Source: Yinghuangia seranimata (GTDB taxonomy: Bacteria > Actinomycetota > Actinomycetes > Streptomycetales > Streptomycetaceae). Taken from it: DNA of 64,000 nt. The notes below the pieces were generated by a model. The model was not told the origin of the DNA and did no database searches. It was given only the letters and a program-made list of their open reading frames with translations. The number at the start of each line of letters is the position of its first letter. Positions within the stretch are counted from its first letter, which is position 1. The position numbers and the translations under genes are program-made. The stretch lies in the NCBI RefSeq assembly GCF_029953285.1, contig NZ_JASAOI010000042.1, forward strand, positions 62,001-126,000, in the 5' to 3' direction. This document shows positions 1 to 64,000 of this stretch, one piece after another.

Positions 1-1493
1 GCGTAGCGGACGAGTGCCGGCTCGGAGCTCTCGGTGTCGTACGCCAGTTCCTTCACCAGCGCGTGGACGTCCGCCGAGGAGGCGGCGGAACAGTGCGCGT
101 CCAGCAGCGCGGCCCGCACGCGCGGCGCCGGGTCCTCGCACACGAGCAGGTGTTGGGCGGCGCGTTGGTCGAGGTGCGGTACGACGGCCAGCCGGGTCTC
201 CTCGGACGCGTGCGCAAGCAGCGCGACGAAGGCCGCCCGGGCGCCCTCCGGTGCGGTGAGGGGGAAGGCGGCCGGCTCCGGGTCGGGCCAGACCACGACG
301 GGTTCGGCCCGGGCGACGGCGTGCGGCAGGGCGACGGCGGGGCCGGTGAACGTGCCGAGGGTGGCATACAGGGTGACCCACGCCGTCGGGTCGGTGCCGA
401 ACGAGGCCGCGAGGCCGGTCAGCGCGTCCCGTACCGACGGCTCCTCGCGCGGCAGCGCCGCCAACAGCGTGGCCACGCCCGGGCCCTCGGCCGTCAACCG
501 GTCGACGGTGAACCAGCCTTCCCGGATGCACCGGCGCAGCAGTTCGGTCAGCGCGGCAGGCCGTCCCACCAGCGCGGGGTGCGCGAGGACCTCCACGGGT
601 GGCCTGCGGCAGCGCCGCGCCGCGAGCGCCGGGTCGTCCGAGAACGCCCGGTCGCGCAGGTCCGCCGGGCAGTCCTCCCACGCGGTGAACCAGGTCAGGT
701 CGGGGTAGTGGTGCTCCCAGTCCTCCTCGCGGGCGATTTCGTGGCGGATGAGTCCCCAGTCGATCGGCGGCAGGTCGTCAGGTGGTTCGGCGGGCCCCCG
801 GTCGCTCACCGCCCGGACGTACTGCGCCGCGGCGTCGGGGTCGCCCCACCGGTCGGCCCGACGCCGCGCGAGCAGATACGCGACCGGCTCCGCCTCGCCC
901 ACGGCGGCCGCCACCTGCTCGTGCAGCCACCGGCTGCCCAGTGCCGCGTCCGTCAGTTCCCGCAGCCCGGCCCGCCCGCACCGCCGGGCGACCTCGACGC
1001 ACAGGTCCATGGCGAGCTCGACGGGCAGTTGGGCGCAGCGTTCGATCGCGGTTTCGAGCGTCACCTTGGGGAACGGCCCGCGGGCCATGGCGAACGGGTC
1101 GCCTTCTTTGGCGTGTTCACACATCGCTTCGACGAGCGGATCCCAGAACGGGTCGTCGGGTTCGGCAACCTCGTCGACCAGGGCCCGCACGAGCCCGGCG
1201 TCGCTCCGTAGGTGGAACAAGAGCCGCGTGTCCGGCTCACGCCACACCCGCCGGCTCCGGACCGCCCGGCGCACGAGCACGAGGTTCCACCTGCCCTCGG
1301 CGTCGAACAGCGCGCGGCCCGGTATGCCTTCCTCCGCGAGCAGTTCGCCCGCAACCGCGTCGGCCACCCCGAGATACCGCCCGAGCCCGACGGCGAGATC
1401 AGGCCGGAACCGCTCGGCGAGCGCGTCCGCGACCCGCGGCGGCGCGAGCCGCAACGCAGCTGGAAGTGCGAGGAAAGCGTCTTCGCTCAACAC
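1..1493 (-). CDS. Large helical-repeat-type protein of unknown function (3' end outside window)
   Basis: The minus strand reads open from a GTG at 1493 to the window edge, giving at least 497 residues. The frame has strong actinobacterial codon bias, and the plus-strand frames opposite it look like shadows. The N-terminus reads VLSEDAFLALPAALRLAPP. The C-terminal half is rich in Leu/Ala/Arg/Pro and in short segments such as LVCEDPAPRVRAALLDAH, which resemble leucine-rich-repeat-variant or HEAT-like helical repeats with Asp-Pro turns. No catalytic motif, signal peptide or membrane segment is visible. Family knowledge suggests a cytoplasmic protein-protein interaction scaffold, but I do not recognise a named family and the function is unknown. 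The start overlaps the stop of a 59-codon frame whose sequence resembles the beginning of this protein, so the true start could lie upstream if a frameshift is present. Confidence 0.6.
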   Translation of the reverse strand, partial: MLSEDAFLALPAALRLAPPRVADALAERFRPDLAVGLGRYLGVADAVAGELLAEEGIPGRALFDAEGRWNLVLVRRAVRSRRVWREPDTRLLFHLRSDAGLVRALVDEVAEPDDPFWDPLVEAMCEHAKEGDPFAMARGPFPKVTLETAIERCAQLPVELAMDLCVEVARRCGRAGLRELTDAALGSRWLHEQVAAAVGEAEPVAYLLARRRADRWGDPDAAAQYVRAVSDRGPAEPPDDLPPIDWGLIRHEIAREEDWEHHYPDLTWFTAWEDCPADLRDRAFSDDPALAARRCRRPPVEVLAHPALVGRPAALTELLRRCIREGWFTVDRLTAEGPGVATLLAALPREEPSVRDALTGLAASFGTDPTAWVTLYATLGTFTGPAVALPHAVARAEPVVVWPDPEPAAFPLTAPEGARAAFVALLAHASEETRLAVVPHLDQRAAQHLLVCEDPAPRVRAALLDAHCSAASSADVHALVKELAYDTESSEPALVRY

Positions 1494-1666
1494 GGAGGCG
1501 GCGGCCCTCCGGCCTCGGCGGGACCGGCGGTGACCTCGGCGAGGGCGAGCAGTTCGGGGATCGTCCCCGGGAGCCGGAACCGCTCGGCGAGTTCGTCGGC
1601 GACGTGCGGCGGGGCCAGTCGCACTGGGGTGGCGATCACGTGAAGGCGGTTCTTCCTGGTCACCAT
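1487..1666 (-). CDS. 59-residue ORF resembling the N-terminus of the downstream repeat protein
   Basis: An ATG at 1666 opens a 59-codon frame that ends at a TGA at 1487-1489. That stop overlaps the GTG start (1491-1493) of the large repeat protein in another frame. Its segment RLAPPHVADELAERFR is nearly the same as RLAPPRVADALAERFR at residues 16-31 of the downstream frame. It could be a translationally coupled leader peptide, the remnant N-terminus of a tandem paralogue, or the real N-terminus of one protein split by a frameshift near 1490. The sequence alone does not decide. Function unknown. Confidence 0.4.
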   Translation of the reverse strand: MVTRKNRLHVIATPVRLAPPHVADELAERFRLPGTIPELLALAEVTAGPAEAGGPPPPC

Positions 1667-1863
1667 GGTGTCCGCGATCCTCGCAGAAGGCCGCGACGAA
1701 CGGCACCGCCTTCGAGGACCGCCCATCGGCGCCCCGGGTGCCGGCGCATCGCTCGCCGGCAAGTCTGTGGCGAAACCCCGTCGTCGTGCCCTCCGATCGT
1801 CCCCGACTCCTGCGACAATCCGGGCGTGCTGCTCCGTCGGCCGACGACACCGGAGGTTTTGCC

Positions 1864-3390
1864 GTGCACTACCCCCTGACGATTCGGGACTTCCTCGATC
1901 GCGCGGTCCACGTGTATCCCGACCGGACCGCGGTCGTGGACGAACCCGACCAGCCGGCCGCGCCGCTGGAAGGCGTCACCTATCGCCGGCTGGGCGAGCT
2001 GGCCCGGGCGCAGGCCGCGCGGCTCGACGAGCTGGGGGTTCCGGAGGGCGGCCGCGTCGCGGTCGTGTCGCAGAACTCGGCGCGGCTGATGACGTCGTTC
2101 TTCGGGGTGTCCGGGTGGGGCCGGGTGCTGGTGCCGATCAACTTCCGGCTCACCCGGCCGGAGATCGAGTACATCGTGGGGCACTCCGGTGCCGAGGTCG
2201 TGTACGCCGACCCGTCGTGCGCGGCGGTGCTCGACGGGCTCGACGTCAAGCACAAGTTCGTGCTCGGCGAGGACGACGCGCTGTTCCGGCCGGACGCCGA
2301 GCCGCGCCCGTGGGCCGCCCCGGACGAGGCCGCCACCGCGACCATCAACTACACGTCGGGCACGACCGCGCGGCCCAAGGGCGTGCAGCTGACGCACCGC
2401 AACCTCTGGCTGAACGCGACGACGTTCGCCATGCACGCGTCGGTCAGCGAGCGCGAGGTGTACCTGCACACGCTGCCGATGTTCCACGCGAACGGCTGGG
2501 GCATGCCGTACGGCGTCACCGGCCTCGGCGGCCGGCACATCGTGCTGCGGCAGGTCGACGGCGCGGAGATCCTGCGCCGCGTCGCCGAGCACGGGGTGAC
2601 GCTGATGTGCGCCGCGCCCGCCGTCGTCAACGCGGTGCTGGACGCGGTGACCACGTGGGAAGGCGAGATCCCCGGCCGCGACCGGGTGCGGATCATCTGC
2701 GCGGGTGCCCCGCCGCCGACGCGCACGATCGAGCGGATCCTGACCGAACTGGGCTGGGAGTTCCTGCAGATCTACGGCCTGACCGAGACGTCGCCGCTGC
2801 TGACGATCAACCGTGACCGCGACGAGTGGGCGGGCCTGACGCCTGGCGACAAGGCCCGCAAGCTGTCCCGGGCCGGCGTGCCGGGGCTCGGCGTGCGCCT
2901 GGAGGTGGACGTGGACGGCGAGGTGCTGGCGGCGTCCAACCACAACCTGGACGGGTACTGGGAGCAGCCTGCGGAGACCGCCGCGGCGCAGGCCGGCAAC
3001 TGGTTCCACACCGGCGACGGCGGCCACATCGACGACGAGGGCTACCTCGTGATCTCCGACCGCAAGAAGGACGTCATCATCTCCGGCGGCGAGAACGTCT
3101 CGTCGATCGAGGTCGAGGACGCGCTCACCGGGCACCCGGGGGTGCGCGAGGTCGCGGTGATCGGCACGCCCGACGACAAGTGGGGCGAGCTGGTGACCGG
3201 CCTGGTGGTCGCCGACGAAGGCGTGACGGCCGAGGAGCTGATCGCGCACTGCCGGACCCGGCTGGCCGGCTTCAAGTGCCCGAAGCGGATCGAGTTCGTC
3301 GAGTCGCTGCCGCGGACGGCGACGGGCAAGCTGCAGAAGTTCAAGCTGCGCGAGCCGTACTGGGCGGGGCACGAGCGCCAGGTGCACTGA
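1864..3390 (+). CDS. Acyl-CoA synthetase / AMP-dependent fatty-acyl-CoA ligase
   Basis: Class I adenylate-forming enzyme of 508 residues. It should activate a carboxylic acid with ATP to an acyl-adenylate and then to the CoA thioester, in the cytoplasm. The order of motifs is canonical: the phosphate-binding loop YTSGTTARPKG near residue 163, the adenine-binding IYGLTETSP, the hinge region YLVISDRKKDVIISGGENV, and the catalytic-lysine loop PRTATGKLQKF close to the C-terminus. I chose the GTG at 1864 (VHYPLTIRDFL) because GGAGG lies 8 nt upstream. An ATG at 1738 would add a 42-residue, low-complexity, Arg/Pro-rich extension absent from the family. The length is normal for a medium/long-chain fatty acyl-CoA ligase. 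Substrate cannot be read from sequence and no fatty-acid genes are adjacent. The downstream gene is convergent. Confidence 0.9.
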   Translation: MHYPLTIRDFLDRAVHVYPDRTAVVDEPDQPAAPLEGVTYRRLGELARAQAARLDELGVPEGGRVAVVSQNSARLMTSFFGVSGWGRVLVPINFRLTRPEIEYIVGHSGAEVVYADPSCAAVLDGLDVKHKFVLGEDDALFRPDAEPRPWAAPDEAATATINYTSGTTARPKGVQLTHRNLWLNATTFAMHASVSEREVYLHTLPMFHANGWGMPYGVTGLGGRHIVLRQVDGAEILRRVAEHGVTLMCAAPAVVNAVLDAVTTWEGEIPGRDRVRIICAGAPPPTRTIERILTELGWEFLQIYGLTETSPLLTINRDRDEWAGLTPGDKARKLSRAGVPGLGVRLEVDVDGEVLAASNHNLDGYWEQPAETAAAQAGNWFHTGDGGHIDDEGYLVISDRKKDVIISGGENVSSIEVEDALTGHPGVREVAVIGTPDDKWGELVTGLVVADEGVTAEELIAHCRTRLAGFKCPKRIEFVESLPRTATGKLQKFKLREPYWAGHERQVH

Positions 3391-3423
3391 AGCGCCCGGC
3401 GTGTGGCGGTCGCGGACGGGGTG

Positions 3424-4356
3424 TCAGGTCCCGCGCGGCCGCCACGCCACGGGTTCGGGGCAGGGTGCGTCCGGGGTGCCGAGGCCGGGCACGGAGACGA
3501 TGTTGACGCGGTAGTCGGTGCGGGCGAGCGGCGTCCACGGCTCGGTGATGAGCGCCGAGACGCGGTAGACCAGCTCGCGGTCGGGGTCGTACCACCGGTG
3601 GCCCGGCATGGAGTTCCACCGCGGGGTGAGCGTCCACGTGGTGGCGGCGTTGCCCCATTCGCGGGCAGGAACCTCGTCCCAGCGGCGCGCCCAGTAGTCG
3701 TTGGTGGCGGACAGGTGCGCGACGACCGCGTCGAGGCCGCCGCGGCACGGCTGGTGCGAGCAGTGCCGCAGCCAGGTGGCCTTGTAGGCGCAGATGAAGG
3801 AGTCCAGGTACTCCTGGCGCTCCTGCGACGGTTCGGGGAACGCCTGCTTCCCGTTCTCCCATTCGCTGCCGTCGCGGGACGCCACCCGGCGTTGTTCGGC
3901 GAACAGCATCGACAGCGCGTTGCGCCCGATCGTCTGCGGGGCGTCGGGCTCCAGCAGCGGCGACAGCCACTCCCCCGCGGCGGCGTTGCTGTGCACGACC
4001 TGCCACCACGGGCCCGTCACGTACGCCGGCACCGACAGCGAGTCGATGAATCCCCCGAGGTCGCCGAGCTGCTCGGGCGCCTCGCTGAGGCAGTCGACGA
4101 CCGGCCGGCCGCGGTCGGCGGCCTCGGCGAGCGGGGCGATCTCCTCGTCGATGAGCGCGAAGCCGGCGATGATGCGCTGCAGCGCGTGGTCCCGGAGCGG
4201 CCGCGTGTGCTCGTAGTGCCGGTACGTCGCCACGCCGGTGACCTTCGCGGCCTCTTCCTGCGTGTAGCCGCGGTGGCGGCGCAGCCAGCGCAGCGCGTAC
4301 GCCGACGCGGGCAGTCGGGAGGAGGGCTCGGCGGTGCCTCGGCGGTCACTCGACAT
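3424..4356 (-). CDS. XRE-family regulator with MmyB-type ligand-binding domain
   Basis: This 310-residue protein begins with a cro/C1-type helix-turn-helix (residues about 20-70, including RGYTQEEAAKVTGVATYRHY). The C-terminal part (about 100-290) is characteristic of MmyB-like regulators. Hallmarks include VPAYVTGPWWQVVHSNAAA and the Trp/Tyr/Arg-rich region around DVWALTPRWN-like positions (here TWTLTPRWNSMPGHRWYDP). In the family the C-terminal domain has a PAS-like fold proposed to bind fatty-acid-type ligands, and these regulators often act on neighbouring metabolic genes. The acyl-CoA ligase directly downstream in convergent orientation may be functionally linked, but that is inference. 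A GGGGGAG sequence lies about a dozen nt upstream of the ATG. Confidence 0.88.
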   Translation of the reverse strand: MSSDRRGTAEPSSRLPASAYALRWLRRHRGYTQEEAAKVTGVATYRHYEHTRPLRDHALQRIIAGFALIDEEIAPLAEAADRGRPVVDCLSEAPEQLGDLGGFIDSLSVPAYVTGPWWQVVHSNAAAGEWLSPLLEPDAPQTIGRNALSMLFAEQRRVASRDGSEWENGKQAFPEPSQERQEYLDSFICAYKATWLRHCSHQPCRGGLDAVVAHLSATNDYWARRWDEVPAREWGNAATTWTLTPRWNSMPGHRWYDPDRELVYRVSALITEPWTPLARTDYRVNIVSVPGLGTPDAPCPEPVAWRPRGT

Positions 4357-4404
4357 GGTGCTGTGGTCGCTCCCCCATAGGCGGCCCGGCGCGGGCAGGC
4401 ACTG

Positions 4405-4433
4405 ATCATAGATCGCCGCGGTGCAGGTCGTAA
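4405..4433 (-). promoter_or_regulatory. Candidate sigma-70-type promoter of the MmyB-type regulator gene
   Basis: Reading the minus strand, TTACGA (4433-4428) is followed after 17 nt by TATGAT (4410-4405), a good -10 hexamer in otherwise very GC-rich DNA. The expected start point near 4398 would give a leader of about 40 nt before the ATG at 4356. Based on hexamer match and spacing only. Confidence 0.35.
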
Positions 4434-4671
4434 CCGTTCAAATAATGGACGTTGCCGGGTAGTCGACCGCCCGGTCACTATTGCGCCCGAGGCCCGCCAG
4501 CCTCACCACGAAGGCGAGGGCATCGGCCGAGGCAACGGCACGCCCTTCGCCGTTCGGGCCACGCGGCCCGAGTCACCCCCTGGGCGTGCGCGGCCCGCAT
4601 TCTCGATCCCCTCCGAGGACGAAGGCCGCGCCGCTCGGGTACGGCTGTTCCCGGGCCGGGGCGCGACCGGG
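4434..4671. other. Intergenic stretch without recognisable gene
   Basis: GC-rich spacer between the MmyB-type regulator and the end of the methyltransferase gene. All frames are short or have a low-complexity, Arg/Pro-rich shadow composition. No DUF397 partner, often found beside such regulators, could be recognised here. I see no RNA gene and no clear terminator. Confidence 0.4.
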
Positions 4672-5523
4672 TCAGAGCTTGCGCGCCACCAGCCCGTAGC
4701 AGCCGATCTCGGACGGGTCCGGGAGGTCGGCGCCGTCCTCCGCCCGCCAGTGGGAGACCAGCTCCACGCCCGGCTCCAGCGGCTCCCAGCCGTCGGGCAG
4801 GAGCGCGGCGAGTTCGGTGCGGCTGCGGACCTGCATCGGGATGCCCGACTTGCGGTACACGGTCACGCCGCCGCCGGTGGTGACCGGGTCGAAGTCTCCG
4901 GTGAGGTGCGACAGGACGAGGTGGCTGCCGGCGGGGAGGCGGTCGGTCAGGCGCTGGAGGACGTCGGCGGGTTTGTCGTCGTCCGGGAAGAAGTGCAGGA
5001 CCGCGAGCATCAGGACGGCGAGCGGCTGGTCGAGGTCGAGCGTCTCGCTCAGCGCGGAGTGGGCGAGGATCGCCTCGGGGTCGCGGGCGTCGGCGTCGAT
5101 GTACGCGGTGGCACCGTCCGCGTGGCTGCTCAGCAGCGCGCGGGCGTGGGCGAGGACGATCGGGTCGTTGTCGACGTAGACCACCCGGGACTCCGGTGCG
5201 ACGGCCTGTGCGGCGTCGTGGGTGTTGCGGCCCTCGATCGGGATGCCGGTGCCGATGTCGAGGAACTGCCGTACGCCGGTGCGCGCGAGGTGGTCGACCG
5301 CGCGCAGGAGGAACGCGCGGTTGGCGCGGGCGGCGATGCTCGCGTGCGGGACGGCGGCGAGCGTCTGCTCGGCGGCCTCCCGGTCGGGCGCGAAGTTGGT
5401 CTTGCCGCCCAGCAGGTAGTCGTAGATGCGCGCGGAGTGCGGCTTGCTGGTGTCGATCACCGGGGGATTCCAGTCCGCGATGAGGGCTTCCTGTCCCGCC
5501 GATCGCTCGAATGCGGACTCCAT
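4672..5523 (-). CDS. SAM-dependent methyltransferase, DUF574 family
   Basis: 283 residues from the ATG at 5523 (MESAFERSAGQ). A 12-residue upstream extension is possible but Arg-rich and atypical. The family signature is present: the N-terminal motif IDTSKPHSARIYDYLLGGK, the SAM-binding glycine motif FLDIGTGIPIEGRNTHDAAQ, and the acidic loop VVYVDNDPIVLAHARALL. A conserved LTGDFDP region follows, and a C-terminal strand ends in GCYGLVARKL. These proteins are abundant in Streptomyces and other actinomycetes and are annotated as class I methyltransferases, but substrates are unknown. The gene stands alone on the minus strand with a 125-nt gap to the metallophosphoesterase gene upstream. Confidence 0.87.
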   Translation of the reverse strand: MESAFERSAGQEALIADWNPPVIDTSKPHSARIYDYLLGGKTNFAPDREAAEQTLAAVPHASIAARANRAFLLRAVDHLARTGVRQFLDIGTGIPIEGRNTHDAAQAVAPESRVVYVDNDPIVLAHARALLSSHADGATAYIDADARDPEAILAHSALSETLDLDQPLAVLMLAVLHFFPDDDKPADVLQRLTDRLPAGSHLVLSHLTGDFDPVTTGGGVTVYRKSGIPMQVRSRTELAALLPDGWEPLEPGVELVSHWRAEDGADLPDPSEIGCYGLVARKL

Positions 5524-5648
5524 GAGCTCACGCCCCCGTCTCGTGCCACGCCGGAACACCCCTGGTGCGGCGAACTCTTGATCAGATCATGCGATCAGCA
5601 TGCTAGCGCTCGTGCCGATCCGATTCAGCAACGCCCCAACCGTCTCGG

Positions 5649-6965
5649 TCAGGCCTGCCGCGAGGCGAGTGTGACGACCGTGACGTCGGACGGCGCGCCC
5701 ACCCGGACCGGCGGGCCCCACGCGCCGGCGCCGCGGGTGACGTACAGCTGCGTGTCGCCGTAGCGCTCCAGCCCCGCCACGGTCGGATTGTCGAGCGCCG
5801 CAACGTAGTTGCCGGGCCACAGCTGGCCGCCGTGCGAGTGCCCGGACAGCTGGAGGTCGACACCGAACTTCACCGAGTCGTGGATCGCGACCGGCTGGTG
5901 GGCGAGCAGCACGGAGGCGCGCGTGCGGTCGCGGTCGCCGAGCGCCCTGCGGAAGTCGGGGCCGTGGTGCTCGGATTCGCCCTGGTAGTCGTTGACGCCG
6001 GCCAGGTCGAAACCCGGCATCTCGACGCGGGCGTTCTCCAGCGGGTGGATCCCGAGGCCGCGCACGTAGTCGACCCACTGCTGCGCGCCCGAGTAGTACT
6101 CGTGGTTGCCGGTGACGAAGAACGCGCCATGACGGGCGGTCAGTTCGCGCAGCGGGGCGGCGGCCGGGCCGAGGTCGTCGACGTCGCCGTCGACCAGGTC
6201 GCCGACGATGGTGATCAGGTCGGGGTTCGTGCTGTTGACGGCGTCGACGACGCGCTGCGCGTGGCCGCGGCCGAGGATCGGGCCCAGGTGGATGTCGCTC
6301 ACGACGGCGATGCGGAATCCGTGGGCGGAGCGCGGGAGTTTGGCCAGCGGGACGGTCACGTGCTTGACGGACGGGCCGCGCAGCACGCCGTACATGCCGT
6401 AGCCGACCGTGGACGCGGCGGCCGCCGCCGCGCCGACCGCGACGGTGCGGGCGATGAACAGGCGCCGGGAGGAGTCCACGACCGGCGCGGTGTCGGCCCG
6501 TTCCCCGGCCGGCCCCTCCTCCTCGACGGGCTCACCCGTCCCGGCCGCGACCGGCACCGGCGCGGGCGCGGGTGCGGGTGCCGGTTCGGTACGCCGGACC
6601 CGCAGCACCCGCTTGAGCAGCGGCCGGACGAACTCGCCCACGACCAACGCCATCACCAGGTACAGCAGGAACGCCATCCACAGGTAGCCCGGCCAGGCCA
6701 GCACCTGCTGGAGCAGGAACGGCGCGCTGAGCCGCGTCGAGGCCATCGCGCCGACGCTCATCAGCGGGAAGGCGACCACGGCCACCGTCCCGGCACGCCG
6801 CGGCCATCCGCCCGCCCGCGTGGTGTCCCGCACCATCCGCCGCCACACATACCAGTGGACGCCGCCGGCCGCCGCGAGCACCGCGACCAACCCCAACACG
6901 GCCAAAGCCCACACGCAGACCACTCCGTCCCCGAACCCGGCGACCACGGACCCGGCCGACCGCAC
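5649..6965 (-). CDS. Membrane-anchored calcineurin-like metallophosphoesterase
   Basis: 438 residues. The N-terminal half carries several hydrophobic helices (VWALAVLGLVAVLAAAGGV, then two around residues 60-110) followed by a Pro/Ala linker. A further hydrophobic segment after SSRRLFIARTVAVGAAAAA resembles an internal twin-arginine or anchor helix. The C-terminal half holds the metal-binding blocks of the phosphoesterase fold in order: VVSDIHLGP, GDLVDGD, GNHEYY, LLAHQP and LSGHSHGGQLWP. This layout matches the YkuE/YaeI-type family that acts on phosphodiesters or phospholipid-linked substrates at the membrane. The GTG at 6965 gives the longest frame; a second GTG at 6923, just before the first helix and preceded by GGGGACGGA, is an equally plausible start. 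Confidence 0.88.
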   Translation of the reverse strand: MRSAGSVVAGFGDGVVCVWALAVLGLVAVLAAAGGVHWYVWRRMVRDTTRAGGWPRRAGTVAVVAFPLMSVGAMASTRLSAPFLLQQVLAWPGYLWMAFLLYLVMALVVGEFVRPLLKRVLRVRRTEPAPAPAPAPVPVAAGTGEPVEEEGPAGERADTAPVVDSSRRLFIARTVAVGAAAAAASTVGYGMYGVLRGPSVKHVTVPLAKLPRSAHGFRIAVVSDIHLGPILGRGHAQRVVDAVNSTNPDLITIVGDLVDGDVDDLGPAAAPLRELTARHGAFFVTGNHEYYSGAQQWVDYVRGLGIHPLENARVEMPGFDLAGVNDYQGESEHHGPDFRRALGDRDRTRASVLLAHQPVAIHDSVKFGVDLQLSGHSHGGQLWPGNYVAALDNPTVAGLERYGDTQLYVTRGAGAWGPPVRVGAPSDVTVVTLASRQA

Positions 6966-7241
6966 GCCACATTACGTTGCGGTGTGAGAACGCCCCGCGG
7001 GGGACGCGTGGAGGTTCCGTGGACGCGGCGTCCCGGCTAAACGCCGGGCTGACCAGCCGGATCGGCCTGCTGCGCCGATGACGGCCCGCCAGACCGTGCC
7101 GGCACCTTCCGAGAGCAGCCCGACACCGTCCGGACCGTCGTCACGACCTCGATCCTGCGGTCGCCGATCCCCGTGGAACCACGCTGATCGGCGGAGCTTC
7201 CACGATCCGCGCTCCTGTCCTCGGTCGTTGCCCGGTGCGTG
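6966..7241. other. Intergenic stretch, no gene recognised
   Basis: 276 nt between two minus-strand genes (MFS transporter and phosphoesterase). Frames here are short and low in coding character. The phosphoesterase promoter presumably lies here, but I could not pick convincing hexamers. Confidence 0.35.
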
Positions 7242-8504
7242 TCAGACCCGATCGCGCGCAAGTGGGGTGCGGTGCTGCGCGGAACGAGAGGCGCTGACGT
7301 CGGCCCGCCGGCGGACGGCGACGGCGTGGCGGACCAGCGCGACGCCCGCCAGTGCCGCGACCAGGCCGCAGACCGCGGTCCAGCCCACGCCGACGTACAG
7401 CCGCACGCCGACCCACGAGCCCGCGCTGCCGCCGAGGAACGAGCAGGTCATGTAGGCGGTGTTGAGGCGTGCGCGGGCGTCCGGGCGCAGGGCCAGGACG
7501 CGGGTCTGGTTGGCCACCTGGCCGGACTGCATGGCGACGTCGAGCAGCAGGATGCCGACGACGAGGGCGGCGAGGCCGACCGGGCCGCCGACCGCGCCGA
7601 CGGCGAGGACGGCCGCCGCGGCGACGACGCCGAGGAGGCAGACCAGGTTGACGCGGTCGGCGCCGCGGCGGTCGACGAGGCGGCCCGCGAGCGGGGTGGC
7701 GAACATGCTGGCCGCGCCGACGAGCGCGATCACGCCGACGGCGTACGCGCCGAGGCCGTACGTCGTTCCGGTCACCAGCAGCGCGAGGCACGTCCACGCG
7801 GCGCTGAACCCGGCGAACACCGCGGCCTGGTACAGGCACGAGCGGCGCAGCTCGGGCTCGGCGCGGAACAGGCGCAGGGGCGCGGCGAGCAGCGACCGGT
7901 AGCCGGGCGCCTCAAGGGCGTTCGACGGGCCGGTGCGCGGCAGCGTCGCGGCCAGGACCGCGGCGAGGGCGAGCATGAGCGTCCCGGCCACCGCGTACGG
8001 AACGCGCCAGCCGGCCCACTCCCCCAGCGTCCCGCCGAAGGTGCGGGCGAGCAGGATCCCGCCGATGAGTCCGCTGAGCAGCGTGCCGGTGACGGCGCCG
8101 CGCCGCTCCGGCGCGACCATCCCGGCCGCGGCGGGGATGACCACCTGCGGCACGACCGCGAGCGCGCCGATGACCGCGCTCGCGGCGATGAGCAGGCCGA
8201 CGCCCGGTGCGGCGCTCGCGGTGAACAGCCCGAGGCCGCACAGCACGCCGAGCAGCACGACGAGCCGCCGCGCCGGCACCCGGTCGGCGAGCGGGACCAG
8301 CAGGAACAGTCCCGCGGTGTAGCCGAGTTGGGCGGCGGTGACGACCGCCGCGGCGGTGCCCTGAGACGCCCCGAGGTCGTCGGCGACGAGCGGGCTGACG
8401 GCCTGCGGGAAGTAGACGTTCGCGACACCGATCCCGCAGGCGGCGGCCAGCACCAGGGTCTGGCGGCGCGTCAACTCCGGTGCCGGTGACGGGCTTTCCT
8501 TCAT
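7242..8504 (-). CDS. MFS transporter (drug or metabolite efflux type)
   Basis: 420 residues with twelve predicted membrane helices. The first is LVLAAACGIGVANVYFPQAV, whose N-terminal Asn/Tyr/Phe-Pro pattern is typical of the YgaY/YtbD-like MFS group. The loop between helices 2 and 3 carries the MFS signature region VPLADRVPARRL. GGGGGA sits just upstream of the ATG. The gene is divergent from a CGNR zinc-finger regulator gene across 83 nt containing inverted repeats, so it is very probably controlled by that protein. Substrate is unknown; export of a toxic compound or sugar-type metabolite is the usual assignment for this group. The C-terminal tail is Arg/Ser-rich. Confidence 0.9.
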   Translation of the reverse strand: MKESPSPAPELTRRQTLVLAAACGIGVANVYFPQAVSPLVADDLGASQGTAAAVVTAAQLGYTAGLFLLVPLADRVPARRLVVLLGVLCGLGLFTASAAPGVGLLIAASAVIGALAVVPQVVIPAAAGMVAPERRGAVTGTLLSGLIGGILLARTFGGTLGEWAGWRVPYAVAGTLMLALAAVLAATLPRTGPSNALEAPGYRSLLAAPLRLFRAEPELRRSCLYQAAVFAGFSAAWTCLALLVTGTTYGLGAYAVGVIALVGAASMFATPLAGRLVDRRGADRVNLVCLLGVVAAAAVLAVGAVGGPVGLAALVVGILLLDVAMQSGQVANQTRVLALRPDARARLNTAYMTCSFLGGSAGSWVGVRLYVGVGWTAVCGLVAALAGVALVRHAVAVRRRADVSASRSAQHRTPLARDRV

Positions 8505-8534
8505 GTATCCCCCATTCGACAGCCAGCCGCATGG

Positions 8535-8554
8535 GTAACCGGTAATACGGTTAC
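8535..8554. promoter_or_regulatory. Candidate operator: GTAACCG-N6-CGGTTAC
   Basis: Perfect 7-bp inverted repeat with a 6-nt spacer in the divergent promoter region of the MFS and CGNR genes. A related pair of half-sites (ATAACC-N8-GGTTAT) follows at 8570-8589, and a third short palindrome (GGCGTC-N1-GACGCC) lies at 8555-8567. The location suggests binding by the adjacent CGNR regulator; inference from position and symmetry. Confidence 0.5.
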
Positions 8555-8569
8555 GGCGTCGGACGCCGG

Positions 8570-8589
8570 ATAACCTAACATGGGGTTAT
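8570..8589. promoter_or_regulatory. Second half-site pair overlapping the CGNR start codon
   Basis: ATAACC and GGTTAT are perfect 6-bp inverted arms separated by 8 nt. They repeat the core of the upstream operator. The right arm overlaps the ATG of the regulator gene at 8588, which would suit autorepression. No Shine-Dalgarno sequence precedes that ATG. Confidence 0.4.
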
Positions 8590-9187
8590 GGCGGAGGCGA
8601 GCGGCGGCGAACGCGCATGGGTCTGGTACGGCGGTCAGCCGAGCGTCGACTTCGTGAACACGCGGCGCCGACGGCACGCCGAACCGGTCGAGTACCTGAC
8701 CGAACCCGCCGACCTGGCGGCCTGGTTCGCGGCGGCCGACCTCGCCCCCGCACGTAGCGGCCGCGCGCGCCGCGCCGCCGGACCCGACGACGCGCTGTTC
8801 GCCCGTGCCCTCGACCTGCGCGAGGCCGTCGACAGCGGCATCCGCGCCGCGGTCGACGGCACCGCGATCCCCGACACGGCACTGGACACGCTCAACGCGT
8901 GGTTGGCCGACACCCCGTCGCCCCGCCTGCACCGCGACGGGCCGGACGTCGTCCTGCGCGGCCCGGCCGACACCGACCCCGCGCTGCACGCCCTCCACGC
9001 CCTGGCCGCCGACGCCGCGCAGCTCCTCGGCTCCCCCGACCGCGCCCGCCTACGCGTGTGCCCGGGCCCCAACTGCGGCGGCCGGTTCGTCGACCGGTCC
9101 CCCTCCGGTCGGCGCCGCTGGTGCTCGATGGCCGTCTGTGGCAACCGCGCGAAGGCGGCCAAGCACCGCGAGACGGCCAGGGACTGA
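8588..9187 (+). CDS. CGNR zinc-finger transcriptional regulator
   Basis: 199 residues. The N-terminal ABATE-type ligand-binding region starts with VWYGGQPSVDFVNTRR, the family's conserved D-F-x-N-T pattern. The C-terminal zinc finger reads VCPGPNCGGRFVDRS followed by RRRWCSMAVCGNRAKAAKHR, containing the four cysteines and the diagnostic CGNR. The family is believed to bind DNA through this finger and a ligand through the N-terminal domain. Divergence from the MFS gene and the symmetrical elements between them point to control of that transporter and of itself. No ribosome-binding site is visible before the ATG. Confidence 0.9.
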   Translation: MAEASGGERAWVWYGGQPSVDFVNTRRRRHAEPVEYLTEPADLAAWFAAADLAPARSGRARRAAGPDDALFARALDLREAVDSGIRAAVDGTAIPDTALDTLNAWLADTPSPRLHRDGPDVVLRGPADTDPALHALHALAADAAQLLGSPDRARLRVCPGPNCGGRFVDRSPSGRRRWCSMAVCGNRAKAAKHRETARD

Positions 9188-9209
9188 CGACGCCCGTGAA
9201 GGCGGCCGG

Positions 9210-10217
9210 CTACCGCTCGTCGAGCTTCGCCAGGACGATTCCGCCGATGATGAGCAGGCCGCCGACCGTCTGGAACGCGCCCGGCACCTGGTCGATCAGC
9301 AGCCACGCGAACACGACGCTGGCGACGACCTCCAGCAGGCCCACGAACGACGCCACCCGCGAGCCGAGCATGCGGCTCGCCGCGGTGCCGGCCGCGTAGG
9401 CCAGCGCGGCGGTGACCAGCCCCAGCACGAGGACCGGCAGCCACCACGGCACGGTTCCCACCGCGTACTCGGCCGACCGCGCGGACACGTGCATCGGCAG
9501 CAGGCCGACGGCCGCGAGCACGCCCAGCAGGAGCGTCCCGACCCCGAGCCCGACACCGGCCAGGGCGATGGGCGGCAGCCCGGTGTCGGTGTCCGCCGCG
9601 ACGAGGAAGTAGCCGGTCGCCCCGATCATCGCCGCGAACGCCCATGCCACGCCCGACCAGGCCATGTCCGCGCCGGACAGCAGGTCGAGCGCGAGGACCA
9701 GGCCGAGCGCCGCGAGTCCCGCGCCGGCCAGCGTGAGCGGCCGCGGCCGATGGCCGTGGCGCATCCACAGCCACACGACCACCGCGGCCGGGGAGGTGTA
9801 TTCGATGAGCAGCGCCGGGGCGACGTCCATGTCGGCGACGGCGGAGAAGTAGCAGAACTGCGCACCGGCCACGCCGAGCAGTCCGTACACGAGCACCGTG
9901 CGGGCCTGCGCGCGCAGTTGCCGCCACCGGCCGCGCAACGCCGCGACCGCGAACGGCGCGAGGGCGAGCGTGCCTATGCCGGTGCGCACGATCACGATCG
10001 CGCCCGGGCTCCACCCGGTCTCCAGCAGCCCGCGGGCCAGCGACCCGGACATGCCGAACGCCATCGCCGACACGACCGCGAGGAGCAGGCCGCCGCGCAG
10101 GCCGGCCCGGTGGCCGCCACGGGTGTCCGCACCGCCCGAACCGCCGGTGGCGACGGAGGCTTGCGAACCCCCTGCGGCGACCGGCACCGGCGGCACGTCA
10201 TGGGCAATATGCGTCAT
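9210..10217 (-). CDS. EamA/DMT-family transporter
   Basis: 335 residues from the ATG at 10217 (MTHIAHDVPPVPVAAGG). The frame remains open further upstream but that stretch is antisense to the next gene. Ten hydrophobic helices form two EamA halves, beginning with GLLLAVVSAMAFGMSGSLA and ending with TVGGLLIIGGIVLAKLDER. The glycine-rich end-helix patterns and helix loops (for example RTGIGTLALAPFAV) are typical of metabolite exporters for amino acids, riboflavin or drugs. It is convergent with the upstream CGNR gene (22-nt gap) and divergent from a second CGNR gene, with a perfect inverted repeat overlapping its start. Confidence 0.88.
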   Translation of the reverse strand: MTHIAHDVPPVPVAAGGSQASVATGGSGGADTRGGHRAGLRGGLLLAVVSAMAFGMSGSLARGLLETGWSPGAIVIVRTGIGTLALAPFAVAALRGRWRQLRAQARTVLVYGLLGVAGAQFCYFSAVADMDVAPALLIEYTSPAAVVVWLWMRHGHRPRPLTLAGAGLAALGLVLALDLLSGADMAWSGVAWAFAAMIGATGYFLVAADTDTGLPPIALAGVGLGVGTLLLGVLAAVGLLPMHVSARSAEYAVGTVPWWLPVLVLGLVTAALAYAAGTAASRMLGSRVASFVGLLEVVASVVFAWLLIDQVPGAFQTVGGLLIIGGIVLAKLDER

Positions 10218-10229
10218 AGACCATGACGC
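10211..10229. promoter_or_regulatory. Candidate operator: GCGTCAT-N5-ATGACGC
   Basis: Perfect 7-bp inverted repeat with a 5-nt spacer between the EamA and second CGNR genes. Its left arm contains the EamA start codon and its right arm overlaps the proposed -35 hexamer of the regulator gene. Binding here could repress both genes. The half-site differs from the GTAACC motif at the first CGNR module. Confidence 0.5.
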
Positions 10230-10250
10230 TATCCGCGCACGATGTAATAT
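10223..10250 (+). promoter_or_regulatory. Promoter of second CGNR gene, apparently leaderless
   Basis: ATGACG (10223-10228), 16 nt, then TAATAT (10245-10250): a good sigma-70-type match. The -10 ends only 6 nt before the ATG at 10257, so transcription should start at or next to the A of the start codon. No ribosome-binding site is present, consistent with a leaderless message. Confidence 0.5.
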
Positions 10251-10256
10251 GTCAAA

Positions 10257-10802
10257 ATGCTTTTTGCACATGACGTGGAGAGTTCGCTGCTCGCTGCCGT
10301 GGCCCTCGTCAACAGCGGCGAGGCACCGGACACCCTGACCACGGTCGAGGACGTCGACGCCTGGTACGCCGAGCACCGCTACACCGGCCGCCGCGACGCC
10401 GACGCCGCCGAACTCGCCGAGCTCCGAGCGCTGCGGCCCGTCCTGCGCGAGCTCCTCACCGCCGACCGCGACCACACCGCCGCACTCGTCAACACCGTGC
10501 TCGCGGACGCCCGCGCGCTCCCCCAGCTCGTCCGCCACGACGACCAGGACTGGCACCTGCACGCCGTCCCGAACGACGCGCCGCTCGTCGTCCGGGTCGC
10601 CGTCGAGACCGCGATGGCCATGAGCGACCTCGTCCGCGTCGACGAGCTCTCCCGCCTGTCCGTCTGCGCCGACAGCGGCTGCGAGGGCGTCGTGCTCGAC
10701 CTCACCCGCAACCGCTCCCGCCGCTACTGCGGCACCACCTGCGCCAACCGCAACGCCGTCGCCGCCTACCGCGCCCGACGCGCCAAGCCCGCTACACGCT
10801 GA
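10257..10802 (+). CDS. CGNR zinc-finger transcriptional regulator (second module)
   Basis: 181 residues. The N-terminal domain starts MLFAHDVESSLLAAVALVNS, matching the family's start pattern with an Asn in place of a longer leader. The C-terminal finger reads VCADSGCEGVVLDLTRNRSR and then RYCGTTCANRNAVAAYRARR, so the CGNR box is CANR here. The four cysteines are retained. It is divergent from the EamA transporter gene and is its likely regulator. The last 11 nt overlap the 3' end of the convergent MMPL gene. Confidence 0.88.
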   Translation: MLFAHDVESSLLAAVALVNSGEAPDTLTTVEDVDAWYAEHRYTGRRDADAAELAELRALRPVLRELLTADRDHTAALVNTVLADARALPQLVRHDDQDWHLHAVPNDAPLVVRVAVETAMAMSDLVRVDELSRLSVCADSGCEGVVLDLTRNRSRRYCGTTCANRNAVAAYRARRAKPATR

Positions 10803-12981
10803 CGCGCGGCAGCACCTTGTCGAGCCGCTTCGGCAGCCACCAGTTCCAGCGCCCCATCAGGACCATCGAGGCCGGGACCAGCACCAGCCGCACCAGCGTC
10901 GCGTCGATGACCACGCTGGCGGCGAGGCCGATCGCGAGCATCTTCACCACGACCGTCGGCGACGCCGCGAAGGCGAGGAAGACCGCGGTCATGATGAGCG
11001 CCGCGCTGCCGATCACGCGTCCCGTCCGGGCGAGTCCGACGCCGACCGCGCGGGTGTTGTCGCCGGTCTCGTGCCACGCCTCGGCGATGCGGGACAGCAG
11101 GAACACCTCGTAGTCCATGGACAGTCCGAAGACGATCGCGAACATCATCATCGGCACGTAGGACTCGACGGGCACGGCCTGGTCGATGCCGAGCAGGCTC
11201 CGGCCCCAGCCCCACTGGAACACGGCGACGACGACCCCGTACGCGGCGCCGGTCGCGAAGAGGTTCAGCAGCACCGCCTTGACCGGGATGAGCAGGCTGC
11301 GGAACACCAGCATCAGCAGCACGAACGCCGCGACCAGCACGACGCCGATGATGATCGGCAGCCGCTGGGTGATGATGTCCCGGAAGTCGAGCTGCCCCGC
11401 CGTGCTGCCCGCGACGTAGCCGTGTGCGCCGGTGCCGGCGAGCGCGTGCGGCAGGGTGTCACGGGTCAGCGTGTGCACCAGTGTTCCTGTCGCGGCGTCC
11501 GCCGGTCGGGTGCTCGGCGTGACGGTGGCGACCAGGAGCCGCCCGTCGGGGCTGGGGTGCACGGCCTTGCGCGGGACGACACCGGGGGTCGCGCGCAGCG
11601 CCTCGTCGACGGCCGCCCCGATGCGCTCGGCGGGCACGCGCGCGCCCTGCAGGTCGACGACCACCGTGAGCGGCACGTTCGCGCCGGGGCCGAAGCCGGG
11701 TCCACGGCCGTCGGCGACCAGGTCGTACGCGGTGCGGCTGTGCGAGCCGACCGGGTCGGACCCGCCGTCCACGTGCCCGAGCCGCATGTCCAGCAGCGGC
11801 GCGGACAGCAGCACCAGGACCGCGAGCCCCGCGACCAGGAACCGCCACGGGTGCCGGGCGACCACGCCCGCGTAGCGGATCCAGCGGTCGCGGTCCCCGG
11901 TCGTCTCCGCGACGGGCTTGCGCACCGCGAACTTGTCGATGCGGCGGCCGCACAGGCCGAGCGCGGCGGGAACGAGCGTCAGCGCGGCGGCCGCGGCGAC
12001 GGCGACCGTGAAGGTCGCGGCCAGGCCGAGCTTGCCGATGAAGGAGACGCCGCACGCGTACAGGCTGAGCAGCGCGAGCGCGACCGTCACCGCCGCGACC
12101 AGCACCGCGCGTCCGCTCGACGAGGCGGTTCGGCCCGCGGCGTCGACGGGGTCGTAGCCGTCGGCGATGTCCTGCCGGAAGCGTGTGGCGAGGAACAGCG
12201 CGTAGTCGACGCCGACGCCGAGCCCGATCATGATCGCGAGGGTCGGTGCGGACGTGCCGAAGGTGACCACGCCCGCGACGATCCCGACGACCGACATGCC
12301 GACCCCGACCGCGACGGCCGCCGTGAGCAGCGGCAGCACGGCCGCCAAGACGCTGCCGAAGGCGAGCAGCAGCACGATCAACGCCGCGGCGAGGCCGATC
12401 AGTTCGCTGCGGCCGTCCTTGGCGGCGGCGCGGGTGATCTGGTCGAAGTCGCCGCCGTACGCCACCTTCAGGCCCGCGGCGCGGGCGGGTCCGGTGGCCG
12501 CGTCGAGCCCGTGGACGTAGTCCGGGCCGAGGGTCTTGGGCCGGACGTCGAGGATGACGGACGCGTAGGCGACGCCGCCGTCCTCGCTGGTGGCCAGGGC
12601 GGTGACGTCGGTGACGTGCGGCAGTCCGCGCAGCCCGGTGAGGGACGCGGCCACGGCGTCCTGCCGGTCCGCGACCCGCCCGCCCTCGACATGGAAGACG
12701 ACCCGCCCGGTGTTGCCGCCCGCGCCCGGGGCCGAGCGCTTGAGCAGCTGCATGCCGGTGTCGGACTGCGTCCCCGGCAGGCTGACGTCGTTGCTGTACG
12801 ACGCGTCGACGGCGTGCCGGGCGACGAGCACCCCGGCCAGCGCGAGCAGCCAGACCAGCAGGACGACGAGCGGCCGGCGTGCGCACGCGGCCCCGAGCCG
12901 CGCGAGGCGTCCGGCGGCGTGCTGGTCGGGCCCGGCCTCGCGGCCGGTGTTCTGGTCCGCGTCGGCGGATATGGCAGCCAT
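10792..12981 (-). CDS. MMPL/RND-family membrane exporter
   Basis: 729 residues, the usual size for actinobacterial MMPL proteins. There are twelve predicted helices in two halves with large extracytoplasmic loops after helices 1 and 7. The family signatures are visible: LGVGVDYALFLATRFRQD in the first half and VFGLSMDYEVFLLSRIAEAW in the second. In both, the Asp-Tyr pair is expected to carry protons. MMPL proteins export lipids, lipoglycans or antibiotics using proton motive force. There is no adjacent biosynthetic cluster to suggest cargo. A 96-nt gap separates it from the next minus-strand gene, so the two may or may not be cotranscribed. Confidence 0.92.
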   Translation of the reverse strand: MAAISADADQNTGREAGPDQHAAGRLARLGAACARRPLVVLLVWLLALAGVLVARHAVDASYSNDVSLPGTQSDTGMQLLKRSAPGAGGNTGRVVFHVEGGRVADRQDAVAASLTGLRGLPHVTDVTALATSEDGGVAYASVILDVRPKTLGPDYVHGLDAATGPARAAGLKVAYGGDFDQITRAAAKDGRSELIGLAAALIVLLLAFGSVLAAVLPLLTAAVAVGVGMSVVGIVAGVVTFGTSAPTLAIMIGLGVGVDYALFLATRFRQDIADGYDPVDAAGRTASSSGRAVLVAAVTVALALLSLYACGVSFIGKLGLAATFTVAVAAAAALTLVPAALGLCGRRIDKFAVRKPVAETTGDRDRWIRYAGVVARHPWRFLVAGLAVLVLLSAPLLDMRLGHVDGGSDPVGSHSRTAYDLVADGRGPGFGPGANVPLTVVVDLQGARVPAERIGAAVDEALRATPGVVPRKAVHPSPDGRLLVATVTPSTRPADAATGTLVHTLTRDTLPHALAGTGAHGYVAGSTAGQLDFRDIITQRLPIIIGVVLVAAFVLLMLVFRSLLIPVKAVLLNLFATGAAYGVVVAVFQWGWGRSLLGIDQAVPVESYVPMMMFAIVFGLSMDYEVFLLSRIAEAWHETGDNTRAVGVGLARTGRVIGSAALIMTAVFLAFAASPTVVVKMLAIGLAASVVIDATLVRLVLVPASMVLMGRWNWWLPKRLDKVLPRVSV

Positions 12982-13077
12982 GGCGGGATGTTAGAGGCTG
13001 AGCAGCCCGTGCGGCGCAGGGGTCCGAACGAGGACGCGGGCGACGGCGCTGAGGCCGCCGCCCGCGTCCGACGGGGC

Positions 13078-13926
13078 CTACCAGATCTCGTCGACGTACT
13101 TGTCGGTGCCGACGTGCGTGCGGACGAACGGGGCCGCGAGCCGGACGTCGGCCAGACCCGCCGCCTCCAACGCGTCGGTGTACGCCCGCAGCGCCGGCAG
13201 GGCCTCCGTCACGTCGCCGCGGCAGAAGAACAGCTGCACGAGCCTCTCCGGCCCGCCGGGGGCACTGCCCAGCGGCATGGGCTGCTTCTTGCGCACCTCG
13301 TCCTCGCCGGGGGACGGGGCCCACGCCGAGGCGATCTCCAGCGTGGAGTCCTTGAGCAGCGCGGGCAGGTGGTCCCGGGTCAGCTCGCCGTCCAGGTCGG
13401 CCGCGGTCCGGCCGTCGCGCGCGTCGAGCCACAGCGCGACGATGCCGTCGTAGCAGGCGTCCAGCGCGACGTCGACCGGCACCGGGTCCTCGTCGCGGTA
13501 CGACGCCCCGACGTGGTCGAACAGCACCGTGTGCACATGCGTCCGCTCGGCGAAGCCGCGCCCGGCGCCGTACAGCGCGGCGACCTGGGGGCGCGCCCAG
13601 TCGTCGAAGTGCTCCTTGTGGCGGCCCTTTTCGACCCAGTAGATGGCCACATAGCTGCCGGCGTCGGCCGGCTCCGCGACCGGCTCGCCGCCGTCGGGCA
13701 CGCCGCCGCCCCACCGCAGGTCCTTGAGCGCGCGCGTGGCGACCCACCGACTCCCGGCGTACAGGTGCGGGCCGACGAGGCAGCCCCCGTAGTAGTGGTC
13801 GCGCTCGTACCAGCGGTTGTAGGCGCGTTCGAAGCCGCGGTGCGGGTCGACGAGGGTCAGCAGCATGCTGCCGACCTTGACGGGGTAGTCGTCGACCCCG
13901 CCCACTTCGAGCGGCTGGTAGCTCAT
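13078..13926 (-). CDS. Hypothetical protein, possible dimeric alpha/beta-barrel fold
   Basis: 282 residues from the ATG at 13926 (MSYQPLEVGGVDDYPVKVGS). A 10-residue upstream extension is possible. The segment MLLTLVDPHRGFERAYNRWYERDHYYGG resembles the start of EthD/Dabb-like ferredoxin folds, where an entering strand is followed by a Trp-Tyr-His helix. The second half (RLVQLFFCRGDVTEALPALR) could be another copy. No signal peptide or membrane helix is present. Proteins of this look occur beside oxidoreductases in actinomycetes, but I do not recognise a characterised homologue. A 100-residue monooxygenase-like protein follows upstream, also of this general fold. Confidence 0.7.
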   Translation of the reverse strand: MSYQPLEVGGVDDYPVKVGSMLLTLVDPHRGFERAYNRWYERDHYYGGCLVGPHLYAGSRWVATRALKDLRWGGGVPDGGEPVAEPADAGSYVAIYWVEKGRHKEHFDDWARPQVAALYGAGRGFAERTHVHTVLFDHVGASYRDEDPVPVDVALDACYDGIVALWLDARDGRTAADLDGELTRDHLPALLKDSTLEIASAWAPSPGEDEVRKKQPMPLGSAPGGPERLVQLFFCRGDVTEALPALRAYTDALEAAGLADVRLAAPFVRTHVGTDKYVDEIW

Positions 13927-14042
13927 TGCGCGCCTCCCGGCTGGTCCGTCCTCCACGACGCTGTCGCGCCGCGCCCCCGACCAGCCGAAAGCTAAACTGA
14001 CACCCCGTCACTTTCAAGACGCGGCGGCCCTCCGCGCGACGC

Positions 14043-14345
14043 TCAGGCCAGCGGCTCCGCGACGAGTTCGACCACCTGCGCCGGACCCGCGCGGAACGCC
14101 GGACTGGCGGCGTCGGCCGCGACCATGTGCGGCGTGGCGTCGTGCGCGGCCAGGGCCTCGCGGGACGCCCAGTGCTCGACCAGGACGAACCGGTCGGGAT
14201 CACCCGCGACCTGGTGCATGTCGTACTGGAGGCACCCCTCCTCAGCCCGGACGACCGGGGCGAGGCGGTGGTACGCGTCCACCTGCTCGCGGCCGCGGCC
14301 GGGCCGGGTGGTGATGCTGATGACGAGGCGTATGGATTCGGACAT
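14043..14345 (-). CDS. Putative quinol monooxygenase (ABM domain)
   Basis: 100 residues spanning a single antibiotic-biosynthesis-monooxygenase domain. Visible are the entry strand LVISITTRPGRGREQVDAY, the region EEGCLQYDMHQ, the strand RFVLVEHWASREALAAHD with the conserved E-x-W, and the terminal helix/strand. Relatives of this size (YgiN-like) are cofactor-free monooxygenases or heme-binding proteins. The substrate cannot be deduced. The 116-nt gap to the next minus-strand gene suggests a separate or weakly coupled unit. Confidence 0.85.
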   Translation of the reverse strand: MSESIRLVISITTRPGRGREQVDAYHRLAPVVRAEEGCLQYDMHQVAGDPDRFVLVEHWASREALAAHDATPHMVAADAASPAFRAGPAQVVELVAEPLA

Positions 14346-14455
14346 GCGGCGGAGCGTAGAAGATCACGATCTTGGTCGGCACGGCATTTTCGGATCCTGG
14401 AACGGCCGAGGGGCGGCCCCGCCCGACATCGTCGAGGGGACCGCCCCGGTGGAGG

Positions 14456-15505
14456 TCAGCGCTGCTCGTGCGGAGCGCTTTCCGCAGTGTCGCTGCGCTG
14501 GCCCGGGACCTGGCCGTCGTCCAGCGGGTCTGTGTCCGTCACCGCGGCGCGGCGGTGGCGGCGTTCGAGCCAGTACGCCAGAAGCAGCAGCGCCAGCGCG
14601 AGGGCCCACACGGCATACGGCCCCGCGTCGGACAGGAGCCAGAAGACCAGGGCGCCGGTCGACGCGGTGTCGGCGAGGTCCTTCTCCGAGGCCTTGGTCG
14701 TCGACAGCTTGGCGTCCGCGACGGGGAACAGTTCGACCTTCGGTTCGCCGGGCAGCACCGCTGTCACGCTCTTGTGCGAGTCGAGCGCGATCGTCACGCC
14801 CGTCTCGGAGTCGATGTACGCGGTCATGTCGGTCAGGGACGTGTACGCGAGCGGCACGACGTCCGGCTGACTCCCCAGCGGCGCCTGCGGGTTCAGCGCG
14901 GCGAGCGCGGTCTTCGGCATCGCCGGCGGCAGGGCGCCCTTCATCGTCGGGTCCTGCAGCGGCCCCGCGGCCGTGATCCGGAAGACGTACACCTCGCGGC
15001 CCTGCCGGTGCGTGGTCCCGGTGTACGCGGCGGTGCCCGTCGTCTGCGTCTCGGCGTCCCAGAACGGGTAGTCGTGCGCCTTCGGGCTGAGCGGGAAGCC
15101 CGCGCTGAGGCCGCGGTGGGGCTCGGCGTTGACGCCCTTCGGCGTCGCCTTCTCCATGAGGTCCCGGCGGTCGACGGCGTACTGGTGCTCGCTGATCGAG
15201 ACGAGCGCCCGCTGCTGCCCGTACAGGTCGGTGTGGTCGTTGAGGACGATCGTCGAGCCGGACGTCTTGACCGCCTTCACCGTGCGGTCGGCGGTCACCG
15301 GGAGGTCGCGGGTGACGGCGTGCGCCAGGTCGCCCTTCTGCACGGCCGCCGGGTCGAGCGCGGTCAGCGTCCCCTGGAAGTGCATGGTGCCTTTGGCGTC
15401 GTCGGGCATCTGGTGCAGTTCCGGGTACACGGCGAACTTGCTGACCGCGCCGGTCGCCACCAGCAGTACGGATACCGATCCGAGGATCCACGAAGCGCGT
15501 CTCAT
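14456..15505 (-). CDS. DUF3068 / PorA-family membrane protein
   Basis: 349 residues from the ATG at 15505 (MRRASWILGSVSVLLVATG). A signal-anchor helix is followed by a large extracytoplasmic domain and one C-terminal helix (GPYAVWALALALLLLAYWLE). A short cytoplasmic tail rich in Arg then Asp/Glu ends the protein. Family features include the early motif AVYPELHQMPDD and a strand pattern ending TALDSHKSVTAVLPG-like. DUF3068 proteins are common in Actinobacteria; some are described as porin PorA-like because of annotation history, but pore function is not shown. The gene is divergent from a secreted lectin-hydrolase. Confidence 0.85.
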   Translation of the reverse strand: MRRASWILGSVSVLLVATGAVSKFAVYPELHQMPDDAKGTMHFQGTLTALDPAAVQKGDLAHAVTRDLPVTADRTVKAVKTSGSTIVLNDHTDLYGQQRALVSISEHQYAVDRRDLMEKATPKGVNAEPHRGLSAGFPLSPKAHDYPFWDAETQTTGTAAYTGTTHRQGREVYVFRITAAGPLQDPTMKGALPPAMPKTALAALNPQAPLGSQPDVVPLAYTSLTDMTAYIDSETGVTIALDSHKSVTAVLPGEPKVELFPVADAKLSTTKASEKDLADTASTGALVFWLLSDAGPYAVWALALALLLLAYWLERRHRRAAVTDTDPLDDGQVPGQRSDTAESAPHEQR

Positions 15506-15800
15506 TGCGCCCTCCCCAAGAGCCGCGTGCAGTGCGACGACGACACCAGAGGTGGCGCGGCCACGTATGCGAAAAGACGGTTCAGCTACCGGAAACGATG
15601 GTTCGTGGTATCGCGCCCAGCGGGAAAGGGCAGCGGCCGTAATTCGCCTGAACGAGTGACACGCCGTCTCGCCGATCACGTCGCGGCGCCACGAAAACCC
15701 AAGTCCCCGCGAGGAAAAGGCCTACTCCCGGACACGGGTGGCGCTGTGAGATCGGGCGAGCGCCCGCTGTGGGCGGCATCCGGACAGAGAGGGTCTCCCC
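15506..15800. other. Divergent promoter region without further recognisable elements
   Basis: 295 nt between the DUF3068 gene (minus) and the secreted hydrolase gene (plus). It must hold both promoters. I see no obvious palindrome, no small ORF with coding character and no RNA gene. GAGAGGG about 9 nt upstream of 15801 is the probable ribosome-binding site for the hydrolase. Confidence 0.35.
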
Positions 15801-18038
15801 TTGTCGCGCAAACGGACCGCTATGTGGGGGATGGCCGCTGCCATCCCCTTGCTCGCGGGCACGCTCCTGGCGCCGGCTCCGGCGCAGGCCGCGCCGCCCG
15901 CCGGCACCTTCTCGGTGAGTGTTTCCGCGCCAGTGACGTTCAGCCACCCGACCGACACCCCGGCCGTTCCCTACGTGGACAAGGACGGCACGTTCTACTA
16001 CCAGCAGTCCGCCGCGCTGTACGGCGCTTCCCAGGGCAGGTTCTGGGACTTCTACACCGGCACCGACTTCGACACGGCGACCCGGTCGAGCGTGATCAGC
16101 AACGCCGTCAACCCGGCAGACTCCCGCGACCGCAACAACGACACCACCTGGCGGTGCAACACCAGCCCGACCGGTGTCGAGGCGAGCTTCGCTCCCGCCG
16201 GCTCGGGCTACTCGCAGAACAACTTCTGCGACCTCTCCGGCCTGTGGGTCGACCCGGACACCGGGGACTGGTACGGCCTGGTGCACAACGAGTTCACCCC
16301 TCAGCCCTTCGGTGACGGGCTGCACTACGACGCGATCGACTACGCGGTGTCCACCGACCAGGGCCGCACCTGGACCATCCGCGACCACGCCATCACCTCC
16401 CCGTACTCCACCCGCCGGGATGACACGGCCGCCTTCCCGAACCAGACGTACTACTACGGCGACGGCGACCAGCGGCTGTTCGTCGACACCGCCTCCGGAT
16501 ACTTCTACGTCTTCTACGGCTCCCGGGTGGTCGACAAGGGTTCCGGCTGGAAGGCCTTCCACGAGCACGTGGCGCGCGCACCGATCTCCGCCAAGATGGC
16601 GCCGGGGTCGTGGCAGAAGTGGTACGACGGCGCCTGGTCGCAGCCCGGTGTGGGTGGGCGGGAGAGCAACATGGTGCCCGTCGGCGCGTCCGGCGGCACC
16701 GGGTACACCCCCGTGTCCGGCGAGTACAGCCCGGCCTCCACAGGGACCGCCGACCAGCAGATCGCGGCCGGGAAGATGCCGCCGACCTCGCCGCTGTTCG
16801 TCATGGACATCACGTACAACGCCTACCTGGGCCTGTACATCGGCGAGCCGCAGGCCGTCGACCAGAGCGGCAACGCCCCTCAGCAGTACTACGCCACCGA
16901 CAACCTCGCGACCCAGAAGTGGTTCCCCATCGGCGACAGCGGCAGCTACCACACCGCCTCCTGGTACCGCTGGTTCCTCGACGGCGCCAACCGCACGAGC
17001 TCGGCGATCGTCGGCAAGACGTTCCGCACGTACTGTTCCTTCGGCTGCTCCCACGGGGCCTCCGGCGAGTACGTCAACGTGACCGTGAACGCCTCCACGC
17101 CGGCGGCGGCACCCTTCGACCTGACGAAGTCGTACACGATCGCGAACGGAGCGGGCCGGGTACTCGCCCGCGCGGGCACGGCGGGTTCGGCGACCACCTC
17201 GGTGCCGGCCGCGACCGGGTCGGGCCTGGAGAGCTGGGTCTTCACCGCGAACGGCGACGGCTCGTACCGCATCACCGGCGCCGGCGGCGGCCTGGCCCTC
17301 GGCGTGGACTCCACGGCGACGGCGGGCCGGGCCTGGGGCGCCAAGCCGACCGTCACGGCGCTCGGGTCCGGCGGGCCGACCGTCGGGCAGCAGTGGTTCG
17401 TCCTTGAGAACACGACCGCCGGCGGTGCCAAGACCGGCACGTTCCGCATCGTCAACCGGTACAGCGGGCTGGTGCTCGGCCTGTCGTCGGCGGCCGGCCG
17501 CTCCGCCGAGACCACGGCCGCCCGCGCCTGGACCGACGCCGGCAGCGGCGGAGTCGGCGGCGGCCGGACCGCCGACGAGCAGACCCTGACGCTCACTCCA
17601 GTCGGCAGCGTCCCCGACCCGACGCCCCGGCTCGACGGCACCCACACCGTCTCGCTCTCCGGCAAGGCCCTGGACGACCCCGACTGGTCGAAGACCAACG
17701 GCACCCAGCTCGACACCTGGGCCGCGAACGGGGGCGCCAACCAGAACTGGGTCTTCACCCGACAGCCCGACGGTTCCTACACCATCGTCAACGCCCACTC
17801 CACCTTGTGCGCGGACGACGACGGCGGCTCGACCGCACCCGGCGCCAAGGTGATCCAGTGGCCCTGCACCGGCGGCTCCAACCAGCGCTGGACGGTCGCC
17901 AGACTCGCCAACGGCGCCTACACCGTCACCAACGTCAGGAGCGGACTGCTGATGACCACCTCCTCCACCGCGAACGGAGGCTTGGTGACCCAGCAACCCG
18001 ACACCGGATCACCGCTCCAGCAGTGGACGATCGGCTGA
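15801..18038 (+). CDS. Secreted hydrolase-like beta-propeller protein with ricin-type lectin modules
   Basis: 745 residues from a TTG at 15801; an ATG seven codons later is an alternative. The signal peptide MSRKRTAMWG...APAPAQA ends near residue 30. Residues about 35-430 form a domain with repeated aromatic/Gly/Asp strands (VSTDQGRTWTIR is an Asp-box-like element) and resemble sialidase or GH43/GH93-like propellers. I cannot assign catalytic residues. Residues about 435-745 contain two ricin-B-type segments with Q-x-W-like motifs: ESWVFT, QQWFVL, QNWVFT, QRWTVA and QQWTIG. The likely role is extracellular binding and hydrolysis of a polysaccharide. It stands alone, convergent with a small DUF1330 gene. 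Confidence 0.82.
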   Translation: MSRKRTAMWGMAAAIPLLAGTLLAPAPAQAAPPAGTFSVSVSAPVTFSHPTDTPAVPYVDKDGTFYYQQSAALYGASQGRFWDFYTGTDFDTATRSSVISNAVNPADSRDRNNDTTWRCNTSPTGVEASFAPAGSGYSQNNFCDLSGLWVDPDTGDWYGLVHNEFTPQPFGDGLHYDAIDYAVSTDQGRTWTIRDHAITSPYSTRRDDTAAFPNQTYYYGDGDQRLFVDTASGYFYVFYGSRVVDKGSGWKAFHEHVARAPISAKMAPGSWQKWYDGAWSQPGVGGRESNMVPVGASGGTGYTPVSGEYSPASTGTADQQIAAGKMPPTSPLFVMDITYNAYLGLYIGEPQAVDQSGNAPQQYYATDNLATQKWFPIGDSGSYHTASWYRWFLDGANRTSSAIVGKTFRTYCSFGCSHGASGEYVNVTVNASTPAAAPFDLTKSYTIANGAGRVLARAGTAGSATTSVPAATGSGLESWVFTANGDGSYRITGAGGGLALGVDSTATAGRAWGAKPTVTALGSGGPTVGQQWFVLENTTAGGAKTGTFRIVNRYSGLVLGLSSAAGRSAETTAARAWTDAGSGGVGGGRTADEQTLTLTPVGSVPDPTPRLDGTHTVSLSGKALDDPDWSKTNGTQLDTWAANGGANQNWVFTRQPDGSYTIVNAHSTLCADDDGGSTAPGAKVIQWPCTGGSNQRWTVARLANGAYTVTNVRSGLLMTTSSTANGGLVTQQPDTGSPLQQWTIG

Positions 18039-18046
18039 CGGTCGGA

Positions 18047-18394
18047 TCACCCGGAGGCCAGGCCTTTGAGCAGTGCGGTGAAGGTCGCGGTGGGGGTGTA
18101 GTCCTCGGGCACGCCGTCGACCATGACGACGTCGCCGGTGACGTGCCGCGACCGCAGCGGGGCGATCTCACGACGGGCAGGTGAGTCCCACCACGCGCGG
18201 GCCTCGTCGATGCCGGGAAAGCCGAGTATCACGACGTCTCCGGCCGGGCCGTCTTCCTTCACCTCGTGCTCCGTGAAGTCGACGAGGCGGCGGCCTCCGT
18301 ACGGTTCCATCGTGCCGGGGAGCCGCTCGATGTACTCGGCGACGTCCGGGTGCGAGGCCGCGGCCCGCAGGTCGTCGACGACGTAGGCCGGCAT
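18047..18394 (-). CDS. DUF1330 family protein
   Basis: 115 residues from the ATG at 18394 (MPAYVVDDLRAAASHPDVAEY). A longer frame exists upstream but is Arg-rich and shadow-like. The single ferredoxin-like DUF1330 domain is recognised by the initial Tyr-Val strand, the region GGRRLVDFTEHEV and the strand GDVVILGFPGIDEARAWWDS. This is followed by YTPTATFTALLKGLASG in place of the usual tail. The family is of unknown function and cytoplasmic. The gene converges on the hydrolase with only 8 nt between stops. Confidence 0.85.
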   Translation of the reverse strand: MPAYVVDDLRAAASHPDVAEYIERLPGTMEPYGGRRLVDFTEHEVKEDGPAGDVVILGFPGIDEARAWWDSPARREIAPLRSRHVTGDVVMVDGVPEDYTPTATFTALLKGLASG

Positions 18395-18593
18395 GGCTTT
18401 GGTCCTTTCGTCAGCCGTCACGCTGTCCCGACGGCGGTGGGCCTGCGGCCGCGGTGGTTCCGCGGTGGTCCGCGTGTCTTCGCCGACCACGAAGCTACAC
18501 GCGGACCGGAGCCTCGGACGCGGTCATGCGTCGGTGATGCTTCAGGCCGGGCGTCTACCGTGGACCGCACACGAGGTCGTGAACGGGGGCGGG

Positions 18594-19245
18594 GTGGACC
18601 GGGACAACGCACCGGCGGACGGCGGCCCCGCAGGAGGGCTGACCGAGGATCAGCAGCCGCCGCCGTCGGTGCTGTTGGCGCCGCGGCGCGCCACCCTCGC
18701 CGCGTACTACTCCCCGTACCTGCCCGACGGCGGCCGGGAGCTCGCGGTGATCCCGGGGGCGATTCGAAGCGGACTGCCGCGGCCTCGGCACCGACTGGGA
18801 CGTGGGCGAGTTGCGCGGCATCGCCGAACCCCTGGGCGGGACCCTGGACATCGTCGCGGACCCGGCCGGGCTGGCCGCCGACCTCGCGCAGGCCGTCGGT
18901 TCCTGGCTCGAGAAGGACATCGCCAACCTCTATCTGCGGGTGTGGACACCCCGGTCGGTGCGCGTCACCAGGCTCCACCAGGTGTCGCCCTTTCTGAGTG
19001 ACGTCGGCGCGCCGTGGCCGGGCCCGAACCGCAACACCGTCGACTACCTGCTGGGCTCCCTGGGGGCGGAAGGGCGCCAGTTCGACCTGCGCCTCGCCCT
19101 GCCCTGCGAGGAGCCCGGCACCGAGATCCTCGGCGCCCGGCTGGGCCTTGTCCTGCGTGCCCCGGCAGGAGACGGCGCCGACTCCGACGACGTACACGCC
19201 CAATGCGACGTGCCGGTCGTCTGGCGCGACGGCGCGGAGTTGTAG
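18594..19245 (+). pseudogene. vWA-domain protein with the vWA core deleted (frameshifted remnant)
   Basis: From a GTG at 18594 the frame gives AAYYSPYLPDGGRELAVI, which resembles the opening of actinobacterial vWA proteins (an x-x-Y-L-P-x-G-G-R-E pattern before the first strand). Close to 18760 the homology jumps, in another frame, to FEADCRGLGTDWDVGELRGI, the segment that normally follows the vWA domain. The C-terminal beta domain then continues to 19245 (LYLRVWTPRSVRVTRLHQVS onward). The intervening ~200 residues with the metal-binding DxSxS site are missing, and an in-frame TGA near 18757 separates the C-terminal frame from upstream. A short protein starting at GTG 18802 could still be made. 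Function lost or altered. Confidence 0.65.
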
Positions 19246-19370
19246 GCCTACGCCGTATGGGTGAAAACCGCGTGGCTCACGTGTGAGGTCACCAATCCCC
19301 CGCCGCCGCAGTCGCGAACGTGTCGTCTGAACGCCCGCATCCGGCGGGTGGAACGGAAGGAGCCGCGGCG

Positions 19371-20069
19371 GTGGGCAAAGAGACCCTGGATACCCGGCTG
19401 CTGGCGCAGCTGGTCGAACAGTCGGAAGACCTGCACAGCGACGCCCAGCGCGTCACGCGGGCGTCGCTCGACGAGTTCGGCGCCTACCGTGCGGCGGTGA
19501 CCCCCGACGACATCAAGGCGCTGCAGACCGCCGCGTCGATCGAGAACCTCGCGGTCGCCGCCTACACCGCCGCCATCGGCCTGCCCTTCATCCAGACCGG
19601 CAACCCGATCATCCTGGCGTTCGTCACGCGCACGGCGCAGCAGCACCAGGCGCACGCGCAGGCGTTCAACGCGGCGGCGGTCAAGGCGGGCGGCCAGGCG
19701 CAGACCGCGCCCGACCCCAAGTACGCGGCGGTCCTCCAGCAGGCGCAGCCGACCATCCAGGGGCCGGCGGACGTCGTCAAGCTCGGCGTCACCCTCGAGG
19801 ACGTCGCCGCCCAGACGTACACGAAGTACGTCTCGACGGTCACCGACCCCGACCTGCGCCACCTGTTCGGCTCGGTCGCACCGGTCGAGGCGCAGCACCT
19901 CGCCGTGCTGCTGGCCATCCAGACGGTCCTGCAGAACGGCACGCCCGAGCTGATCGCGCTGCCGCCGGACCTGGCGAAGCTGCCCGCGGCGGCCGGCAAC
20001 GCCGGGTTCCCCTACACGTTCATGCCCACCGAGAAGGCGTCCCCGATCGACGAAGGAGCCGTCAAGTGA
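19371..20069 (+). CDS. Ferritin-like domain protein (cytoplasmic member of a pair)
   Basis: 232 residues from the GTG at 19371, which has AAGGAG 8 nt upstream; a more upstream start at 19320 lacks a site. The DUF4439/ferritin_2-type four-helix bundle shows repeated Glu and His ligand candidates: AASIENLAVAAYTAAI, QQHQAHAQAFNAA, LEDVAAQTYTKYV and APVEAQHLAVLLAIQ. No signal peptide or membrane helix is seen. It overlaps the following gene by 4 nt (GTGA), indicating translational coupling. The pair probably binds iron or another metal or handles oxidative stress. Catalytic activity is unproven for this family. Confidence 0.85.
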   Translation: MGKETLDTRLLAQLVEQSEDLHSDAQRVTRASLDEFGAYRAAVTPDDIKALQTAASIENLAVAAYTAAIGLPFIQTGNPIILAFVTRTAQQHQAHAQAFNAAAVKAGGQAQTAPDPKYAAVLQQAQPTIQGPADVVKLGVTLEDVAAQTYTKYVSTVTDPDLRHLFGSVAPVEAQHLAVLLAIQTVLQNGTPELIALPPDLAKLPAAAGNAGFPYTFMPTEKASPIDEGAVK

Positions 20070-20929
20070 CCCGAGAGCGCGACTGGGAGCTGCCCGGCTC
20101 GGAGGCCGAACTGCGCTCCTTCACCCGGGCGATGGACGAGGCGCACCGCGCGTCGCTGCCCGCCATGCAGGCGGCGGCGGTCGACCTGGGCGAACGGCTG
20201 CGCGACGGCGGTACGGACGGCGCGGACGACGGGCCCGGCGGCCCCCGGATGGACCGCCGCCGGTTTCTGTTCGGCCTCGGAGCGGTCGGCGCGGCCGCGT
20301 TCGGACTCGCCGCGTGCAGCGACGACAAGAAGTCCGGCTACAAGGCGTCCCCCAGCGCGTCGCCGTCCCCGTCCGCCGCGGCCGCCGCACCCGCGACGGT
20401 CGGCCCGTACGCGGGCGACCTGGTGCTGGTGGCGCTCGCCGTCGCCCTGGAAAACCAGGCCGTCGGGGCCTACCAGGCCGCCGTCCAGGCCGCCTCGTCG
20501 GGCAAGCTGGGGACGGTGCCGCCGGCCGTGAACACGTTCGCGGCGACCGCGCTCGCGCAGCACAGCGACCACGCGAAGGTGTGGAACAAGGCGCTGACGG
20601 ACGCCGGGAAGCCGGAGATCACCGGCGTGCCGCTCAAGAGCCAGGCTGCGGTCACGCAGGCGCTGGGGCAGGTGACGGACATCCCCGGCGTCGCGAGGCT
20701 GTCCCTGCAGTTGGAGAACCAGGCCGCGCAGACGTACCTGGTCGCCCAGTACACGGTCAAGGACGCGGCGGGGGTGGGCGTCGCGGCGTCCATCGCGCCG
20801 GTGGAGGCGATGCACGCGGCGATCCTGCACTACATGCTCGGCGAGTACCCGGCGCCGGACGACTTCCTGCCGGTCGACAAGGCGGCGCAGGTGACCGACC
20901 TGATGCTGCCGGCGGCGACGCCGTCCTGA
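20066..20929 (+). CDS. Exported ferritin-like protein with internal Tat/lipobox signal
   Basis: 287 residues starting at the GTG that overlaps the previous stop. After about 60 acidic, polar residues comes MDRRRFLFGLGAVGAAAFGLAAC. This is a twin-arginine motif followed by a hydrophobic stretch and a cysteine in a lipobox-like context, then a Ser/Pro/Ala linker. The C-terminal ferritin-like bundle repeats the partner's metal-ligand pattern (ALENQAVGAYQAA, QHSDHAKVW, QLENQAAQTYLVAQ, APVEAMHAAIL). The product should be folded in the cytoplasm, exported by Tat and lipid-anchored, placing one ferritin-like protein on each side of the membrane. The long N-terminal extension before the RR motif is unusual; an ATG directly before DRRRF could be the real start. 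Confidence 0.85.
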   Translation: MTRERDWELPGSEAELRSFTRAMDEAHRASLPAMQAAAVDLGERLRDGGTDGADDGPGGPRMDRRRFLFGLGAVGAAAFGLAACSDDKKSGYKASPSASPSPSAAAAAPATVGPYAGDLVLVALAVALENQAVGAYQAAVQAASSGKLGTVPPAVNTFAATALAQHSDHAKVWNKALTDAGKPEITGVPLKSQAAVTQALGQVTDIPGVARLSLQLENQAAQTYLVAQYTVKDAAGVGVAASIAPVEAMHAAILHYMLGEYPAPDDFLPVDKAAQVTDLMLPAATPS

Positions 20930-20960
20930 CCCCGTACCGACGCCGTACCGATGCCGCGAA

Positions 20961-20999
20961 GGGGCGGCGGGCCCGGAACGTGTCCGGGGCCGCCGCCCC
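20961..20999. terminator. Bidirectional terminator hairpin between convergent genes
   Basis: Arms 20961-20976 and 20984-20999 pair over 16 bp with one mismatch around a 7-nt loop. The stem is almost entirely G+C. It lies between the stops of the ferritin-like gene (plus) and the SnoaL-like gene (minus). There is no U-tract, as is usual in high-GC actinomycetes. Confidence 0.7.
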
Positions 21000-21011
21000 T
21001 CGGCGTACGGG

Positions 21012-21332
21012 TCAGGCCTGGCCGGTCTCGAAACGGCTGATCCGGCCGCCCTCCACGGTGAACTTCCACGAGGTGCGCATGCTGCCCCACGTGTCGTTGC
21101 GGTACTCGACCATGAGCTCGCGCCCGTCGTCGGACTCCTCGACGACGTCCATGTGGCCGCGCGTCGTGAAGATCTCGCGGTCGGTCCAGTCCGTCACGTC
21201 GCGGTCGCTGCCGTCGTCCGACATCGTCGCGTCGGGGGTCAGGACCGCTGTGAACGCGGCCTTGTCGTGCGCGTTGACGGCCGTGACGAACTGGCGGACG
21301 ACGGGGTCGCTGAGCTGCTTGGTGGGCATCAT
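21012..21332 (-). CDS. SnoaL/NTF2-like small protein
   Basis: 106 residues from the ATG at 21332 (MMPTKQLSDPVVRQFVTAVN). The N-terminal helix, AHDKAAFTAVLTPDATMSDDG turn and the alternating strands (ELMVEYRNDTWGSMRTSWKF, RISRFETGQA) are those of an NTF2-like cone fold. Members include polyketide cyclases, isomerases and many proteins of unknown role. A GGAG lies about 12 nt upstream. No neighbouring biosynthetic genes indicate a substrate. It is transcribed towards the terminator hairpin and is separated by 148 nt from the GNAT gene upstream. Confidence 0.82.
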   Translation of the reverse strand: MMPTKQLSDPVVRQFVTAVNAHDKAAFTAVLTPDATMSDDGSDRDVTDWTDREIFTTRGHMDVVEESDDGRELMVEYRNDTWGSMRTSWKFTVEGGRISRFETGQA

Positions 21333-21480
21333 CAGGGTCGTGCTCCTCGTGCTCGGTCCGGGGCCGGTGGCCGGCGGATCCGGCCTGCCCGGTCGCACCC
21401 AGTCGAGCACGCGGCGGCGCGGCGGGCCCTGTGATGCTGCGCGGAACGGGTGAACACGGACCCGGGCGCCCGCCGGGGAC

Positions 21481-21969
21481 TCAGAGCATCCGGTACATGA
21501 TGTGCAGCCCGACGTAGCCGTGCTCGGGGTGCCGGAAGCCCTCGGGCAGCGTGCCGACGATCTCGAACCCGAGCGCCTTCCACAGGGCCACGGCACGGGT
21601 GTTCGTCTCGACGACGGCGTTGAACTGCATGGCCCGGTAGCCCTCGGTGCGCGCCCAGTCGAGCACATACGCGCCGAGCGCCCGGCCGGTCCCGCGGCCC
21701 TGCCGCTCGGGGTCGACCATGAAGCTGGCGCTGGCGATGTGCGACGCGCCGCCCATGTGGTTCGGGTTCATCTTGGCCGTGCCCAGCACCGCCCCGTCGT
21801 CGTCGACCGCGACGACGGTGTGCCCGGGCGCGTCGAGCATCCACATCGCCCGCGCGGTCGCCTCGTCGGTGTCCGGCCAGTAGGTGTACGTCTCCCCCGC
21901 CCGGATGATGCCGCGCATGAACGACCACATCGCGGGCCAGTCCTCGGCGGTCGCCGTCCTGATCTTCAT
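21481..21969 (-). CDS. GNAT-family N-acetyltransferase
   Basis: 162 residues from the ATG at 21969 (MKIRTATAEDWPAMWSFMRG). The whole length is one GNAT domain. The acetyl-CoA-binding motif A is ASFMVDPERQGRGTGRALG, with R/Q-x-x-G-x-G/A intact, and motif B is AMQFNAVVETNTRAVALWKALGFE. The closing HGYVGLHIMYR matches L-amino-acid N-acyltransferase-like or YhhY-type members, which acetylate small amines or protein N-termini. Substrate unknown. Confidence 0.9.
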   Translation of the reverse strand: MKIRTATAEDWPAMWSFMRGIIRAGETYTYWPDTDEATARAMWMLDAPGHTVVAVDDDGAVLGTAKMNPNHMGGASHIASASFMVDPERQGRGTGRALGAYVLDWARTEGYRAMQFNAVVETNTRAVALWKALGFEIVGTLPEGFRHPEHGYVGLHIMYRML

Positions 21970-22044
21970 CCGGCACAGCCTGCCGGGCGGCCGCACGGCG
22001 CGCCAACGGTTATCGGCGCACGTCCGCCCGCCCGGCCGACGCGG

Positions 22045-23025
22045 TCAGGTCTGCTGGTACTCGATGCCGGCGAGCCCGCACGCGGCGTGCAGGAAGAGGT
22101 AGTACGCGCCGTCGCCGTGCTCGTACAGGTCGGCGCTGCCGGCCATGCCGACGTAGTCCATCGCGTGGCCGCAGCCGGGGCACCAGGTGACGTGGGCGTC
22201 CTGGATCCAGTCGGGATCGCCGCCGAGCGCCGAGCCGCCCTCGTTCCACGGGTCGGCGGCGTACCGGTTCGGGTGCCGTTCGCCGAGCGCGAGGCGGAAG
22301 CCCGCGGGTTGTTCGGGCTCCTTGTCCTTCACCCATTCGGGGCGCACGGTGTGGTCGGACCAGCGCGCGCTGCCGTCCGTGCCGACCTCGGCATAGGTGG
22401 TGGTGTAGCAGGCGCACAGGAAGCACGTGGTGATGCGCAGCCGGCCGGACCAGCCCGTGTGCGCCAGTGCCTCTGCCACGCGCGGGTCGGCCGTGTCGAC
22501 GTCCAGGGCGACCCACATGGGGCTGCGGCACCAGGGGCACGGCACGTCGGCGAGGGTCTCCATCTCGCCGTCGGGGACGAGGCGGTACGCGGTCGCGCCG
22601 TACAGCTCGCGCGGTGGGCCAGGGACGGCCGAGTGCTCCGCCGGGGCGCCGTCCCGGCCGAGGTCGTCGAACAGCCAGCCCGCCTCGAGCATGCACCGGT
22701 ACACCATCGGCACCGTGACGCCGGGCGGCGGCGCGGTCGTCCACCGCCGGAACGCGGCCTCGACCTCCGCGCCGCGCGCGAACGCGAGGACGAGCAGGAG
22801 CGAGTACCACTCCTCCTCCTCGGTCGCGTCGAGCCGCGCGATGATCTCGGCCTTGCTGTCCGCGTCGAGCGACCGGAACAGCGTCGGCGGCCACAGGACG
22901 CCGCCTTCGAGGAGGCGGGGCAGGTAGAGCTCGAGCTCTCCGGGGTTCGTCTTGGCGAGCTCGACGAGCTGCTCGATGGCGTCTTCGTCTTCGTCGAGGG
23001 CCTGCTCGACCAGGGCTTCCGTCAT
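22045..23025 (-). CDS. Hypothetical protein with Cys-pair motifs, DUF1963-like C-terminus
   Basis: 326 residues from the ATG at 23025 (MTEALVEQALDEDEDAIEQL). The N-terminal 120 residues are acidic and helical. The rest contains two Cys-x-x-Cys pairs, VPCPWCRSPMWVALD and VTWCPGCGHAMDYVG, as well as a CACYTTTY segment, so a structural zinc site is likely. The region GDPDWIQDAHVTWCP resembles the end of DUF1963/YwqG-type proteins, which read sheets followed by 'W-x-Q' and 'CP-x-C'. No signal peptide or helix. Role unknown; perhaps a cytoplasmic immunity or SMI1-like accessory protein, but this is a guess. Confidence 0.65.
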   Translation of the reverse strand: MTEALVEQALDEDEDAIEQLVELAKTNPGELELYLPRLLEGGVLWPPTLFRSLDADSKAEIIARLDATEEEEWYSLLLVLAFARGAEVEAAFRRWTTAPPPGVTVPMVYRCMLEAGWLFDDLGRDGAPAEHSAVPGPPRELYGATAYRLVPDGEMETLADVPCPWCRSPMWVALDVDTADPRVAEALAHTGWSGRLRITTCFLCACYTTTYAEVGTDGSARWSDHTVRPEWVKDKEPEQPAGFRLALGERHPNRYAADPWNEGGSALGGDPDWIQDAHVTWCPGCGHAMDYVGMAGSADLYEHGDGAYYLFLHAACGLAGIEYQQT

Positions 23026-23107
23026 CACGTCCGGGACCCTACCCGCCGTCAGGCGCTGCCGCTGAAAGGTGCGTTCGCGAACCGGCCCGATGCGGTCGGA
23101 CCGGCGC

Positions 23108-23929
23108 TCAGGGAGTGCCGAACAGCCGCCACAGCGCCCGCTCCAGCCGGCCCTGCCAGGCGTCCGCGTCGCCGTGCACGTGCGGGTTCGCGGCCTGGAA
23201 GGCGAACCAGTCGACCGACCACCAGCGCACGTGCCCAGGGCCGAAGGAGTCGATGTCCGGGTCGATGTCGGGGTCGATGCCGTCGCGCAGCACGCGGCGC
23301 ACCAGGTCGGCGCACGGCCCGGTGTCCGCCGACTCGGCGAGCAGGACGGCGTCGTAAAGGTCCTTGCCCTGCGCGCAGCCCGCGTCGCCGTACGCGTCGC
23401 TGTGCATCCACAGCAGCTTCCAGGCAAGGGACAGTTCGCGGGACGCGGTGCGGACGGCGACGGGAGGTCCGGCGTCCGCGCGCGGGACGCGCGTCCACAC
23501 GGGCGGCTCGGGGAGGACCTCGTCGCGCGCGAAGTCGACCTGGACGGGCGTGCCTTCGACGCCGCCGTCCGACCACGGGATCAGCACGCGGACGCCGACC
23601 GAGCCCTCGTACGCGTACCCCCAGCTGGAGTCCGCGGTGACGTCCGCGCCGTGCAGCCGCAGCCCCGGGCGGACGTCCTCGTGTGCGGGCATCAGCGTCC
23701 GCAGCTCCTCGACGAGGGCGGGGCCGAACTCGTCGTCCGCGTACAGCCAGTCCGGCTCCTCGTCGGGGAGCACGATCCAGTCCAGGTCGCCGGGTTCGCG
23801 CGCCCGGTCGCCGACCCAGGCGGGCATGACCATGCTGCCGCGCAGCACGAGCGAGGCACTCCACGACGATCCGGCCAGCACGGCGAGCACATGGTCGAGG
23901 ACGGCGCGGTGGGCATCGGATATCGGCAC
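23108..23929 (-). CDS. Nucleotidyltransferase of the AbiEii/AbiGii type
   Basis: 273 residues from the GTG at 23929 (VPISDAHRAVLDHVLAVLAG). The fold's active-site pattern is visible as LRGSMVMPAWVGDRAREPGD followed by LDWIV: the G-S turn and the D-x-D-type acidic pair here read D-L-D. A third acidic residue may come from VQVDFARDEVL. The later region RELSLAWKLLWMHSD and GKDLYDAVLLAE is the K-x-D-x-x-D segment typical of AbiEii nucleotidyltransferases, which are toxins when paired with AbiEi antitoxins. No AbiEi-like partner is adjacent, so a toxin role is uncertain. It is divergent from a methyltransferase gene. Confidence 0.75.
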   Translation of the reverse strand: MPISDAHRAVLDHVLAVLAGSSWSASLVLRGSMVMPAWVGDRAREPGDLDWIVLPDEEPDWLYADDEFGPALVEELRTLMPAHEDVRPGLRLHGADVTADSSWGYAYEGSVGVRVLIPWSDGGVEGTPVQVDFARDEVLPEPPVWTRVPRADAGPPVAVRTASRELSLAWKLLWMHSDAYGDAGCAQGKDLYDAVLLAESADTGPCADLVRRVLRDGIDPDIDPDIDSFGPGHVRWWSVDWFAFQAANPHVHGDADAWQGRLERALWRLFGTP

Positions 23930-24157
23930 GCGCCGAACTGTAACGGCGCGCGGAGACAGCGCGGGCGGCCGGCCCGCGCACCGCCCAACCTTGCCTTCCC
24001 GGCATGCATCCATGCCATCTCCCCCATCCGCCGGAAAGCGCGTTCTCGCAGGTCGCGGCGAGTGTTACGGTGCGTCACCGCGCGGGCCGAACTCCCGTCG
24101 CGAGCACGCCTCCAGACGGCGTCGCGAGGTCGCGGCGCCCGGCAGAAGGGGTCGCAT

Positions 24158-25024
24158 GTGAGCACGACCGAACGCGGCCCGGGCCCGGAGTCCGTCCGGC
24201 TCGGGGAGGTCCAGGAGACCCTGCTGGCGACGCTGTACGCACGTGCCGTGGAATCCCGCAAGAAACACGGCATCCTGAGCGACGCCAAGGCCGTCGAGAT
24301 CGTCGAGCAGCTCGTCGCCGAAGGCGCCTACGACTTCCGCAAGTTCGAAGGCTCCGCGACGCTGCCGCTCGCGGTACTGCGCACCCTGATCCTCGACCAG
24401 TGGGTGCGGGACTTCCTCGACGAGCACCCCGACGGGACCGTGGTCGAGATCGGCGCGGGCCTGAGCTCGCGCTACGAACGCCTCGACAACGGGCGGGCGG
24501 CGTGGACCGACCTCGACCTGGCCGACGCGCTCGAACTGCGCCGCCGGTTCTACGCCGAGGGGCCGCGGCGGCGCATGGTCGCCGGATCGGTGCTGGAGAC
24601 GTCGTGGCTCGCCGACGTCGCGACGGGCCCTGGACCGTACCTCTTCGTGCTCGAAGGCGTGCTCCTCTACTTCACCGAGGAACAGGTGCGCGGGGTGCTG
24701 GGAACGCTCGCGGACGCGTTCCCCGGCGCGCTGATCGCGTTCGACAGCGCATCGACGGGCGTCGTCGAGAACCAGGACCACAAGGCACTGAAGAAAGAAC
24801 TGGCGGCGAGCTTCACGTGGGCGTGCGACGACCCGAAGTCGGTGGAGGCCTGGGGCGTCGGGCTGACCGTGGCCGACTCGCGGGGGCTGGTCGAACTGCC
24901 GAAGGCGGTGCTCGCGCGGATGGGGTTCATGCAGCGGCGCGGGATGGCCGTCGCACGGGCGATCTTCCGCAACAGCGCGGACGCGTACCGGGTGAGCCTG
25001 TGCCGCGCGGACGGCTCGCGTTGA
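24158..25024 (+). CDS. SAM-dependent methyltransferase of the LCM/TcmP type
   Basis: 288 residues from the GTG at 24158, with AAGGGG 6 nt upstream. The leucine-carboxyl-methyltransferase (PPM1-like) fold is indicated by LILDQWVRDFLDEHPDGTVV, the SAM-binding EIGAGLSSRYERLDNG, the aromatic pair WTDLDLADALELRR and LFVLEGVLLYFTEEQVRGVL. Bacterial members (for example TcmP) O-methylate carboxyl groups of polyketides or small acids. The next gene overlaps by 4 nt (TTGA), so an alpha/beta hydrolase is translationally coupled to it, suggesting a methyl ester made and cleaved in the same unit. The substrate is unknown. Confidence 0.88.
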   Translation: MSTTERGPGPESVRLGEVQETLLATLYARAVESRKKHGILSDAKAVEIVEQLVAEGAYDFRKFEGSATLPLAVLRTLILDQWVRDFLDEHPDGTVVEIGAGLSSRYERLDNGRAAWTDLDLADALELRRRFYAEGPRRRMVAGSVLETSWLADVATGPGPYLFVLEGVLLYFTEEQVRGVLGTLADAFPGALIAFDSASTGVVENQDHKALKKELAASFTWACDDPKSVEAWGVGLTVADSRGLVELPKAVLARMGFMQRRGMAVARAIFRNSADAYRVSLCRADGSR

Positions 25025-25911
25025 CGCCGGCGGCGTGGGCCGACACCGGCGAGGTGCTGCCGGGGCTCGACGAGGTCGCCGACCTGCACTACCTCGACCT
25101 GCCCGCCTCGGCGGCCGCCCCCGGCACCGCGCCGCTCCTGCTGCTGCACGGGTTCGCCGGGAGCGTCGCCGACTGGGACGCGGTGGCACCGGCACTGGCC
25201 GCCGACCGGCGGGTGGTCGCGTACGACCACCGCGGGCACGGCGGCAGCGGGAAGTCCGGCGACCGGTCCGCCTATACGTTCGACCTGCTGGACGCCGACC
25301 TGGAGTCGTTCGCCGCACGCGTACTGCCGGGGCCGGTCGACCTGGTCGGGCACTCGATGGGCGGCGTCGTGGCGCTGCGCTACGCGCTGGCCCACCCGGA
25401 GCGCGTGCGGTCGCTGGTGCTCGTGAGCACGGCGCCGAAGCCGGCCGCGGCGCCGTTCGTACGACTGCTGTTCAAGGCCCTCAACGTCGTGGTGGCGCGC
25501 AAGGGCCTCGACCCGCTGCTGCGGCTGGTCCAACGGCTGGTGAAGGTGCCCGACGGCGCCACCCCCGAGGAACGCGCCCGACTCGAACGCCAGGGCGCCG
25601 CACTGGCGGCGATGGACCCGGCCGCGTTCGTCGCACTGAGCCGGGGCATCCGCACCTACCCGTCGCTCCGCGGGCGGCTCGCCGACGTCACCTGCCCCGT
25701 ACTCGTCCTCAACGGCGCCCGCGACACCGGACTACGCCGCTCCGCACGGACGTTCCTCCGCCGCATGCCCCACGCCGAACTCGCCGTCATCCGGGGCGCG
25801 GGCCACAACCCCCAGACCGAACGCGCGGACGCCTGGCTGGAGGCCGTACGGGAACACCTCACGCGCGACCCCACGAAACCCCCGACGGAACAGCCGACTT
25901 CGAGTCCGTGA
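25021..25911 (+). CDS. Alpha/beta-hydrolase
   Basis: 296 residues if the TTG at 25021 (overlapping the previous TGA) is the start; a GTG at 25054 is the alternative. It shows the oxyanion strand LLLLHGFAGSVADWDAV, the nucleophile elbow LVGHSMGGVVAL with Ser, the acid region LVLNGARDTGLRRSARTF and the histidine in VIRGAGHNPQTERADAWLE. This is a complete Ser/Asp/His triad. Length and cap layout fit small esterases and peroxidase-like hydrolases. Coupling to the methyltransferase suggests a related substrate. The Pro/Thr-rich C-terminal tail (TKPPTEQPTSSP) is probably disordered. Confidence 0.9.
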   Translation: MTPAAWADTGEVLPGLDEVADLHYLDLPASAAAPGTAPLLLLHGFAGSVADWDAVAPALAADRRVVAYDHRGHGGSGKSGDRSAYTFDLLDADLESFAARVLPGPVDLVGHSMGGVVALRYALAHPERVRSLVLVSTAPKPAAAPFVRLLFKALNVVVARKGLDPLLRLVQRLVKVPDGATPEERARLERQGAALAAMDPAAFVALSRGIRTYPSLRGRLADVTCPVLVLNGARDTGLRRSARTFLRRMPHAELAVIRGAGHNPQTERADAWLEAVREHLTRDPTKPPTEQPTSSP

Positions 25912-26002
25912 GCCGGCCTCACCGAATCCGCCTGGCGGACGACGCCTGACGGCACCGGAAAACGGCGCGCTGCGACCCCGCGGGTCTGGGAGGCTCGCGG
26001 CC

Positions 26003-26329
26003 ATGCAGCGCTTCCCCACGAACCCCGACAAGCTCCCCGACCCGGTCACGCTCGTCGACGACGAGGGCACGCACTGGCTCCTGCACCGCCGCCGCCTCGA
26101 CATCCGCGCGGTCAAGCGCCTGATCAAGGACGTTGCCACACCGGTCGTATGGGGCACCGAGGGCGGCATCGACCCGCGTGCCACGGGCACTTCGGAGCGC
26201 ACGGGCATGTGGGAGCTGGTCAAGGACGCGTACGCCGGGCCTGGAGGGGGCGGTTCGGGGCGATATCTCGCCCATGAATTCAGGACCGGCGCCGGGCTGC
26301 GGATGCTGTACGTGGAGGAACACTGCTGA
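26003..26329 (+). CDS. Small hypothetical protein
   Basis: 108 residues, starting MQRFPTNPDKLPDPVTLVDD behind GGGAGG about 12 nt upstream. It reads like a single small alpha/beta domain: a strand VTLVDDEGTHWLLHRRR, a helix DIRAVKRLIKDVA, and a glycine-rich middle ending in LRMLYVEEHC. I do not recognise a family and see no catalytic motif, membrane helix or signal. The composition and third-position GC support a real gene. Orphan position between the hydrolase and a convergent beta-helix gene. Confidence 0.6.
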   Translation: MQRFPTNPDKLPDPVTLVDDEGTHWLLHRRRLDIRAVKRLIKDVATPVVWGTEGGIDPRATGTSERTGMWELVKDAYAGPGGGGSGRYLAHEFRTGAGLRMLYVEEHC

Positions 26330-26559
26330 ACGAGGGCTGCCTGTTCGGTTGCGGCGGGGAAGTCCTCTGCCAGGCACCGTCCCTGGCCTGGTCCGCTGTC
26401 GGTGGCCTCCCGCCCCGCGCTGGCACCGCAGCCCAGGGGACCGTGCATGGCCGACGGTTCCACGCCGCAGCGACCGAGTCCCAACCAACACATGCCGGCT
26501 GGCTCGCAAGCCAGAGACGCACCCCGCGACGGAGTGGGCCGAACCCCCAGGCACACCCC
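26330..26559. other. Intergenic stretch between convergent genes
   Basis: 230 nt with lower GC regularity than its neighbours. A small inverted repeat, CTGGCT-CGCA-AGCCAG at 26499-26514, could help terminate the minus-strand-facing or plus-strand-facing transcript, but the stem is only 6 bp. No gene recognised. Confidence 0.3.
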
Positions 26560-28608
26560 CTATCCCACCCGGTTCAGGAAGATCGACGGGCCGTCGAAGG
26601 CATAGGTCGTGTCGACGCCTTGGCCCGCGGTGAAGTCCTTCGTCTCGTTGCCGGCCCAGTCGGCGATGGGCTTGCCGGCGTCCGACAGCGGCTTGTACGC
26701 CTTGCCGTCCCAGCCGAAGCGGTAGACCGTACCCGGCTTGTCGTAGAACGGCGTGTAGGGGCCGTCCTTGGCGGTCTGCTTGGTCATCTCGTTGCGGAAG
26801 AAGACGTTGTCGGGCCCGCTCGCCCCCGACCACTTGACGGCCTTCTGTCCGGCCGCCCACCAGATCGGGTACCAGGCGGCGTTGTCGGGGTCGGAGCCGC
26901 CCTCGTCGCCGCAGTTCGCGCGGCAGCTGTCCGGCCGGTGGCCCGCGGGGACGGCGACCTTGTTCAGTTCGAACAGGTTGTTGCGCTCCCAACCGCCGTG
27001 CAGGTTCAGGTCGGAGTCGAAGCTGTTGCCGATCACGACGTTGCCGGAGGCCGACCACTGGAACGTGAAGTGGCGCAGCCCGCGGGAGGTGTTGCCCGCG
27101 TACAGCGAGTCCCAGACGCGCGATCCGCGCAGGTAGCCGTTGCCGCCCTTGCCCTTGTTCCAGGCGCCTTCGAGCACGTTGTCGACGATCGACAGGTGCG
27201 CGGCCTCCTCGGTCACGATCGGGTGCGAGCCGGTCATGCGCAGGTCGACGCCCTTGACCCACGAGTCGGCGGCCCACTTGAACACGATGCCGTGCATCGC
27301 CGCGGCCGGGTCCATGTTCCCGTAGTTGTGCACGGCCTGGGCGGCGTCGAGCTTCGGCATGTCCTGCGTGATGAACACGGCCTCCACGCCGACGCCCAGC
27401 ACCGGGTCGACCAGCGGGGCGACCTTCGAGTCGTAGGTCTTGTTCTGGATCGGCGCCGAGCCGTCCGAGACCGACGTGACCGGCACGTCGTACTCCAGCG
27501 GCTTGTCGAGCGTGATGGTGTGCGCGGCGGCGTCCACGGCGGTCACCGTGAAGATCTGCTGCCGCATGTGCTGGTTCTCCATGGCGCCGTCGTCCGGCTT
27601 GCCGTTCTTTCCGGTGGCGCCGGCGGGCGGTGCCGCGTTCATCGCCTCGTAGAACGCCCGGGAGTTGGCGGCGCGGACGTTGACCAGGGTGCCTGGTCTG
27701 ACGCTGTCCAGCGGGGCGTCGTTGGCGAGCGGGACGACGGTGTCCCCCGTGCGCGCGGCGAACCCGGCGCCGCCGGGCTTCTCGCGCAGTTTCAGCCCGG
27801 CCTTCCAGTGGACGTTGACCGTTCCCTCGTACAGGTCCTTGCGGTTCGCGGGGGCGTCCGCGTACTGCTTGGCGTAGTCCGGGTGCACGGCACGCGACTG
27901 GACGCGGAGCAGACCGCGCCCGGGCCAGAGCCAGCCGCCGTTCGCGTCCTTGTAGTCGGTCTTGTCCTGGTCCCAGCGGGAGCCGTCCTTGGACAGGACG
28001 TCGTACAGCGTGTCCTTGTCGGGCCGGTAGACCATCCGCGTGCCGGTCGCGGGGTCGGAGCCCGCGCCGCGCAGCACGAGGTAGTCGGCGTCCAGGTGGA
28101 CCTCGTGCGTGAAGTCCAGTTGCCCGGACGGCAGTTGGATCAGGCTCTCGCGGTCGTAACCGCCGGTCGGCGAGCACTCGGCCTTCACCCGGTCCACGGC
28201 GCGCTGGAGGCCGTCGGTGTCGTCCTTGCCGTCGTTCGGCGCGACCTGGAAGTCCTTGGCCAGGACGTCCGGCGTGATGCGGCACTTCGCGTCGGGCCGG
28301 ATCTGGCCCTCACCGGGCAGCGGGGCGCCGGAGCGGAATCCGGCCTTCGACCAGTCGTACAGTCCCGGCAGCGGCGCGCGCCGGTTCGCGGCCGACACGT
28401 CGAGCCCTGTGAGGGCGGGCCCGGGGTCCTTGCCCGCGGGCGGGATCGGTTGGGGAGCGAACGGCTTCGCGGGCTTGCCGTCGCCCCCTCTCGCGCTGCC
28501 GTTGTCGTCGTCGCCGCCGTCTCTTCCGAAGAGCAGCCACCCGGCGACGATGCCGAGGGCGATCACGACAGCTATCAGGCCAAACCACTTTCCGCGTCCG
28601 CGCAGCAC
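26560..28608 (-). CDS. Membrane-anchored right-handed beta-helix protein
   Basis: 682 residues. An N-terminal signal-anchor helix (WFGLIAVVIALGIVAGWLLF) precedes a polar, Asp/Gly/Pro-rich linker. The rest is a pectate-lyase-type beta-helix: the early APNDGKDDTDGLQRAVDRVK is the usual N-terminal capping region of such proteins. Later rungs such as HLSIVDNVLEGAWNKGKGGNGYLRGSRVW-type segments and GNVVIGNSFDSDLNLHGGW show parallel coil spacing with Asn ladders. Relatives degrade or bind polysaccharides at the cell surface, but no catalytic residues are assignable. It should face outward from the membrane. It stands alone, back to back with the DUF4132 operon, so the 190-nt gap to 28799 holds both promoters. 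Confidence 0.8.
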   Translation of the reverse strand: MLRGRGKWFGLIAVVIALGIVAGWLLFGRDGGDDDNGSARGGDGKPAKPFAPQPIPPAGKDPGPALTGLDVSAANRRAPLPGLYDWSKAGFRSGAPLPGEGQIRPDAKCRITPDVLAKDFQVAPNDGKDDTDGLQRAVDRVKAECSPTGGYDRESLIQLPSGQLDFTHEVHLDADYLVLRGAGSDPATGTRMVYRPDKDTLYDVLSKDGSRWDQDKTDYKDANGGWLWPGRGLLRVQSRAVHPDYAKQYADAPANRKDLYEGTVNVHWKAGLKLREKPGGAGFAARTGDTVVPLANDAPLDSVRPGTLVNVRAANSRAFYEAMNAAPPAGATGKNGKPDDGAMENQHMRQQIFTVTAVDAAAHTITLDKPLEYDVPVTSVSDGSAPIQNKTYDSKVAPLVDPVLGVGVEAVFITQDMPKLDAAQAVHNYGNMDPAAAMHGIVFKWAADSWVKGVDLRMTGSHPIVTEEAAHLSIVDNVLEGAWNKGKGGNGYLRGSRVWDSLYAGNTSRGLRHFTFQWSASGNVVIGNSFDSDLNLHGGWERNNLFELNKVAVPAGHRPDSCRANCGDEGGSDPDNAAWYPIWWAAGQKAVKWSGASGPDNVFFRNEMTKQTAKDGPYTPFYDKPGTVYRFGWDGKAYKPLSDAGKPIADWAGNETKDFTAGQGVDTTYAFDGPSIFLNRVG

Positions 28609-28717
28609 TCCGATTCCCCGTCCGTCGGCGGCGGTCCGTTCGCCCGGCCGAGCTTAGACCCGCAGGTCGCGCCCCGCAGGGACCGAATCCAACCGAACGG
28701 TCGGCTGGAAAGCGTGG

Positions 28718-28739
28718 TGTCCCCCGCTGCCGCTACCGT
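28718..28739 (+). promoter_or_regulatory. Upstream element shared with the later DUF4132 genes
   Basis: The sequence TGTCCCCCGCTGCCGCTACCGT resembles the block between the other DUF4132 genes (TGTC-[AC]CC...CGCTAC[CT]GT). It lies 60 nt before the GTG at 28799, and its TACCGT may be the -10 of the operon promoter. The -35 is not convincing here. Confidence 0.3.
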
Positions 28740-28798
28740 GGCGGGCTCCGGCGGCCGCAGGCGTGGTCGGGATGCGGACGGACGAACGGGAGCACGTG

Positions 28799-31700
28799 GT
28801 GCAGCAGGACACGGGGCGGGTCGAACGGCCCGACGAGGACACCTTCGAGATGCCGGACGCCTGGCGGAAGAAGGCCCAGCCGCGGCGCGGCGGTGTGGTG
28901 CGCAAGCCCGCGAAGCCGCTCAAGAACGCGGCGTCGCTGGTCGACGCGAAGCTGTTCTCCGGCCGGGAGCGGATCTCCCAGCTCCTGGACCACCCCCGCA
29001 GCCACCCGGACGTCGTCGCCGCCGCCCGCGCGCACCTGGACGGCGACGCGAACCCGCTGGGCGCGGCGGCGGTCGCGCAGATGGCGCCGATCCAGACCCA
29101 CGTCCACCTGCCGTACGTCGACGTCTGGGTCGCCGAGCGCGGACTCGCCTTCGCCGCCTGCGCGGTCGTCGAGCTGTACGACACCCATGTCGGCTTCGAG
29201 TCCGGCACCGGGCGCGGCGACAGCATCTCCTGGCTCGACCGTGTCGAGGAGCCGCACCACGCCGTTCGGATGCACTCCGGCGTCACGCGCGACGACGCAA
29301 GCCGGGTTCGGGCGCTGCTGGCCGCGGCCGACCAGCAGACCTACGACGCGGTCGTCGGCGCTTTGGCCGCGCACCGCGGCACGCGACGCCGCCGCGTGGT
29401 GGCGTCATACCTGGTTCCCACCGAGCGTGACTGGCTCGAGGAGTGCCTCGAGGCCGCGGTCCCGGACGCCGGGGACGCCCGGTTCCGCCACATGCTCCTG
29501 TGCTCGCTCAGCGACCCCGTCCAGCTGTCCTTCGCCGACGGGGACGGGCGCTTCGGCTGGAACGGCGCGGAGCCGGACGTCATCGGGGCGCTCGCGGACG
29601 GCGTCGGCCCGGCCTTCGCCGGCCTGTTCGCGCACGAGCTGACGAGCCGGCACCTCGGCTCGCAGGCCCGCAAGCAGTACACCGGCATCCTCGCCGAACT
29701 CCCCACCGACGAGGCGTTCACGCTGCTCCTCGGGCAGATCGAGGACCGGCACGGGCAGGCCGGGCTGCAGACGGCCGCCCGGCGTTCGCCGGTGCGTGCC
29801 CTCCGGCTGCTCGCGCCCGCGGCTTCGGGCACCGGGAAGCCGGCGGCCATCGCGCGGCAGATGCTGACGGCGCATGTGGCGGCGTATCGCGCGCTGGTCG
29901 AGGACGTCCTGCCGGAACTCGACGCGTCCGTCGTTGCCGTGGTCGCGCCCGTGCTGGGGGCGACGCGCCGCGACCCCGCCGCCCCCGCCGACGCGCTGCC
30001 CACCGTGCTCGTCGACCCGCCGTGGCTGCGCGACCGTTCGCGCGTCGACCCGAAGGTGGTGACCGGGCTCGTGCCGCCCGCCGTCGAGCGGGTCGACTGG
30101 CGGGAGGGCGAACAGGCCCGCTGGGCCGAGCCGGTGCCGTGGCTCGACCAGATCAGGGCCGAGCCCGAGTGGGTCGACCTGCTGCGCGACGGCACACTGC
30201 CGCCGGACCGGGCGGTGGCGCTGTTCATGACCGGCCGACCCGAGGACTGGCTCGCCGACGTCGCCGCGTGGAAGCCCGCGCACCAGTGGGGACTGCGGCG
30301 CGCGTTCAAGCCGTTCGTCGCCCGCTTCGGGACGGCCGGGATCGCGCCCGTCCTGCGCCTGGCGGCCGCGCATCCGTCCGACTTCGACCACCTGATCGAC
30401 CCCATGCTGAGCCTGGGCGCCGCGCGCCTCGCCGCCACGTGGCAGTTGCGCGGGCAGGTGTTGCAGCGCACCAGCGAGGCCTGGTTGAAGCGCCACGGCG
30501 CCGACGCGGCACGGCTGTTGGTTCCGGACGCGGTGGGCAGGCCGGGCACCCCGCGGCGGGCCGCCGAGCGCGCCCTGAGGCTGCTCGCGGCGCTGCACGG
30601 CGAGGAGACGGTCCGCTCCGCCGCCGCCGAGTACGGGCCGGAGGCCTCGGAGGCCATCGGCGACCTGTTCTCGTCCGATCCGCTCGTCGCCGCGCTCCCC
30701 GACACCGTGCCCGCACTGCCCGACTGGGCCGACCCCGCCGCACTCCCCCAGATCCGGCTGCGCGACGGCTCGGGCATGCTCCCGGACGAGGCGACCGCGC
30801 ACGTGATGACGATGCTGGCGATCAGCCCGCCCGGCATGCCGTATCCCTGCCTGTATCCGGTCAAGGAGGCCTGCACACCGGACAGCCTGGCGGATTTCGG
30901 GTGGCAGCTGTTCGAGGCCTGGCGGCTGGCCGGCATGCCGAGCAAGGAGGCGTGGCCGCTGCCCGCGCTCGGGGTGCTCGGCGACGACGAGACGGTGCGC
31001 CGCCTCGACCCGGTCGTCCGGGCCTGGCCGGGCGAAGGCGGGCACGCGCGCGCCGTCGACGGGCTGGGCGTCCTCGCGGCGATCGGCAGCGACGTCGCCC
31101 TGATGCACCTTCACCGCATCGGGCAGCGCGTGAAGTTCAAGGCGCTGAAGGAGAGCGCCCAGGCCATGATCTCCGAGGTGGCGCGCGGGCTCGGGCTCTC
31201 CGACGAGCAGCTCGCCGACCGGCTCGTGCCGGACTTCGGGCTGGACGCGTCCGGTGGCACGGTCGTCGACTACGGCACGCGGACGTTCACGGTGCGCTTC
31301 GACGAACAGCTCAAGCCCTACGTCCTCGACGAGGACGGCAAGCGGCGGAAGGACCTGCCTGCGCCGGGCGCACGGGACGACGCCGAGCTGGCGCCCGCCG
31401 AACGCAAGCGCTACGCGGCCCTGAAGAAGGACGTCCGCACGGCCGCGGCCGACACACTCCTCCGTTTGGAAGGCGCGATGGTTTCGCAACGTGCCTGGAG
31501 TGTAAGGGAGTTCGAGACGCTGCTCGTCCAGCACCCGCTGGTGACACATGTCGCGAAGCGGCTGGTCTGGATCGCGGAGACGGACGACGCGACGGTGGGT
31601 TTCCGGGTCGCGGAGGACAACACGTACGCCGACCACGTCGACGATCCGGTGGAGCTGGCCGAGGGCGCGACGGTACGCGTCGCCCACCCGCTGCACCTCG

Positions 31701-32170
31701 GCGACCAACTCGGTTCGTGGTCCGAGCTGTTCGCCGACTACGACATCCTCCAGCCGTTCCCGCAACTCGGGCGCCCCTCCTACGCGTTGGCGGCCGACGA
31801 GGCGGACGGGCACGAGCTGAAGCGCTTCGCGGGCTTCACGGTGCCGACCGGCAAGGTGATGAGCCTGGAGCGGCGCGGCTGGGAACGCGGGGCGCCGCAG
31901 GACGCCGGCGCCCAGCTGTGGATCTCCCGCTACCTCGGCGCCGGCCGCTCGATCACGATCGCGCTCGACCCCGGGATCTCGATCGGGTACGTGGACGGCA
32001 TCCCCGAGCAGACGCTCCGGCACGTGTCGGCGACGACGAACCCGGGCGACTACCGCATCCGCTACCGCCCCACCGACACCACGACGGTGGCGCTCCGCGA
32101 CCTCGACCCGGTGCTGCTGAGCGAGGTCCTCCGGGACCTGGAGGAGCTGACCGCCGGCGCGACGCGCTGA
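28799..32170 (+). CDS. DUF4132 (MolR/YehI-like) protein, copy 1 of 3
   Basis: 1123 residues from the GTG at 28799, chosen because GGGAG is 6 nt upstream and because it aligns exactly with the starts of the next two copies (RPDEDTFEMPDAWRKK here, RPDEDTFVLPEAWRR in the others). Most of the protein is Leu/Ala-rich helical repeat. The DUF4132 core is at residues about 800-1110, with a highly conserved block from residue 809 (LVPDFGLDASGGTVVDYGTR to LKKDVR). E. coli YehI/MolR has the same domain; its old link to molybdate regulation is weak. No signal or membrane segment. The length exceeds the other two copies by 70-90 residues, mainly in the variable middle. It heads a seven-gene operon that includes a MoxR ATPase. 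I infer a cytoplasmic scaffold or client-recognition subunit of that machine. Confidence 0.85.
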   Translation: MQQDTGRVERPDEDTFEMPDAWRKKAQPRRGGVVRKPAKPLKNAASLVDAKLFSGRERISQLLDHPRSHPDVVAAARAHLDGDANPLGAAAVAQMAPIQTHVHLPYVDVWVAERGLAFAACAVVELYDTHVGFESGTGRGDSISWLDRVEEPHHAVRMHSGVTRDDASRVRALLAAADQQTYDAVVGALAAHRGTRRRRVVASYLVPTERDWLEECLEAAVPDAGDARFRHMLLCSLSDPVQLSFADGDGRFGWNGAEPDVIGALADGVGPAFAGLFAHELTSRHLGSQARKQYTGILAELPTDEAFTLLLGQIEDRHGQAGLQTAARRSPVRALRLLAPAASGTGKPAAIARQMLTAHVAAYRALVEDVLPELDASVVAVVAPVLGATRRDPAAPADALPTVLVDPPWLRDRSRVDPKVVTGLVPPAVERVDWREGEQARWAEPVPWLDQIRAEPEWVDLLRDGTLPPDRAVALFMTGRPEDWLADVAAWKPAHQWGLRRAFKPFVARFGTAGIAPVLRLAAAHPSDFDHLIDPMLSLGAARLAATWQLRGQVLQRTSEAWLKRHGADAARLLVPDAVGRPGTPRRAAERALRLLAALHGEETVRSAAAEYGPEASEAIGDLFSSDPLVAALPDTVPALPDWADPAALPQIRLRDGSGMLPDEATAHVMTMLAISPPGMPYPCLYPVKEACTPDSLADFGWQLFEAWRLAGMPSKEAWPLPALGVLGDDETVRRLDPVVRAWPGEGGHARAVDGLGVLAAIGSDVALMHLHRIGQRVKFKALKESAQAMISEVARGLGLSDEQLADRLVPDFGLDASGGTVVDYGTRTFTVRFDEQLKPYVLDEDGKRRKDLPAPGARDDAELAPAERKRYAALKKDVRTAAADTLLRLEGAMVSQRAWSVREFETLLVQHPLVTHVAKRLVWIAETDDATVGFRVAEDNTYADHVDDPVELAEGATVRVAHPLHLGDQLGSWSELFADYDILQPFPQLGRPSYALAADEADGHELKRFAGFTVPTGKVMSLERRGWERGAPQDAGAQLWISRYLGAGRSITIALDPGISIGYVDGIPEQTLRHVSATTNPGDYRIRYRPTDTTTVALRDLDPVLLSEVLRDLEELTAGATR

Positions 32171-32194
32171 CCTGTCACCCGCGGTCGCTACCGT
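32167..32194 (+). promoter_or_regulatory. Candidate internal promoter of DUF4132 copy 2
   Basis: CTGACC (32167-32172) and TACCGT (32189-32194) are separated by 16 nt. The -35 overlaps the stop codon of copy 1. The same arrangement recurs before copy 3 with CTGACG and TACTGT, keeping the TAxxxT signature although the bases differ. Confidence 0.4.
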
Positions 32195-32201
32195 TTCGCC
32201 G

Positions 32202-32221
32202 CCGACCGGACAACCGGTCGG
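32202..32221. promoter_or_regulatory. Conserved spacer hairpin CCGACCGG-ACAA-CCGGTCGG
   Basis: Perfect 8-bp stem with an ACAA loop, 28 nt before the GTG of copy 2. The counterpart before copy 3 (35382-35401) keeps the loop and the stem, with one A-to-G change that yields a G.U pair. Downstream of the likely transcription start, so it may act in the leader RNA. There is no U-tract. Confidence 0.5.
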
Positions 32222-32248
32222 CGGCCTTCCACCAGGGACGGGGTAGTT

Positions 32249-35200
32249 GTGAGCGGTGCGGGAGATCTCGTGCGACCGGACGAGGACACGTTCGTGCTGC
32301 CGGAGGCATGGCGGCGCAGGGTGCACCCGCGGCGCGGGGGATCGCCGGTACCGGCGCCGTCGAGGGTCGTCGACAAGGCGGTGGGGGTGGACCTGGGTGG
32401 GCCGGACGACCCGGCTGCGGCGGCCCGGCTCGCCGTAGGAACGGATCTCGCCCACAGGGTCGTCGCCGACGCGTGGGTGGCACGCCACGGGTTGGTGTTC
32501 GCCGCGCAGGCGGCGGTGGAGCGGTTCAAGCGGAACGAGGACGCGCGCACGGCCCTCGACCGTATCCGGGCGCTGCTCGTCGCAGCCGACGACGAGGTGT
32601 ATGCGGGGACGATCAAGGCACTGGCTCCGTTGCGGGAGGGCCGGAAACGTCGTCTCGCCGTCAGCTACCTGCTGCCGACCGAAACCCTGTGGGCGGCCGA
32701 ATGCGCCGCGGAAGCACCCGTCCTGCATTGGAGCAACGCCGCACAGCGCAGCATGCTTCTGTGCTCTCTGAGCACCGCCGAACACTTCGAGCCGCTTCGC
32801 CACGACCACAGGCCGTACGGGTTCTGGACGCTCGACATCGTGGCGACGCTCTGCGACGGCGCCGGCGACAACTGGCTGTCGGTCATCGACAACGAACTCC
32901 AGGGCACGCGCTGGTACGACATCCGGGCCCTCAAGCTGTTCGCGACCGGAATGGCGGAACTGCCCACGGACGCGGCGTTCGAGATGCTGCTCACCCACAT
33001 CGAGAAGCAGCACGTCGTCGCGTCCCTCCACGAAGCGGCACGCAACTTCCCGCGCCGAGCCCTGCGCCTGCTGGGCGCGGCGGCGCTGGGCACCGGAAAG
33101 CCGGCTGCGCTCGCACGCACGCTCCTGCAGGCCCATGTCGCGGCCCACCGCGACCTTGTGAGGAACGAACTCCCCTCGCTGGCAGCCGGGATCGCGGCCT
33201 TGGTGACGCCTGTGCTGAACACGGGGCAGCGGGGCCCCGAGGCACCCGCCGAGGCGCTGCCCGCAGCCCTGGTTTCGCCGCCCTGGACGCGGAACGTGAA
33301 GCGCGGGCCGGATTTCGCGCCGCTCGACCTCACGGCGCCGCCGCTCTGCCACCTGTCGTGGCTGCCCGGAGAGCGTGAGACGTGGGCCGCCGACACGCCC
33401 TGGTACGCACAACGGCCGCTCCCCGCCGACTGGCGCGACCGGCTTACTCGAGGAACCCTCGACGACAGCGAGAAGTACCGGGTGTTCGTCACCGAGCCGG
33501 CCGACGAGGTCGCCCACCTGGTCGCCAAATGGCGGCCGTCCATCTACATGCACGGGAATGAGGTCAAGTCGCTGCTCGGCCGCCTCGACCACGCCGCACT
33601 CCCCTTGCTGGTGCGTCTCGTCGGCACCGATCCGTACACCTACACGGACCTCCTCCATCCTGTCGTCACACTCGACGTCGCACGCAGCATGGCCCAGCGA
33701 CTGACCCGAAAGTCCGTCGGCGACCGCGCTCCCGGCAAGGCCTGGCTCACCCGCCACGCGCCGGACGCAGCACGCCTGTTGGTCCCCGATGCCGTCGGCA
33801 AGGCGAAGGTCCTGGCACGCGCCGCGGGCCTCGCCCTCCGCTACCTCGCCGAGACCCAGGGCCCCGACCTCGTGACGTCCGCGGCCGGCGAGTACGGGCC
33901 CGCGGCGGTCGCCGCCGTCACGGCCCTGCTCGGCGCGGACCCGCTCCTCGTCGCGCTGCCCGGCAAACTACCCGCAATCCCGACCTGGGCCGCCCCCAGT
34001 GCTCTCGAGCAGGTGCAGCTCCGCGCCGGCGCGGGCGGCCTGCCCGACGAGGCCGTCCGGCACCTGCTGACCGTCCTCGCGATCTCCGAGCCCGACAGTC
34101 CTTATCCGCTGCTCGCCGATGTGCAGGCAGCGTGCACCCCGGAGAGCTTGGCCGCCTTCGCGTGGTCGCTGTTCGAGGCGTGGCGGCTGGCCGGCATGCC
34201 CGCGAAGGACAGTTGGGTGCTGACGGCCCTCGGCACGCTCGGCGACGACGACGTCGTCCGCAAGCTCGACCCGATCATCCGGGCGTGGCCGGGCGAGAAC
34301 GCGCACAAGCGCGCGGTCGAGGGACTCTCGGTGCTCGCCGCGATCGGAACCGAGACCGCGCTCATGCACCTGCACGGCATATCCCAGCGGGTGAAGTTCA
34401 CCGCCCTGAAGACCCGCGCTCAGGAGATGATCACCGAGGTCGCCGACGGGCTCGGTCTGACGGCCGACCAACTGGCCGACCGGCTCGTGCCGGACTTCGG
34501 GCTCGACGCGTCCGGCACGACGGTCGTCGACTACGGGCCGCGGAGATTCACGGTCGGCTTCGACGAGCAGCTCAAGCCGTACGTCGTCGACGAAGTCGGC
34601 AAACGGCGCAAGGATCTGCCCGCGCCGGGCGCGCGCGATGACGCGGAGCTGGCACCCGCCGAACGCAAGCGCTACGCGGCCCTGAAGAAGGACGTGCGCG
34701 GGGCCGCGGCAAGCGCGTTGCTCCGGCTCGAAACCGCGATGGTCACGCAACGGACCTGGAGTGTGCCGGAGTTCGAGACGCTGTTCGTCCGGCACCCACT
34801 GTTGACACACGTGGCGAAGCGGCTGGTCTGGCTCGCCGAAACCGGTGACGGGGTGGCGGCGTTCCGGATCGCCGAGGACGGCACGTACGCGGATCGCTCC
34901 GACGATGCGATGGAACCGCCGGAGGACGCAGCGGTACGCGTCGCCCACCCGCTGCACCTCGGCGACGAGCTCGGCGCGTGGGCGGAGGTGTTCGCCGACT
35001 ACGAGATCCTCCAGCCGTTCGCGCAACTGGGACGTCCCTGCTACGCGGTGGACGCCCGCGTGGAGGATTTCGAGGGCTTCACGGTGCCCACCGGCCGAGT
35101 CCTGAGCCTCGAACGGCGCGGCTGGCAGCGCGGGGCGCCGCAGGACGCGGGCTTCCAGGGCTGGATAGACCGGTCCCTCGACGGTGGTTGCTCGGTCACG

Positions 35201-35350
35201 ATCTCGCTGGATCCGGGGATCCGGGTCGGGGACGCAGGCGGGACCCAGACGCTGCGGCACGTCTCGTTGAGCGGCGGCGACGTTGATCCCGTGCTGTTCA
35301 GCGAGGTGCTGTCGGACCTGCACGAGTTGACCAGGGGCGCGACGCGCTGA
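32249..35350 (+). CDS. DUF4132 (MolR/YehI-like) protein, copy 2 of 3
   Basis: 1033 residues from the GTG at 32249 (VSGAGDLVRPDEDTFVLPEA). The first ~100 residues are about 70% identical by eye to copy 3 and lower to copy 1. The middle 100-700 is divergent helical repeat. The DUF4132 core starts near residue 740 (RLVPDFGLDASGTTVVDYGP at about 745), followed by the near-invariant 72-residue block. The C-terminal region ends PVLFSEVLSDLHELTRGATR, parallel to copy 1 (PVLLSEVLRDLEELTAGATR). No membrane segments. The divergence pattern (conserved ends, variable centre) suggests different binding specificities on a shared scaffold; the partner is unknown. Confidence 0.85.
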   Translation: MSGAGDLVRPDEDTFVLPEAWRRRVHPRRGGSPVPAPSRVVDKAVGVDLGGPDDPAAAARLAVGTDLAHRVVADAWVARHGLVFAAQAAVERFKRNEDARTALDRIRALLVAADDEVYAGTIKALAPLREGRKRRLAVSYLLPTETLWAAECAAEAPVLHWSNAAQRSMLLCSLSTAEHFEPLRHDHRPYGFWTLDIVATLCDGAGDNWLSVIDNELQGTRWYDIRALKLFATGMAELPTDAAFEMLLTHIEKQHVVASLHEAARNFPRRALRLLGAAALGTGKPAALARTLLQAHVAAHRDLVRNELPSLAAGIAALVTPVLNTGQRGPEAPAEALPAALVSPPWTRNVKRGPDFAPLDLTAPPLCHLSWLPGERETWAADTPWYAQRPLPADWRDRLTRGTLDDSEKYRVFVTEPADEVAHLVAKWRPSIYMHGNEVKSLLGRLDHAALPLLVRLVGTDPYTYTDLLHPVVTLDVARSMAQRLTRKSVGDRAPGKAWLTRHAPDAARLLVPDAVGKAKVLARAAGLALRYLAETQGPDLVTSAAGEYGPAAVAAVTALLGADPLLVALPGKLPAIPTWAAPSALEQVQLRAGAGGLPDEAVRHLLTVLAISEPDSPYPLLADVQAACTPESLAAFAWSLFEAWRLAGMPAKDSWVLTALGTLGDDDVVRKLDPIIRAWPGENAHKRAVEGLSVLAAIGTETALMHLHGISQRVKFTALKTRAQEMITEVADGLGLTADQLADRLVPDFGLDASGTTVVDYGPRRFTVGFDEQLKPYVVDEVGKRRKDLPAPGARDDAELAPAERKRYAALKKDVRGAAASALLRLETAMVTQRTWSVPEFETLFVRHPLLTHVAKRLVWLAETGDGVAAFRIAEDGTYADRSDDAMEPPEDAAVRVAHPLHLGDELGAWAEVFADYEILQPFAQLGRPCYAVDARVEDFEGFTVPTGRVLSLERRGWQRGAPQDAGFQGWIDRSLDGGCSVTISLDPGIRVGDAGGTQTLRHVSLSGGDVDPVLFSEVLSDLHELTRGATR

Positions 35351-35402
35351 CGTGTCACCGACGGTCGCTACTGTTTCGCCGCCGGCCGGACAACCGGTCG
35401 GA
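35341..35402. repeat. DUF4132 spacer repeat, copy B
   Basis: Second copy of the repeat at 32161-32222, including the 3' codons of copy 2 and the promoter-like and hairpin elements in front of copy 3 (promoter hexamers CTGACG at 35347 and TACTGT at 35369; hairpin 35382-35401). Confidence 0.7.
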
Positions 35403-35426
35403 AGCCTGCTGAGGAGTGGAGAGTCC

Positions 35427-38400
35427 GTGAGCGGCACCGGGGAGCTCGTGCGACCGGACGAGGACACGTTCGTGCTGCCGGAAGCGTGGCGGCGCAAGCT
35501 GCACCCTCGGCGCGGGGGATCGCCGGTCCCGGCTCCGACGAAGGTCGTCGACAAGGCGGTGGGGACGGACCTGGGTGGGCCGGACCTCACCACGGCAGTC
35601 GCCCGTGCCAACGGGTCGAGACTCCGTCGCGAGGTGGTCGCGGACGCATGGGTCGCCCGGCACGGCCTCGTCTTCGCAGTGCGGGCCGCTGTGGAGTTGT
35701 TCTCGCTGGACGAGCAGTCGTATCCCGCCCTCGACCGCCTGCGAGCCCTGCTCGTCGCGGCCGACGACGAGATTTACGCATCGGTGGTCGAGGCGCTGGC
35801 CCCGATGCGCGAAGGCGAGCGGCGACGCACCGCCGTCAGCTACCTCGTGCCGACCGAGACAGCGTGGGTGAACGAGTGCGTTGACGAGGCGCGCCAAACG
35901 TCGTTCATGGACGACACGTTGCGCAGCATGCTGTTGTGCTCGCTCGACCGGGCGAGCCAGGTTGAACCGCTGCGCGGCAAGAGCATCCTCTACGGCGGAT
36001 GGCCGCTGGAGCTGGTCATGACCCTGTGCGAAAGCCTTGGTGACGCCTGGCTTCCGTTGATGCAAGAGCAGGTTGACTACACGCCGTACAACACGGGGCA
36101 GACCTGGCGAAACTGGATGACGGGCCTGCCCGAAGTACCCACCGACGCGGCCTTCCTCATGCTCCTCACTCACATCGAGCGCGCCGAAGCACAGCCCGCT
36201 CTGGTCGCCGCGGCCCGCAACTTCCCCCGCCGCGCCCTGCGCCTGCTGGGCGCGGCGTCGCTGGGCACCGGAAAGCCGGCCTCGCTCGCACGAACGCTCC
36301 TGCAGGCCCACGTCGCGGCCCACCGCGACGTCGCGGAGGCGGCGCTCCCTGAACTGCCTTCGGGCGTCGCGGCGCTCGTCGCGCCGGTGCTGGACACCGG
36401 CCGGCGCGGCCCCGAGGCGTCCGTGGCCGCGTTGCCGGAGGCCCTGGTCTCGCCGCCGTGGGCCCGTCCCGGCGCGGGGAAGCCCGCGTACACGCCGCTG
36501 AGCCTCACGCCACCGGCCCTGGCCTACCTCGCCTGGCAGCCCGGAGAACGCGAGGAGTGGGCGGCGATGCGGCGGCCGTACAGCATCGGCTATCGGTCGG
36601 AGCCCCGCTGGGACGACGTGGATTCGCTCGACGACGACCAGAAGTACGACCTGTTCGTTCGCGAGCCGGTCGAGAAGGTCGCGTACCACGTCGCCGCCTG
36701 GCGTCCGGGAGACGATTACCACCCGGCCGAGATGTTCCAGTGCATGGTCGGCCGCTTCGGGGACACGGCGATCCCGATGGCGCTCCACCTGATCCGCCGC
36801 AGCGCACGCTACGAACCGGTCTTGGCCCCCCTCGTCACCCTCGACGTCGCGCGCCGTATGGCACAGCGGCTGAGCGCGAAGACGGCCGACGTGCGGGCCT
36901 CCGGCAAGGCATGGCTCGACCGCCACGCCCACGATGCCGTGGCGCTGTTGATCCCCGACGCGGTCGGCAAACCGAACGCCGACGCGCACGCCGCAGGTAA
37001 CGCTCTCCGATACCTCGCCGAATCGCAGGGCCCCGACCTCGTCAAGGCCGCTGCCGCCGAGTACGGGCCCGAGGCCGTCGACGCCATCGCGGCCGTGCTC
37101 GCCGCCGACCCGCTGGTGATCGCCCTCCCGGCCCGGATGCCCAAGCTTCCGTCCTGGGCCGCGCCTCACAGTCTCGCCCAGGTGCAGCTTCGCGACGGCG
37201 CGGGCGGGCTGCCCGAGGAGGCCGTCCGGCACCTGCTGACGACGCTTGCCGTCTCGGAGCCGGGGAATCCGTACCCGACGCTCGCCGAGATCCAGGAGGC
37301 GTGCACCCCCGACAGCCTCGCCGCTTTCGCCTGGTCGCTGTTCGAGGCCTGGCGGCTCTCCGGTATGCCCGCCAAGGAGAGTTGGGCGCTGACCGCCCTG
37401 GGCACGCTCGGCGACGACGAGGTCGTCCGCAGGCTCGACCCGATCATCCGCGCGTGGCCGGGCGAAGGCGCCCACAAGCGCGCGGTGGACGGGCTCTCGG
37501 TCCTCGCCGCGATCGGGACCGACATCGCGCTCATGCACCTGCACGGCATATCCCAGCGGGTGAAGTTCACCGCCCTCAAGGCCCGCGCCAAGGAGCTGAT
37601 CGCCGAGGTCGCCGACGGGCTGGGTCTGACCGCCGACCAGCTCGCGGACCGACTCGTGCCCGACTTCGGGCTGGACGCGTCCGGCAGCACCACCGTCGAC
37701 TACGGCACGCGCCGGTTCACCGTCGGTTTCGACGAGCAGCTCAAGCCGTACGTCCTCGACCAGGACGGCAAGCGCCGCAAGGACCTGCCCGCGCCCGGTG
37801 CCCGTGACGACGCCGAGCTCGCGCCCGCCGAACGCAAGCGCTACGCCACGCTGAAGAAGGACGTCCGCACCGCCGCGTCCGACACGATCCGCCGCCTCGA
37901 AGCCGCGATGGTCACCGGACGGACGTGGACCGCCGCGGAGTTCCGGGACCTGCTGGTCGGGCATCCGCTCGTCGGGCACCTGACGCGGCGGCTGGTCTGG
38001 CTGGCCGAGACGGACGGCGGCCCGGTGACCTTCCGTGTCGCGGAGGACCGCACGTACGCGGACGGCGCCGACGACGCGCTGACCGTCCCCGACACGGCGG
38101 CCGTCCGGATCCCCCACCCGCTCGAACTGGGCGACGGACTGGCGGTCTGGTCGGAGGTGTTCGCCGACTACGAGATCCTCCAGCCGTTCGCGCAGCTGGG
38201 CCGGCAGGTGTTCCGGCTGACCGACGAGGAGGCGGCCGCGGAGCGGCTGACCCGGTTCGAGGGCGTCGCCGTGCCGACGCGTGCTGTTCTCGGCCTCGTG
38301 CACCGCGGCTGGGAACGGGGACCGGCGCTGGACAACGGCGTCGAGCAGTGGATCGCCCGCCGGCTCACCGACGACCTGTACGTGGTCGGGACGTACGAAC

Positions 38401-38588
38401 AGGGCATCTCGACAGGCTTCGTCGAGGAGTTCGACGGCGACCAGACCTTCGAGGGCGTGTGGGTGGCCACCCAGCCGGCCGAGTACTTCCGGGCCTGGGA
38501 GAAGCGCCGCCCCTCGGACCTGCCGCCCGTCGCCGCCAGTGAGATCATCGCGGACCTGACCTGGCTCACCAGCCAGGCCGGCCGCTGA
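35427..38588 (+). CDS. DUF4132 (MolR/YehI-like) protein, copy 3 of 3
   Basis: 1053 residues from the GTG at 35427, which has GAGGAG about 10 nt upstream; an ATG-like alternative at 35352 would translate the spacer. Strongly related to copy 2 through the first 100 residues (LVRPDEDTFVLPEAWRRKLH) and across the conserved block beginning at residue 743. Its last 150 residues differ from the other two: LVHRGWERGPALDNGVEQW replaces LERRGWQRGAPQDAGFQGW, and it ends EIIADLTWLTSQAGR. The loss of the common C-terminus suggests recombination or drift. Only 25 nt separate it from the MoxR gene. Confidence 0.85.
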   Translation: MSGTGELVRPDEDTFVLPEAWRRKLHPRRGGSPVPAPTKVVDKAVGTDLGGPDLTTAVARANGSRLRREVVADAWVARHGLVFAVRAAVELFSLDEQSYPALDRLRALLVAADDEIYASVVEALAPMREGERRRTAVSYLVPTETAWVNECVDEARQTSFMDDTLRSMLLCSLDRASQVEPLRGKSILYGGWPLELVMTLCESLGDAWLPLMQEQVDYTPYNTGQTWRNWMTGLPEVPTDAAFLMLLTHIERAEAQPALVAAARNFPRRALRLLGAASLGTGKPASLARTLLQAHVAAHRDVAEAALPELPSGVAALVAPVLDTGRRGPEASVAALPEALVSPPWARPGAGKPAYTPLSLTPPALAYLAWQPGEREEWAAMRRPYSIGYRSEPRWDDVDSLDDDQKYDLFVREPVEKVAYHVAAWRPGDDYHPAEMFQCMVGRFGDTAIPMALHLIRRSARYEPVLAPLVTLDVARRMAQRLSAKTADVRASGKAWLDRHAHDAVALLIPDAVGKPNADAHAAGNALRYLAESQGPDLVKAAAAEYGPEAVDAIAAVLAADPLVIALPARMPKLPSWAAPHSLAQVQLRDGAGGLPEEAVRHLLTTLAVSEPGNPYPTLAEIQEACTPDSLAAFAWSLFEAWRLSGMPAKESWALTALGTLGDDEVVRRLDPIIRAWPGEGAHKRAVDGLSVLAAIGTDIALMHLHGISQRVKFTALKARAKELIAEVADGLGLTADQLADRLVPDFGLDASGSTTVDYGTRRFTVGFDEQLKPYVLDQDGKRRKDLPAPGARDDAELAPAERKRYATLKKDVRTAASDTIRRLEAAMVTGRTWTAAEFRDLLVGHPLVGHLTRRLVWLAETDGGPVTFRVAEDRTYADGADDALTVPDTAAVRIPHPLELGDGLAVWSEVFADYEILQPFAQLGRQVFRLTDEEAAAERLTRFEGVAVPTRAVLGLVHRGWERGPALDNGVEQWIARRLTDDLYVVGTYEQGISTGFVEEFDGDQTFEGVWVATQPAEYFRAWEKRRPSDLPPVAASEIIADLTWLTSQAGR

Positions 38589-38613
38589 CCCGCCCGAGAC
38601 CAGGACGGCATCC

Positions 38614-39741
38614 ATGGACATCGTCACCACCACCGCGCCCGACGAGGAACTCCAGCGGCCGCCCGCCGAGATCCGGTACGCCGCCGAGCTGGCCGCGCTG
38701 CGCGAGGCCGACGACGCGCCGCGTCCGCCCGGCTGGTTCCTGAGCCCGCGCGCGGCGCGCAGGTTCATCGTCGGCGACCCGGCCGCGGGCGTCAGCCGCA
38801 AGTTCGTCGGCGACGCGTCGCTCGTCGACCGGGCGCTGGTCACGCTCGCCACCAACCGAGGGCTGATGCTGGTCGGCGAGCCGGGCACCGCGAAGTCGCT
38901 GCTGTCGGAGCTGATCGCGGCGGCGGTCAGCGGGGTGTCGACGCTGACCATCCAGGGCGGCGCCGCGACCACCGAGGACCAGATCAAGTACTCGTGGAAC
39001 TACGCGCTGCTGGTGTCCGAAGGGCCGTCGCCGCGCTCGCTCGTGCCCGCGCCGATGCTGCGCGGTATGAGCGAGGGGCGGATCGTCCGGTTCGAGGAGA
39101 TCACCCGGTGCCCGCTGGAGGTCCAGGACTCGTTGCTGTCGCTGCTGTCCGAGCGGGTCGTGGCCATCCCCGAACTGGGCGGCGAGGACGCCCGCGCGGG
39201 CATGGTGTTCGCGCGGCAGGGCTTCAACGTCATCGCGACGGCCAACACACGTGACCGCGGCGTCAACGAGATGAGCGCGGCGCTGAAGCGGCGGTTCAAC
39301 TTCGAAACTGTGTTCCCGATCGCCGACGCGCGGATCGAGCTCGACCTGGTCGAGGCCGAGGCGACCGCGCTGCTGCGCCGCTCCGGCGTTGAGGCCGCAC
39401 CGGACCGGGACGTCCTCGAGGTGCTGGTCACCACGTTCCGCGAACTGCGGGACGGCACCACCGCCGACGGGGCCGTGATGGACCGGCTGACGTCGGTCAT
39501 GAGCACCGCCGAGGCGGTGTCGGTCGCGCACGCCGTCGGGCTGCGCGGGTGGTTCCAGCGCGGCGAACCCGGCAGCGCCGCCGACGTCGTCGCGTGCCTC
39601 GCCGGGACCGCGGCGAAGGACAGCCCCGAGGACCTGGCCCGGCTGCGCCGCTACCTCGAACAGCGGGTCGGACGGCGCAGCGGAGCGCAGTGGCGGGCCA
39701 TGCACGCCGCCCGGCACCTGCTCGCCGGCGCGGAGGCCTGA
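38614..39741 (+). CDS. MoxR-type AAA+ ATPase (YehL-like)
   Basis: 375 residues. Walker A is GEPGTAKS at residues 88-95. The Walker B region reads IVRFEEITRCPLEVQDSLLS, with an FEE in place of the common DE. Sensor 1 is NVIATANTRDRGVNEM, with the arginine finger segment SAALKRRFNFETV. The loop SERVVAIPELGGEDARAG is characteristic of MoxR proteins. MoxR ATPases work with vWA proteins as chaperones that load metals or remodel complexes. In this operon the vWA partner is two genes downstream. It matches the YehL position in the E. coli yeh cluster. Seven nt separate its stop from the DUF5682 start. Confidence 0.9.
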   Translation: MDIVTTTAPDEELQRPPAEIRYAAELAALREADDAPRPPGWFLSPRAARRFIVGDPAAGVSRKFVGDASLVDRALVTLATNRGLMLVGEPGTAKSLLSELIAAAVSGVSTLTIQGGAATTEDQIKYSWNYALLVSEGPSPRSLVPAPMLRGMSEGRIVRFEEITRCPLEVQDSLLSLLSERVVAIPELGGEDARAGMVFARQGFNVIATANTRDRGVNEMSAALKRRFNFETVFPIADARIELDLVEAEATALLRRSGVEAAPDRDVLEVLVTTFRELRDGTTADGAVMDRLTSVMSTAEAVSVAHAVGLRGWFQRGEPGSAADVVACLAGTAAKDSPEDLARLRRYLEQRVGRRSGAQWRAMHAARHLLAGAEA

Positions 39742-39747
39742 CCGGCC

Positions 39748-42700
39748 GTGCCCGCGACGTTCCTCGGGGTCCGGCACCACTCCCCCGCGTGTGCCCGGCT
39801 GGTCGCCCGCGCCATCGACGAGCTGCGGCCCGCGTACGTGCTCGTCGAGGGCCCGGCCGACATGAACGGCCGGCTCGACGAGCTGCTGCTCGGGCACGAG
39901 CTGCCGGTCGCCGTGTTCAGCCACTACCGGGACACGGAACGGGTGTTCAGCTCGTGGACGCCGTTGTGCGACTACTCGCCGGAGTGGGTCGCGCTGTATC
40001 GCGGGCGGCAGGCCGGGGCCGAGACCCTGTTCATCGACCTGCCGGCGTGGCATGCGGCGTTCACCGCCGAGAACCGGGCCAACCGCTACGCCGACGCGGA
40101 GGCACGCTACGCGGAGGCGATGGCACGGCTGTTCGACCGGTTCGAGGTCGGCGACTCCGACGCCCTGTGGGACCGGCTGTTCGAGGCCGCGCCGGACGAC
40201 GGGCTCGCCGAGCGGCTCAACGCCTACTTCGCCCTCATGCGCGGCGACACCGAGGCCGAGGACGGGGACCGGGCCCGCGAGGAGTACATGGCGGCGTGGG
40301 TGCGCGAGGCGGTGTCCCGCGCCGGTGACCGGCATGTGCTGGTGGTGACGGGCGGGTTCCACCAGCCCGCATTGCGGGCGCTGGCCTCCGCATCGGCGAC
40401 GAACAAGGGCTGGCCGGCCGTCCCGGAGCCCCCGGCGGACGCGATCGGCGGCAGCTTCCTCGTGCCGTACTCCTTCGCGAGGCTGGACTCGTTCACCGGC
40501 TACCAGTCCGGCATGCCGTCGCCGGCGTTCTACCAGGACGTCTGGGAACACGGCGCGGAGGAAGCCGGCAAGCGCCTGGCCCAAAGCGTGACGGCCCGCC
40601 TGCGAGGACGCGGCCAACCGGTGTCGACAGCCGACCTGATCGCCGCCCGCACGCTGACCGACGGCCTGGCCGCCCTGCGCGGCAACGCGACCCCGACCCG
40701 CACCGACGTCCTGGACGCCCTGGCCACGACCCTGATCAGCGATGCTCTAGACCAGCCCCTCCCCTGGACCCGACGAGGCCCCCTGCTCCCGGGCGCACAC
40801 CCGGCCGTCGTAGAGATGGTCGCAACCGGAACAGGCGAACGGACGGGAAGCCTTCACCCGGACACCCCAGTGCCACCGCTGGTGGTGGACGTAGAGGAAC
40901 GCCTCGCGACACTGGGGGTCGAGCTGACGGCGCCGGTGGAGCTGGACCTGGCGAAGGTGGACCCGTCCGGCGTCGGCGACACGCCAGGCGCGGCGCCGGA
41001 ACTCACCACAGCGCTGCCCCTGAGGGCGGACGCTGCGGCCACATCGACACAGGAATCCGGCCGTCCGCCACTCGCCGAGGCGCAGACCGACGAGCCGGTG
41101 CCCTCCGACGGCGACGCCCCTAGTGCGCCCTCGGGAACGCCGGGAGTCGAAACTGCCGTCGGCGGTCTCCGAAGCGAGTCACTGGAGCCAGGCCAGGTCG
41201 GCGGAGAGCCGATAGAGACCGACACAGCGGACACCCGCCAAGGGGCCGGTTCGCCCGGCCAGCGGCCTCTCGCCACCACCGCGACGAACGTTCCCGTCGC
41301 CCGCGAACCCGCCCCGCCGACCCAAGCGGCACCCACCACGCGCGAGGGAACCCGCTCGTCGGCGCCGTCGGCGGAGCCCGGCCCTACGGTCGGTCTGGCC
41401 CTGCCCGCGCGTCCGCCCGAGTCAGCGGGTCACGGCACCGCCACCGCGTCCCCCGCCACCGACGCGACCTCGCCGTCACCGGGGCCCAGCCCCACGGCCG
41501 GTACGACCCCGCGCGCTGCGCAGCCCACACACCCGACCGAGTCCGCAGGCCACGGTGCCACCGCACCCCCTGCGCGGCCCGATGTCGCCGTCGGCGGCCT
41601 CGTTCCCAGCGAGGCGGACGGCGCTCGCATGCCGAACGCCGCCGGGGCCTTGGGTACTTCAGCCGGCCAGGCCGGCCATGCCGACGGAGAGCCGACAGAG
41701 CCCGGCGCTCAGGGGCTGCTCGTCGAGTCGGGCGGTTCGCCTGCCCACTCTCCGGACGCGGGCGACGTATCGCGGCGTTCTTCCGGGCCCCTGGCCGACA
41801 GCTCCACAGCGCCTTCGGTGGAACCTGCCTCCTCCAGCGGCTCGACGGCGCGGTCGCCCGGCGTCGAATCTGCCGCCAAGTCACTCTCCGCGTCGGACGG
41901 CTTCGTGTCCGCGGCCGTTCCCGCGCATGCACCCGCAGACCCGCGCGACACAGTCGCGATGCCCTCGACCACACCAACCTCCCCGGTCAAGCCCGGCTCA
42001 CCTGCGTCGGGCCTCGTCTCCACGCCCGGACCGCTCGCCGCGTCGGGCGGCTCGCCCACCCTGTCGCCGAACACGCTTGTCCCGTCCGCGCCTTCCTCGT
42101 CGCTCCCCACCCCTCCTCCGTCCCTCGATCTCCTCCGCAGTCGGCTCCTTCACTCGCTCCGTGTCCTCGGCGTTCCCGGGCATCAGCGTGTCGAAGGCTC
42201 GGGGCTGGTCGTGCGTGAGCGTTGGGAGCCGTCCGGTACCGCTGGTCGGGAGGCGGCGCTCGTCGAGGCGGGGGCGTACGGTGCCGGGCTCGACGAGGCC
42301 GTGGCCGCGGTGCTCGACCGGCGGTGTCGTGAGGCCCGGGCCGAACCTCGGGAGCTGGCCGGGGTGTTGCTCGATGCCGTGCAGTGCGGCGTCGGTGCGA
42401 CCGCTGAGCAGGTTGTCACCGCGCTGGCCGAGCAGGTCCGCAGAGTGCGGGACGTCGGAGCCCTCGGCGATGTGCTCGGGGTCGCGCTCGACCTGTGGCG
42501 TCACGACCGGATCTACCACGTCGCCGGCGACCCGATGCTCGCCGCCGTGATCGGGCGCTGCGTCGCGCGCGTGCTGTGGCTCGTCGACGGCGCGCACGGA
42601 GGGCGGGGCGTGGACGCCGCGCGGCTCGGCGCGTTGTGCGGGGTGCGGGACGCGCTGCGGCACGCCCCCGAGGTGCTGCCGGTGCGTCCCGACGCCGTGT

Positions 42701-43176
42701 TGGCCGCCGCGCAGCGCATCGCCGCCGACTCGCGCGCGCCTGCGGATCTGCGCGGTGCGATGACAGGTCTCGCCTGGGTGCTCGGCGATCCCGGCGACGT
42801 CCCGGCCGCGTTGCGCGCCGCGGCCGCGCCGGAGAGCCTCGGGGACTGGCTCGCCGGGCTGTTCGCGCTGGCGCGCCGCGAGGTCGCGGGTGCGGGCGAC
42901 GACGGCGTCCTGCGGGCGTTGGACAGCCTCGTCGCGGCCTTTACGGACGACGACTTCCTCGTCGCGCTGCCCGCGCTGCGCCAGGCGTTCGCGTACTTCC
43001 CCCCGCGCGAGCGCGAGCGGATCGCCGAACGCCTGCTCGCCGCAAGGGCGTTGCGCGGCTCGGCGCGCGGCCTGCTGCGCCTGCCCGCGGATCCGCTGGT
43101 GCTGGCGCGGGCCGCCGCGTTGGAGGCCGATGTGGCGCGCGTACTGGACCGGCACGGACTACGGAGCGGGCAGTGA
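39748..43176 (+). CDS. DUF5682 (YehM-like) protein with long disordered linker
   Basis: 1142 residues from the GTG at 39748. The N-terminal domain (about 1-370) starts FLGVRHHSPACARLVARAID and continues ELRPAYVLVEGPADMN. This G-x-x-H-x-S and L-R-P-x-x-V-x-V-E arrangement resembles the TIKI/TraB/EreA superfamily of possible metal-dependent hydrolases, but that is inference. Residues about 370-790 are a Pro/Ala/Ser/Thr/Gly-rich low-complexity linker with no repeats of fixed length. Residues about 790-1142 are helical (LRSRLLHSLRVLGVPGHQRV onward). E. coli YehM belongs to the same family and lacks most of the linker. It overlaps the vWA gene by 4 nt. Confidence 0.85.
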   Translation: MPATFLGVRHHSPACARLVARAIDELRPAYVLVEGPADMNGRLDELLLGHELPVAVFSHYRDTERVFSSWTPLCDYSPEWVALYRGRQAGAETLFIDLPAWHAAFTAENRANRYADAEARYAEAMARLFDRFEVGDSDALWDRLFEAAPDDGLAERLNAYFALMRGDTEAEDGDRAREEYMAAWVREAVSRAGDRHVLVVTGGFHQPALRALASASATNKGWPAVPEPPADAIGGSFLVPYSFARLDSFTGYQSGMPSPAFYQDVWEHGAEEAGKRLAQSVTARLRGRGQPVSTADLIAARTLTDGLAALRGNATPTRTDVLDALATTLISDALDQPLPWTRRGPLLPGAHPAVVEMVATGTGERTGSLHPDTPVPPLVVDVEERLATLGVELTAPVELDLAKVDPSGVGDTPGAAPELTTALPLRADAAATSTQESGRPPLAEAQTDEPVPSDGDAPSAPSGTPGVETAVGGLRSESLEPGQVGGEPIETDTADTRQGAGSPGQRPLATTATNVPVAREPAPPTQAAPTTREGTRSSAPSAEPGPTVGLALPARPPESAGHGTATASPATDATSPSPGPSPTAGTTPRAAQPTHPTESAGHGATAPPARPDVAVGGLVPSEADGARMPNAAGALGTSAGQAGHADGEPTEPGAQGLLVESGGSPAHSPDAGDVSRRSSGPLADSSTAPSVEPASSSGSTARSPGVESAAKSLSASDGFVSAAVPAHAPADPRDTVAMPSTTPTSPVKPGSPASGLVSTPGPLAASGGSPTLSPNTLVPSAPSSSLPTPPPSLDLLRSRLLHSLRVLGVPGHQRVEGSGLVVRERWEPSGTAGREAALVEAGAYGAGLDEAVAAVLDRRCREARAEPRELAGVLLDAVQCGVGATAEQVVTALAEQVRRVRDVGALGDVLGVALDLWRHDRIYHVAGDPMLAAVIGRCVARVLWLVDGAHGGRGVDAARLGALCGVRDALRHAPEVLPVRPDAVLAAAQRIAADSRAPADLRGAMTGLAWVLGDPGDVPAALRAAAAPESLGDWLAGLFALARREVAGAGDDGVLRALDSLVAAFTDDDFLVALPALRQAFAYFPPRERERIAERLLAARALRGSARGLLRLPADPLVLARAAALEADVARVLDRHGLRSGQ

Positions 43177-44360
43177 CCAACCCCCAACCGACCCCTGACC
43201 CGGCGTTGGAGCGCTGGCGGCTGATCCTCGGCGCGCCGGCCGAGCGGCACACCTGCGGGCTGTCGGGCGAGGCGGCCGCGCGGGACGCCGCGTTGGAGTG
43301 GCTGTACGGGCGCGACCCGGACGCCGCCCGGCGCGGTGTCCGCGGCGGGCCGGGCACGTCCGGTGCCGCGCGGCCGAAGCCGCTGCACGGGGCCGAACGC
43401 CAGGGCGGCGACTGCCCGTCCGTCGTGAGCCCGGTCGACTGGCTCGACGACGTGCACGCGCTGTTCCCAAAGGAGACCATTGAGCGCCTCGAGCGGGACG
43501 CCGTCGAGCGGTACGGCATCGAGGAGATCGTCACCGACCCCGACGTCCTGGCCCGCGTCGAGCCGAACCCCGCCCTGCTGCGGGCCGTGCTTCGAACCAA
43601 GCACCTGATGAACCCCCAGGTGCTGGCGCTGGCGCGGCGGATCGTCGAGCAGGTGGTGCGCGACCTGCTCGCCCGCCTGCGGCCCGACGTACGCCGCGCC
43701 CTGACGGGCACCCGAACCCGTCGGCCGAGCCGGATCCCGCTCGCGCGCGACTTCGACTTCAAGGGCACGATCCGCGCCAACCTCGCGCACTACCAGCCCG
43801 CCGAGCGCCGCCTGTTGATCGAACGGCCGAAGTTCCACGCGCGGACGCAGCGGCACCTGTCGCAGTGGCAGCTGATCCTCGTCGTCGACCAGTCCGGGTC
43901 GATGGTCGGATCGGTGATCCACTCGGCGGTGACGGCGGCGTGCCTGTGGGGGCTGCCGGGGCTGCGCACGCACCTGCTGGCCTTCGACACGTCGGTGGTC
44001 GACCTGACGAGCGACGTGACGGACCCCGTCGAACTGCTGATGCGCGTACAGCTGGGCGGCGGAACGGACATCGCACGGGCGGTCGACTACGCGGCGAGCC
44101 TGGTCGACAACCCGAGGCGGACGATCGTCGCGGTGATCAGCGACTTCTACGAGGGCGGCGACCCGTACCGGCTCGTGCGCACCGTGCGCGAGTTGGTCGA
44201 CCAGGGCACGACCGTCCTCGGCCTCGCCGCGCTGGACGAGGACGCGAACCCCGACTACGACCGCGAGTTGGCCCAACGGCTGGCGGACGTCGGCGCCCAC
44301 GTAGGCGCAATGACCCCGGGCCGACTGGCGGAGTTCGTCGCAGAACGGATGGGCCGATGA
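43173..44360 (+). CDS. vWA-domain protein, CoxE/YehP-like
   Basis: 395 residues starting at the GTG that overlaps the previous stop. The N-terminal 200 residues are helical (LERDAVERYGIEEIVTDPDV). The vWA domain begins at LILVVDQSGSMVGSVIHSAV: the metal-ion-dependent adhesion site D-x-S-x-S is intact at residue 239. A Thr follows in LGGGTDIARAVDYA and an Asp in VISDFYEGGDPYRLV. vWA proteins are the usual partners of MoxR ATPases, forming a complex that remodels a client. The 4-nt overlaps on both sides imply coupled translation and stoichiometric production with DUF5682 and the SWIM protein. Confidence 0.9.
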   Translation: MTNPQPTPDPALERWRLILGAPAERHTCGLSGEAAARDAALEWLYGRDPDAARRGVRGGPGTSGAARPKPLHGAERQGGDCPSVVSPVDWLDDVHALFPKETIERLERDAVERYGIEEIVTDPDVLARVEPNPALLRAVLRTKHLMNPQVLALARRIVEQVVRDLLARLRPDVRRALTGTRTRRPSRIPLARDFDFKGTIRANLAHYQPAERRLLIERPKFHARTQRHLSQWQLILVVDQSGSMVGSVIHSAVTAACLWGLPGLRTHLLAFDTSVVDLTSDVTDPVELLMRVQLGGGTDIARAVDYAASLVDNPRRTIVAVISDFYEGGDPYRLVRTVRELVDQGTTVLGLAALDEDANPDYDRELAQRLADVGAHVGAMTPGRLAEFVAERMGR

Positions 44361-46786
44361 ACCGCCCGGACCTCCTGGCGCTGACCGCCGACACCCTGGC
44401 GGCCCTCACGAACCGAGGCCTGGTCAAACGCGCCGCCAAGGAGTTGGAGGCGGGCGCCGGGGCCGACGTCACACTGGCGGACGACGGCGCCGTGCGCGGC
44501 GTGTTCGCGGACGGCACGCGCACCGAACTACCGCCGGGCGGCGGTCTGGACACGGCGGTGTGCACGTGCGGCGCGACGGGCGTGTGCCGCCACGTCCTCG
44601 GCGTAGTGCTGGCCTACCAGCGGGCGAACGCCTCCAACGAGACCGGAAACCCGGCTGAGGCCTCGGCTGAGCGGATGGTGCCAACGACCCGCGAAGGCTC
44701 CGCTACGGCCGCGCGCGGACGCACGCCGGCGCCGACGTCCGCCACCGAGGCCGCCGCGTCCGAGGCCAGCCTCAAAACTCCGGTCCGGGACGCCGCACCA
44801 TCTCACCCGGCCCTTGGCAGCGAGGCCGACACACCCGCGTCGGCGGCTCTACCCGACGGATCGGCACTCGCTGTGCCCGGTCGGTCCGCGCCCGCGACGC
44901 GCCGGGTAGGGACGAACTCCACAGCGTCCCCTGCCTCGTCGGCGTCTGGTACGGCGCAGGGGCAGCCCGCAGTGCCACGGCAAGCCACAGCATCGGAGCG
45001 GCCTGTGCCCACCGAGCGCGGTGCAGGCTCGGGCTCCGCCCTGCCGTCGGACCCGACCGACACCGCCGCCGCCACCACGCGGGCCGGCGTCGTCCCCGAT
45101 CCCGCCACCCTTTCCACGCCCGCACACGCCTGGTCGCCCGGCGACGTCCCCGACACCGTCCTCGCCGAGCTCTTCGGCGCCCGCACCCTCACCGACGCTC
45201 GCCGCACCCTCACCCGCGGCTATCGCGCCACGGTGCACCGGCCCGCACCCGGCGATCCGCCTGAGACCTCCGTCGAACTGCCCACCTGTACCGTCCGGTT
45301 CCCCGTTCCCGGTGAGCTCGCCTATGCGCTGACCGACGCGTCGGCTCAGGCGCGGGCGGGGGTCATCGTGTTGGCCGTGTGGGCGTGTCGGGCCGCAGAC
45401 GAGGCCCGGCCCGGTGAAGGCTCCGTGGCATTGGATGTCGGTGGGGCCACTCGGGTGCTCGATCTGGCACCGTTGGGGGCCGTGCTCGGGGAGGTCGACG
45501 CGTTGCTCGTCGACGGGCTCGCTCACGTGGGCCCGGTCGGGCTTGCGACGCTGCGTCGGCATCGGGACGCGCTCGCAGGGGCCGGGTTGCACTGGCCGGC
45601 GGACGCCGTGGGCGAACTCGTCGATCAGGCCGAGGCGTACGCGGAACGCGCGGCGCGGCATCGGCCGGAGCGGTGTGCGGATCTGGTCGCCGAACTGCAC
45701 GCGCGGCGGCGGGCCTCGGCGGGCCCTGACATCTTGGGCGCGCGGGAGGCCGGCGAGACGGCGCTGCGCCGGGTGCGCCTGGTCTCGCTGGGGTGTCGGG
45801 TCGGTGACGGCGGCCGACCGGACGACGAGCGTTCGGTGGAAGTCTACTTCGCGCACCCGTCGGCGGGTGTCGTGCTGGTGTGGCGGCGGGCGTGGCCGAA
45901 CCCGGCTGACCAGCCGCCGCCTGCGGGTCCGGACTTGGCGGCGCGTCGGGTTTTCGGTTCGACGCTCGGCGTGTCGGCCGCCGCGAACATCCTCACCGAA
46001 CGCGCGGTCCGCACCGCGGGCCGGGTGGTCACGATCGGCGCGAGCCGGGTCGCGCCGACGAGCGTCACGCCGTTGAGCGGCCGGTCCTGGGCGGAGCTCC
46101 CTGAGCCTTTGCTGGTCCGGGACTTCACGGCCTGCCGGGATGCGCTCGCCGCGCGTCCGCCCGAGCCGGTGCGGCCGCGGGTGGCGGCGGACGCGGTGCG
46201 GGTCCTGGAGGTGTCCGCGGTCGGTGAGGTCTGGTACGACGCGGCCGCTCAGTGCGTCGAGGCCGAGCTCCACGACGCGCACGGAAACACAGCGCTGCTG
46301 TCCGCGCCGTACAACCCGTACGCGCCCGGCGGTTCGGACGCGTTGGAGGCCGCGCTGCGGGACGGGGACGTGCGCCGGGTCTCGGGCGAGGTCCGAAGGT
46401 CCGGCGGCAGGCTGGTCGTCGACCCGGTCGCGGTCGAGACGGCGCAAGGTGTGCTGGTGCCGGATCTGGCAGCGGGGGTTCCGCGTGCCGCGCCGACGGG
46501 TCCGCCGGTCCGCGCGAGCGACCCGTTGGGCGAGGCGATCGCGGAGGCACGCGCCGTGCTCGCCGAGGCGGCCCGCCAAGGCCTCCGCCACCTCGACGCG
46601 GCGGCGTTGCAGCGCGTGGACGAGGCGGCGGCAGGACTGGCGCGGATCGGCCTGGCGGGTTCGGCCGCGGCCCTGCGCGCGTTCGCCGCGGCGTGGCGGA
46701 CGTCCGGTTACGCCGGCGCTGTTCAGCCCTGGGTCGACGCCCGGCTGCACCTGTGGGTCGCCGCGGAGCTGCACGACGCGGGGTGA
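44357..46786 (+). CDS. SWIM zinc-finger protein (YehQ-like)
   Basis: 809 residues from the ATG overlapping the previous TGA (ATGA). The SWIM finger is at residues about 68-82, VCTCGATGVCRHVLGVVLA, with the C-x-C-x-n-C-x-H ligands complete. Residues about 95-255 are Ala/Thr/Pro/Ser-rich low complexity, as in DUF5682. The C-terminal 550 residues are alpha/beta with a conserved-looking block FPVPGELAYALTDASAQARA and end in helices. SWIM domains bind DNA or proteins. The gene closes the operon, and a convergent GNAT gene follows after 13 nt. Together with the preceding genes this completes a yeh-type set. Confidence 0.88.
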   Translation: MNRPDLLALTADTLAALTNRGLVKRAAKELEAGAGADVTLADDGAVRGVFADGTRTELPPGGGLDTAVCTCGATGVCRHVLGVVLAYQRANASNETGNPAEASAERMVPTTREGSATAARGRTPAPTSATEAAASEASLKTPVRDAAPSHPALGSEADTPASAALPDGSALAVPGRSAPATRRVGTNSTASPASSASGTAQGQPAVPRQATASERPVPTERGAGSGSALPSDPTDTAAATTRAGVVPDPATLSTPAHAWSPGDVPDTVLAELFGARTLTDARRTLTRGYRATVHRPAPGDPPETSVELPTCTVRFPVPGELAYALTDASAQARAGVIVLAVWACRAADEARPGEGSVALDVGGATRVLDLAPLGAVLGEVDALLVDGLAHVGPVGLATLRRHRDALAGAGLHWPADAVGELVDQAEAYAERAARHRPERCADLVAELHARRRASAGPDILGAREAGETALRRVRLVSLGCRVGDGGRPDDERSVEVYFAHPSAGVVLVWRRAWPNPADQPPPAGPDLAARRVFGSTLGVSAAANILTERAVRTAGRVVTIGASRVAPTSVTPLSGRSWAELPEPLLVRDFTACRDALAARPPEPVRPRVAADAVRVLEVSAVGEVWYDAAAQCVEAELHDAHGNTALLSAPYNPYAPGGSDALEAALRDGDVRRVSGEVRRSGGRLVVDPVAVETAQGVLVPDLAAGVPRAAPTGPPVRASDPLGEAIAEARAVLAEAARQGLRHLDAAALQRVDEAAAGLARIGLAGSAAALRAFAAAWRTSGYAGAVQPWVDARLHLWVAAELHDAG

Positions 46787-46799
46787 CCGGCCACCGCGT

Positions 46800-47303
46800 T
46801 CACAGCTCCCGTCGCATGCACACCCTCGGCCATCGGTCCAGGCCGTGCTCGGCCTCGGTCGCCCGGACCGCGCGCAGGCCGGGCGTCACCTCGTCGTCCG
46901 GCAACGCACGGAATCCGCATCGTGCGTAGTACGGGGCGTTCCACGGGACTTCGGTGAAGGTGGTCAGCGTCAGGGCGGGCGATCCGGCGCGCCGCGCCTC
47001 GTCCGCGACGTGGTCGATCAGCGCGCGCCCGATGCCGTGTCCGGCGTGGTCGGGGTGCACGGAGACCTGTTCGATGTGCCAGTTGCCGTCGACCAGATCG
47101 ACGAGCAGGTAACCGACTGGCCGGTCATCGTCCACCGCCACCCACGAGCGGCCGTCGTGGGCATACCTCGCCAGGACGTCGGCGGGGAACGGCTCGTCGT
47201 CCGCGATGGCGTCCATACCGGTGCTGCGGAACAGTTCTCCCGCGGCGGTCTCGATGTCTTGGAGGACCGGGGAGTCGGCGGCGGTCGCCGGGCGGATGCG
47301 CAT
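46800..47303 (-). CDS. GNAT-family N-acetyltransferase
   Basis: 167 residues starting MRIRPATAADSPVLQDIETA. The acetyl-CoA motif VSVHPDHAGHGIGRALIDHV has the Gly-x-Gly pattern, and the late region NAPYYARCGFRALPDDEVT carries the conserved Tyr. The domain matches small-molecule acetyltransferases with an N-terminal FRSTGM-like loop. Unlike the GNAT at 21481, there is a C-terminal tail LDRWPRVCMRREL. Its substrate is unknown. It faces the SWIM gene, with stops 13 nt apart. Confidence 0.9.
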   Translation of the reverse strand: MRIRPATAADSPVLQDIETAAGELFRSTGMDAIADDEPFPADVLARYAHDGRSWVAVDDDRPVGYLLVDLVDGNWHIEQVSVHPDHAGHGIGRALIDHVADEARRAGSPALTLTTFTEVPWNAPYYARCGFRALPDDEVTPGLRAVRATEAEHGLDRWPRVCMRREL

Positions 47304-47388
47304 AGGCGATTGTCGCCCAGGCGCGGTGCGGGCCTGCGGTCAGCCCGAAACGGCCGGCGCGACCGGCGTGGCCGGCGCGGCCCTGTCG

Positions 47389-48561
47389 TCAGCCCGCGGC
47401 CGCCGGTGCGGGAGCCGCGGCGACGACCGCCGGTGCGGCCCGGACCCCGTCGGGCCGGACCGCGCCCAGGATCGGCATCGAGGTGAGCGGTGCCGTGGTG
47501 ATGTGCCGTCCGGGGCGCGGCGCGTGGACGATCATTCCGGCACCCAGATACATGGCGATGTGGGTCGCCTCCGGGAAGTACACCACCAGGTCGCCCGGCC
47601 GCAGTTGGTCGAGCGGGACGCGCGGGAGTTCGGCCCACTGCTCCTGCGATGTGCGCGGGACCGCCACCTTGGCGTCCTCCCAGGCGCGTTGGGTCAGGCC
47701 GGAGCAGTCGTAGGAGTCGGGCCCGGTGGCACCCCATACGTACGGCAGGCCGATCTGCTGGATCGCGAACCGCACGGCGGCACGCGCGACAGGGTCCTGG
47801 TTCTGGACGGGCCCGCCGAGCAGTCCGGCGACGTCCATGCCGGTCAGGGCGCGGGTCGCCTCGGCCGCGGCGGCGCGCAGCGCGGCGGTGTCGCGGTCGG
47901 CGGCCGCCTGCTCCTCGGCGAGTTGCCGGGCCTGGCGGCGGGCCTCGTCGGTGATCTTGTCGAGCTCGTGCCGCCGCGTGGTGTAGGTCTTCTCGATGTC
48001 GGTCTGCGCGGCGGCGACGCGCTCGTAGATCGCACCCATGTGCAGTCCCGCGCCGCCACGCATGAGGACCTCGACGGTCGGCGAGAACCCGGCGGACCGG
48101 TAGCGGATGGCGGCCAGTTGCCCCATCTCGTCCTTCATGGACGCGATGCGGTCCTGTAAAACGGCCTGCTGTTCCTGGAGTCCAGTGAGCCGGGCGCGGC
48201 CGGCGTCGGCGGCGGCGCGGGTCTTGGTGGCGCGTTCGCCGGCCTCGTCGAGGGCCTTGGCGAGTTCGGCGACGCGCTTTCCCACGCGCAGGAGTTCGAG
48301 GTTGGGCGGGGGCGTCGGCAGCGCCCCGGTGGGGGTGGCGCCGACGGCGGGCAGGCCGTCGGCAGGTTGACCGGCCCCGGTGCCGGGTGACGGGGCGGTC
48401 GGTGTCGGTGCGCCCCAGGCCGGTGCCCCGCCGAGTGCGGGCGGTGCGGCGGCGGCGAGTACGGCGGCTGCGGCCAGTGCGGCGGCCCGGCGCGCTCGGC
48501 GGCCGGGCAGGTCGTGCGTTCGTCCCAGGGTGTGTCCCACGGTTCGTCCCACGGCGCCCAC
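47389..48561 (-). CDS. Secreted NlpC/P60 peptidoglycan hydrolase with coiled coil
   Basis: 390 residues from a GTG at 48561; starts further upstream extend into Arg-rich sequence. A basic N-terminus and hydrophobic stretch (RRAAALAAAAVLAAAAPPAL) make a signal peptide. A Pro/Gly linker and a long coiled coil (LLRVGKRVAELAKALDEAGE to about residue 230) precede the NlpC/P60 domain. In it the nucleophile sits in GPDSYDCSGLTQRAW, and the histidine pair is seen in ATHIAMYLGAGMIVHAP. This is the layout of RipA/CwlO-like endopeptidases that cut peptide stems of peptidoglycan. It is divergent from the isochorismatase gene. Confidence 0.9.
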   Translation of the reverse strand: MGAVGRTVGHTLGRTHDLPGRRARRAAALAAAAVLAAAAPPALGGAPAWGAPTPTAPSPGTGAGQPADGLPAVGATPTGALPTPPPNLELLRVGKRVAELAKALDEAGERATKTRAAADAGRARLTGLQEQQAVLQDRIASMKDEMGQLAAIRYRSAGFSPTVEVLMRGGAGLHMGAIYERVAAAQTDIEKTYTTRRHELDKITDEARRQARQLAEEQAAADRDTAALRAAAAEATRALTGMDVAGLLGGPVQNQDPVARAAVRFAIQQIGLPYVWGATGPDSYDCSGLTQRAWEDAKVAVPRTSQEQWAELPRVPLDQLRPGDLVVYFPEATHIAMYLGAGMIVHAPRPGRHITTAPLTSMPILGAVRPDGVRAAPAVVAAAPAPAAAG

Positions 48562-48709
48562 CAGATCACGGCGGCGCGCGTCGGCCGTCAGGCTGGGGGC
48601 GGCGCGCGGCGAGTCCGCCCGTTCGGCGCAGCCGGTGTGACCGGATCGGTCCGCCGTGGGACCCGATGCGGCCTGTCGCGGGCGGGCGCGCGCGGGCCAG
48701 CCTGGTGCC

Positions 48710-49312
48710 ATGACCCGAGCACTGATCGTCATCGACGTCCAGGAGTCCTTCCGCGCGAGCCCGCTGTGGGAGACCATGTCCGACCCGAAGATCGCCGACC
48801 GCGTGAACCGCCTGGTGCGGCTGGCCCGCGGCGCGGGCGACCTGGTGGTGTGGGTGCTGCACACCGAGCCGGGCAGCGGCGACCCGTTCTTCGACCCGGC
48901 GTCGGGGCACGTGCGGCTGTTCCCTGAACTGGCCGCGGACGACGCCGACCCGGTCGTCCACAAGACCTCGCACAACGCGTTCACCACGACGAACCTCCAG
49001 CAGCTGCTCACGGCGCGCGGGGTGTCCGAGGTGACCGTGTGCGGCATCCGCACCGAGCAGTGCGTGGAGACGACCACTCGCGTGGCGAGCGACCTCGGCT
49101 ACGGCGTGACCTTCGTGGTCGACGCGACCGCCACCAACCCGATCCCGCACCCGGAGGCACCCGCCGACCTCGGGCCGGCCGAGCTGCTCTCGGACCCGCG
49201 CACGCTGAGCGCCGAGGCCGTCATCGAGCGCACGGTCTACGCCCTGGCCGGCCGCTTCGCGACGATCGCCACAGTGGAAGGCCTGGAAGCCGCCGCGTCG
49301 GCCGAGGCATGA
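48710..49312 (+). CDS. Isochorismatase-family cysteine hydrolase
   Basis: 200 residues from the ATG at 48710 (MTRALIVIDVQESFRASPLW). The catalytic triad residues are visible: Asp in IVIDVQ, Lys in VVHKTSHNAFTTTNL and Cys in GIRTEQCVETTTRVASDLGY. The fold covers isochorismatases, nicotinamidases and carbamoylases; without further motifs the reaction is not assignable. The adjacent downstream gene is a GlxA-like regulator, a pairing seen in other actinomycetes, so the regulator may control it. The gap between the two genes is 10 nt, so they form one transcript. Confidence 0.9.
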   Translation: MTRALIVIDVQESFRASPLWETMSDPKIADRVNRLVRLARGAGDLVVWVLHTEPGSGDPFFDPASGHVRLFPELAADDADPVVHKTSHNAFTTTNLQQLLTARGVSEVTVCGIRTEQCVETTTRVASDLGYGVTFVVDATATNPIPHPEAPADLGPAELLSDPRTLSAEAVIERTVYALAGRFATIATVEGLEAAASAEA

Positions 49313-49322
49313 TGACCGGATC

Positions 49323-50234
49323 GTGAACCGCGTCGTCTTCTACCTCTCCCCCGGGGTCCACCTGCTGGACGTGGCCGGGCCCGCGCAGGCGTTCTCCAGC
49401 GCCGCGTGGTTCGGCCACGCCTATGCGCTCACGTACGTCGCCGAGCAACCACTGGTGCCGACCGCGCAAGGGCTTCCCCTGGTCGCCGAGACGGACTGGC
49501 CCGAGCCGGGGCCCGACGATCTGCTGGTGGTCCCGGGGTGGGAGGCGCCGTCGCTCGCCGACGGGCCGAGTGTGAGTCAGGCGTGCCTGGCGTGGCTGGC
49601 GGCGCATCACGCGCGCGGCGGCACGGTCGCGAGCGTGTGCGCGGGCGCGGACGCGCTCGGGCGCGCCGGGCTGCTGGACGGGCGGCGCTGCACGACGCAC
49701 CACGACCTCCAGGACGAGCTGGCGCGCCGCCACCCGAAGGCCACCGTGGTGCGCGACGTGCTGTTCACGACGGACGACCGGGTGGTGACGTCCGCGGGCA
49801 TCGCGAGCGGCATAGACCTGGCGCTGCACCTGATAGCCACGCGGCACGGCCCCGCGACCGCCGCACAGGTCGCCCGCTCGATGGTCGTGTACGCCCGGCG
49901 CAACGGCCACGAGCCGCAGGCCAGCACCATGCTGCGCCACCGGTCGCACCTGGACGACGTCGTACACCGGGCCCAGGACCTGCTGGACGCCGGCTTCGAC
50001 CGCACCCTGCCGCTGCCCGAGCTGGCCGCGAAGGTCGGCGTGAGCGAGCGGACGCTGACCCGCCTGTTCAGCCGCGCCACGGGCGGGCTGACGCCGCTGC
50101 GCTACCAGCAGTCGCTGCGCCTCGAACGCGCGGAGCACATGATCCACCACGGTTCGACCGTGGACGCCGCGGCGCGGGCGGTCGGGTTCGAGGACGCGCG
50201 CATGCTGAGGCGGCTGCGGGCCCGAACGGTCTGA
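49323..50234 (+). CDS. GlxA-family transcriptional regulator (DJ-1/PfpI plus AraC HTH)
   Basis: 303 residues from the GTG at 49323. Residues 1-180 are a DJ-1/PfpI-like domain (VVFYLSPGVHLLDVAGPAQA; GTVASVCAGADALGRAGLLD with the elbow Cys). Residues about 215-303 form an AraC-type double helix-turn-helix (LPLPELAAKVGVSERTLTRL and the second helix-turn-helix near HHGSTVDAAARAVGFEDARM). The usual role is to sense a small nitrogenous metabolite and activate adjacent genes. It sits directly after the isochorismatase-type hydrolase gene and 133 nt upstream of the GMC oxidoreductase, either of which could be a target. Confidence 0.9.
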   Translation: MNRVVFYLSPGVHLLDVAGPAQAFSSAAWFGHAYALTYVAEQPLVPTAQGLPLVAETDWPEPGPDDLLVVPGWEAPSLADGPSVSQACLAWLAAHHARGGTVASVCAGADALGRAGLLDGRRCTTHHDLQDELARRHPKATVVRDVLFTTDDRVVTSAGIASGIDLALHLIATRHGPATAAQVARSMVVYARRNGHEPQASTMLRHRSHLDDVVHRAQDLLDAGFDRTLPLPELAAKVGVSERTLTRLFSRATGGLTPLRYQQSLRLERAEHMIHHGSTVDAAARAVGFEDARMLRRLRARTV

Positions 50235-50303
50235 CCGGTCCGGAGCCCCGGAAGCCACCACCCCCTGCACCCCGGCGGTTGCTGACGTTCTGTCATGCCC
50301 CCC

Positions 50304-50331
50304 TGGTCAACATAGTCATCATAGCTATGAT
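50304..50331 (+). promoter_or_regulatory. Promoter of the GMC oxidoreductase gene
   Basis: TGGTCA (50304-50309), 16 nt, then TATGAT (50326-50331). The start point would be near 50338, about 30 nt before the ATG at 50367, and GGAGGG is present at about 50354. The -10 is inside a perfect palindrome. Confidence 0.55.
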
Positions 50332-50332
50332 G
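50317..50332. promoter_or_regulatory. Candidate operator: 16-bp perfect palindrome CATCATAGCTATGATG
   Basis: The palindrome is AT-rich within GC-rich surroundings and covers the -10 hexamer, so a bound dimer would block the promoter. The symmetry and the 8-bp half-site fit TetR/MarR/GntR-type regulators. No such repressor is encoded next to it, so the binder is unknown. Confidence 0.6.
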
Positions 50333-50366
50333 GCCAGCGCAAGCGCGCGCTACGGAGGGGTCAGAT

Positions 50367-51881
50367 ATGGCACAGGCACCGCACCAGGCATCCGTCCCGG
50401 CCACCACCGCCGAACACGACGTCATCGTCGTCGGCGCGGGCTCGGCGGGCTGCGTCGTCGCCGCCCGCCTGTCCGAGCGAGCCGACCGGCGGGTGCTGCT
50501 GCTGGAGGCCGGGCCCGACCACGGGGCGGACCTGCCCGAACAGCTGCGGCATCTGTCGCGGCCGGTGGCCTGGCCGTACAACTGGGGCGACCACGTCCGC
50601 TCCGGTCCCAGCCGCACGCTGAACTACGCGCGCGGGCGCGGCGTCGGCGGCTCGTCGCAGACGAACGGCGCGGTGGCCCTGCGGCCCGAGCCGGCGGACT
50701 TCGCCGCGTGGCCGGAGGCCCTCGGGTGGAACGCGATGCTGCCGTACCTCAACCGCGTCGAGCACGACCTGGACTTCGGCGCGGAGGAGTACCACGGCGA
50801 CCGCGGCCCGATCCCGGTCGTCCGGCACTCGGAGGCCGACTGGACGCCGCTGCAGGCCGGCTTCGTCACGGGCTGCGTCGGCGCGGGGCTGCCTTTCTGC
50901 CCCGACCACAGCCGGCCCGACTCCACCGGCGTCGGCGCGATCCCGATGAACCGGCGCGGCACCGAGCGGGTGTCCAACGCCTCCGCGTACCTCGGCCCGG
51001 CGCGCGGGCGCGCGAACCTCACCGTGCGCGGTGACGCGCATGTGCGCCGTCTGCTGATCGAGCGCGGGCGCGCGGTCGGGGTCGAACTGGCGGACGGCAC
51101 GCGGCTGTACGCGGGGCACGTCGTGCTGTCGGCGGGCGTCGTGCAGAACCCGCTGCTGCTGTGGCGCTCGGGTGTCGGCCCGGCGGCGGGCGTCGCCGCG
51201 CTCGGCGTCACGCCGGTGCACGAGCTCGCGGCGGTCGGGGCGAACCTGACCGACCACATGGTGGTGTCGTTCCGCGCCCCGGTGACGCCCGCGTCGGTGC
51301 CGGACGGCGGCCCGGTGCTCCAGACCATCGCGCGGGCGACCGCTCCGGGCAGCGACCGCGTCCACGACCTCCAGCTCACCCCGATCGCGCGGCGCAACGC
51401 CGACGGGACGCGCGAGATCGAGATCAGCGTCGCACTGCAACTGCCCGACGGCGCGGGCTCGGTCGTGCCGGGCGGCCCCGCCCCGGAGGATCCCGCGGTC
51501 ATCACCTGGCCGTTCGCCGACCTGCCCGGGAACGTGGCGCGGCTCGCGGACGGCTGGCGGCTCGCGGCGCGCGTGGTCGCCGAGTCCGGTCTCGCGCTCG
51601 ACCCGGCGGCGGCGCGGGCCGCGGCCGAGGGCACGCCGGACGCGGAACTGCACGCCATGATCGCGGAGTCCCACTACGCCTTCTACCACGGCGTCGGCAC
51701 GTGCCGGATGGGCGCGGACCCGGCGTCGAGCGTGGTCGACGAACGTCTGCGGGTCCACGGCCTCGCGGGCCTCAGCGTCGTCGACGCCTCGGCCGTGCCG
51801 ACGGTGCCGCGGGCGAACACCCACCTGCTGGCGACGGCGCTGGGCGAACTCGGGGCGGAGCTGGTGGCCGCGGAGGCGTGA
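50367..51881 (+). CDS. GMC-family FAD-dependent oxidoreductase
   Basis: 504 residues. The dinucleotide-binding motif is VIVVGAGSAGCVVAARLSER (residues about 19-38), followed by LLLEAGPDHGADLP. The GMC signature ARGRGVGGSSQTNGAVALRP is present. The C-terminal catalytic region HGVGTCRMGADPASSVVDER contains the active-site His, and NTHLLATALGE closes the FAD site. Such enzymes oxidise alcohols, often choline or aryl/alkyl alcohols; a polar amine-alcohol substrate would fit the GlxA context but this is inference. Length is close to the choline-dehydrogenase type, slightly shorter. Its promoter carries the palindrome at 50317. Confidence 0.92.
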   Translation: MAQAPHQASVPATTAEHDVIVVGAGSAGCVVAARLSERADRRVLLLEAGPDHGADLPEQLRHLSRPVAWPYNWGDHVRSGPSRTLNYARGRGVGGSSQTNGAVALRPEPADFAAWPEALGWNAMLPYLNRVEHDLDFGAEEYHGDRGPIPVVRHSEADWTPLQAGFVTGCVGAGLPFCPDHSRPDSTGVGAIPMNRRGTERVSNASAYLGPARGRANLTVRGDAHVRRLLIERGRAVGVELADGTRLYAGHVVLSAGVVQNPLLLWRSGVGPAAGVAALGVTPVHELAAVGANLTDHMVVSFRAPVTPASVPDGGPVLQTIARATAPGSDRVHDLQLTPIARRNADGTREIEISVALQLPDGAGSVVPGGPAPEDPAVITWPFADLPGNVARLADGWRLAARVVAESGLALDPAAARAAAEGTPDAELHAMIAESHYAFYHGVGTCRMGADPASSVVDERLRVHGLAGLSVVDASAVPTVPRANTHLLATALGELGAELVAAEA

Positions 51882-51936
51882 CAGTGCACGCGCCCGTGGT
51901 TCAGGCTGGTCGGCGTCCGCACACGGGAGGTCCGGC

Positions 51937-52278
51937 ATGGCGCGAGCGAACGATTTCCTGGACTGCTGCACCGCGGCGTCGGTCGAGAGGGTCCGGCTGT
52001 TCTCGTCCGGCAACCACGGCGTGGAGTCGCTCATGCGGTGCGCGTCCTGCGGGGCGTACTGGTTCTACCGCTTCCACGAATACCCGGACTTCGCGACCGG
52101 CGACGACGACCTGACCAGCTGGTGGTCGCCGCTGACGGCGGACGAGGGCGCGCTGCTGCACCACGCCGAGCGGTTCGAGGGCGTCGACCTGGGGTTCCTG
52201 CGGACGCGGAGGAGCTGGATCGACGACAACGGGGCCGTCGGCAAGGTCCCCGGCGCGCCCGACCACGGCTGGTGGTGA
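51937..52278 (+). CDS. Small hypothetical protein, possible metal-binding
   Basis: 113 residues, MARANDFLDCCTAASVERVR. There are four Cys in two pairs: CC (residues 10-11) and LMRCASCGAYWFYRFHEYPD, where the second is a C-x-x-C near two aromatic residues and could bind zinc. The C-terminus has a W-W-rich tail (GAVGKVPGAPDHGWW). No known family. Codon use fits a real gene, with GGAGG before the ATG. Its position between a GMC oxidoreductase and an amidohydrolase does not define its function. Confidence 0.65.
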   Translation: MARANDFLDCCTAASVERVRLFSSGNHGVESLMRCASCGAYWFYRFHEYPDFATGDDDLTSWWSPLTADEGALLHHAERFEGVDLGFLRTRRSWIDDNGAVGKVPGAPDHGWW

Positions 52279-52369
52279 CGCGCGCCCGACCGCGGTCGCC
52301 CTTGTTCCTTGCAGGCGCACATGCCATACATGCGGGGCCGGGATCGCCGCGTCGCGAAGTGAGGCCGCT

Positions 52370-53611
52370 GTGGGACGTCTTGTGCTGACCAACGCCACCG
52401 TGCTCGACGGGGTGAACGGCCCCGCGCCCGGGCACTCGGTGGTGGTCGACGGCGACCGGATCGCCGAGGTCCGCGCGGACGCGCCCGCGCCGGAGGACGG
52501 CGACCAGGTCGTCGACCTCGGCGGGCGCACGCTGATGCCCGGCATGTTCACGTGCCACTTCCACGCGACGTACCACGAACTGGGGTCGCGGCCGAACGTG
52601 CCGTACGGCAACGACTTCCCGCCCTCGTACCAGGCGCTCGTGGCGGCGAAGAACCTGCGGACCGCGCTGGAGTGCGGCTACACGGGCGTGGTCGGCGCGG
52701 GCGGTGCCAACGACGTCGAGCCGGGCGTCAAGCGCGCGATCGAGGACGGGCTGGTCCCGGGCCCGCGGTTCTGGCCGTCGGGGCGCGAGCTGTCCACGAC
52801 GGGGCACGCGAACGACGCGGTGCCGTGGCACTGGGGCATGCAGGCGTCGGGCGCGGTGCGGCTGTGCGACGGCGCGGACGCGTTCCGGCTCGGGGTGCGC
52901 GAGGAGATCAAGCGCGGCGCCGAGGTCATCAAGCTGTTCGTGACCGGCGGACACGGGACGCTCGCCCCCAAGGACCGGATCGAGATGACCCGGGACGAGC
53001 TGGCGGCGGCGATCGAGACGGCGCATTCGCGGGGCGTCCTGATACGCGCCCACCTGGTGAACAAGCCGGCCATCATGATGGCGCTCGAACTGGGCATCGA
53101 CATCGTCGACCACTGCGACGAGATGGACGACGAGGTGGTGGCGGCGCTCGTGGAGACGGGCGCCTTCGTCGTGCCGTCCCTGCACTTCCCCAAGCACTTC
53201 CTCGAACTGATGGGCGACGGCTTCGGGTTCGGGGCGGACGCGATCCGCGCCGACCTCGCGCACATGTACGAGGCGATCCCCAAGGCGCAGGCGGCCGGCG
53301 TGAAGTTCGTGCTGGGCGACGACTACGGCGCCATCGGCTTCGCCCACGGGCTCTACGGGCGCGAGCTCGCCCTCTACACCGAGCACGCGGGCGTGTCGCC
53401 GCTGGAGGTGATCGGCTGGGCGACCCGCAACGGCGCCGAACTGGCCCGCCGCGGCCACGACCTGGGCACGGTCGAAGCGGGCAAGCTCGCCGACCTGCTG
53501 GTCGTGGACGGCGATCCGGCGACGGACGTCTCGGTGCTGGTGGACAAGCGCCCGCTGACGGTCCTGCAGGGCGGCGAGGTCGTCGCCGGGGAACTGCCTG
53601 GCGGACGCTGA
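52370..53611 (+). CDS. Amidohydrolase (imidazolonepropionase/prolidase-like)
   Basis: 413 residues from the GTG at 52370. The metal-dependent hydrolase fold is shown by MPGMFTCHFHATYHELGSRP (H-x-H in strand 1), a Lys in VIKLFVTGGHGTLA, His residues in GVLIRAHLVNKPA and DIVDHCDEMDDEVVA, and the Asp in VLGDDYGAIGFAHGLY. These are the ligands of a binuclear site. The flanking beta-sandwich contributes LVLTNATVLDGVNG and PADLLVVDGDPATD-like strands. It belongs to the group hydrolysing cyclic amides or peptides; substrate not known. Spacing suggests independent transcription. Confidence 0.88.
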   Translation: MGRLVLTNATVLDGVNGPAPGHSVVVDGDRIAEVRADAPAPEDGDQVVDLGGRTLMPGMFTCHFHATYHELGSRPNVPYGNDFPPSYQALVAAKNLRTALECGYTGVVGAGGANDVEPGVKRAIEDGLVPGPRFWPSGRELSTTGHANDAVPWHWGMQASGAVRLCDGADAFRLGVREEIKRGAEVIKLFVTGGHGTLAPKDRIEMTRDELAAAIETAHSRGVLIRAHLVNKPAIMMALELGIDIVDHCDEMDDEVVAALVETGAFVVPSLHFPKHFLELMGDGFGFGADAIRADLAHMYEAIPKAQAAGVKFVLGDDYGAIGFAHGLYGRELALYTEHAGVSPLEVIGWATRNGAELARRGHDLGTVEAGKLADLLVVDGDPATDVSVLVDKRPLTVLQGGEVVAGELPGGR

Positions 53612-53649
53612 GGACGGGGGTTCACCCGTTTGCCCCATACTCATCGACC

Positions 53650-54804
53650 ATGACGTCCCCTGCCTCTGCGCCTCCTGCGACGGCGCCTGCCCGCCACGGC
53701 GTCGCCGATCTGCGGGTCAGTCCGTTGGAACTGTTCTTCGACCTGGTCTTCGTCTTCACCATCACGCAGCTCACCGCGAGCCTCGCGCACCACCTCACCA
53801 TGGGCGGGCTCGCGCGCGTCCTGGTCATGCTGGCGATCATCTGGTGGATGTACGACGCCTTCATATGGCTCAGCAACGCCATGCCGCCGTCGACGCACCC
53901 TAGGCGCGGCCTGCACCTGATGAGCATGGCGGCGTTCCTGGTGATCGCGATGACGATCCCGCACGCGTTCGACGGCGGCGGATGGGCGTTCGGTTGGGCG
54001 TACCTGGTGGTCGTGGTCGCCCACACGGGCATGTTCGCGACGGTCGGCGTCGAGCCGAGGGCCGTCACCCAGATGGGCGTCTTCAACATCCTCAGCGGCG
54101 GCCTGATCGTGGTCGGCGGCTACCTGGAGGGGTCGGTCCAGCTGGTGGTGTGGCTGGCGGCGTTCGCGCTGCAGTTCACGGTGCCGCGCGTGGTCGCGCT
54201 GCCGGCGTTCACGCTCAGCGCGGCGCACTTCGTCGAGCGGCACGGGCTGGTCGTCATCGTGGCGTTCGGCGAGTCGGTCATCTGCATCGGCGCGGGCGCG
54301 GGCGAAGCGCACCTGACGGTGAAGCTGCTGGCGGCCGCGCTGCTGAGCCTCGTGGTGTGCGTGGCCCTGTGGTGGGCGTACTTCGGCCACGACGACGAAG
54401 AGCGCGCGGTGCACTTCATGGCCGGCCTGGACGACGCCCGCCGCAACGTCCTCGCGGTACGGGTGTACAACTTCGGGCACTACTGCCTGCTGCTCGGCGT
54501 GCTGCTGCTGTCCACGGGCGCCAAGTCGGTCACCGCCCACCCGACGGAGTCCATAGGCATGGGCCCGGCGGTGGCGCTGGCCTCCGGCGTCGCACTGTTC
54601 CTCGTCGCGAACACGGCCGTCCGGCGGACGATCGGACTCGCCCCGCTCCTGCCCCGGCTGGTCACGGCCGCGGCGGTGCTGGCGCTCATCCCACTCGGAG
54701 CGCAGGTGAACGCGCTCGGCGAGGTCGGGGGGATCGCGCTGGTGCTGGCGTTGCTGGTGGCGTACGAGGAACACACGGCCCGCAAAGTGAAACAATCGGG
54801 GTGA
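53650..54804 (+). CDS. LtrA-family (low temperature requirement) membrane protein
   Basis: 384 residues from the ATG at 53650. The family hallmark VSPLELFFDLVFVFTITQLT lies near the N-terminus with the E-L-F-F-D-L-V-F-V-F core. Ten or so hydrophobic helices follow, among them VLVMLAIIWWMYDAFIWLS and LVVIVAFGESVICIGAGAG, which contains the conserved F-G-E motif. LtrA was named from Listeria; its activity is unknown. The gene is followed after 30 nt by the phosphatase gene, so they are likely cotranscribed. Confidence 0.9.
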   Translation: MTSPASAPPATAPARHGVADLRVSPLELFFDLVFVFTITQLTASLAHHLTMGGLARVLVMLAIIWWMYDAFIWLSNAMPPSTHPRRGLHLMSMAAFLVIAMTIPHAFDGGGWAFGWAYLVVVVAHTGMFATVGVEPRAVTQMGVFNILSGGLIVVGGYLEGSVQLVVWLAAFALQFTVPRVVALPAFTLSAAHFVERHGLVVIVAFGESVICIGAGAGEAHLTVKLLAAALLSLVVCVALWWAYFGHDDEERAVHFMAGLDDARRNVLAVRVYNFGHYCLLLGVLLLSTGAKSVTAHPTESIGMGPAVALASGVALFLVANTAVRRTIGLAPLLPRLVTAAAVLALIPLGAQVNALGEVGGIALVLALLVAYEEHTARKVKQSG

Positions 54805-54834
54805 ATGGGATGCCCCCGAGGAGGTGCGCGGCGC

Positions 54835-55929
54835 GTGACCGACAGCCACGACAGCCCCATGCCTCCCGGGGGTACGGAACACCCCGACCGCGCGGAGCGC
54901 GCCGTCCAGGCGATCCCGTGGCTGATCATCGTCGCCGTCGTGGTCCTGTCCTTCGTGACCGGCCACAACGTGCACGTGGGACCGCTGATGGCCGTCGCGC
55001 CCGCGTTCGCGGGCATCACCGCGCGCTCGCCGCGCGGCCCCCTGGTGGTCGGCGCCGTGGCGATCGTGACCGGGTCGGTCCTGGCCGCCTTCCACACGCT
55101 CACCGTCGCCGAACCCCTGATCTCACTGACGTCGATCGCCCTGATCTCGCTCGCGGGCTTCTGGGCGGTCTCCATCCGCGAACGCCAGGACCGCACACTG
55201 GCCGACGTGCGGGGCGTCGCCGAGGTCGCCCAGGGGGTCGTGCTGCGGCCCGTGCCGCCCCGCATCGGGCCGCTCGACCTCGAGGTCCGCTACGCGGCGG
55301 CGGCCTCCCAAGCCCGCATCGGCGGTGACCTGTACGCGGTGGTGGAGTCGCCGTACGGCATGCGCGCCGTGCTCGGCGACGTCAGCGGCAAGGGCCTCGG
55401 CGCCGTCGACACCGCCGCGACCGTCGTGGGCGCCTTCCGCGAGGCCGCCTACGACGAGCCGAGCCTGCGCGACGTCGCCCGCCGCCTCGCCGTCGCCCTC
55501 GAACGCGCACCGGACCGCACGTCGGAGGAGTTCGTCACCGCCGTCCTGCTCTCCATCACCGACAACGGCGCCGCCCGCCTGATCAACCTCGGCCACCCCC
55601 CACCCCTGCTCCTCCGCGACGGCCACGCCACACTCCTGGACGCGCCCCAGCCCTCCCCACCCCTCGGCATCGTGCCGCCGGGCCTCCTCGAAATGCCGGT
55701 CCTCGACGTCCCCCTGCGCCCCGGGGACCGGCTCCTCCTCTACACCGACGGCACAACCGAAGCCCGCGACGAGGCAGGCGAGTTCTACCCACTCATCGAC
55801 CGCGCCTGGGACGACCGCCCGAGACTGGGCGCAACCCTCGACCGCATCGGAGCCGAGGTCCGGGCCCACGCAGGCGAGGAACTGACAGACGACGCGGCGA
55901 TGTTGCTGGTGAGGTACGCGCCGGACTAG
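54835..55929 (+). CDS. Membrane SpoIIE-type (PPM) serine/threonine phosphatase
   Basis: 364 residues from the GTG at 54835, behind GAGGAGG 9 nt upstream. Three to four N-terminal helices (AIPWLIIVAVVVLSFVTG, then LVVGAVAIVTGSVLAAF, LISLTSIALISLAGFWAV) precede a PP2C-like SpoIIE domain. This contains RIGGDLYAVVESPYGMRAVL with GDVSGKGLGA, then DGTTEARDEAGEFYPL and DDAAMLLVRYAPD. These supply the metal-binding Asp residues. The usual role is dephosphorylating an anti-anti-sigma factor in a partner-switching pathway. No sensor domain beyond the helices and no sigma-factor genes nearby. Confidence 0.9.
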   Translation: MTDSHDSPMPPGGTEHPDRAERAVQAIPWLIIVAVVVLSFVTGHNVHVGPLMAVAPAFAGITARSPRGPLVVGAVAIVTGSVLAAFHTLTVAEPLISLTSIALISLAGFWAVSIRERQDRTLADVRGVAEVAQGVVLRPVPPRIGPLDLEVRYAAAASQARIGGDLYAVVESPYGMRAVLGDVSGKGLGAVDTAATVVGAFREAAYDEPSLRDVARRLAVALERAPDRTSEEFVTAVLLSITDNGAARLINLGHPPPLLLRDGHATLLDAPQPSPPLGIVPPGLLEMPVLDVPLRPGDRLLLYTDGTTEARDEAGEFYPLIDRAWDDRPRLGATLDRIGAEVRAHAGEELTDDAAMLLVRYAPD

Positions 55930-55950
55930 GAGTGCTTTGTCAGGTGGGTT

Positions 55951-56106
55951 GGCAGGTTCGCGCCGTTGCGGCGCGCGGACCGGCGGGTCAAGGGCGGGAT
56001 GTACCTGCGGGACCTGGTGCTGGACGGGCGGCGCAAGTCGATGTCGCCGATGGCCGAGTCGCTGGATGGGGGACCACCAACAGTTGCAGCAGTTCCTTGC
56101 GATGCC
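55951..56106 (+). pseudogene. IS701-type transposase fragment (frameshifted)
   Basis: A stretch reads GRFAPLRRADRRVKGGMYLR and continues into DLVLDGRRKSMSPMAESLDG. This matches the N-terminal region of IS701-family transposases. It then shifts frame by one base at the G-run at 56068-56072 (one G too many) to DHQQLQQFLAMP. No catalytic DDE residues and no further homology follow. It is a decayed remnant. It lies just upstream of the STAND cassette. Confidence 0.65.
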
Positions 56107-56253
56107 CGCGCCCGGCGCCACGGGCTGTCGCCACGCGCCCACCGGTCCGCGCCGTGCACCTGACGCAATACGGAAAAGGGCAACGCAATCCTCTCCGCCG
56201 TGTGCCGGTCAAGGACCGACGGATCCGGCGCTTGCCTGGGTCCAAGTGCCACC

Positions 56254-56649
56254 ATGTGGCGTATGACGGGGTGGCGGCGGGTGTGCTTGTGGGTGTCCGC
56301 GGTCGTCGGCGCGGTGGCCGTGGTGGGGTTGGCCGTGTTGCCGGTGGTCGCGGGCTGGGATGCGGGAGCGGCTGCGGGCAGCGTGGTCGGGTCGATTGCG
56401 GGCATCGCGGGGGTGTGGGTGGCGGTGGTGGCGTTGCGCCGTCCCGTATCAACGCCTCCCTCGCCGACTCCGGTTCACGCGGACGGCGGGTCGGTCGCGG
56501 CGGGCGGCCGGGTCACGAACTCCCAGGCGCGGGACACCACTCCGGGCTCCGCGCCGCCGCCTGCTCCGGGGCCGGGGACTTCCGCCTCGAGTGGGTCCGT
56601 CGCCGCGGGTGGTGACGTCGATGGGTCGTCGGCGCGCCGGGGTTCGTGA
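56254..56649 (+). CDS. Small two-helix membrane protein with C-terminal Gly/Ala tags, coupled to STAND NTPase
   Basis: 131 residues if the ATG at 56254 is used; 128 from ATG 56263. No clear Shine-Dalgarno precedes either. Two predicted membrane helices (WVSAVVGAVAVVGLAVLPVV and GSVVGSIAGIAGVWVAVVAL) are followed by a Pro/Ser-rich tail. The tail carries two copies of a tag: GGSVAAGGRVTNSQA and SGSVAAGGDVDGSSA. The following gene starts with GTGA, overlapping its stop, so translation is coupled. The partner protein begins with a similar tag (GSIAAGGNVNNSVA). I infer a membrane effector or anchor held by a homotypic motif; family not recognised. Confidence 0.65.
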   Translation: MWRMTGWRRVCLWVSAVVGAVAVVGLAVLPVVAGWDAGAAAGSVVGSIAGIAGVWVAVVALRRPVSTPPSPTPVHADGGSVAAGGRVTNSQARDTTPGSAPPPAPGPGTSASSGSVAAGGDVDGSSARRGS

Positions 56650-59189
56650 TGGGCCGACGCCAAGGGAAGCCAGCCGACAAGGCCGTTGGGAGCCTGCCTG
56701 CCGCGTCGGCGGGGGTGTCTGCGGTGGACGGGTCGATCGCCGCTGGTGGCAACGTAAACAATTCTGTGGCGGTCAGTGCCGGGTACGTGTTGCCGCCGGA
56801 GGCGTACGCGCCGATCCACGGCGATGCCGCGGACCGGTCGGTGTCGAACATCCCCACGGTCGGGGCGTTCGTCGGCCGCCAGGACGAACTGGACGCGCTG
56901 GACGCGGCGTTCGCCGAGTCCGGCGGGGTGGTGCTGCGGGCTGTTCACGGGATGGGCGGGGTGGGCAAGTCGGCGCTGGCAGCGCGCTGGGCGTCGGAAC
57001 GCTCCGGCGCCACGGTGCGGTGGTGGATCACCGCCGACAGTCCTGCCGCGGTCGACGCCGGTCTCGCCGCCCTCGCGGTGGCGTTACAGCCGGGTCTGGG
57101 CGGGCTGCCCGCCGAATTGCAGACCGAACGAGCGCTCCAGTGGCTCGTCACCCAGCCCGGGTGGCTGTTGGTGCTGGACAACGTCGAGGACCCCGGCCAT
57201 ATCCGCCGCCCGCTCGACCGGGCCCCCGCAGGCCGGTTCCTGGTCACCACCCGCGGCGGAACCGGCTGGCGGAACCTGGCCGCGACGACGGTGCGGCTGG
57301 GGGTGTTCGAGCCCGGCGAGTCGGTCGAACTGTTCACCCGGGTCCTCACCCACGACCGGCCTCGCGACGCCACTGGCGCCGACCGGGTGTGCGAGGAACT
57401 GGGGCACCTGGCCCTGGCGGTGGAACAGGCCGCCGCGTTCTGCGCGGCCAGCGGCACCACCCCCGACGGCTTCCTGGCGATGTTCCACGACGCCCCCGCG
57501 GAGGTGATCGACGCGGCCGACGAAACCGACGCCGGTCTCGGCGCCCGGCGGACCGTCGCACGGATCTGGCGCCTGACCCTGGACCGCATCACCGCCGACA
57601 CCCCGCTCGCCGCCGACGTGCTGCGTGTGCTCGCCTGGTACGCGCCCGACCACATACCCCGCGACCTGATCGACGACCTCGCCCCCGCGCATGCCCTCGC
57701 CCGGGCCCTCGCCCGCCTCACCGCCTACAACCTGGTCACCGACCACGGCGACGGCACCCTCGCCGTCCACCGCCTCGTCCAAACCATCGCCCGCACACCC
57801 GATCCCCACGACCCCCACCGCAACGCCGACGACATTCACCGCGCCCGCGACACCGCCACCACCAGTCTCGAAGCGGCCTTCCCCGGCGATTGCGAGCTGC
57901 CCGAACACTGGCCCCGCTACCGCATCCTGCTCCCCCACGCCGACGCCCTCACCCACGCCGCCGCCCCGGACACCGACACCACCGACACTGCCGACCTGCT
58001 TGATTGCACCGCTGAATACCGACTGGAACAAGGAGCGCTGGCCGCCGCCACCGCAGCCTTCGAACGCGCGCTGGCGGCACGGTACCGGCTGCTCGGCGCC
58101 GACCACCCCGACACGCTGATCTCCCGCAACAACGTCGCATATGCCTACGCTGCGGCCGGGGACCTGGGACGCGCGATCCCGCTGTCCGAACAGAACCTCG
58201 AGGACCGGACCCGGGTGCTCGGCGCCGACCACCGCCACACCCTGACCTCCCGCAAAGTCCTCGCCCACGCCTACGAGTTGGCCGGGGACCTGGGACGCGC
58301 GATCCCGCTATTCGAGCAGACCCTCGACGAATGCGTGCGGGTGTTCGGCAACGACGATCCCTACACCGTGACGTCCCGCAACAACCTCGCCCTTGCCTAC
58401 GCTGAGGCTGGGGACCTGGCGCGGGCGGTGCCCCTGTATGAGCAGACCCTCGACGAATTCGTGCGGTTGCTCGGCAACGACCATCCCTACACGCTGATTT
58501 CCCGCAACAACCTCGCCAATGCCTACGCTGCGGACGGAGACCTGGAGCGGGCCGTTCCGCTGTTCGAGCAGACCCTCGCCGACCGGAGCCGGGTCCTCGG
58601 CGAGGACCACCCGCACACCCTGGCGTCCTGCAACGGCCTGGCCGGCGCCTACCAATCGGCCGGGGACCTCGGGCGCGCGGTCGCGCTGTATGAGCAGAAC
58701 CTCGCCAACGTCCTGCGTGTGCTCGGCAAGGAGCACCCACACACCCTGATCTCCCGGAGCAACCTCGCCAACGCCTACAAAGCGGCCGGGGACCTGGGGC
58801 GCGCCATCGCGCTGTACGAGCAGAACCTCACCGACCGGGCGCGGGCGCTGGGCAACGACCACCCCGACACCCTGGACTCCCGCGACGAGCTCGCCAAGGC
58901 CTACAAGGCGTCCGGGGATGTGGGACGCGTGGTGACGCTGTACGAGCAGACCCTCGCCGACCGGACCCGGGCGCTCGGCGCGGACCACCGCGAGACCATG
59001 ATCGCCCGCCTCCACGTCGCGCACGCCTACGAGGAGGCCGGGGATACGGGACGCGCCATCGCGCTGTACGAGCAGACCCTCGCCGCCTTGGTGCGTGTGC
59101 TCGGCGAGGACCACTCGGTCACCGGGATCGTTCGGAACCTCTTGGAGGGCGTGCGGTCAGGCCGGCACTCCGGCGGAACTGACGGGTAG
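56646..59189 (+). CDS. STAND/NB-ARC NTPase with TPR sensor array (NLR-like)
   Basis: 847 residues from the GTG at 56646 (overlap start); ATG 56649 is next in line. The N-terminal ~60 residues hold the tag GSIAAGGNVNNSVAVSAGYV. The NTPase domain has Walker A GMGGVGKS at 102-109, Walker B WLLVLDNVED at about 173-182, the sensor-1 strand FLVTTRGGTG, and a GLPLAL-like element ELGHLALAVEQAAAFCA. From residue 476, eight uninterrupted 42-residue TPRs of the kinesin-light-chain type follow (pattern L-x-x-R-x-R-x-L-G-x-D-H-P-x-T-L), with a ninth partial repeat. STAND NTPases act as molecular switches: ligand binding to the repeat array allows NTP-driven oligomerisation. Here the coupled membrane protein is the likely output. 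Confidence 0.9.
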   Translation: MMGRRQGKPADKAVGSLPAASAGVSAVDGSIAAGGNVNNSVAVSAGYVLPPEAYAPIHGDAADRSVSNIPTVGAFVGRQDELDALDAAFAESGGVVLRAVHGMGGVGKSALAARWASERSGATVRWWITADSPAAVDAGLAALAVALQPGLGGLPAELQTERALQWLVTQPGWLLVLDNVEDPGHIRRPLDRAPAGRFLVTTRGGTGWRNLAATTVRLGVFEPGESVELFTRVLTHDRPRDATGADRVCEELGHLALAVEQAAAFCAASGTTPDGFLAMFHDAPAEVIDAADETDAGLGARRTVARIWRLTLDRITADTPLAADVLRVLAWYAPDHIPRDLIDDLAPAHALARALARLTAYNLVTDHGDGTLAVHRLVQTIARTPDPHDPHRNADDIHRARDTATTSLEAAFPGDCELPEHWPRYRILLPHADALTHAAAPDTDTTDTADLLDCTAEYRLEQGALAAATAAFERALAARYRLLGADHPDTLISRNNVAYAYAAAGDLGRAIPLSEQNLEDRTRVLGADHRHTLTSRKVLAHAYELAGDLGRAIPLFEQTLDECVRVFGNDDPYTVTSRNNLALAYAEAGDLARAVPLYEQTLDEFVRLLGNDHPYTLISRNNLANAYAADGDLERAVPLFEQTLADRSRVLGEDHPHTLASCNGLAGAYQSAGDLGRAVALYEQNLANVLRVLGKEHPHTLISRSNLANAYKAAGDLGRAIALYEQNLTDRARALGNDHPDTLDSRDELAKAYKASGDVGRVVTLYEQTLADRTRALGADHRETMIARLHVAHAYEEAGDTGRAIALYEQTLAALVRVLGEDHSVTGIVRNLLEGVRSGRHSGGTDG
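58071..59078 (+). repeat. Eight tandem 126-bp repeats encoding TPRs
   Basis: Each unit is exactly 126 bp (42 codons) beginning with a CTG/CTC for the leading Leu. The repeats are protein-level repeats with divergent third bases, so they are old duplications. The ninth, partial repeat begins at 59079. Confidence 0.85.
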
Positions 59190-59257
59190 CACATACTCGA
59201 AAATCGAGTCTGGGTGCGACAACGTGATCCCCTGATGCTGTCGCGTCCGCTGCGCCG

Positions 59258-59347
59258 CAGGCGATCCACCGCGATCACCGGCATGTGATCGACGCGATGG
59301 CGTTCAAGTACCGCAACAAGCTGGCTTGGCGGGATCTGCCTCAGGAA
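59258..59347 (+). pseudogene. IS5-type transposase fragment
   Basis: Reading the frame through 59273, the sequence gives DHRHVIDAMAFKYRNKLAWR and then DLPQE, the N-terminal signature of IS5-family transposases ('D-A-x-x-x-x-x-R-x-G-x-x-W-R-D-L-P'). The match ends at 59347, just before an unrelated stretch. No catalytic residues remain. It flanks the STAND cassette on the downstream side. Confidence 0.65.
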
Positions 59348-59410
59348 GGCCGGCAGGCCCGACGGACGGCCAGCCGGGCGACGCAGCCAGGCGGCGCAGC
59401 GACCGCGGCG

Positions 59411-62400
59411 TCAACCGTCCCACTCGTGGATGACCGCGACCCCGTCGGTGTCCAGCAGGCCGGTGACCTTGATGCCCTGGGTCCGTTCCACGCTCAGGTG
59501 GCGCAGCGGGTCGGTGATGATGCGCAGGCGCGGGCGGCCCGTACCGGCCTCCAGGTTGGCCGCGACGACCAGCGAGAACCGCTCCCCGGCTGTCAGCGCG
59601 CGCTCGAACTCCGCGACGGTGAGCGTCACTTCGCGCGGCTCGGGCCCGGCGTGCGCCTTGATCTCGTAGAAGTGCTCGCGGGCGTCGACGGCGTCCGCGC
59701 CGAGGCCCGGCTGGGAGCGGTGGTCGTAGAGGGCCACGCCGTCGCGGGCGAGGACGCGGCGCAGGAGCTCCCAGGCGGCGGTCTCCCGGTCCTGCGGGGT
59801 GTACGCCGTGACGGCCGCGTGCTGCTGCGGCGCCGCGCCGCCGGTGTGCGGGGCGGGCAGCTGTGGCGGCCGGTCGGGGGAAGGCAACGTACGGGCGGGC
59901 GGCAGGACCGGCGCGGGAGCGGTCTGAGCGCGGCCACCCGGCGGCCGATCGGGGCCGGTCGTGATCGGGTCGGCGGCGAGCGCAGCGAGGTCGACGAGGC
60001 GCCGGTGAGAGGGAGGTTCGGCACCCGGCCGACGACCGGATCCGCGGTCGGCCTCGTCGGGAGCAGGCTGTCGTTCAAAATCAACCTCGCCGGCCGAGGA
60101 ATGGAGCCGATGGACCGCCGAACCACCCTCTTCCTCCCGAGCCCGCAGTAGTCGGTCGAGGTGGCGGGCGCCGGCGTCGTCCCGCTGGCGGGCGGACGGG
60201 AGCGGGGCCACGGGCTGGGCGGCGTCGAGGCGTTCGTGCTCCCAGACGTCGCGCCAGACGTGGCCGACGCGGGTGCGTTCGCGCGCGAAGTGGGCGGCGA
60301 CGGCCTGGCCCGCGCCGCGGCCGGTCTCGAGGGCGGCGGCGGAGGCGACGTAGAGCACGCCGGCCGCGCGGTCGATGTGCGCCTCGGTCGTCAGTTCGAC
60401 CGGCGCACGCCTACGCTCGTTCGGCTGGTCCAGCGCCAGAAGCACGGTCAGCCCCGGAAGAACCCGTACTGTTAATCCCGAGAGCCACCACGAGTCCACG
60501 CAAGCGGCAGCCGCGTCGGGCTCGTCACGGACCAACGTGTCCTGCAGCCGAACCACCGCCGAGCGGAAGGCGGCTGTGAGCCGGGTGTCACCACGCGACC
60601 GTTCAGCACAGACGACGGTCGCATCGGCGGGCTCCAGCCGGGTGACCCCCAGCGGCCGCAGCAGTGCGGTGAACTGCTGCAGGTCCCCGCCCGGCTGCCA
60701 GACGGGCGCGACCTTGCCGAGCGCCTCGGCGAGGTACCGGTTGTCGACGGCGTAGACCGGCCGTCGCGCCGTCCAGCGGTCGCCGCAGCGCAGCGGCAAC
60801 CGCCGCAGTGCCGCGCGCAGTTCGGGCGCCATCCCGACCTCCGCGGCAGGCCCGCCCGCGCCCGCCACCAGACCGGCGAGCCGCCGCAGGGCCTCGAGCG
60901 TCACACCGAGCCGCTGCTCGGTCCTGGCGCCGGTGTCGCACGCCGCCTCGGCGAGCACCCCGGTCAGATCCGCGACGTCGGGCTCGCGGATGCCCAGCAC
61001 GTCCCACAACGGACGCAACCCGGCCTCGGGCAGCACGAACGTGCGATATCCCCCGAGGATCGAGGGACCTTGCAACACCTCCGCGGGCCGCCGCCAACCA
61101 CCCCCGGTGAGCACGAGCGCCTCACGCCCACCGAACGCGACCCGCACGGCCCGCTCGGCCTCGCCCCGCCCCGAACCATCCCTGACGAGCAGCCCGGCAA
61201 GCGCCCGATACACAGCGACAACATCGGCGACGAGCAGGTCGGACGGCGACTGGAGGACGGCGCCGCGCGGGCCCAATGGCTCGATAGACACGTCGGCCAC
61301 GAAGGGCACGGCGGCACTCAATCGCCCGTCTCGATCACGCAGTTCTCGTAAGCGCGCGATCAGTGCGCCGACACCCGGCGATCCGACGACCCCAAGGGCG
61401 CGCAACACTTCGGCTCGGCCTGCCGCGCCGGGCGCGGTGTCCGCGCGGAGGCCGACAAGCTCGGCAGCGCAGACGTCATCGGCACCGCCGGCAGCCCACA
61501 CGTCGAGGGCCGCCGACCCGCCGCGCGCAGCGACGGTGTCGGAGTCGGAGTCGGCAGGTGTGGCTCGCACGGCGGTCGACTCCTCCGCCGCACACAGTGC
61601 GCCGACGGTTCCACCGGCCCCGGCCACCGTGGCCTCGTGAAGCTCGGTGTGCAGATAGCCGGGATCCTCGCGTCCGAACAGGGCGGCGACGGGGCTCGTC
61701 GGGAGGTAGAGCCGATCCGGGGCCGTCGGCGTGCCGTCCGCGCGGTCGAGCCACCGCAGTTCGCGCAGGCGCCAGATCCACACCGGCACGGTCCGCCCCT
61801 TGCGGTGCCAGCCGTAGTACCCGTACGCGGCCTCGACCGACAGCGCCGCCCGGCGCCCAACCTTCGGTCCCGCATACGCGCGGGCAAGCGTATGGATCAG
61901 GGCAACCGCACGACGTCGCCTCCGGACCGGGTCAGGATCCGATCCGATCGCCGCCGCCACCGCAACCGCGTCGGGGCTGTCGCGGTCCTCCAGCGTGTGG
62001 TCGGCGCCGAGGCGCCCGAGTTCGAGGGTGCGGGCAGTGGTGCCGCACTCACCATCGGCAGGCAAACCGGGACCCGGATGCCGGTCGGTCGCATACACCT
62101 TGCCCGCCGTCCGCGGCGTGGTCAGCCTGGGCGCGTCCGCGACCCCCAGCAGCCGGAGGAACGCCACGGGGTCAAGCTCGCCATCCGCCTCGAGCTCGTC
62201 CGCGTAGGCCGGATGCAGCCACCGCAGACCTGGCGTGTCCCGCGCGGCGTCGGCGAACGGATAGACAGGCGCCGGGTCGAGCACCGCCGGCAGGTAGGCC
62301 GCCCCCGGTGCCGCCAACGCCTCAGCGCGACCCGCCCCGTCGACGACGCGCAACCGCAACGCGCGGCCGATCCGCGGCCCGAGGTCACGCCGGGCGGCGT

Positions 62401-64000
62401 CAGGCACCTGCCCAAGCCCCCCACGCAGCGCACCCAGCGCCTCAGCACTCGGCGGCATCCCAGGGAGCATCCGCCCGACGTCACCGATCCGCGCGACCCG
62501 CTCAAGCTGCCCCGCAATGTCGTCGGCATCCACCACACAACCCCGGTCCCCGAGCCAGGCCAGGACCGTCCGGGCGGCGGCGGTTTCGGCCCGGTACGCG
62601 GCATGCAGGTCAAGCGCCGTACCCAGCACGTCGGCCAATGCGCGCTGCCCGGGCGCGGCCCGACGCACGAACACGCGCCCGCTCCCGGGCACAGGCGGAC
62701 GCCAGCGCTCACCGTCAGCACCAACCACCCACGCAAGATCGAGCAGCCGCCGTTCCAGCCCGCCCTGAAGCGCGACAGCAGCCAAACGGATGCCCGCCTC
62801 GACCTCGAACCCCGGTTCCCCGTAAAGCCCCAGAGCCCGCTCGATCGTCACCTCGTCCGGCAACCCCGCCACCCCGGCGGCCCGCCAGTCGGCCAGCACA
62901 CGGCGCCACCGCCCGGCCCCGTCACGCGACGCCGCGGGAACCACATCAACGGCCCCAGCCAGCCAAGCGATCCTCCGCGCATCAACCACGCCCTCAAGGC
63001 GGCGTTCCTCCACGGCCAGCTCGGCCAATGGCCGCCGTACCCCATCCGAGCAGGCGAGCCGCAGCCGCCCGGCAACCTCACCACGCGCCCGCCCCACCAG
63101 TTCCTCACGCAACCGCGCCGCGAGCGGCACCAGTCCGTCCGCAGACGGCACATCACCAGGCACGAGATGCCACGCCGCAGGCATGTCCCCGCCCAACACA
63201 CCCGGCACAGCGGCCGCCCAAAGGTCCGCGACCAAACCCACCATGGCGTCGTTCCACGCCCCGGCGACGAAGTCCCGACGACTCACCAGCGGGTCGAAGT
63301 GCGCATGCACGCGGACCGGCACATCAATCGCCGCCATCGGCAACGCCGCATGCACCACCCCAGGCACCCCCGGCACCGAAGGCAACGCAACAGCAACCGG
63401 CACCGTCGCCCGACCGGCCTTGTGCCGTCGCACCAACCCGTCTCCCATCGGGAGTTCGGTGTCATAAACCCGCCACGCGACCCCAGACGCAGACTGGGCA
63501 CGCCGAATCCGCACCTCCACATCGCACGCCCCGACCCTCATCCGCACCCGCGAACCAACCGTGGGCCAGCGCAGCTCCAGCGCACACACCGCACGGCCGT
63601 ACGCCGTCGCGGTAACGACGCGCAGACTGCGAAGAAACAACAACGCGCTGTCGTCCCAAGCGGCGAACCAAGCCCCCACCTCGTCCGCCGTCAGCTCCAC
63701 ACCATCGAGCGGGATCCGGAACACCGTCCACCCATCAGGCGAACCGCCGGGCAGCGGATCGGCCGGCGTGATGCCGATCCCGTCGAACCTCACCCGCCAC
63801 GGCGGCGCGTGCACCTCCCACACCCGCGACAACGCCCGCACAGTGGCCAACCCGATCCCGAACCGCCCGGTCGAGTCGGGATCGTGCGCCTTGCCGCTCA
63901 GCCCGGGCAGGCCCAGCAGCAGGACGTCCGCGAACCGCACCGGCCGACCGTCATGCGCAACACGCAGCTCCCCCTCCACGAGCTCGAACCGCACAGCCCG
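59411..64000 (-). CDS. Sacsin-like GHKL ATPase protein with DUF3883/NO VEIN-like C-terminus (5' end outside window)
   Basis: The minus-strand frame is open from the window edge, at least 1529 residues. The N-terminus shows the ATP-lid of an HSP90-like ATPase: ADVLLLGLPGLSGKAHDPDS continuing TGRFGIGLATV. The N-box with the catalytic Glu/Asn lies beyond the edge. A long middle region without clear motifs follows. A Pro/Ala-rich linker leads to the C-terminal DUF3883 domain (EHFYEIKAHAGPEPREVTLT, then ERFSLVVAANLEAGTGRP). That domain resembles a restriction-endonuclease-like nuclease fold with E-x-K; family members occur in defence islands. Likely an ATP-gated effector. Confidence 0.85.
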   Translation of the reverse strand, partial: RAVRFELVEGELRVAHDGRPVRFADVLLLGLPGLSGKAHDPDSTGRFGIGLATVRALSRVWEVHAPPWRVRFDGIGITPADPLPGGSPDGWTVFRIPLDGVELTADEVGAWFAAWDDSALLFLRSLRVVTATAYGRAVCALELRWPTVGSRVRMRVGACDVEVRIRRAQSASGVAWRVYDTELPMGDGLVRRHKAGRATVPVAVALPSVPGVPGVVHAALPMAAIDVPVRVHAHFDPLVSRRDFVAGAWNDAMVGLVADLWAAAVPGVLGGDMPAAWHLVPGDVPSADGLVPLAARLREELVGRARGEVAGRLRLACSDGVRRPLAELAVEERRLEGVVDARRIAWLAGAVDVVPAASRDGAGRWRRVLADWRAAGVAGLPDEVTIERALGLYGEPGFEVEAGIRLAAVALQGGLERRLLDLAWVVGADGERWRPPVPGSGRVFVRRAAPGQRALADVLGTALDLHAAYRAETAAARTVLAWLGDRGCVVDADDIAGQLERVARIGDVGRMLPGMPPSAEALGALRGGLGQVPDAARRDLGPRIGRALRLRVVDGAGRAEALAAPGAAYLPAVLDPAPVYPFADAARDTPGLRWLHPAYADELEADGELDPVAFLRLLGVADAPRLTTPRTAGKVYATDRHPGPGLPADGECGTTARTLELGRLGADHTLEDRDSPDAVAVAAAIGSDPDPVRRRRRAVALIHTLARAYAGPKVGRRAALSVEAAYGYYGWHRKGRTVPVWIWRLRELRWLDRADGTPTAPDRLYLPTSPVAALFGREDPGYLHTELHEATVAGAGGTVGALCAAEESTAVRATPADSDSDTVAARGGSAALDVWAAGGADDVCAAELVGLRADTAPGAAGRAEVLRALGVVGSPGVGALIARLRELRDRDGRLSAAVPFVADVSIEPLGPRGAVLQSPSDLLVADVVAVYRALAGLLVRDGSGRGEAERAVRVAFGGREALVLTGGGWRRPAEVLQGPSILGGYRTFVLPEAGLRPLWDVLGIREPDVADLTGVLAEAACDTGARTEQRLGVTLEALRRLAGLVAGAGGPAAEVGMAPELRAALRRLPLRCGDRWTARRPVYAVDNRYLAEALGKVAPVWQPGGDLQQFTALLRPLGVTRLEPADATVVCAERSRGDTRLTAAFRSAVVRLQDTLVRDEPDAAAACVDSWWLSGLTVRVLPGLTVLLALDQPNERRRAPVELTTEAHIDRAAGVLYVASAAALETGRGAGQAVAAHFARERTRVGHVWRDVWEHERLDAAQPVAPLPSARQRDDAGARHLDRLLRAREEEGGSAVHRLHSSAGEVDFERQPAPDEADRGSGRRPGAEPPSHRRLVDLAALAADPITTGPDRPPGGRAQTAPAPVLPPARTLPSPDRPPQLPAPHTGGAAPQQHAAVTAYTPQDRETAAWELLRRVLARDGVALYDHRSQPGLGADAVDAREHFYEIKAHAGPEPREVTLTVAEFERALTAGERFSLVVAANLEAGTGRPRLRIITDPLRHLSVERTQGIKVTGLLDTDGVAVIHEWDG

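Follow-up and report, generated by a model that had tools for sequence, protein, structure and literature searches.

A Yeh-type MoxR/vWA operon in Yinghuangia seranimata with candidate DNA damage promoters before its DUF4132 genes

RESULTS

Gene content of the locus

The DNA analyzed, referred to here as the window, is a 64,000-nucleotide stretch of the Yinghuangia seranimata genome (G000:C20:62001-126000; the genome spans 9.8 Mb in 113 contigs). A sequence-only reading had described seven co-directional genes in 18 kb, and open reading frames (ORFs), Pfam and BLAST agreed that positions 28799 to 46786 are filled by seven such genes (Table 1). Of the last four, which it had described as abutting or overlapping by 4 nt, the MoxR and DUF5682 genes are separated by a gap of 6 nt, and the last two junctions are 4-nt overlaps. 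The SWIM-motif protein did not reach the Pfam SWIM model. By sequence, the MoxR protein has a Walker A motif and the vWA protein a MIDAS-like motif; an ATPase and chaperone activity of the pair is putative.

By annotation, the flanking genes are unrelated to the operon: on the left lies an opposite-strand gene of 668 aa without annotation, and on the right lie GNAT, NlpC/P60, isochorismatase, AraC-type and GMC oxidoreductase genes. Elsewhere in the window, an AbiEii-like nucleotidyltransferase gene (23108-23929, minus strand) sits beside a gene without a Pfam match (22045-23028, minus strand), and the two are possibly a type IV toxin-antitoxin pair.

Table 1. Features of the Yeh-type operon and its leaders (window positions unless residues are given)
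Feature	Position	Strand	Evidence and remarks
Promoter-like TGTCCCCCGCTGCCGCTACCGT, upstream of copy 1	28718..28739	+	TGTC-N12-TANNNT; without the canonical RGTG
DUF4132 copy 1	28799..32170	+	PF13569, 194.7 bits; 37% to YehI over 464 columns; start uncertain (28763/28772/28799; ORF opening at 28763)
Promoter-like TGTCACCCGCGGTCGCTACCGT, upstream of copy 2	32173..32194	+	Fits the PafBC variant TGTCAC-10N-TA-3N-T
12-bp hairpin, copy 2 leader	32198..32225	+	Fold of 32195-32248, -32.5 kcal/mol, z -4.41
DUF4132 copy 2	32249..35350	+	PF13569, 175.2 bits; 61.5% to copy 3
Promoter-like TGTCACCGACGGTCGCTACTGT, upstream of copy 3	35353..35374	+	Adjoins the ORF's first GTG (35352), and the copy 3 start at 35427 is therefore favored
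Imperfect version of the copy 2 hairpin, copy 3 leader	35378..35405	+	Fold of 35375-35426, -21.8 kcal/mol, z -1.57
DUF4132 copy 3	35427..38588	+	PF13569, 201.7 bits
HEAT-like alpha-solenoid of copy 3	Residues about 40-740		Predicted model
Conserved C-terminal region of copy 3	Residues about 745-970		Includes PF13569
YehL-type MoxR AAA+ ATPase, AAA_5	38614..39741	+	Pfam; identity to YehL
Walker A GEPGTAKS (MoxR)	38875-38898		Sequence motif
RFEEI (MoxR)	39088-39102		Sequence motif
DUF5682 (YehM) protein	39748..43176	+	PF18934, 319.7 bits; predicted model
CoxE-like vWA protein (YehP)	43173..44360	+	VWA_CoxE PF05762, 193.6 bits
MIDAS-like DQSGS (vWA protein)	43887-43901		Sequence motif
SWIM-motif protein (YehQ)	44357..46786	+	CxC...CxH motif
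CxC...CxH (SWIM-motif protein)	44561-44593		Sequence motif

Relationship to the E. coli yeh operon and conservation of gene order

The MoxR protein was 62.6% identical to E. coli K-12 YehL over 361 columns (YehL being the one MoxR subfamily compared), and the vWA protein was 57.2% identical to K-12 YehP. The DUF5682 protein matched YehM at 41.6% over the N-terminal 413 columns and at 27.8% in a C-terminal piece, the SWIM-motif protein matched YehQ at 42% across 83 columns and, more weakly, in a further piece, and the three DUF4132 proteins matched YehI at 36 to 37% over the C-terminal part. The gene order in K-12 is yehH, yehI, yehK, yehL, yehM, yehP, yehQ, yehH being a broken DUF4132 gene; the order yehI-yehL-yehM-yehP-yehQ given in the sequence-only reading was borne out, apart from its omission of yehH and yehK. 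By sequence and synteny, the locus is a Yeh-type operon with a MoxR/vWA gene set. It shares with the E. coli operon the gene order, five protein families, tandem DUF4132 genes and a damage-type box upstream, but the window has no visible yehK between DUF4132 and MoxR, and Pfam found no WGR domain in the DUF4132 proteins of the window, unlike the WGR-DUF4132 protein annotated in E. coli records.

We know of no DUF4132 or DUF5682 partners of RavA-ViaA or CoxD-CoxE. Like the pair described here, these systems join a MoxR ATPase to a vWA partner, but in the accessible part of PMC3893208 they belong to other MoxR subfamilies with other clients, YehL being one of seven MoxR subfamilies. In a literature search that had most subscription journals outside its scope, we found no published function for a YehL-type operon and no literature on DUF5682 or DUF5691 by name.

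A comparison of gene order with other actinomycetes had been proposed from the sequence alone. We made it in 80 actinomycete loci, the best scoring of at least 562 confirmed MoxR-profile matches, a choice that favors close relatives, and found the MoxR-DUF5682-vWA-SWIM order kept in 68 of the 70 that had enough DNA. Among 61 genomes (the source genome and 60 relatives), 17 encoded a MoxR at 74% identity or above, one of them (G013) in pieces. A DUF4132 gene lay immediately upstream of MoxR in 16 of these 17, the 17th being at a contig edge, which upholds the tight co-occurrence of the two genes. In the G013 locus (L142), the DUF4132, MoxR, DUF5682, vWA and SWIM frames are all in pieces, through either decay or assembly error.

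The source genome has three more YehL-type MoxR genes (G000:C108:157915, C54:121646 and C108:18825), each with a vWA gene nearby and two with a DUF5682 match nearby. In its fourth system, a DUF5691 protein takes the place of DUF4132 (L144:15960-17477, minus strand), as DUF5691 also does in the Deinococcus, Rhizobium and Hymenobacter plasmid operons (L122, L123, L124). The window shares the MoxR-DUF5682-vWA core with the SWIM-DUF5691-MoxR-DUF5682-vWA operons of Deinococcus taeanensis and Hymenobacter, in the latter of which DUF5682 is annotated in pieces, and with the Rhizobium operon, which has no annotated SWIM gene. On an Iodobacter plasmid (L121, 5424-22828), a Yeh operon has transposase genes among its DUF4132 genes and adjoins type I restriction-modification genes.

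Copy number, evolution and predicted structure of DUF4132

The sequence-only reading had singled out the triplication of DUF4132 as special, but 1 to 4 tandem copies occur in the 15 operons of relatives, where we made the count per cluster that it had suggested. Two E. coli strains, ZH193 and TUM1226, likewise have three DUF4132 genes in tandem, ahead of yehK-L-M-P and, as far as the stretch extends, yehQ; this rules out triplication as a novelty. In the 70 loci with 10 kb of upstream DNA, from the best 80 of at least 562, and with adjacency judged by a rule of our own, we counted one adjacent DUF4132 gene in 47, two in 12, three or more in 5 and none in 6; two or more were thus present in 17 of the 70, and the row of five at L016 includes broken reading frames. 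In E. coli, 1604 of 5426 genomes matched at least 80% of the first of the three DUF4132 genes, although in some of them a neighboring copy may have been hit instead, as the best place is at 90% identity or above in only 1138.

In a tree of 107 DUF4132 proteins built by a quick method, the three copies of the window grouped together (SH-aLRT 97), next to a lone DUF4132 protein of the same genome (SH-aLRT 99). Lentzea and another family of the same order (f3) each formed position-specific groups of their own; the copies from E. coli clustered with one another. By this quick tree, tandem expansion happened repeatedly and arose independently in several lineages.

The copies had been described as having conserved ends and variable middles. 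This held in part: residues 41 to 560 are the least alike (38 to 55% pairwise identity) and residues 561 to 970 the most alike (66 to 81%), but the last 83 residues are variable too (28 to 51%). Over the first 40 residues, copies 2 and 3 are 85% alike, and either is 42 to 47% alike to copy 1. Positive selection in the middle segments, a check proposed at the same time, was not found. Nine orthologue pairs, all from f3, the window copies having no close orthologues, gave dN/dS values of 0.19 to 0.46 for the solenoid, 0.11 to 0.33 for the middle and 0.19 to 0.44 for the C-terminal segment, below 0.5 throughout. In the f3 pairs, DUF4132 is under purifying selection, with no diversifying signal at segment resolution. 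The earlier idea of a diversifying recognition component was not supported in the sense of positive selection; what is left of it is a variable HEAT-like solenoid that could bind clients.

The predicted model of copy 3 (mean pLDDT 91.5) begins with an alpha-solenoid and continues into an alpha/beta region. A fold search with DUF4132 returned HEAT/ARM matches, including ATR, importins, CAND1 and condensin, that barely covered the C-terminal region. The best VIA match was to ATR (Z 10.1, rmsd 18.6, 362 aligned), but we claim no kinship of DUF4132 to HEAT/ARM proteins because such Z values are common among helical repeats. The DUF5682 model (mean pLDDT 70.4) has an N-terminal alpha/beta domain, a low-confidence linker (residues 411 to 784) and a C-terminal helical repeat. 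Foldseek gave no match to DUF5682 below an E value of 0.001, and the best VIA match of its N-terminal domain was a Tetrahymena complex IV subunit (8b6h_DQ; Z 9.7, rmsd 4.4, 187 aligned), a chain taken to be TraB-like; the domain may have a TraB/TIKI-like fold. In sequence searches of the PDB, the DUF4132 profile matched nothing at an E value of 1, and the MoxR profile matched midasin chains and one uncharacterized protein. All matches to NCBIfam were weak and fell far short of the cutoff.

Candidate damage promoters in the window

In wild-type Deinococcus radiodurans, mitomycin C upregulates the DUF4132 protein DRA0166 and the WGR protein DR2173, both responses being lost in an irrE mutant, and MolR is stated to be a member of the LexA regulon (accessible parts of PMC8533742). 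Because of these reports, we scanned for DNA damage boxes. The canonical RecA-NDp/PafBC box is TGTCRGTG-N8-TANNNT. In this strict form it is absent from the 64-kb window, but a relaxed box precedes copies 2 and 3, and the skeleton TGTC-N12-TANNNT precedes copy 1 as well. The RGTG that should follow TGTC is missing from all three boxes, which have CCCC, ACCC and ACCG, respectively, at this position. PafBC sites in M. tuberculosis, as given in excerpts of PMC8151990, include TGTCAC-10N-TA-3N-T, a variant fitted by the boxes of copies 2 and 3 but not by that of copy 1 (TGTCCC). Judged from these promoter skeletons, the window operon may be under PafBC control.

The leaders of copies 2 and 3 have in common a GC-rich hairpin directly after the promoter box; that of copy 3 is weak, 10 of 200 shuffles being equally good.

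Conservation of the box before DUF4132 genes

In the best 80 of at least 562 loci, TGTC-N12-TANNNT lay between −750 and +60 of 64 of the 91 testable DUF4132 genes (those with 750 nt of upstream DNA in hand), a count that is partly post hoc because the range was widened to −750 after longer leaders had been seen, with the controls taken over the same range. The TGTCRG form was present in 53 of these 64, and the other 27 genes had no box in the range. By locus, the box was found in 59 of 70 testable, counts that are not independent because many of the positive loci are related. Before the other operon genes of this set, it was found in 0 of 77 DUF5682, 0 of 71 vWA, 0 of 70 SWIM and 8 of 79 MoxR genes, and 68 of the 79 plus-strand matches stood before a DUF4132 gene; the minus strand yielded 13 matches in all 1.55 Mb. 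Controls gave 2/91 on the opposite strand, 161/4000 (4.0%) in random windows of the same loci and 9/1820 (0.5%) in shuffled sequences. Other ranges in the same best 80 loci gave 62 of 98 DUF4132 ORFs (the earlier range, −300 to +600 around the ORF opening) and 32 of 97 DUF4132 genes (the narrower −300 to +60, counted from where the HMM match begins, with 61/4000 random windows).

Operons and stand-alone genes of relatives were new material, tested after the range had been set. Fifteen operons were fetched, one on a contig that starts inside the DUF4132 gene; in all 14 that were testable, the box preceded the first DUF4132 gene and was the sole match on that strand within the fetched DNA. Stand-alone DUF4132 genes form a separate subfamily of about 300 to 470 codons. 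The box was present before 17 of 20 (taken from 22 strong matches in relatives, two at contig ends being omitted), compared to 1 of 20 on the opposite strand, and one of the three genes without it has only 359 nt of upstream DNA.

The box across the source genome

The skeleton matched 115 times in the 9.8-Mb source genome, and a reversed control pattern matched 54 times. Each of the six DUF4132 genes of this genome had a box at a plausible start codon or a short way ahead of one, and recA had a box plus a LexA-type CGAAC-N4-GTTCG. A stricter pattern matched 24 times, versus 13 for its control. It was found at the starts of radA, recD2, dnaX, dgt, an actinobacterial IHF gene and a gene whose product weakly resembles the macrodomain protein DarG (at 28.7 bits, well under the cutoff). 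Other matches, among them those at a sensor kinase gene and TnpB-like genes, had no evident link to repair. The stricter skeleton overlaps the open-frame start of three OrfB/TnpB-like genes (L091, L102 and L103, at G000:C1:254943, C44:102513 and C47:66543).

PafC is encoded in the genome (HTH_PafC match of 100.7 bits at C98:269417). Two further YehL-type systems, B, which holds a stand-alone DUF4132 gene, and C, had a box just before the first gene. In system D (C108, L144), a box precedes an OrfB/TnpB-like remnant; we did not count it as firm because the remnant intervenes and the distance from the box is about 650 nt to DUF5691 and over 6 kb to MoxR.

On this promoter evidence, the actinomycete operon is most likely switched on by damage through RecA-NDp/PafBC-type promoters before its DUF4132 genes. 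RecA-NDp promoters are reported at S. coelicolor recA and at the UV-inducible gene SCO6735 (excerpts of PMC5087735), but, against this reading, the M. smegmatis PafBC motif seemed not to be conserved in S. venezuelae in an initial search (excerpts of PMC9380542). We found no published link of MoxR or DUF4132 to PafBC, again with most subscription journals outside the search; MoxR and PafBC occurred together in one workshop report, whose accessible text has RavA and PafBC in separate talks (PMC6882752).

Damage boxes outside the actinomycetes

Four of four E. coli strains have CTGGATAAAATTACAG, which differs from CTGT-N8-ACAG at one position, starting about 25 nt ahead of the first gene, and molR appears among SOS or LexA-regulated genes in the accessible portions of PMC3978071, PMC11039860 and PMC4576408. 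The E. coli yeh operon thus has a LexA-type box, whereas the window has a PafBC-type box, one before each DUF4132 copy. A comparable case is DRA0165-DRA0166 of D. radiodurans, whose DUF4132 protein is published as a member of the DdrO regulon, under a DNA damage regulator (PMC8533742, in part). The operon of D. taeanensis has a DdrO-like site with 2 mismatches about 35 nt upstream, which counts for little because 2-mismatch sites also occur in the Sinorhizobium and Hymenobacter stretches. An alphaproteobacterial LexA box was absent before the Agrobacterium and Rhizobium plasmid operons; in Sinorhizobium there was an exact match, but about 700 nt from the operon. The IS-interrupted Iodobacter operon had no good damage box before it.

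DISCUSSION

The operon most likely encodes a DNA damage-induced MoxR/vWA remodeling machine of the Yeh type, whose DUF4132 solenoids would select its clients, and we regard this reading as probable. The pathway, which the sequence-only reading had called unknown, is one for which the promoter evidence points to the DNA damage response. RavA-ViaA, CbbQ-CbbO and midasin are established precedents for remodeling by MoxR/vWA-type systems. DNA damage would act through PafBC-type promoters to raise expression of the operon, and by analogy with these precedents the MoxR ring would work with the vWA protein to remodel or assemble a client at the expense of ATP. That client may be picked or scaffolded by the DUF4132 solenoids, extra copies widening the range of clients or raising the dose, and the SWIM protein may bring the machine to DNA or to a partner protein. 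The role would be damage tolerance or, less likely, phage defense.

The last possibility would be a damage-triggered anti-phage or abortive-infection machine in which phage-caused damage induces the operon and the MoxR/vWA ring, with DUF4132, acts against phage or host targets; we consider this unlikely, though it deserves weight. Such a role would suit the patchy presence of the system (a close MoxR in 5 of 37 genomes of its own family and in neither of two congeners) and the occurrence of plasmid-borne operons, in one case next to type I restriction genes, but in E. coli the system is common, a yehF-yehH query having matched in 5369 of 5426 genomes, 3989 of them over at least 80%. Tandem expansion of DUF4132 is recurrent, yet the pairs tested showed no positive selection. 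Other MoxR-vWA systems have been published as conflict systems (PMC7159879, in the part available), whereas none of the seven proteins matched PADLOC at an E value of 0.01 or contained a nuclease, TIR or other effector domain recognized by Pfam. The bpMoxR domain, a criterion for MoxR-vWA ternary conflict systems, scored 23.1 bits, below the cutoff of 27, and, so far as these libraries cover VMAP, no propeller/VMAP third component with linked effectors was found among the seven proteins as a Pfam domain or a PADLOC match.

It is improbable that the locus is a general chaperone or stress operon and that its TGTC-N12-TANNNT boxes are ordinary promoters instead of PafBC targets. The boxes of the window are degenerate at RGTG and the skeleton resembles a −35/−10 layout, but the skeleton occurs only 115 times in 9.8 Mb and is found at recA and radA as well, and TGTCRG is present in 53 of the 64 box-bearing DUF4132 genes of the best 80 of at least 562 loci. 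A role in maturing a metal or molybdenum enzyme, in the manner of CoxD/CoxE and in keeping with the former name molR, is very unlikely indeed. In its favor are the CoxE-family match of the vWA protein (193.6 bits) and a report from 1990 that connects molR with the use of molybdate (cited in the accessible part of PMC8533742); against it are the lack of any molybdenum or CODH gene among the 8 Pfam-matched of 10 neighbors (2 being without a match), the unchanged moeA/moeB on DdrO depletion in Deinococcus (same part of PMC8533742) and damage promoters that would not be expected for such a role.

More tentatively, and with distinctly less confidence than for the damage-induced machine proposed above, we suggest that the Yeh system may be a widespread damage-response effector, a MoxR/vWA machine with HEAT-repeat DUF4132 scaffolds, over which regulators without kinship to one another each gained control (PafBC in actinomycetes, LexA in E. 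coli and DdrO in Deinococcus). The protein complexes that it remodels would sit on damaged DNA or on invading DNA, and its range of targets would grow with tandem expansion of DUF4132. Damage-type promoters across actinomycete families, together with the published LexA and DdrO control, would give this gene cluster a physiological context.
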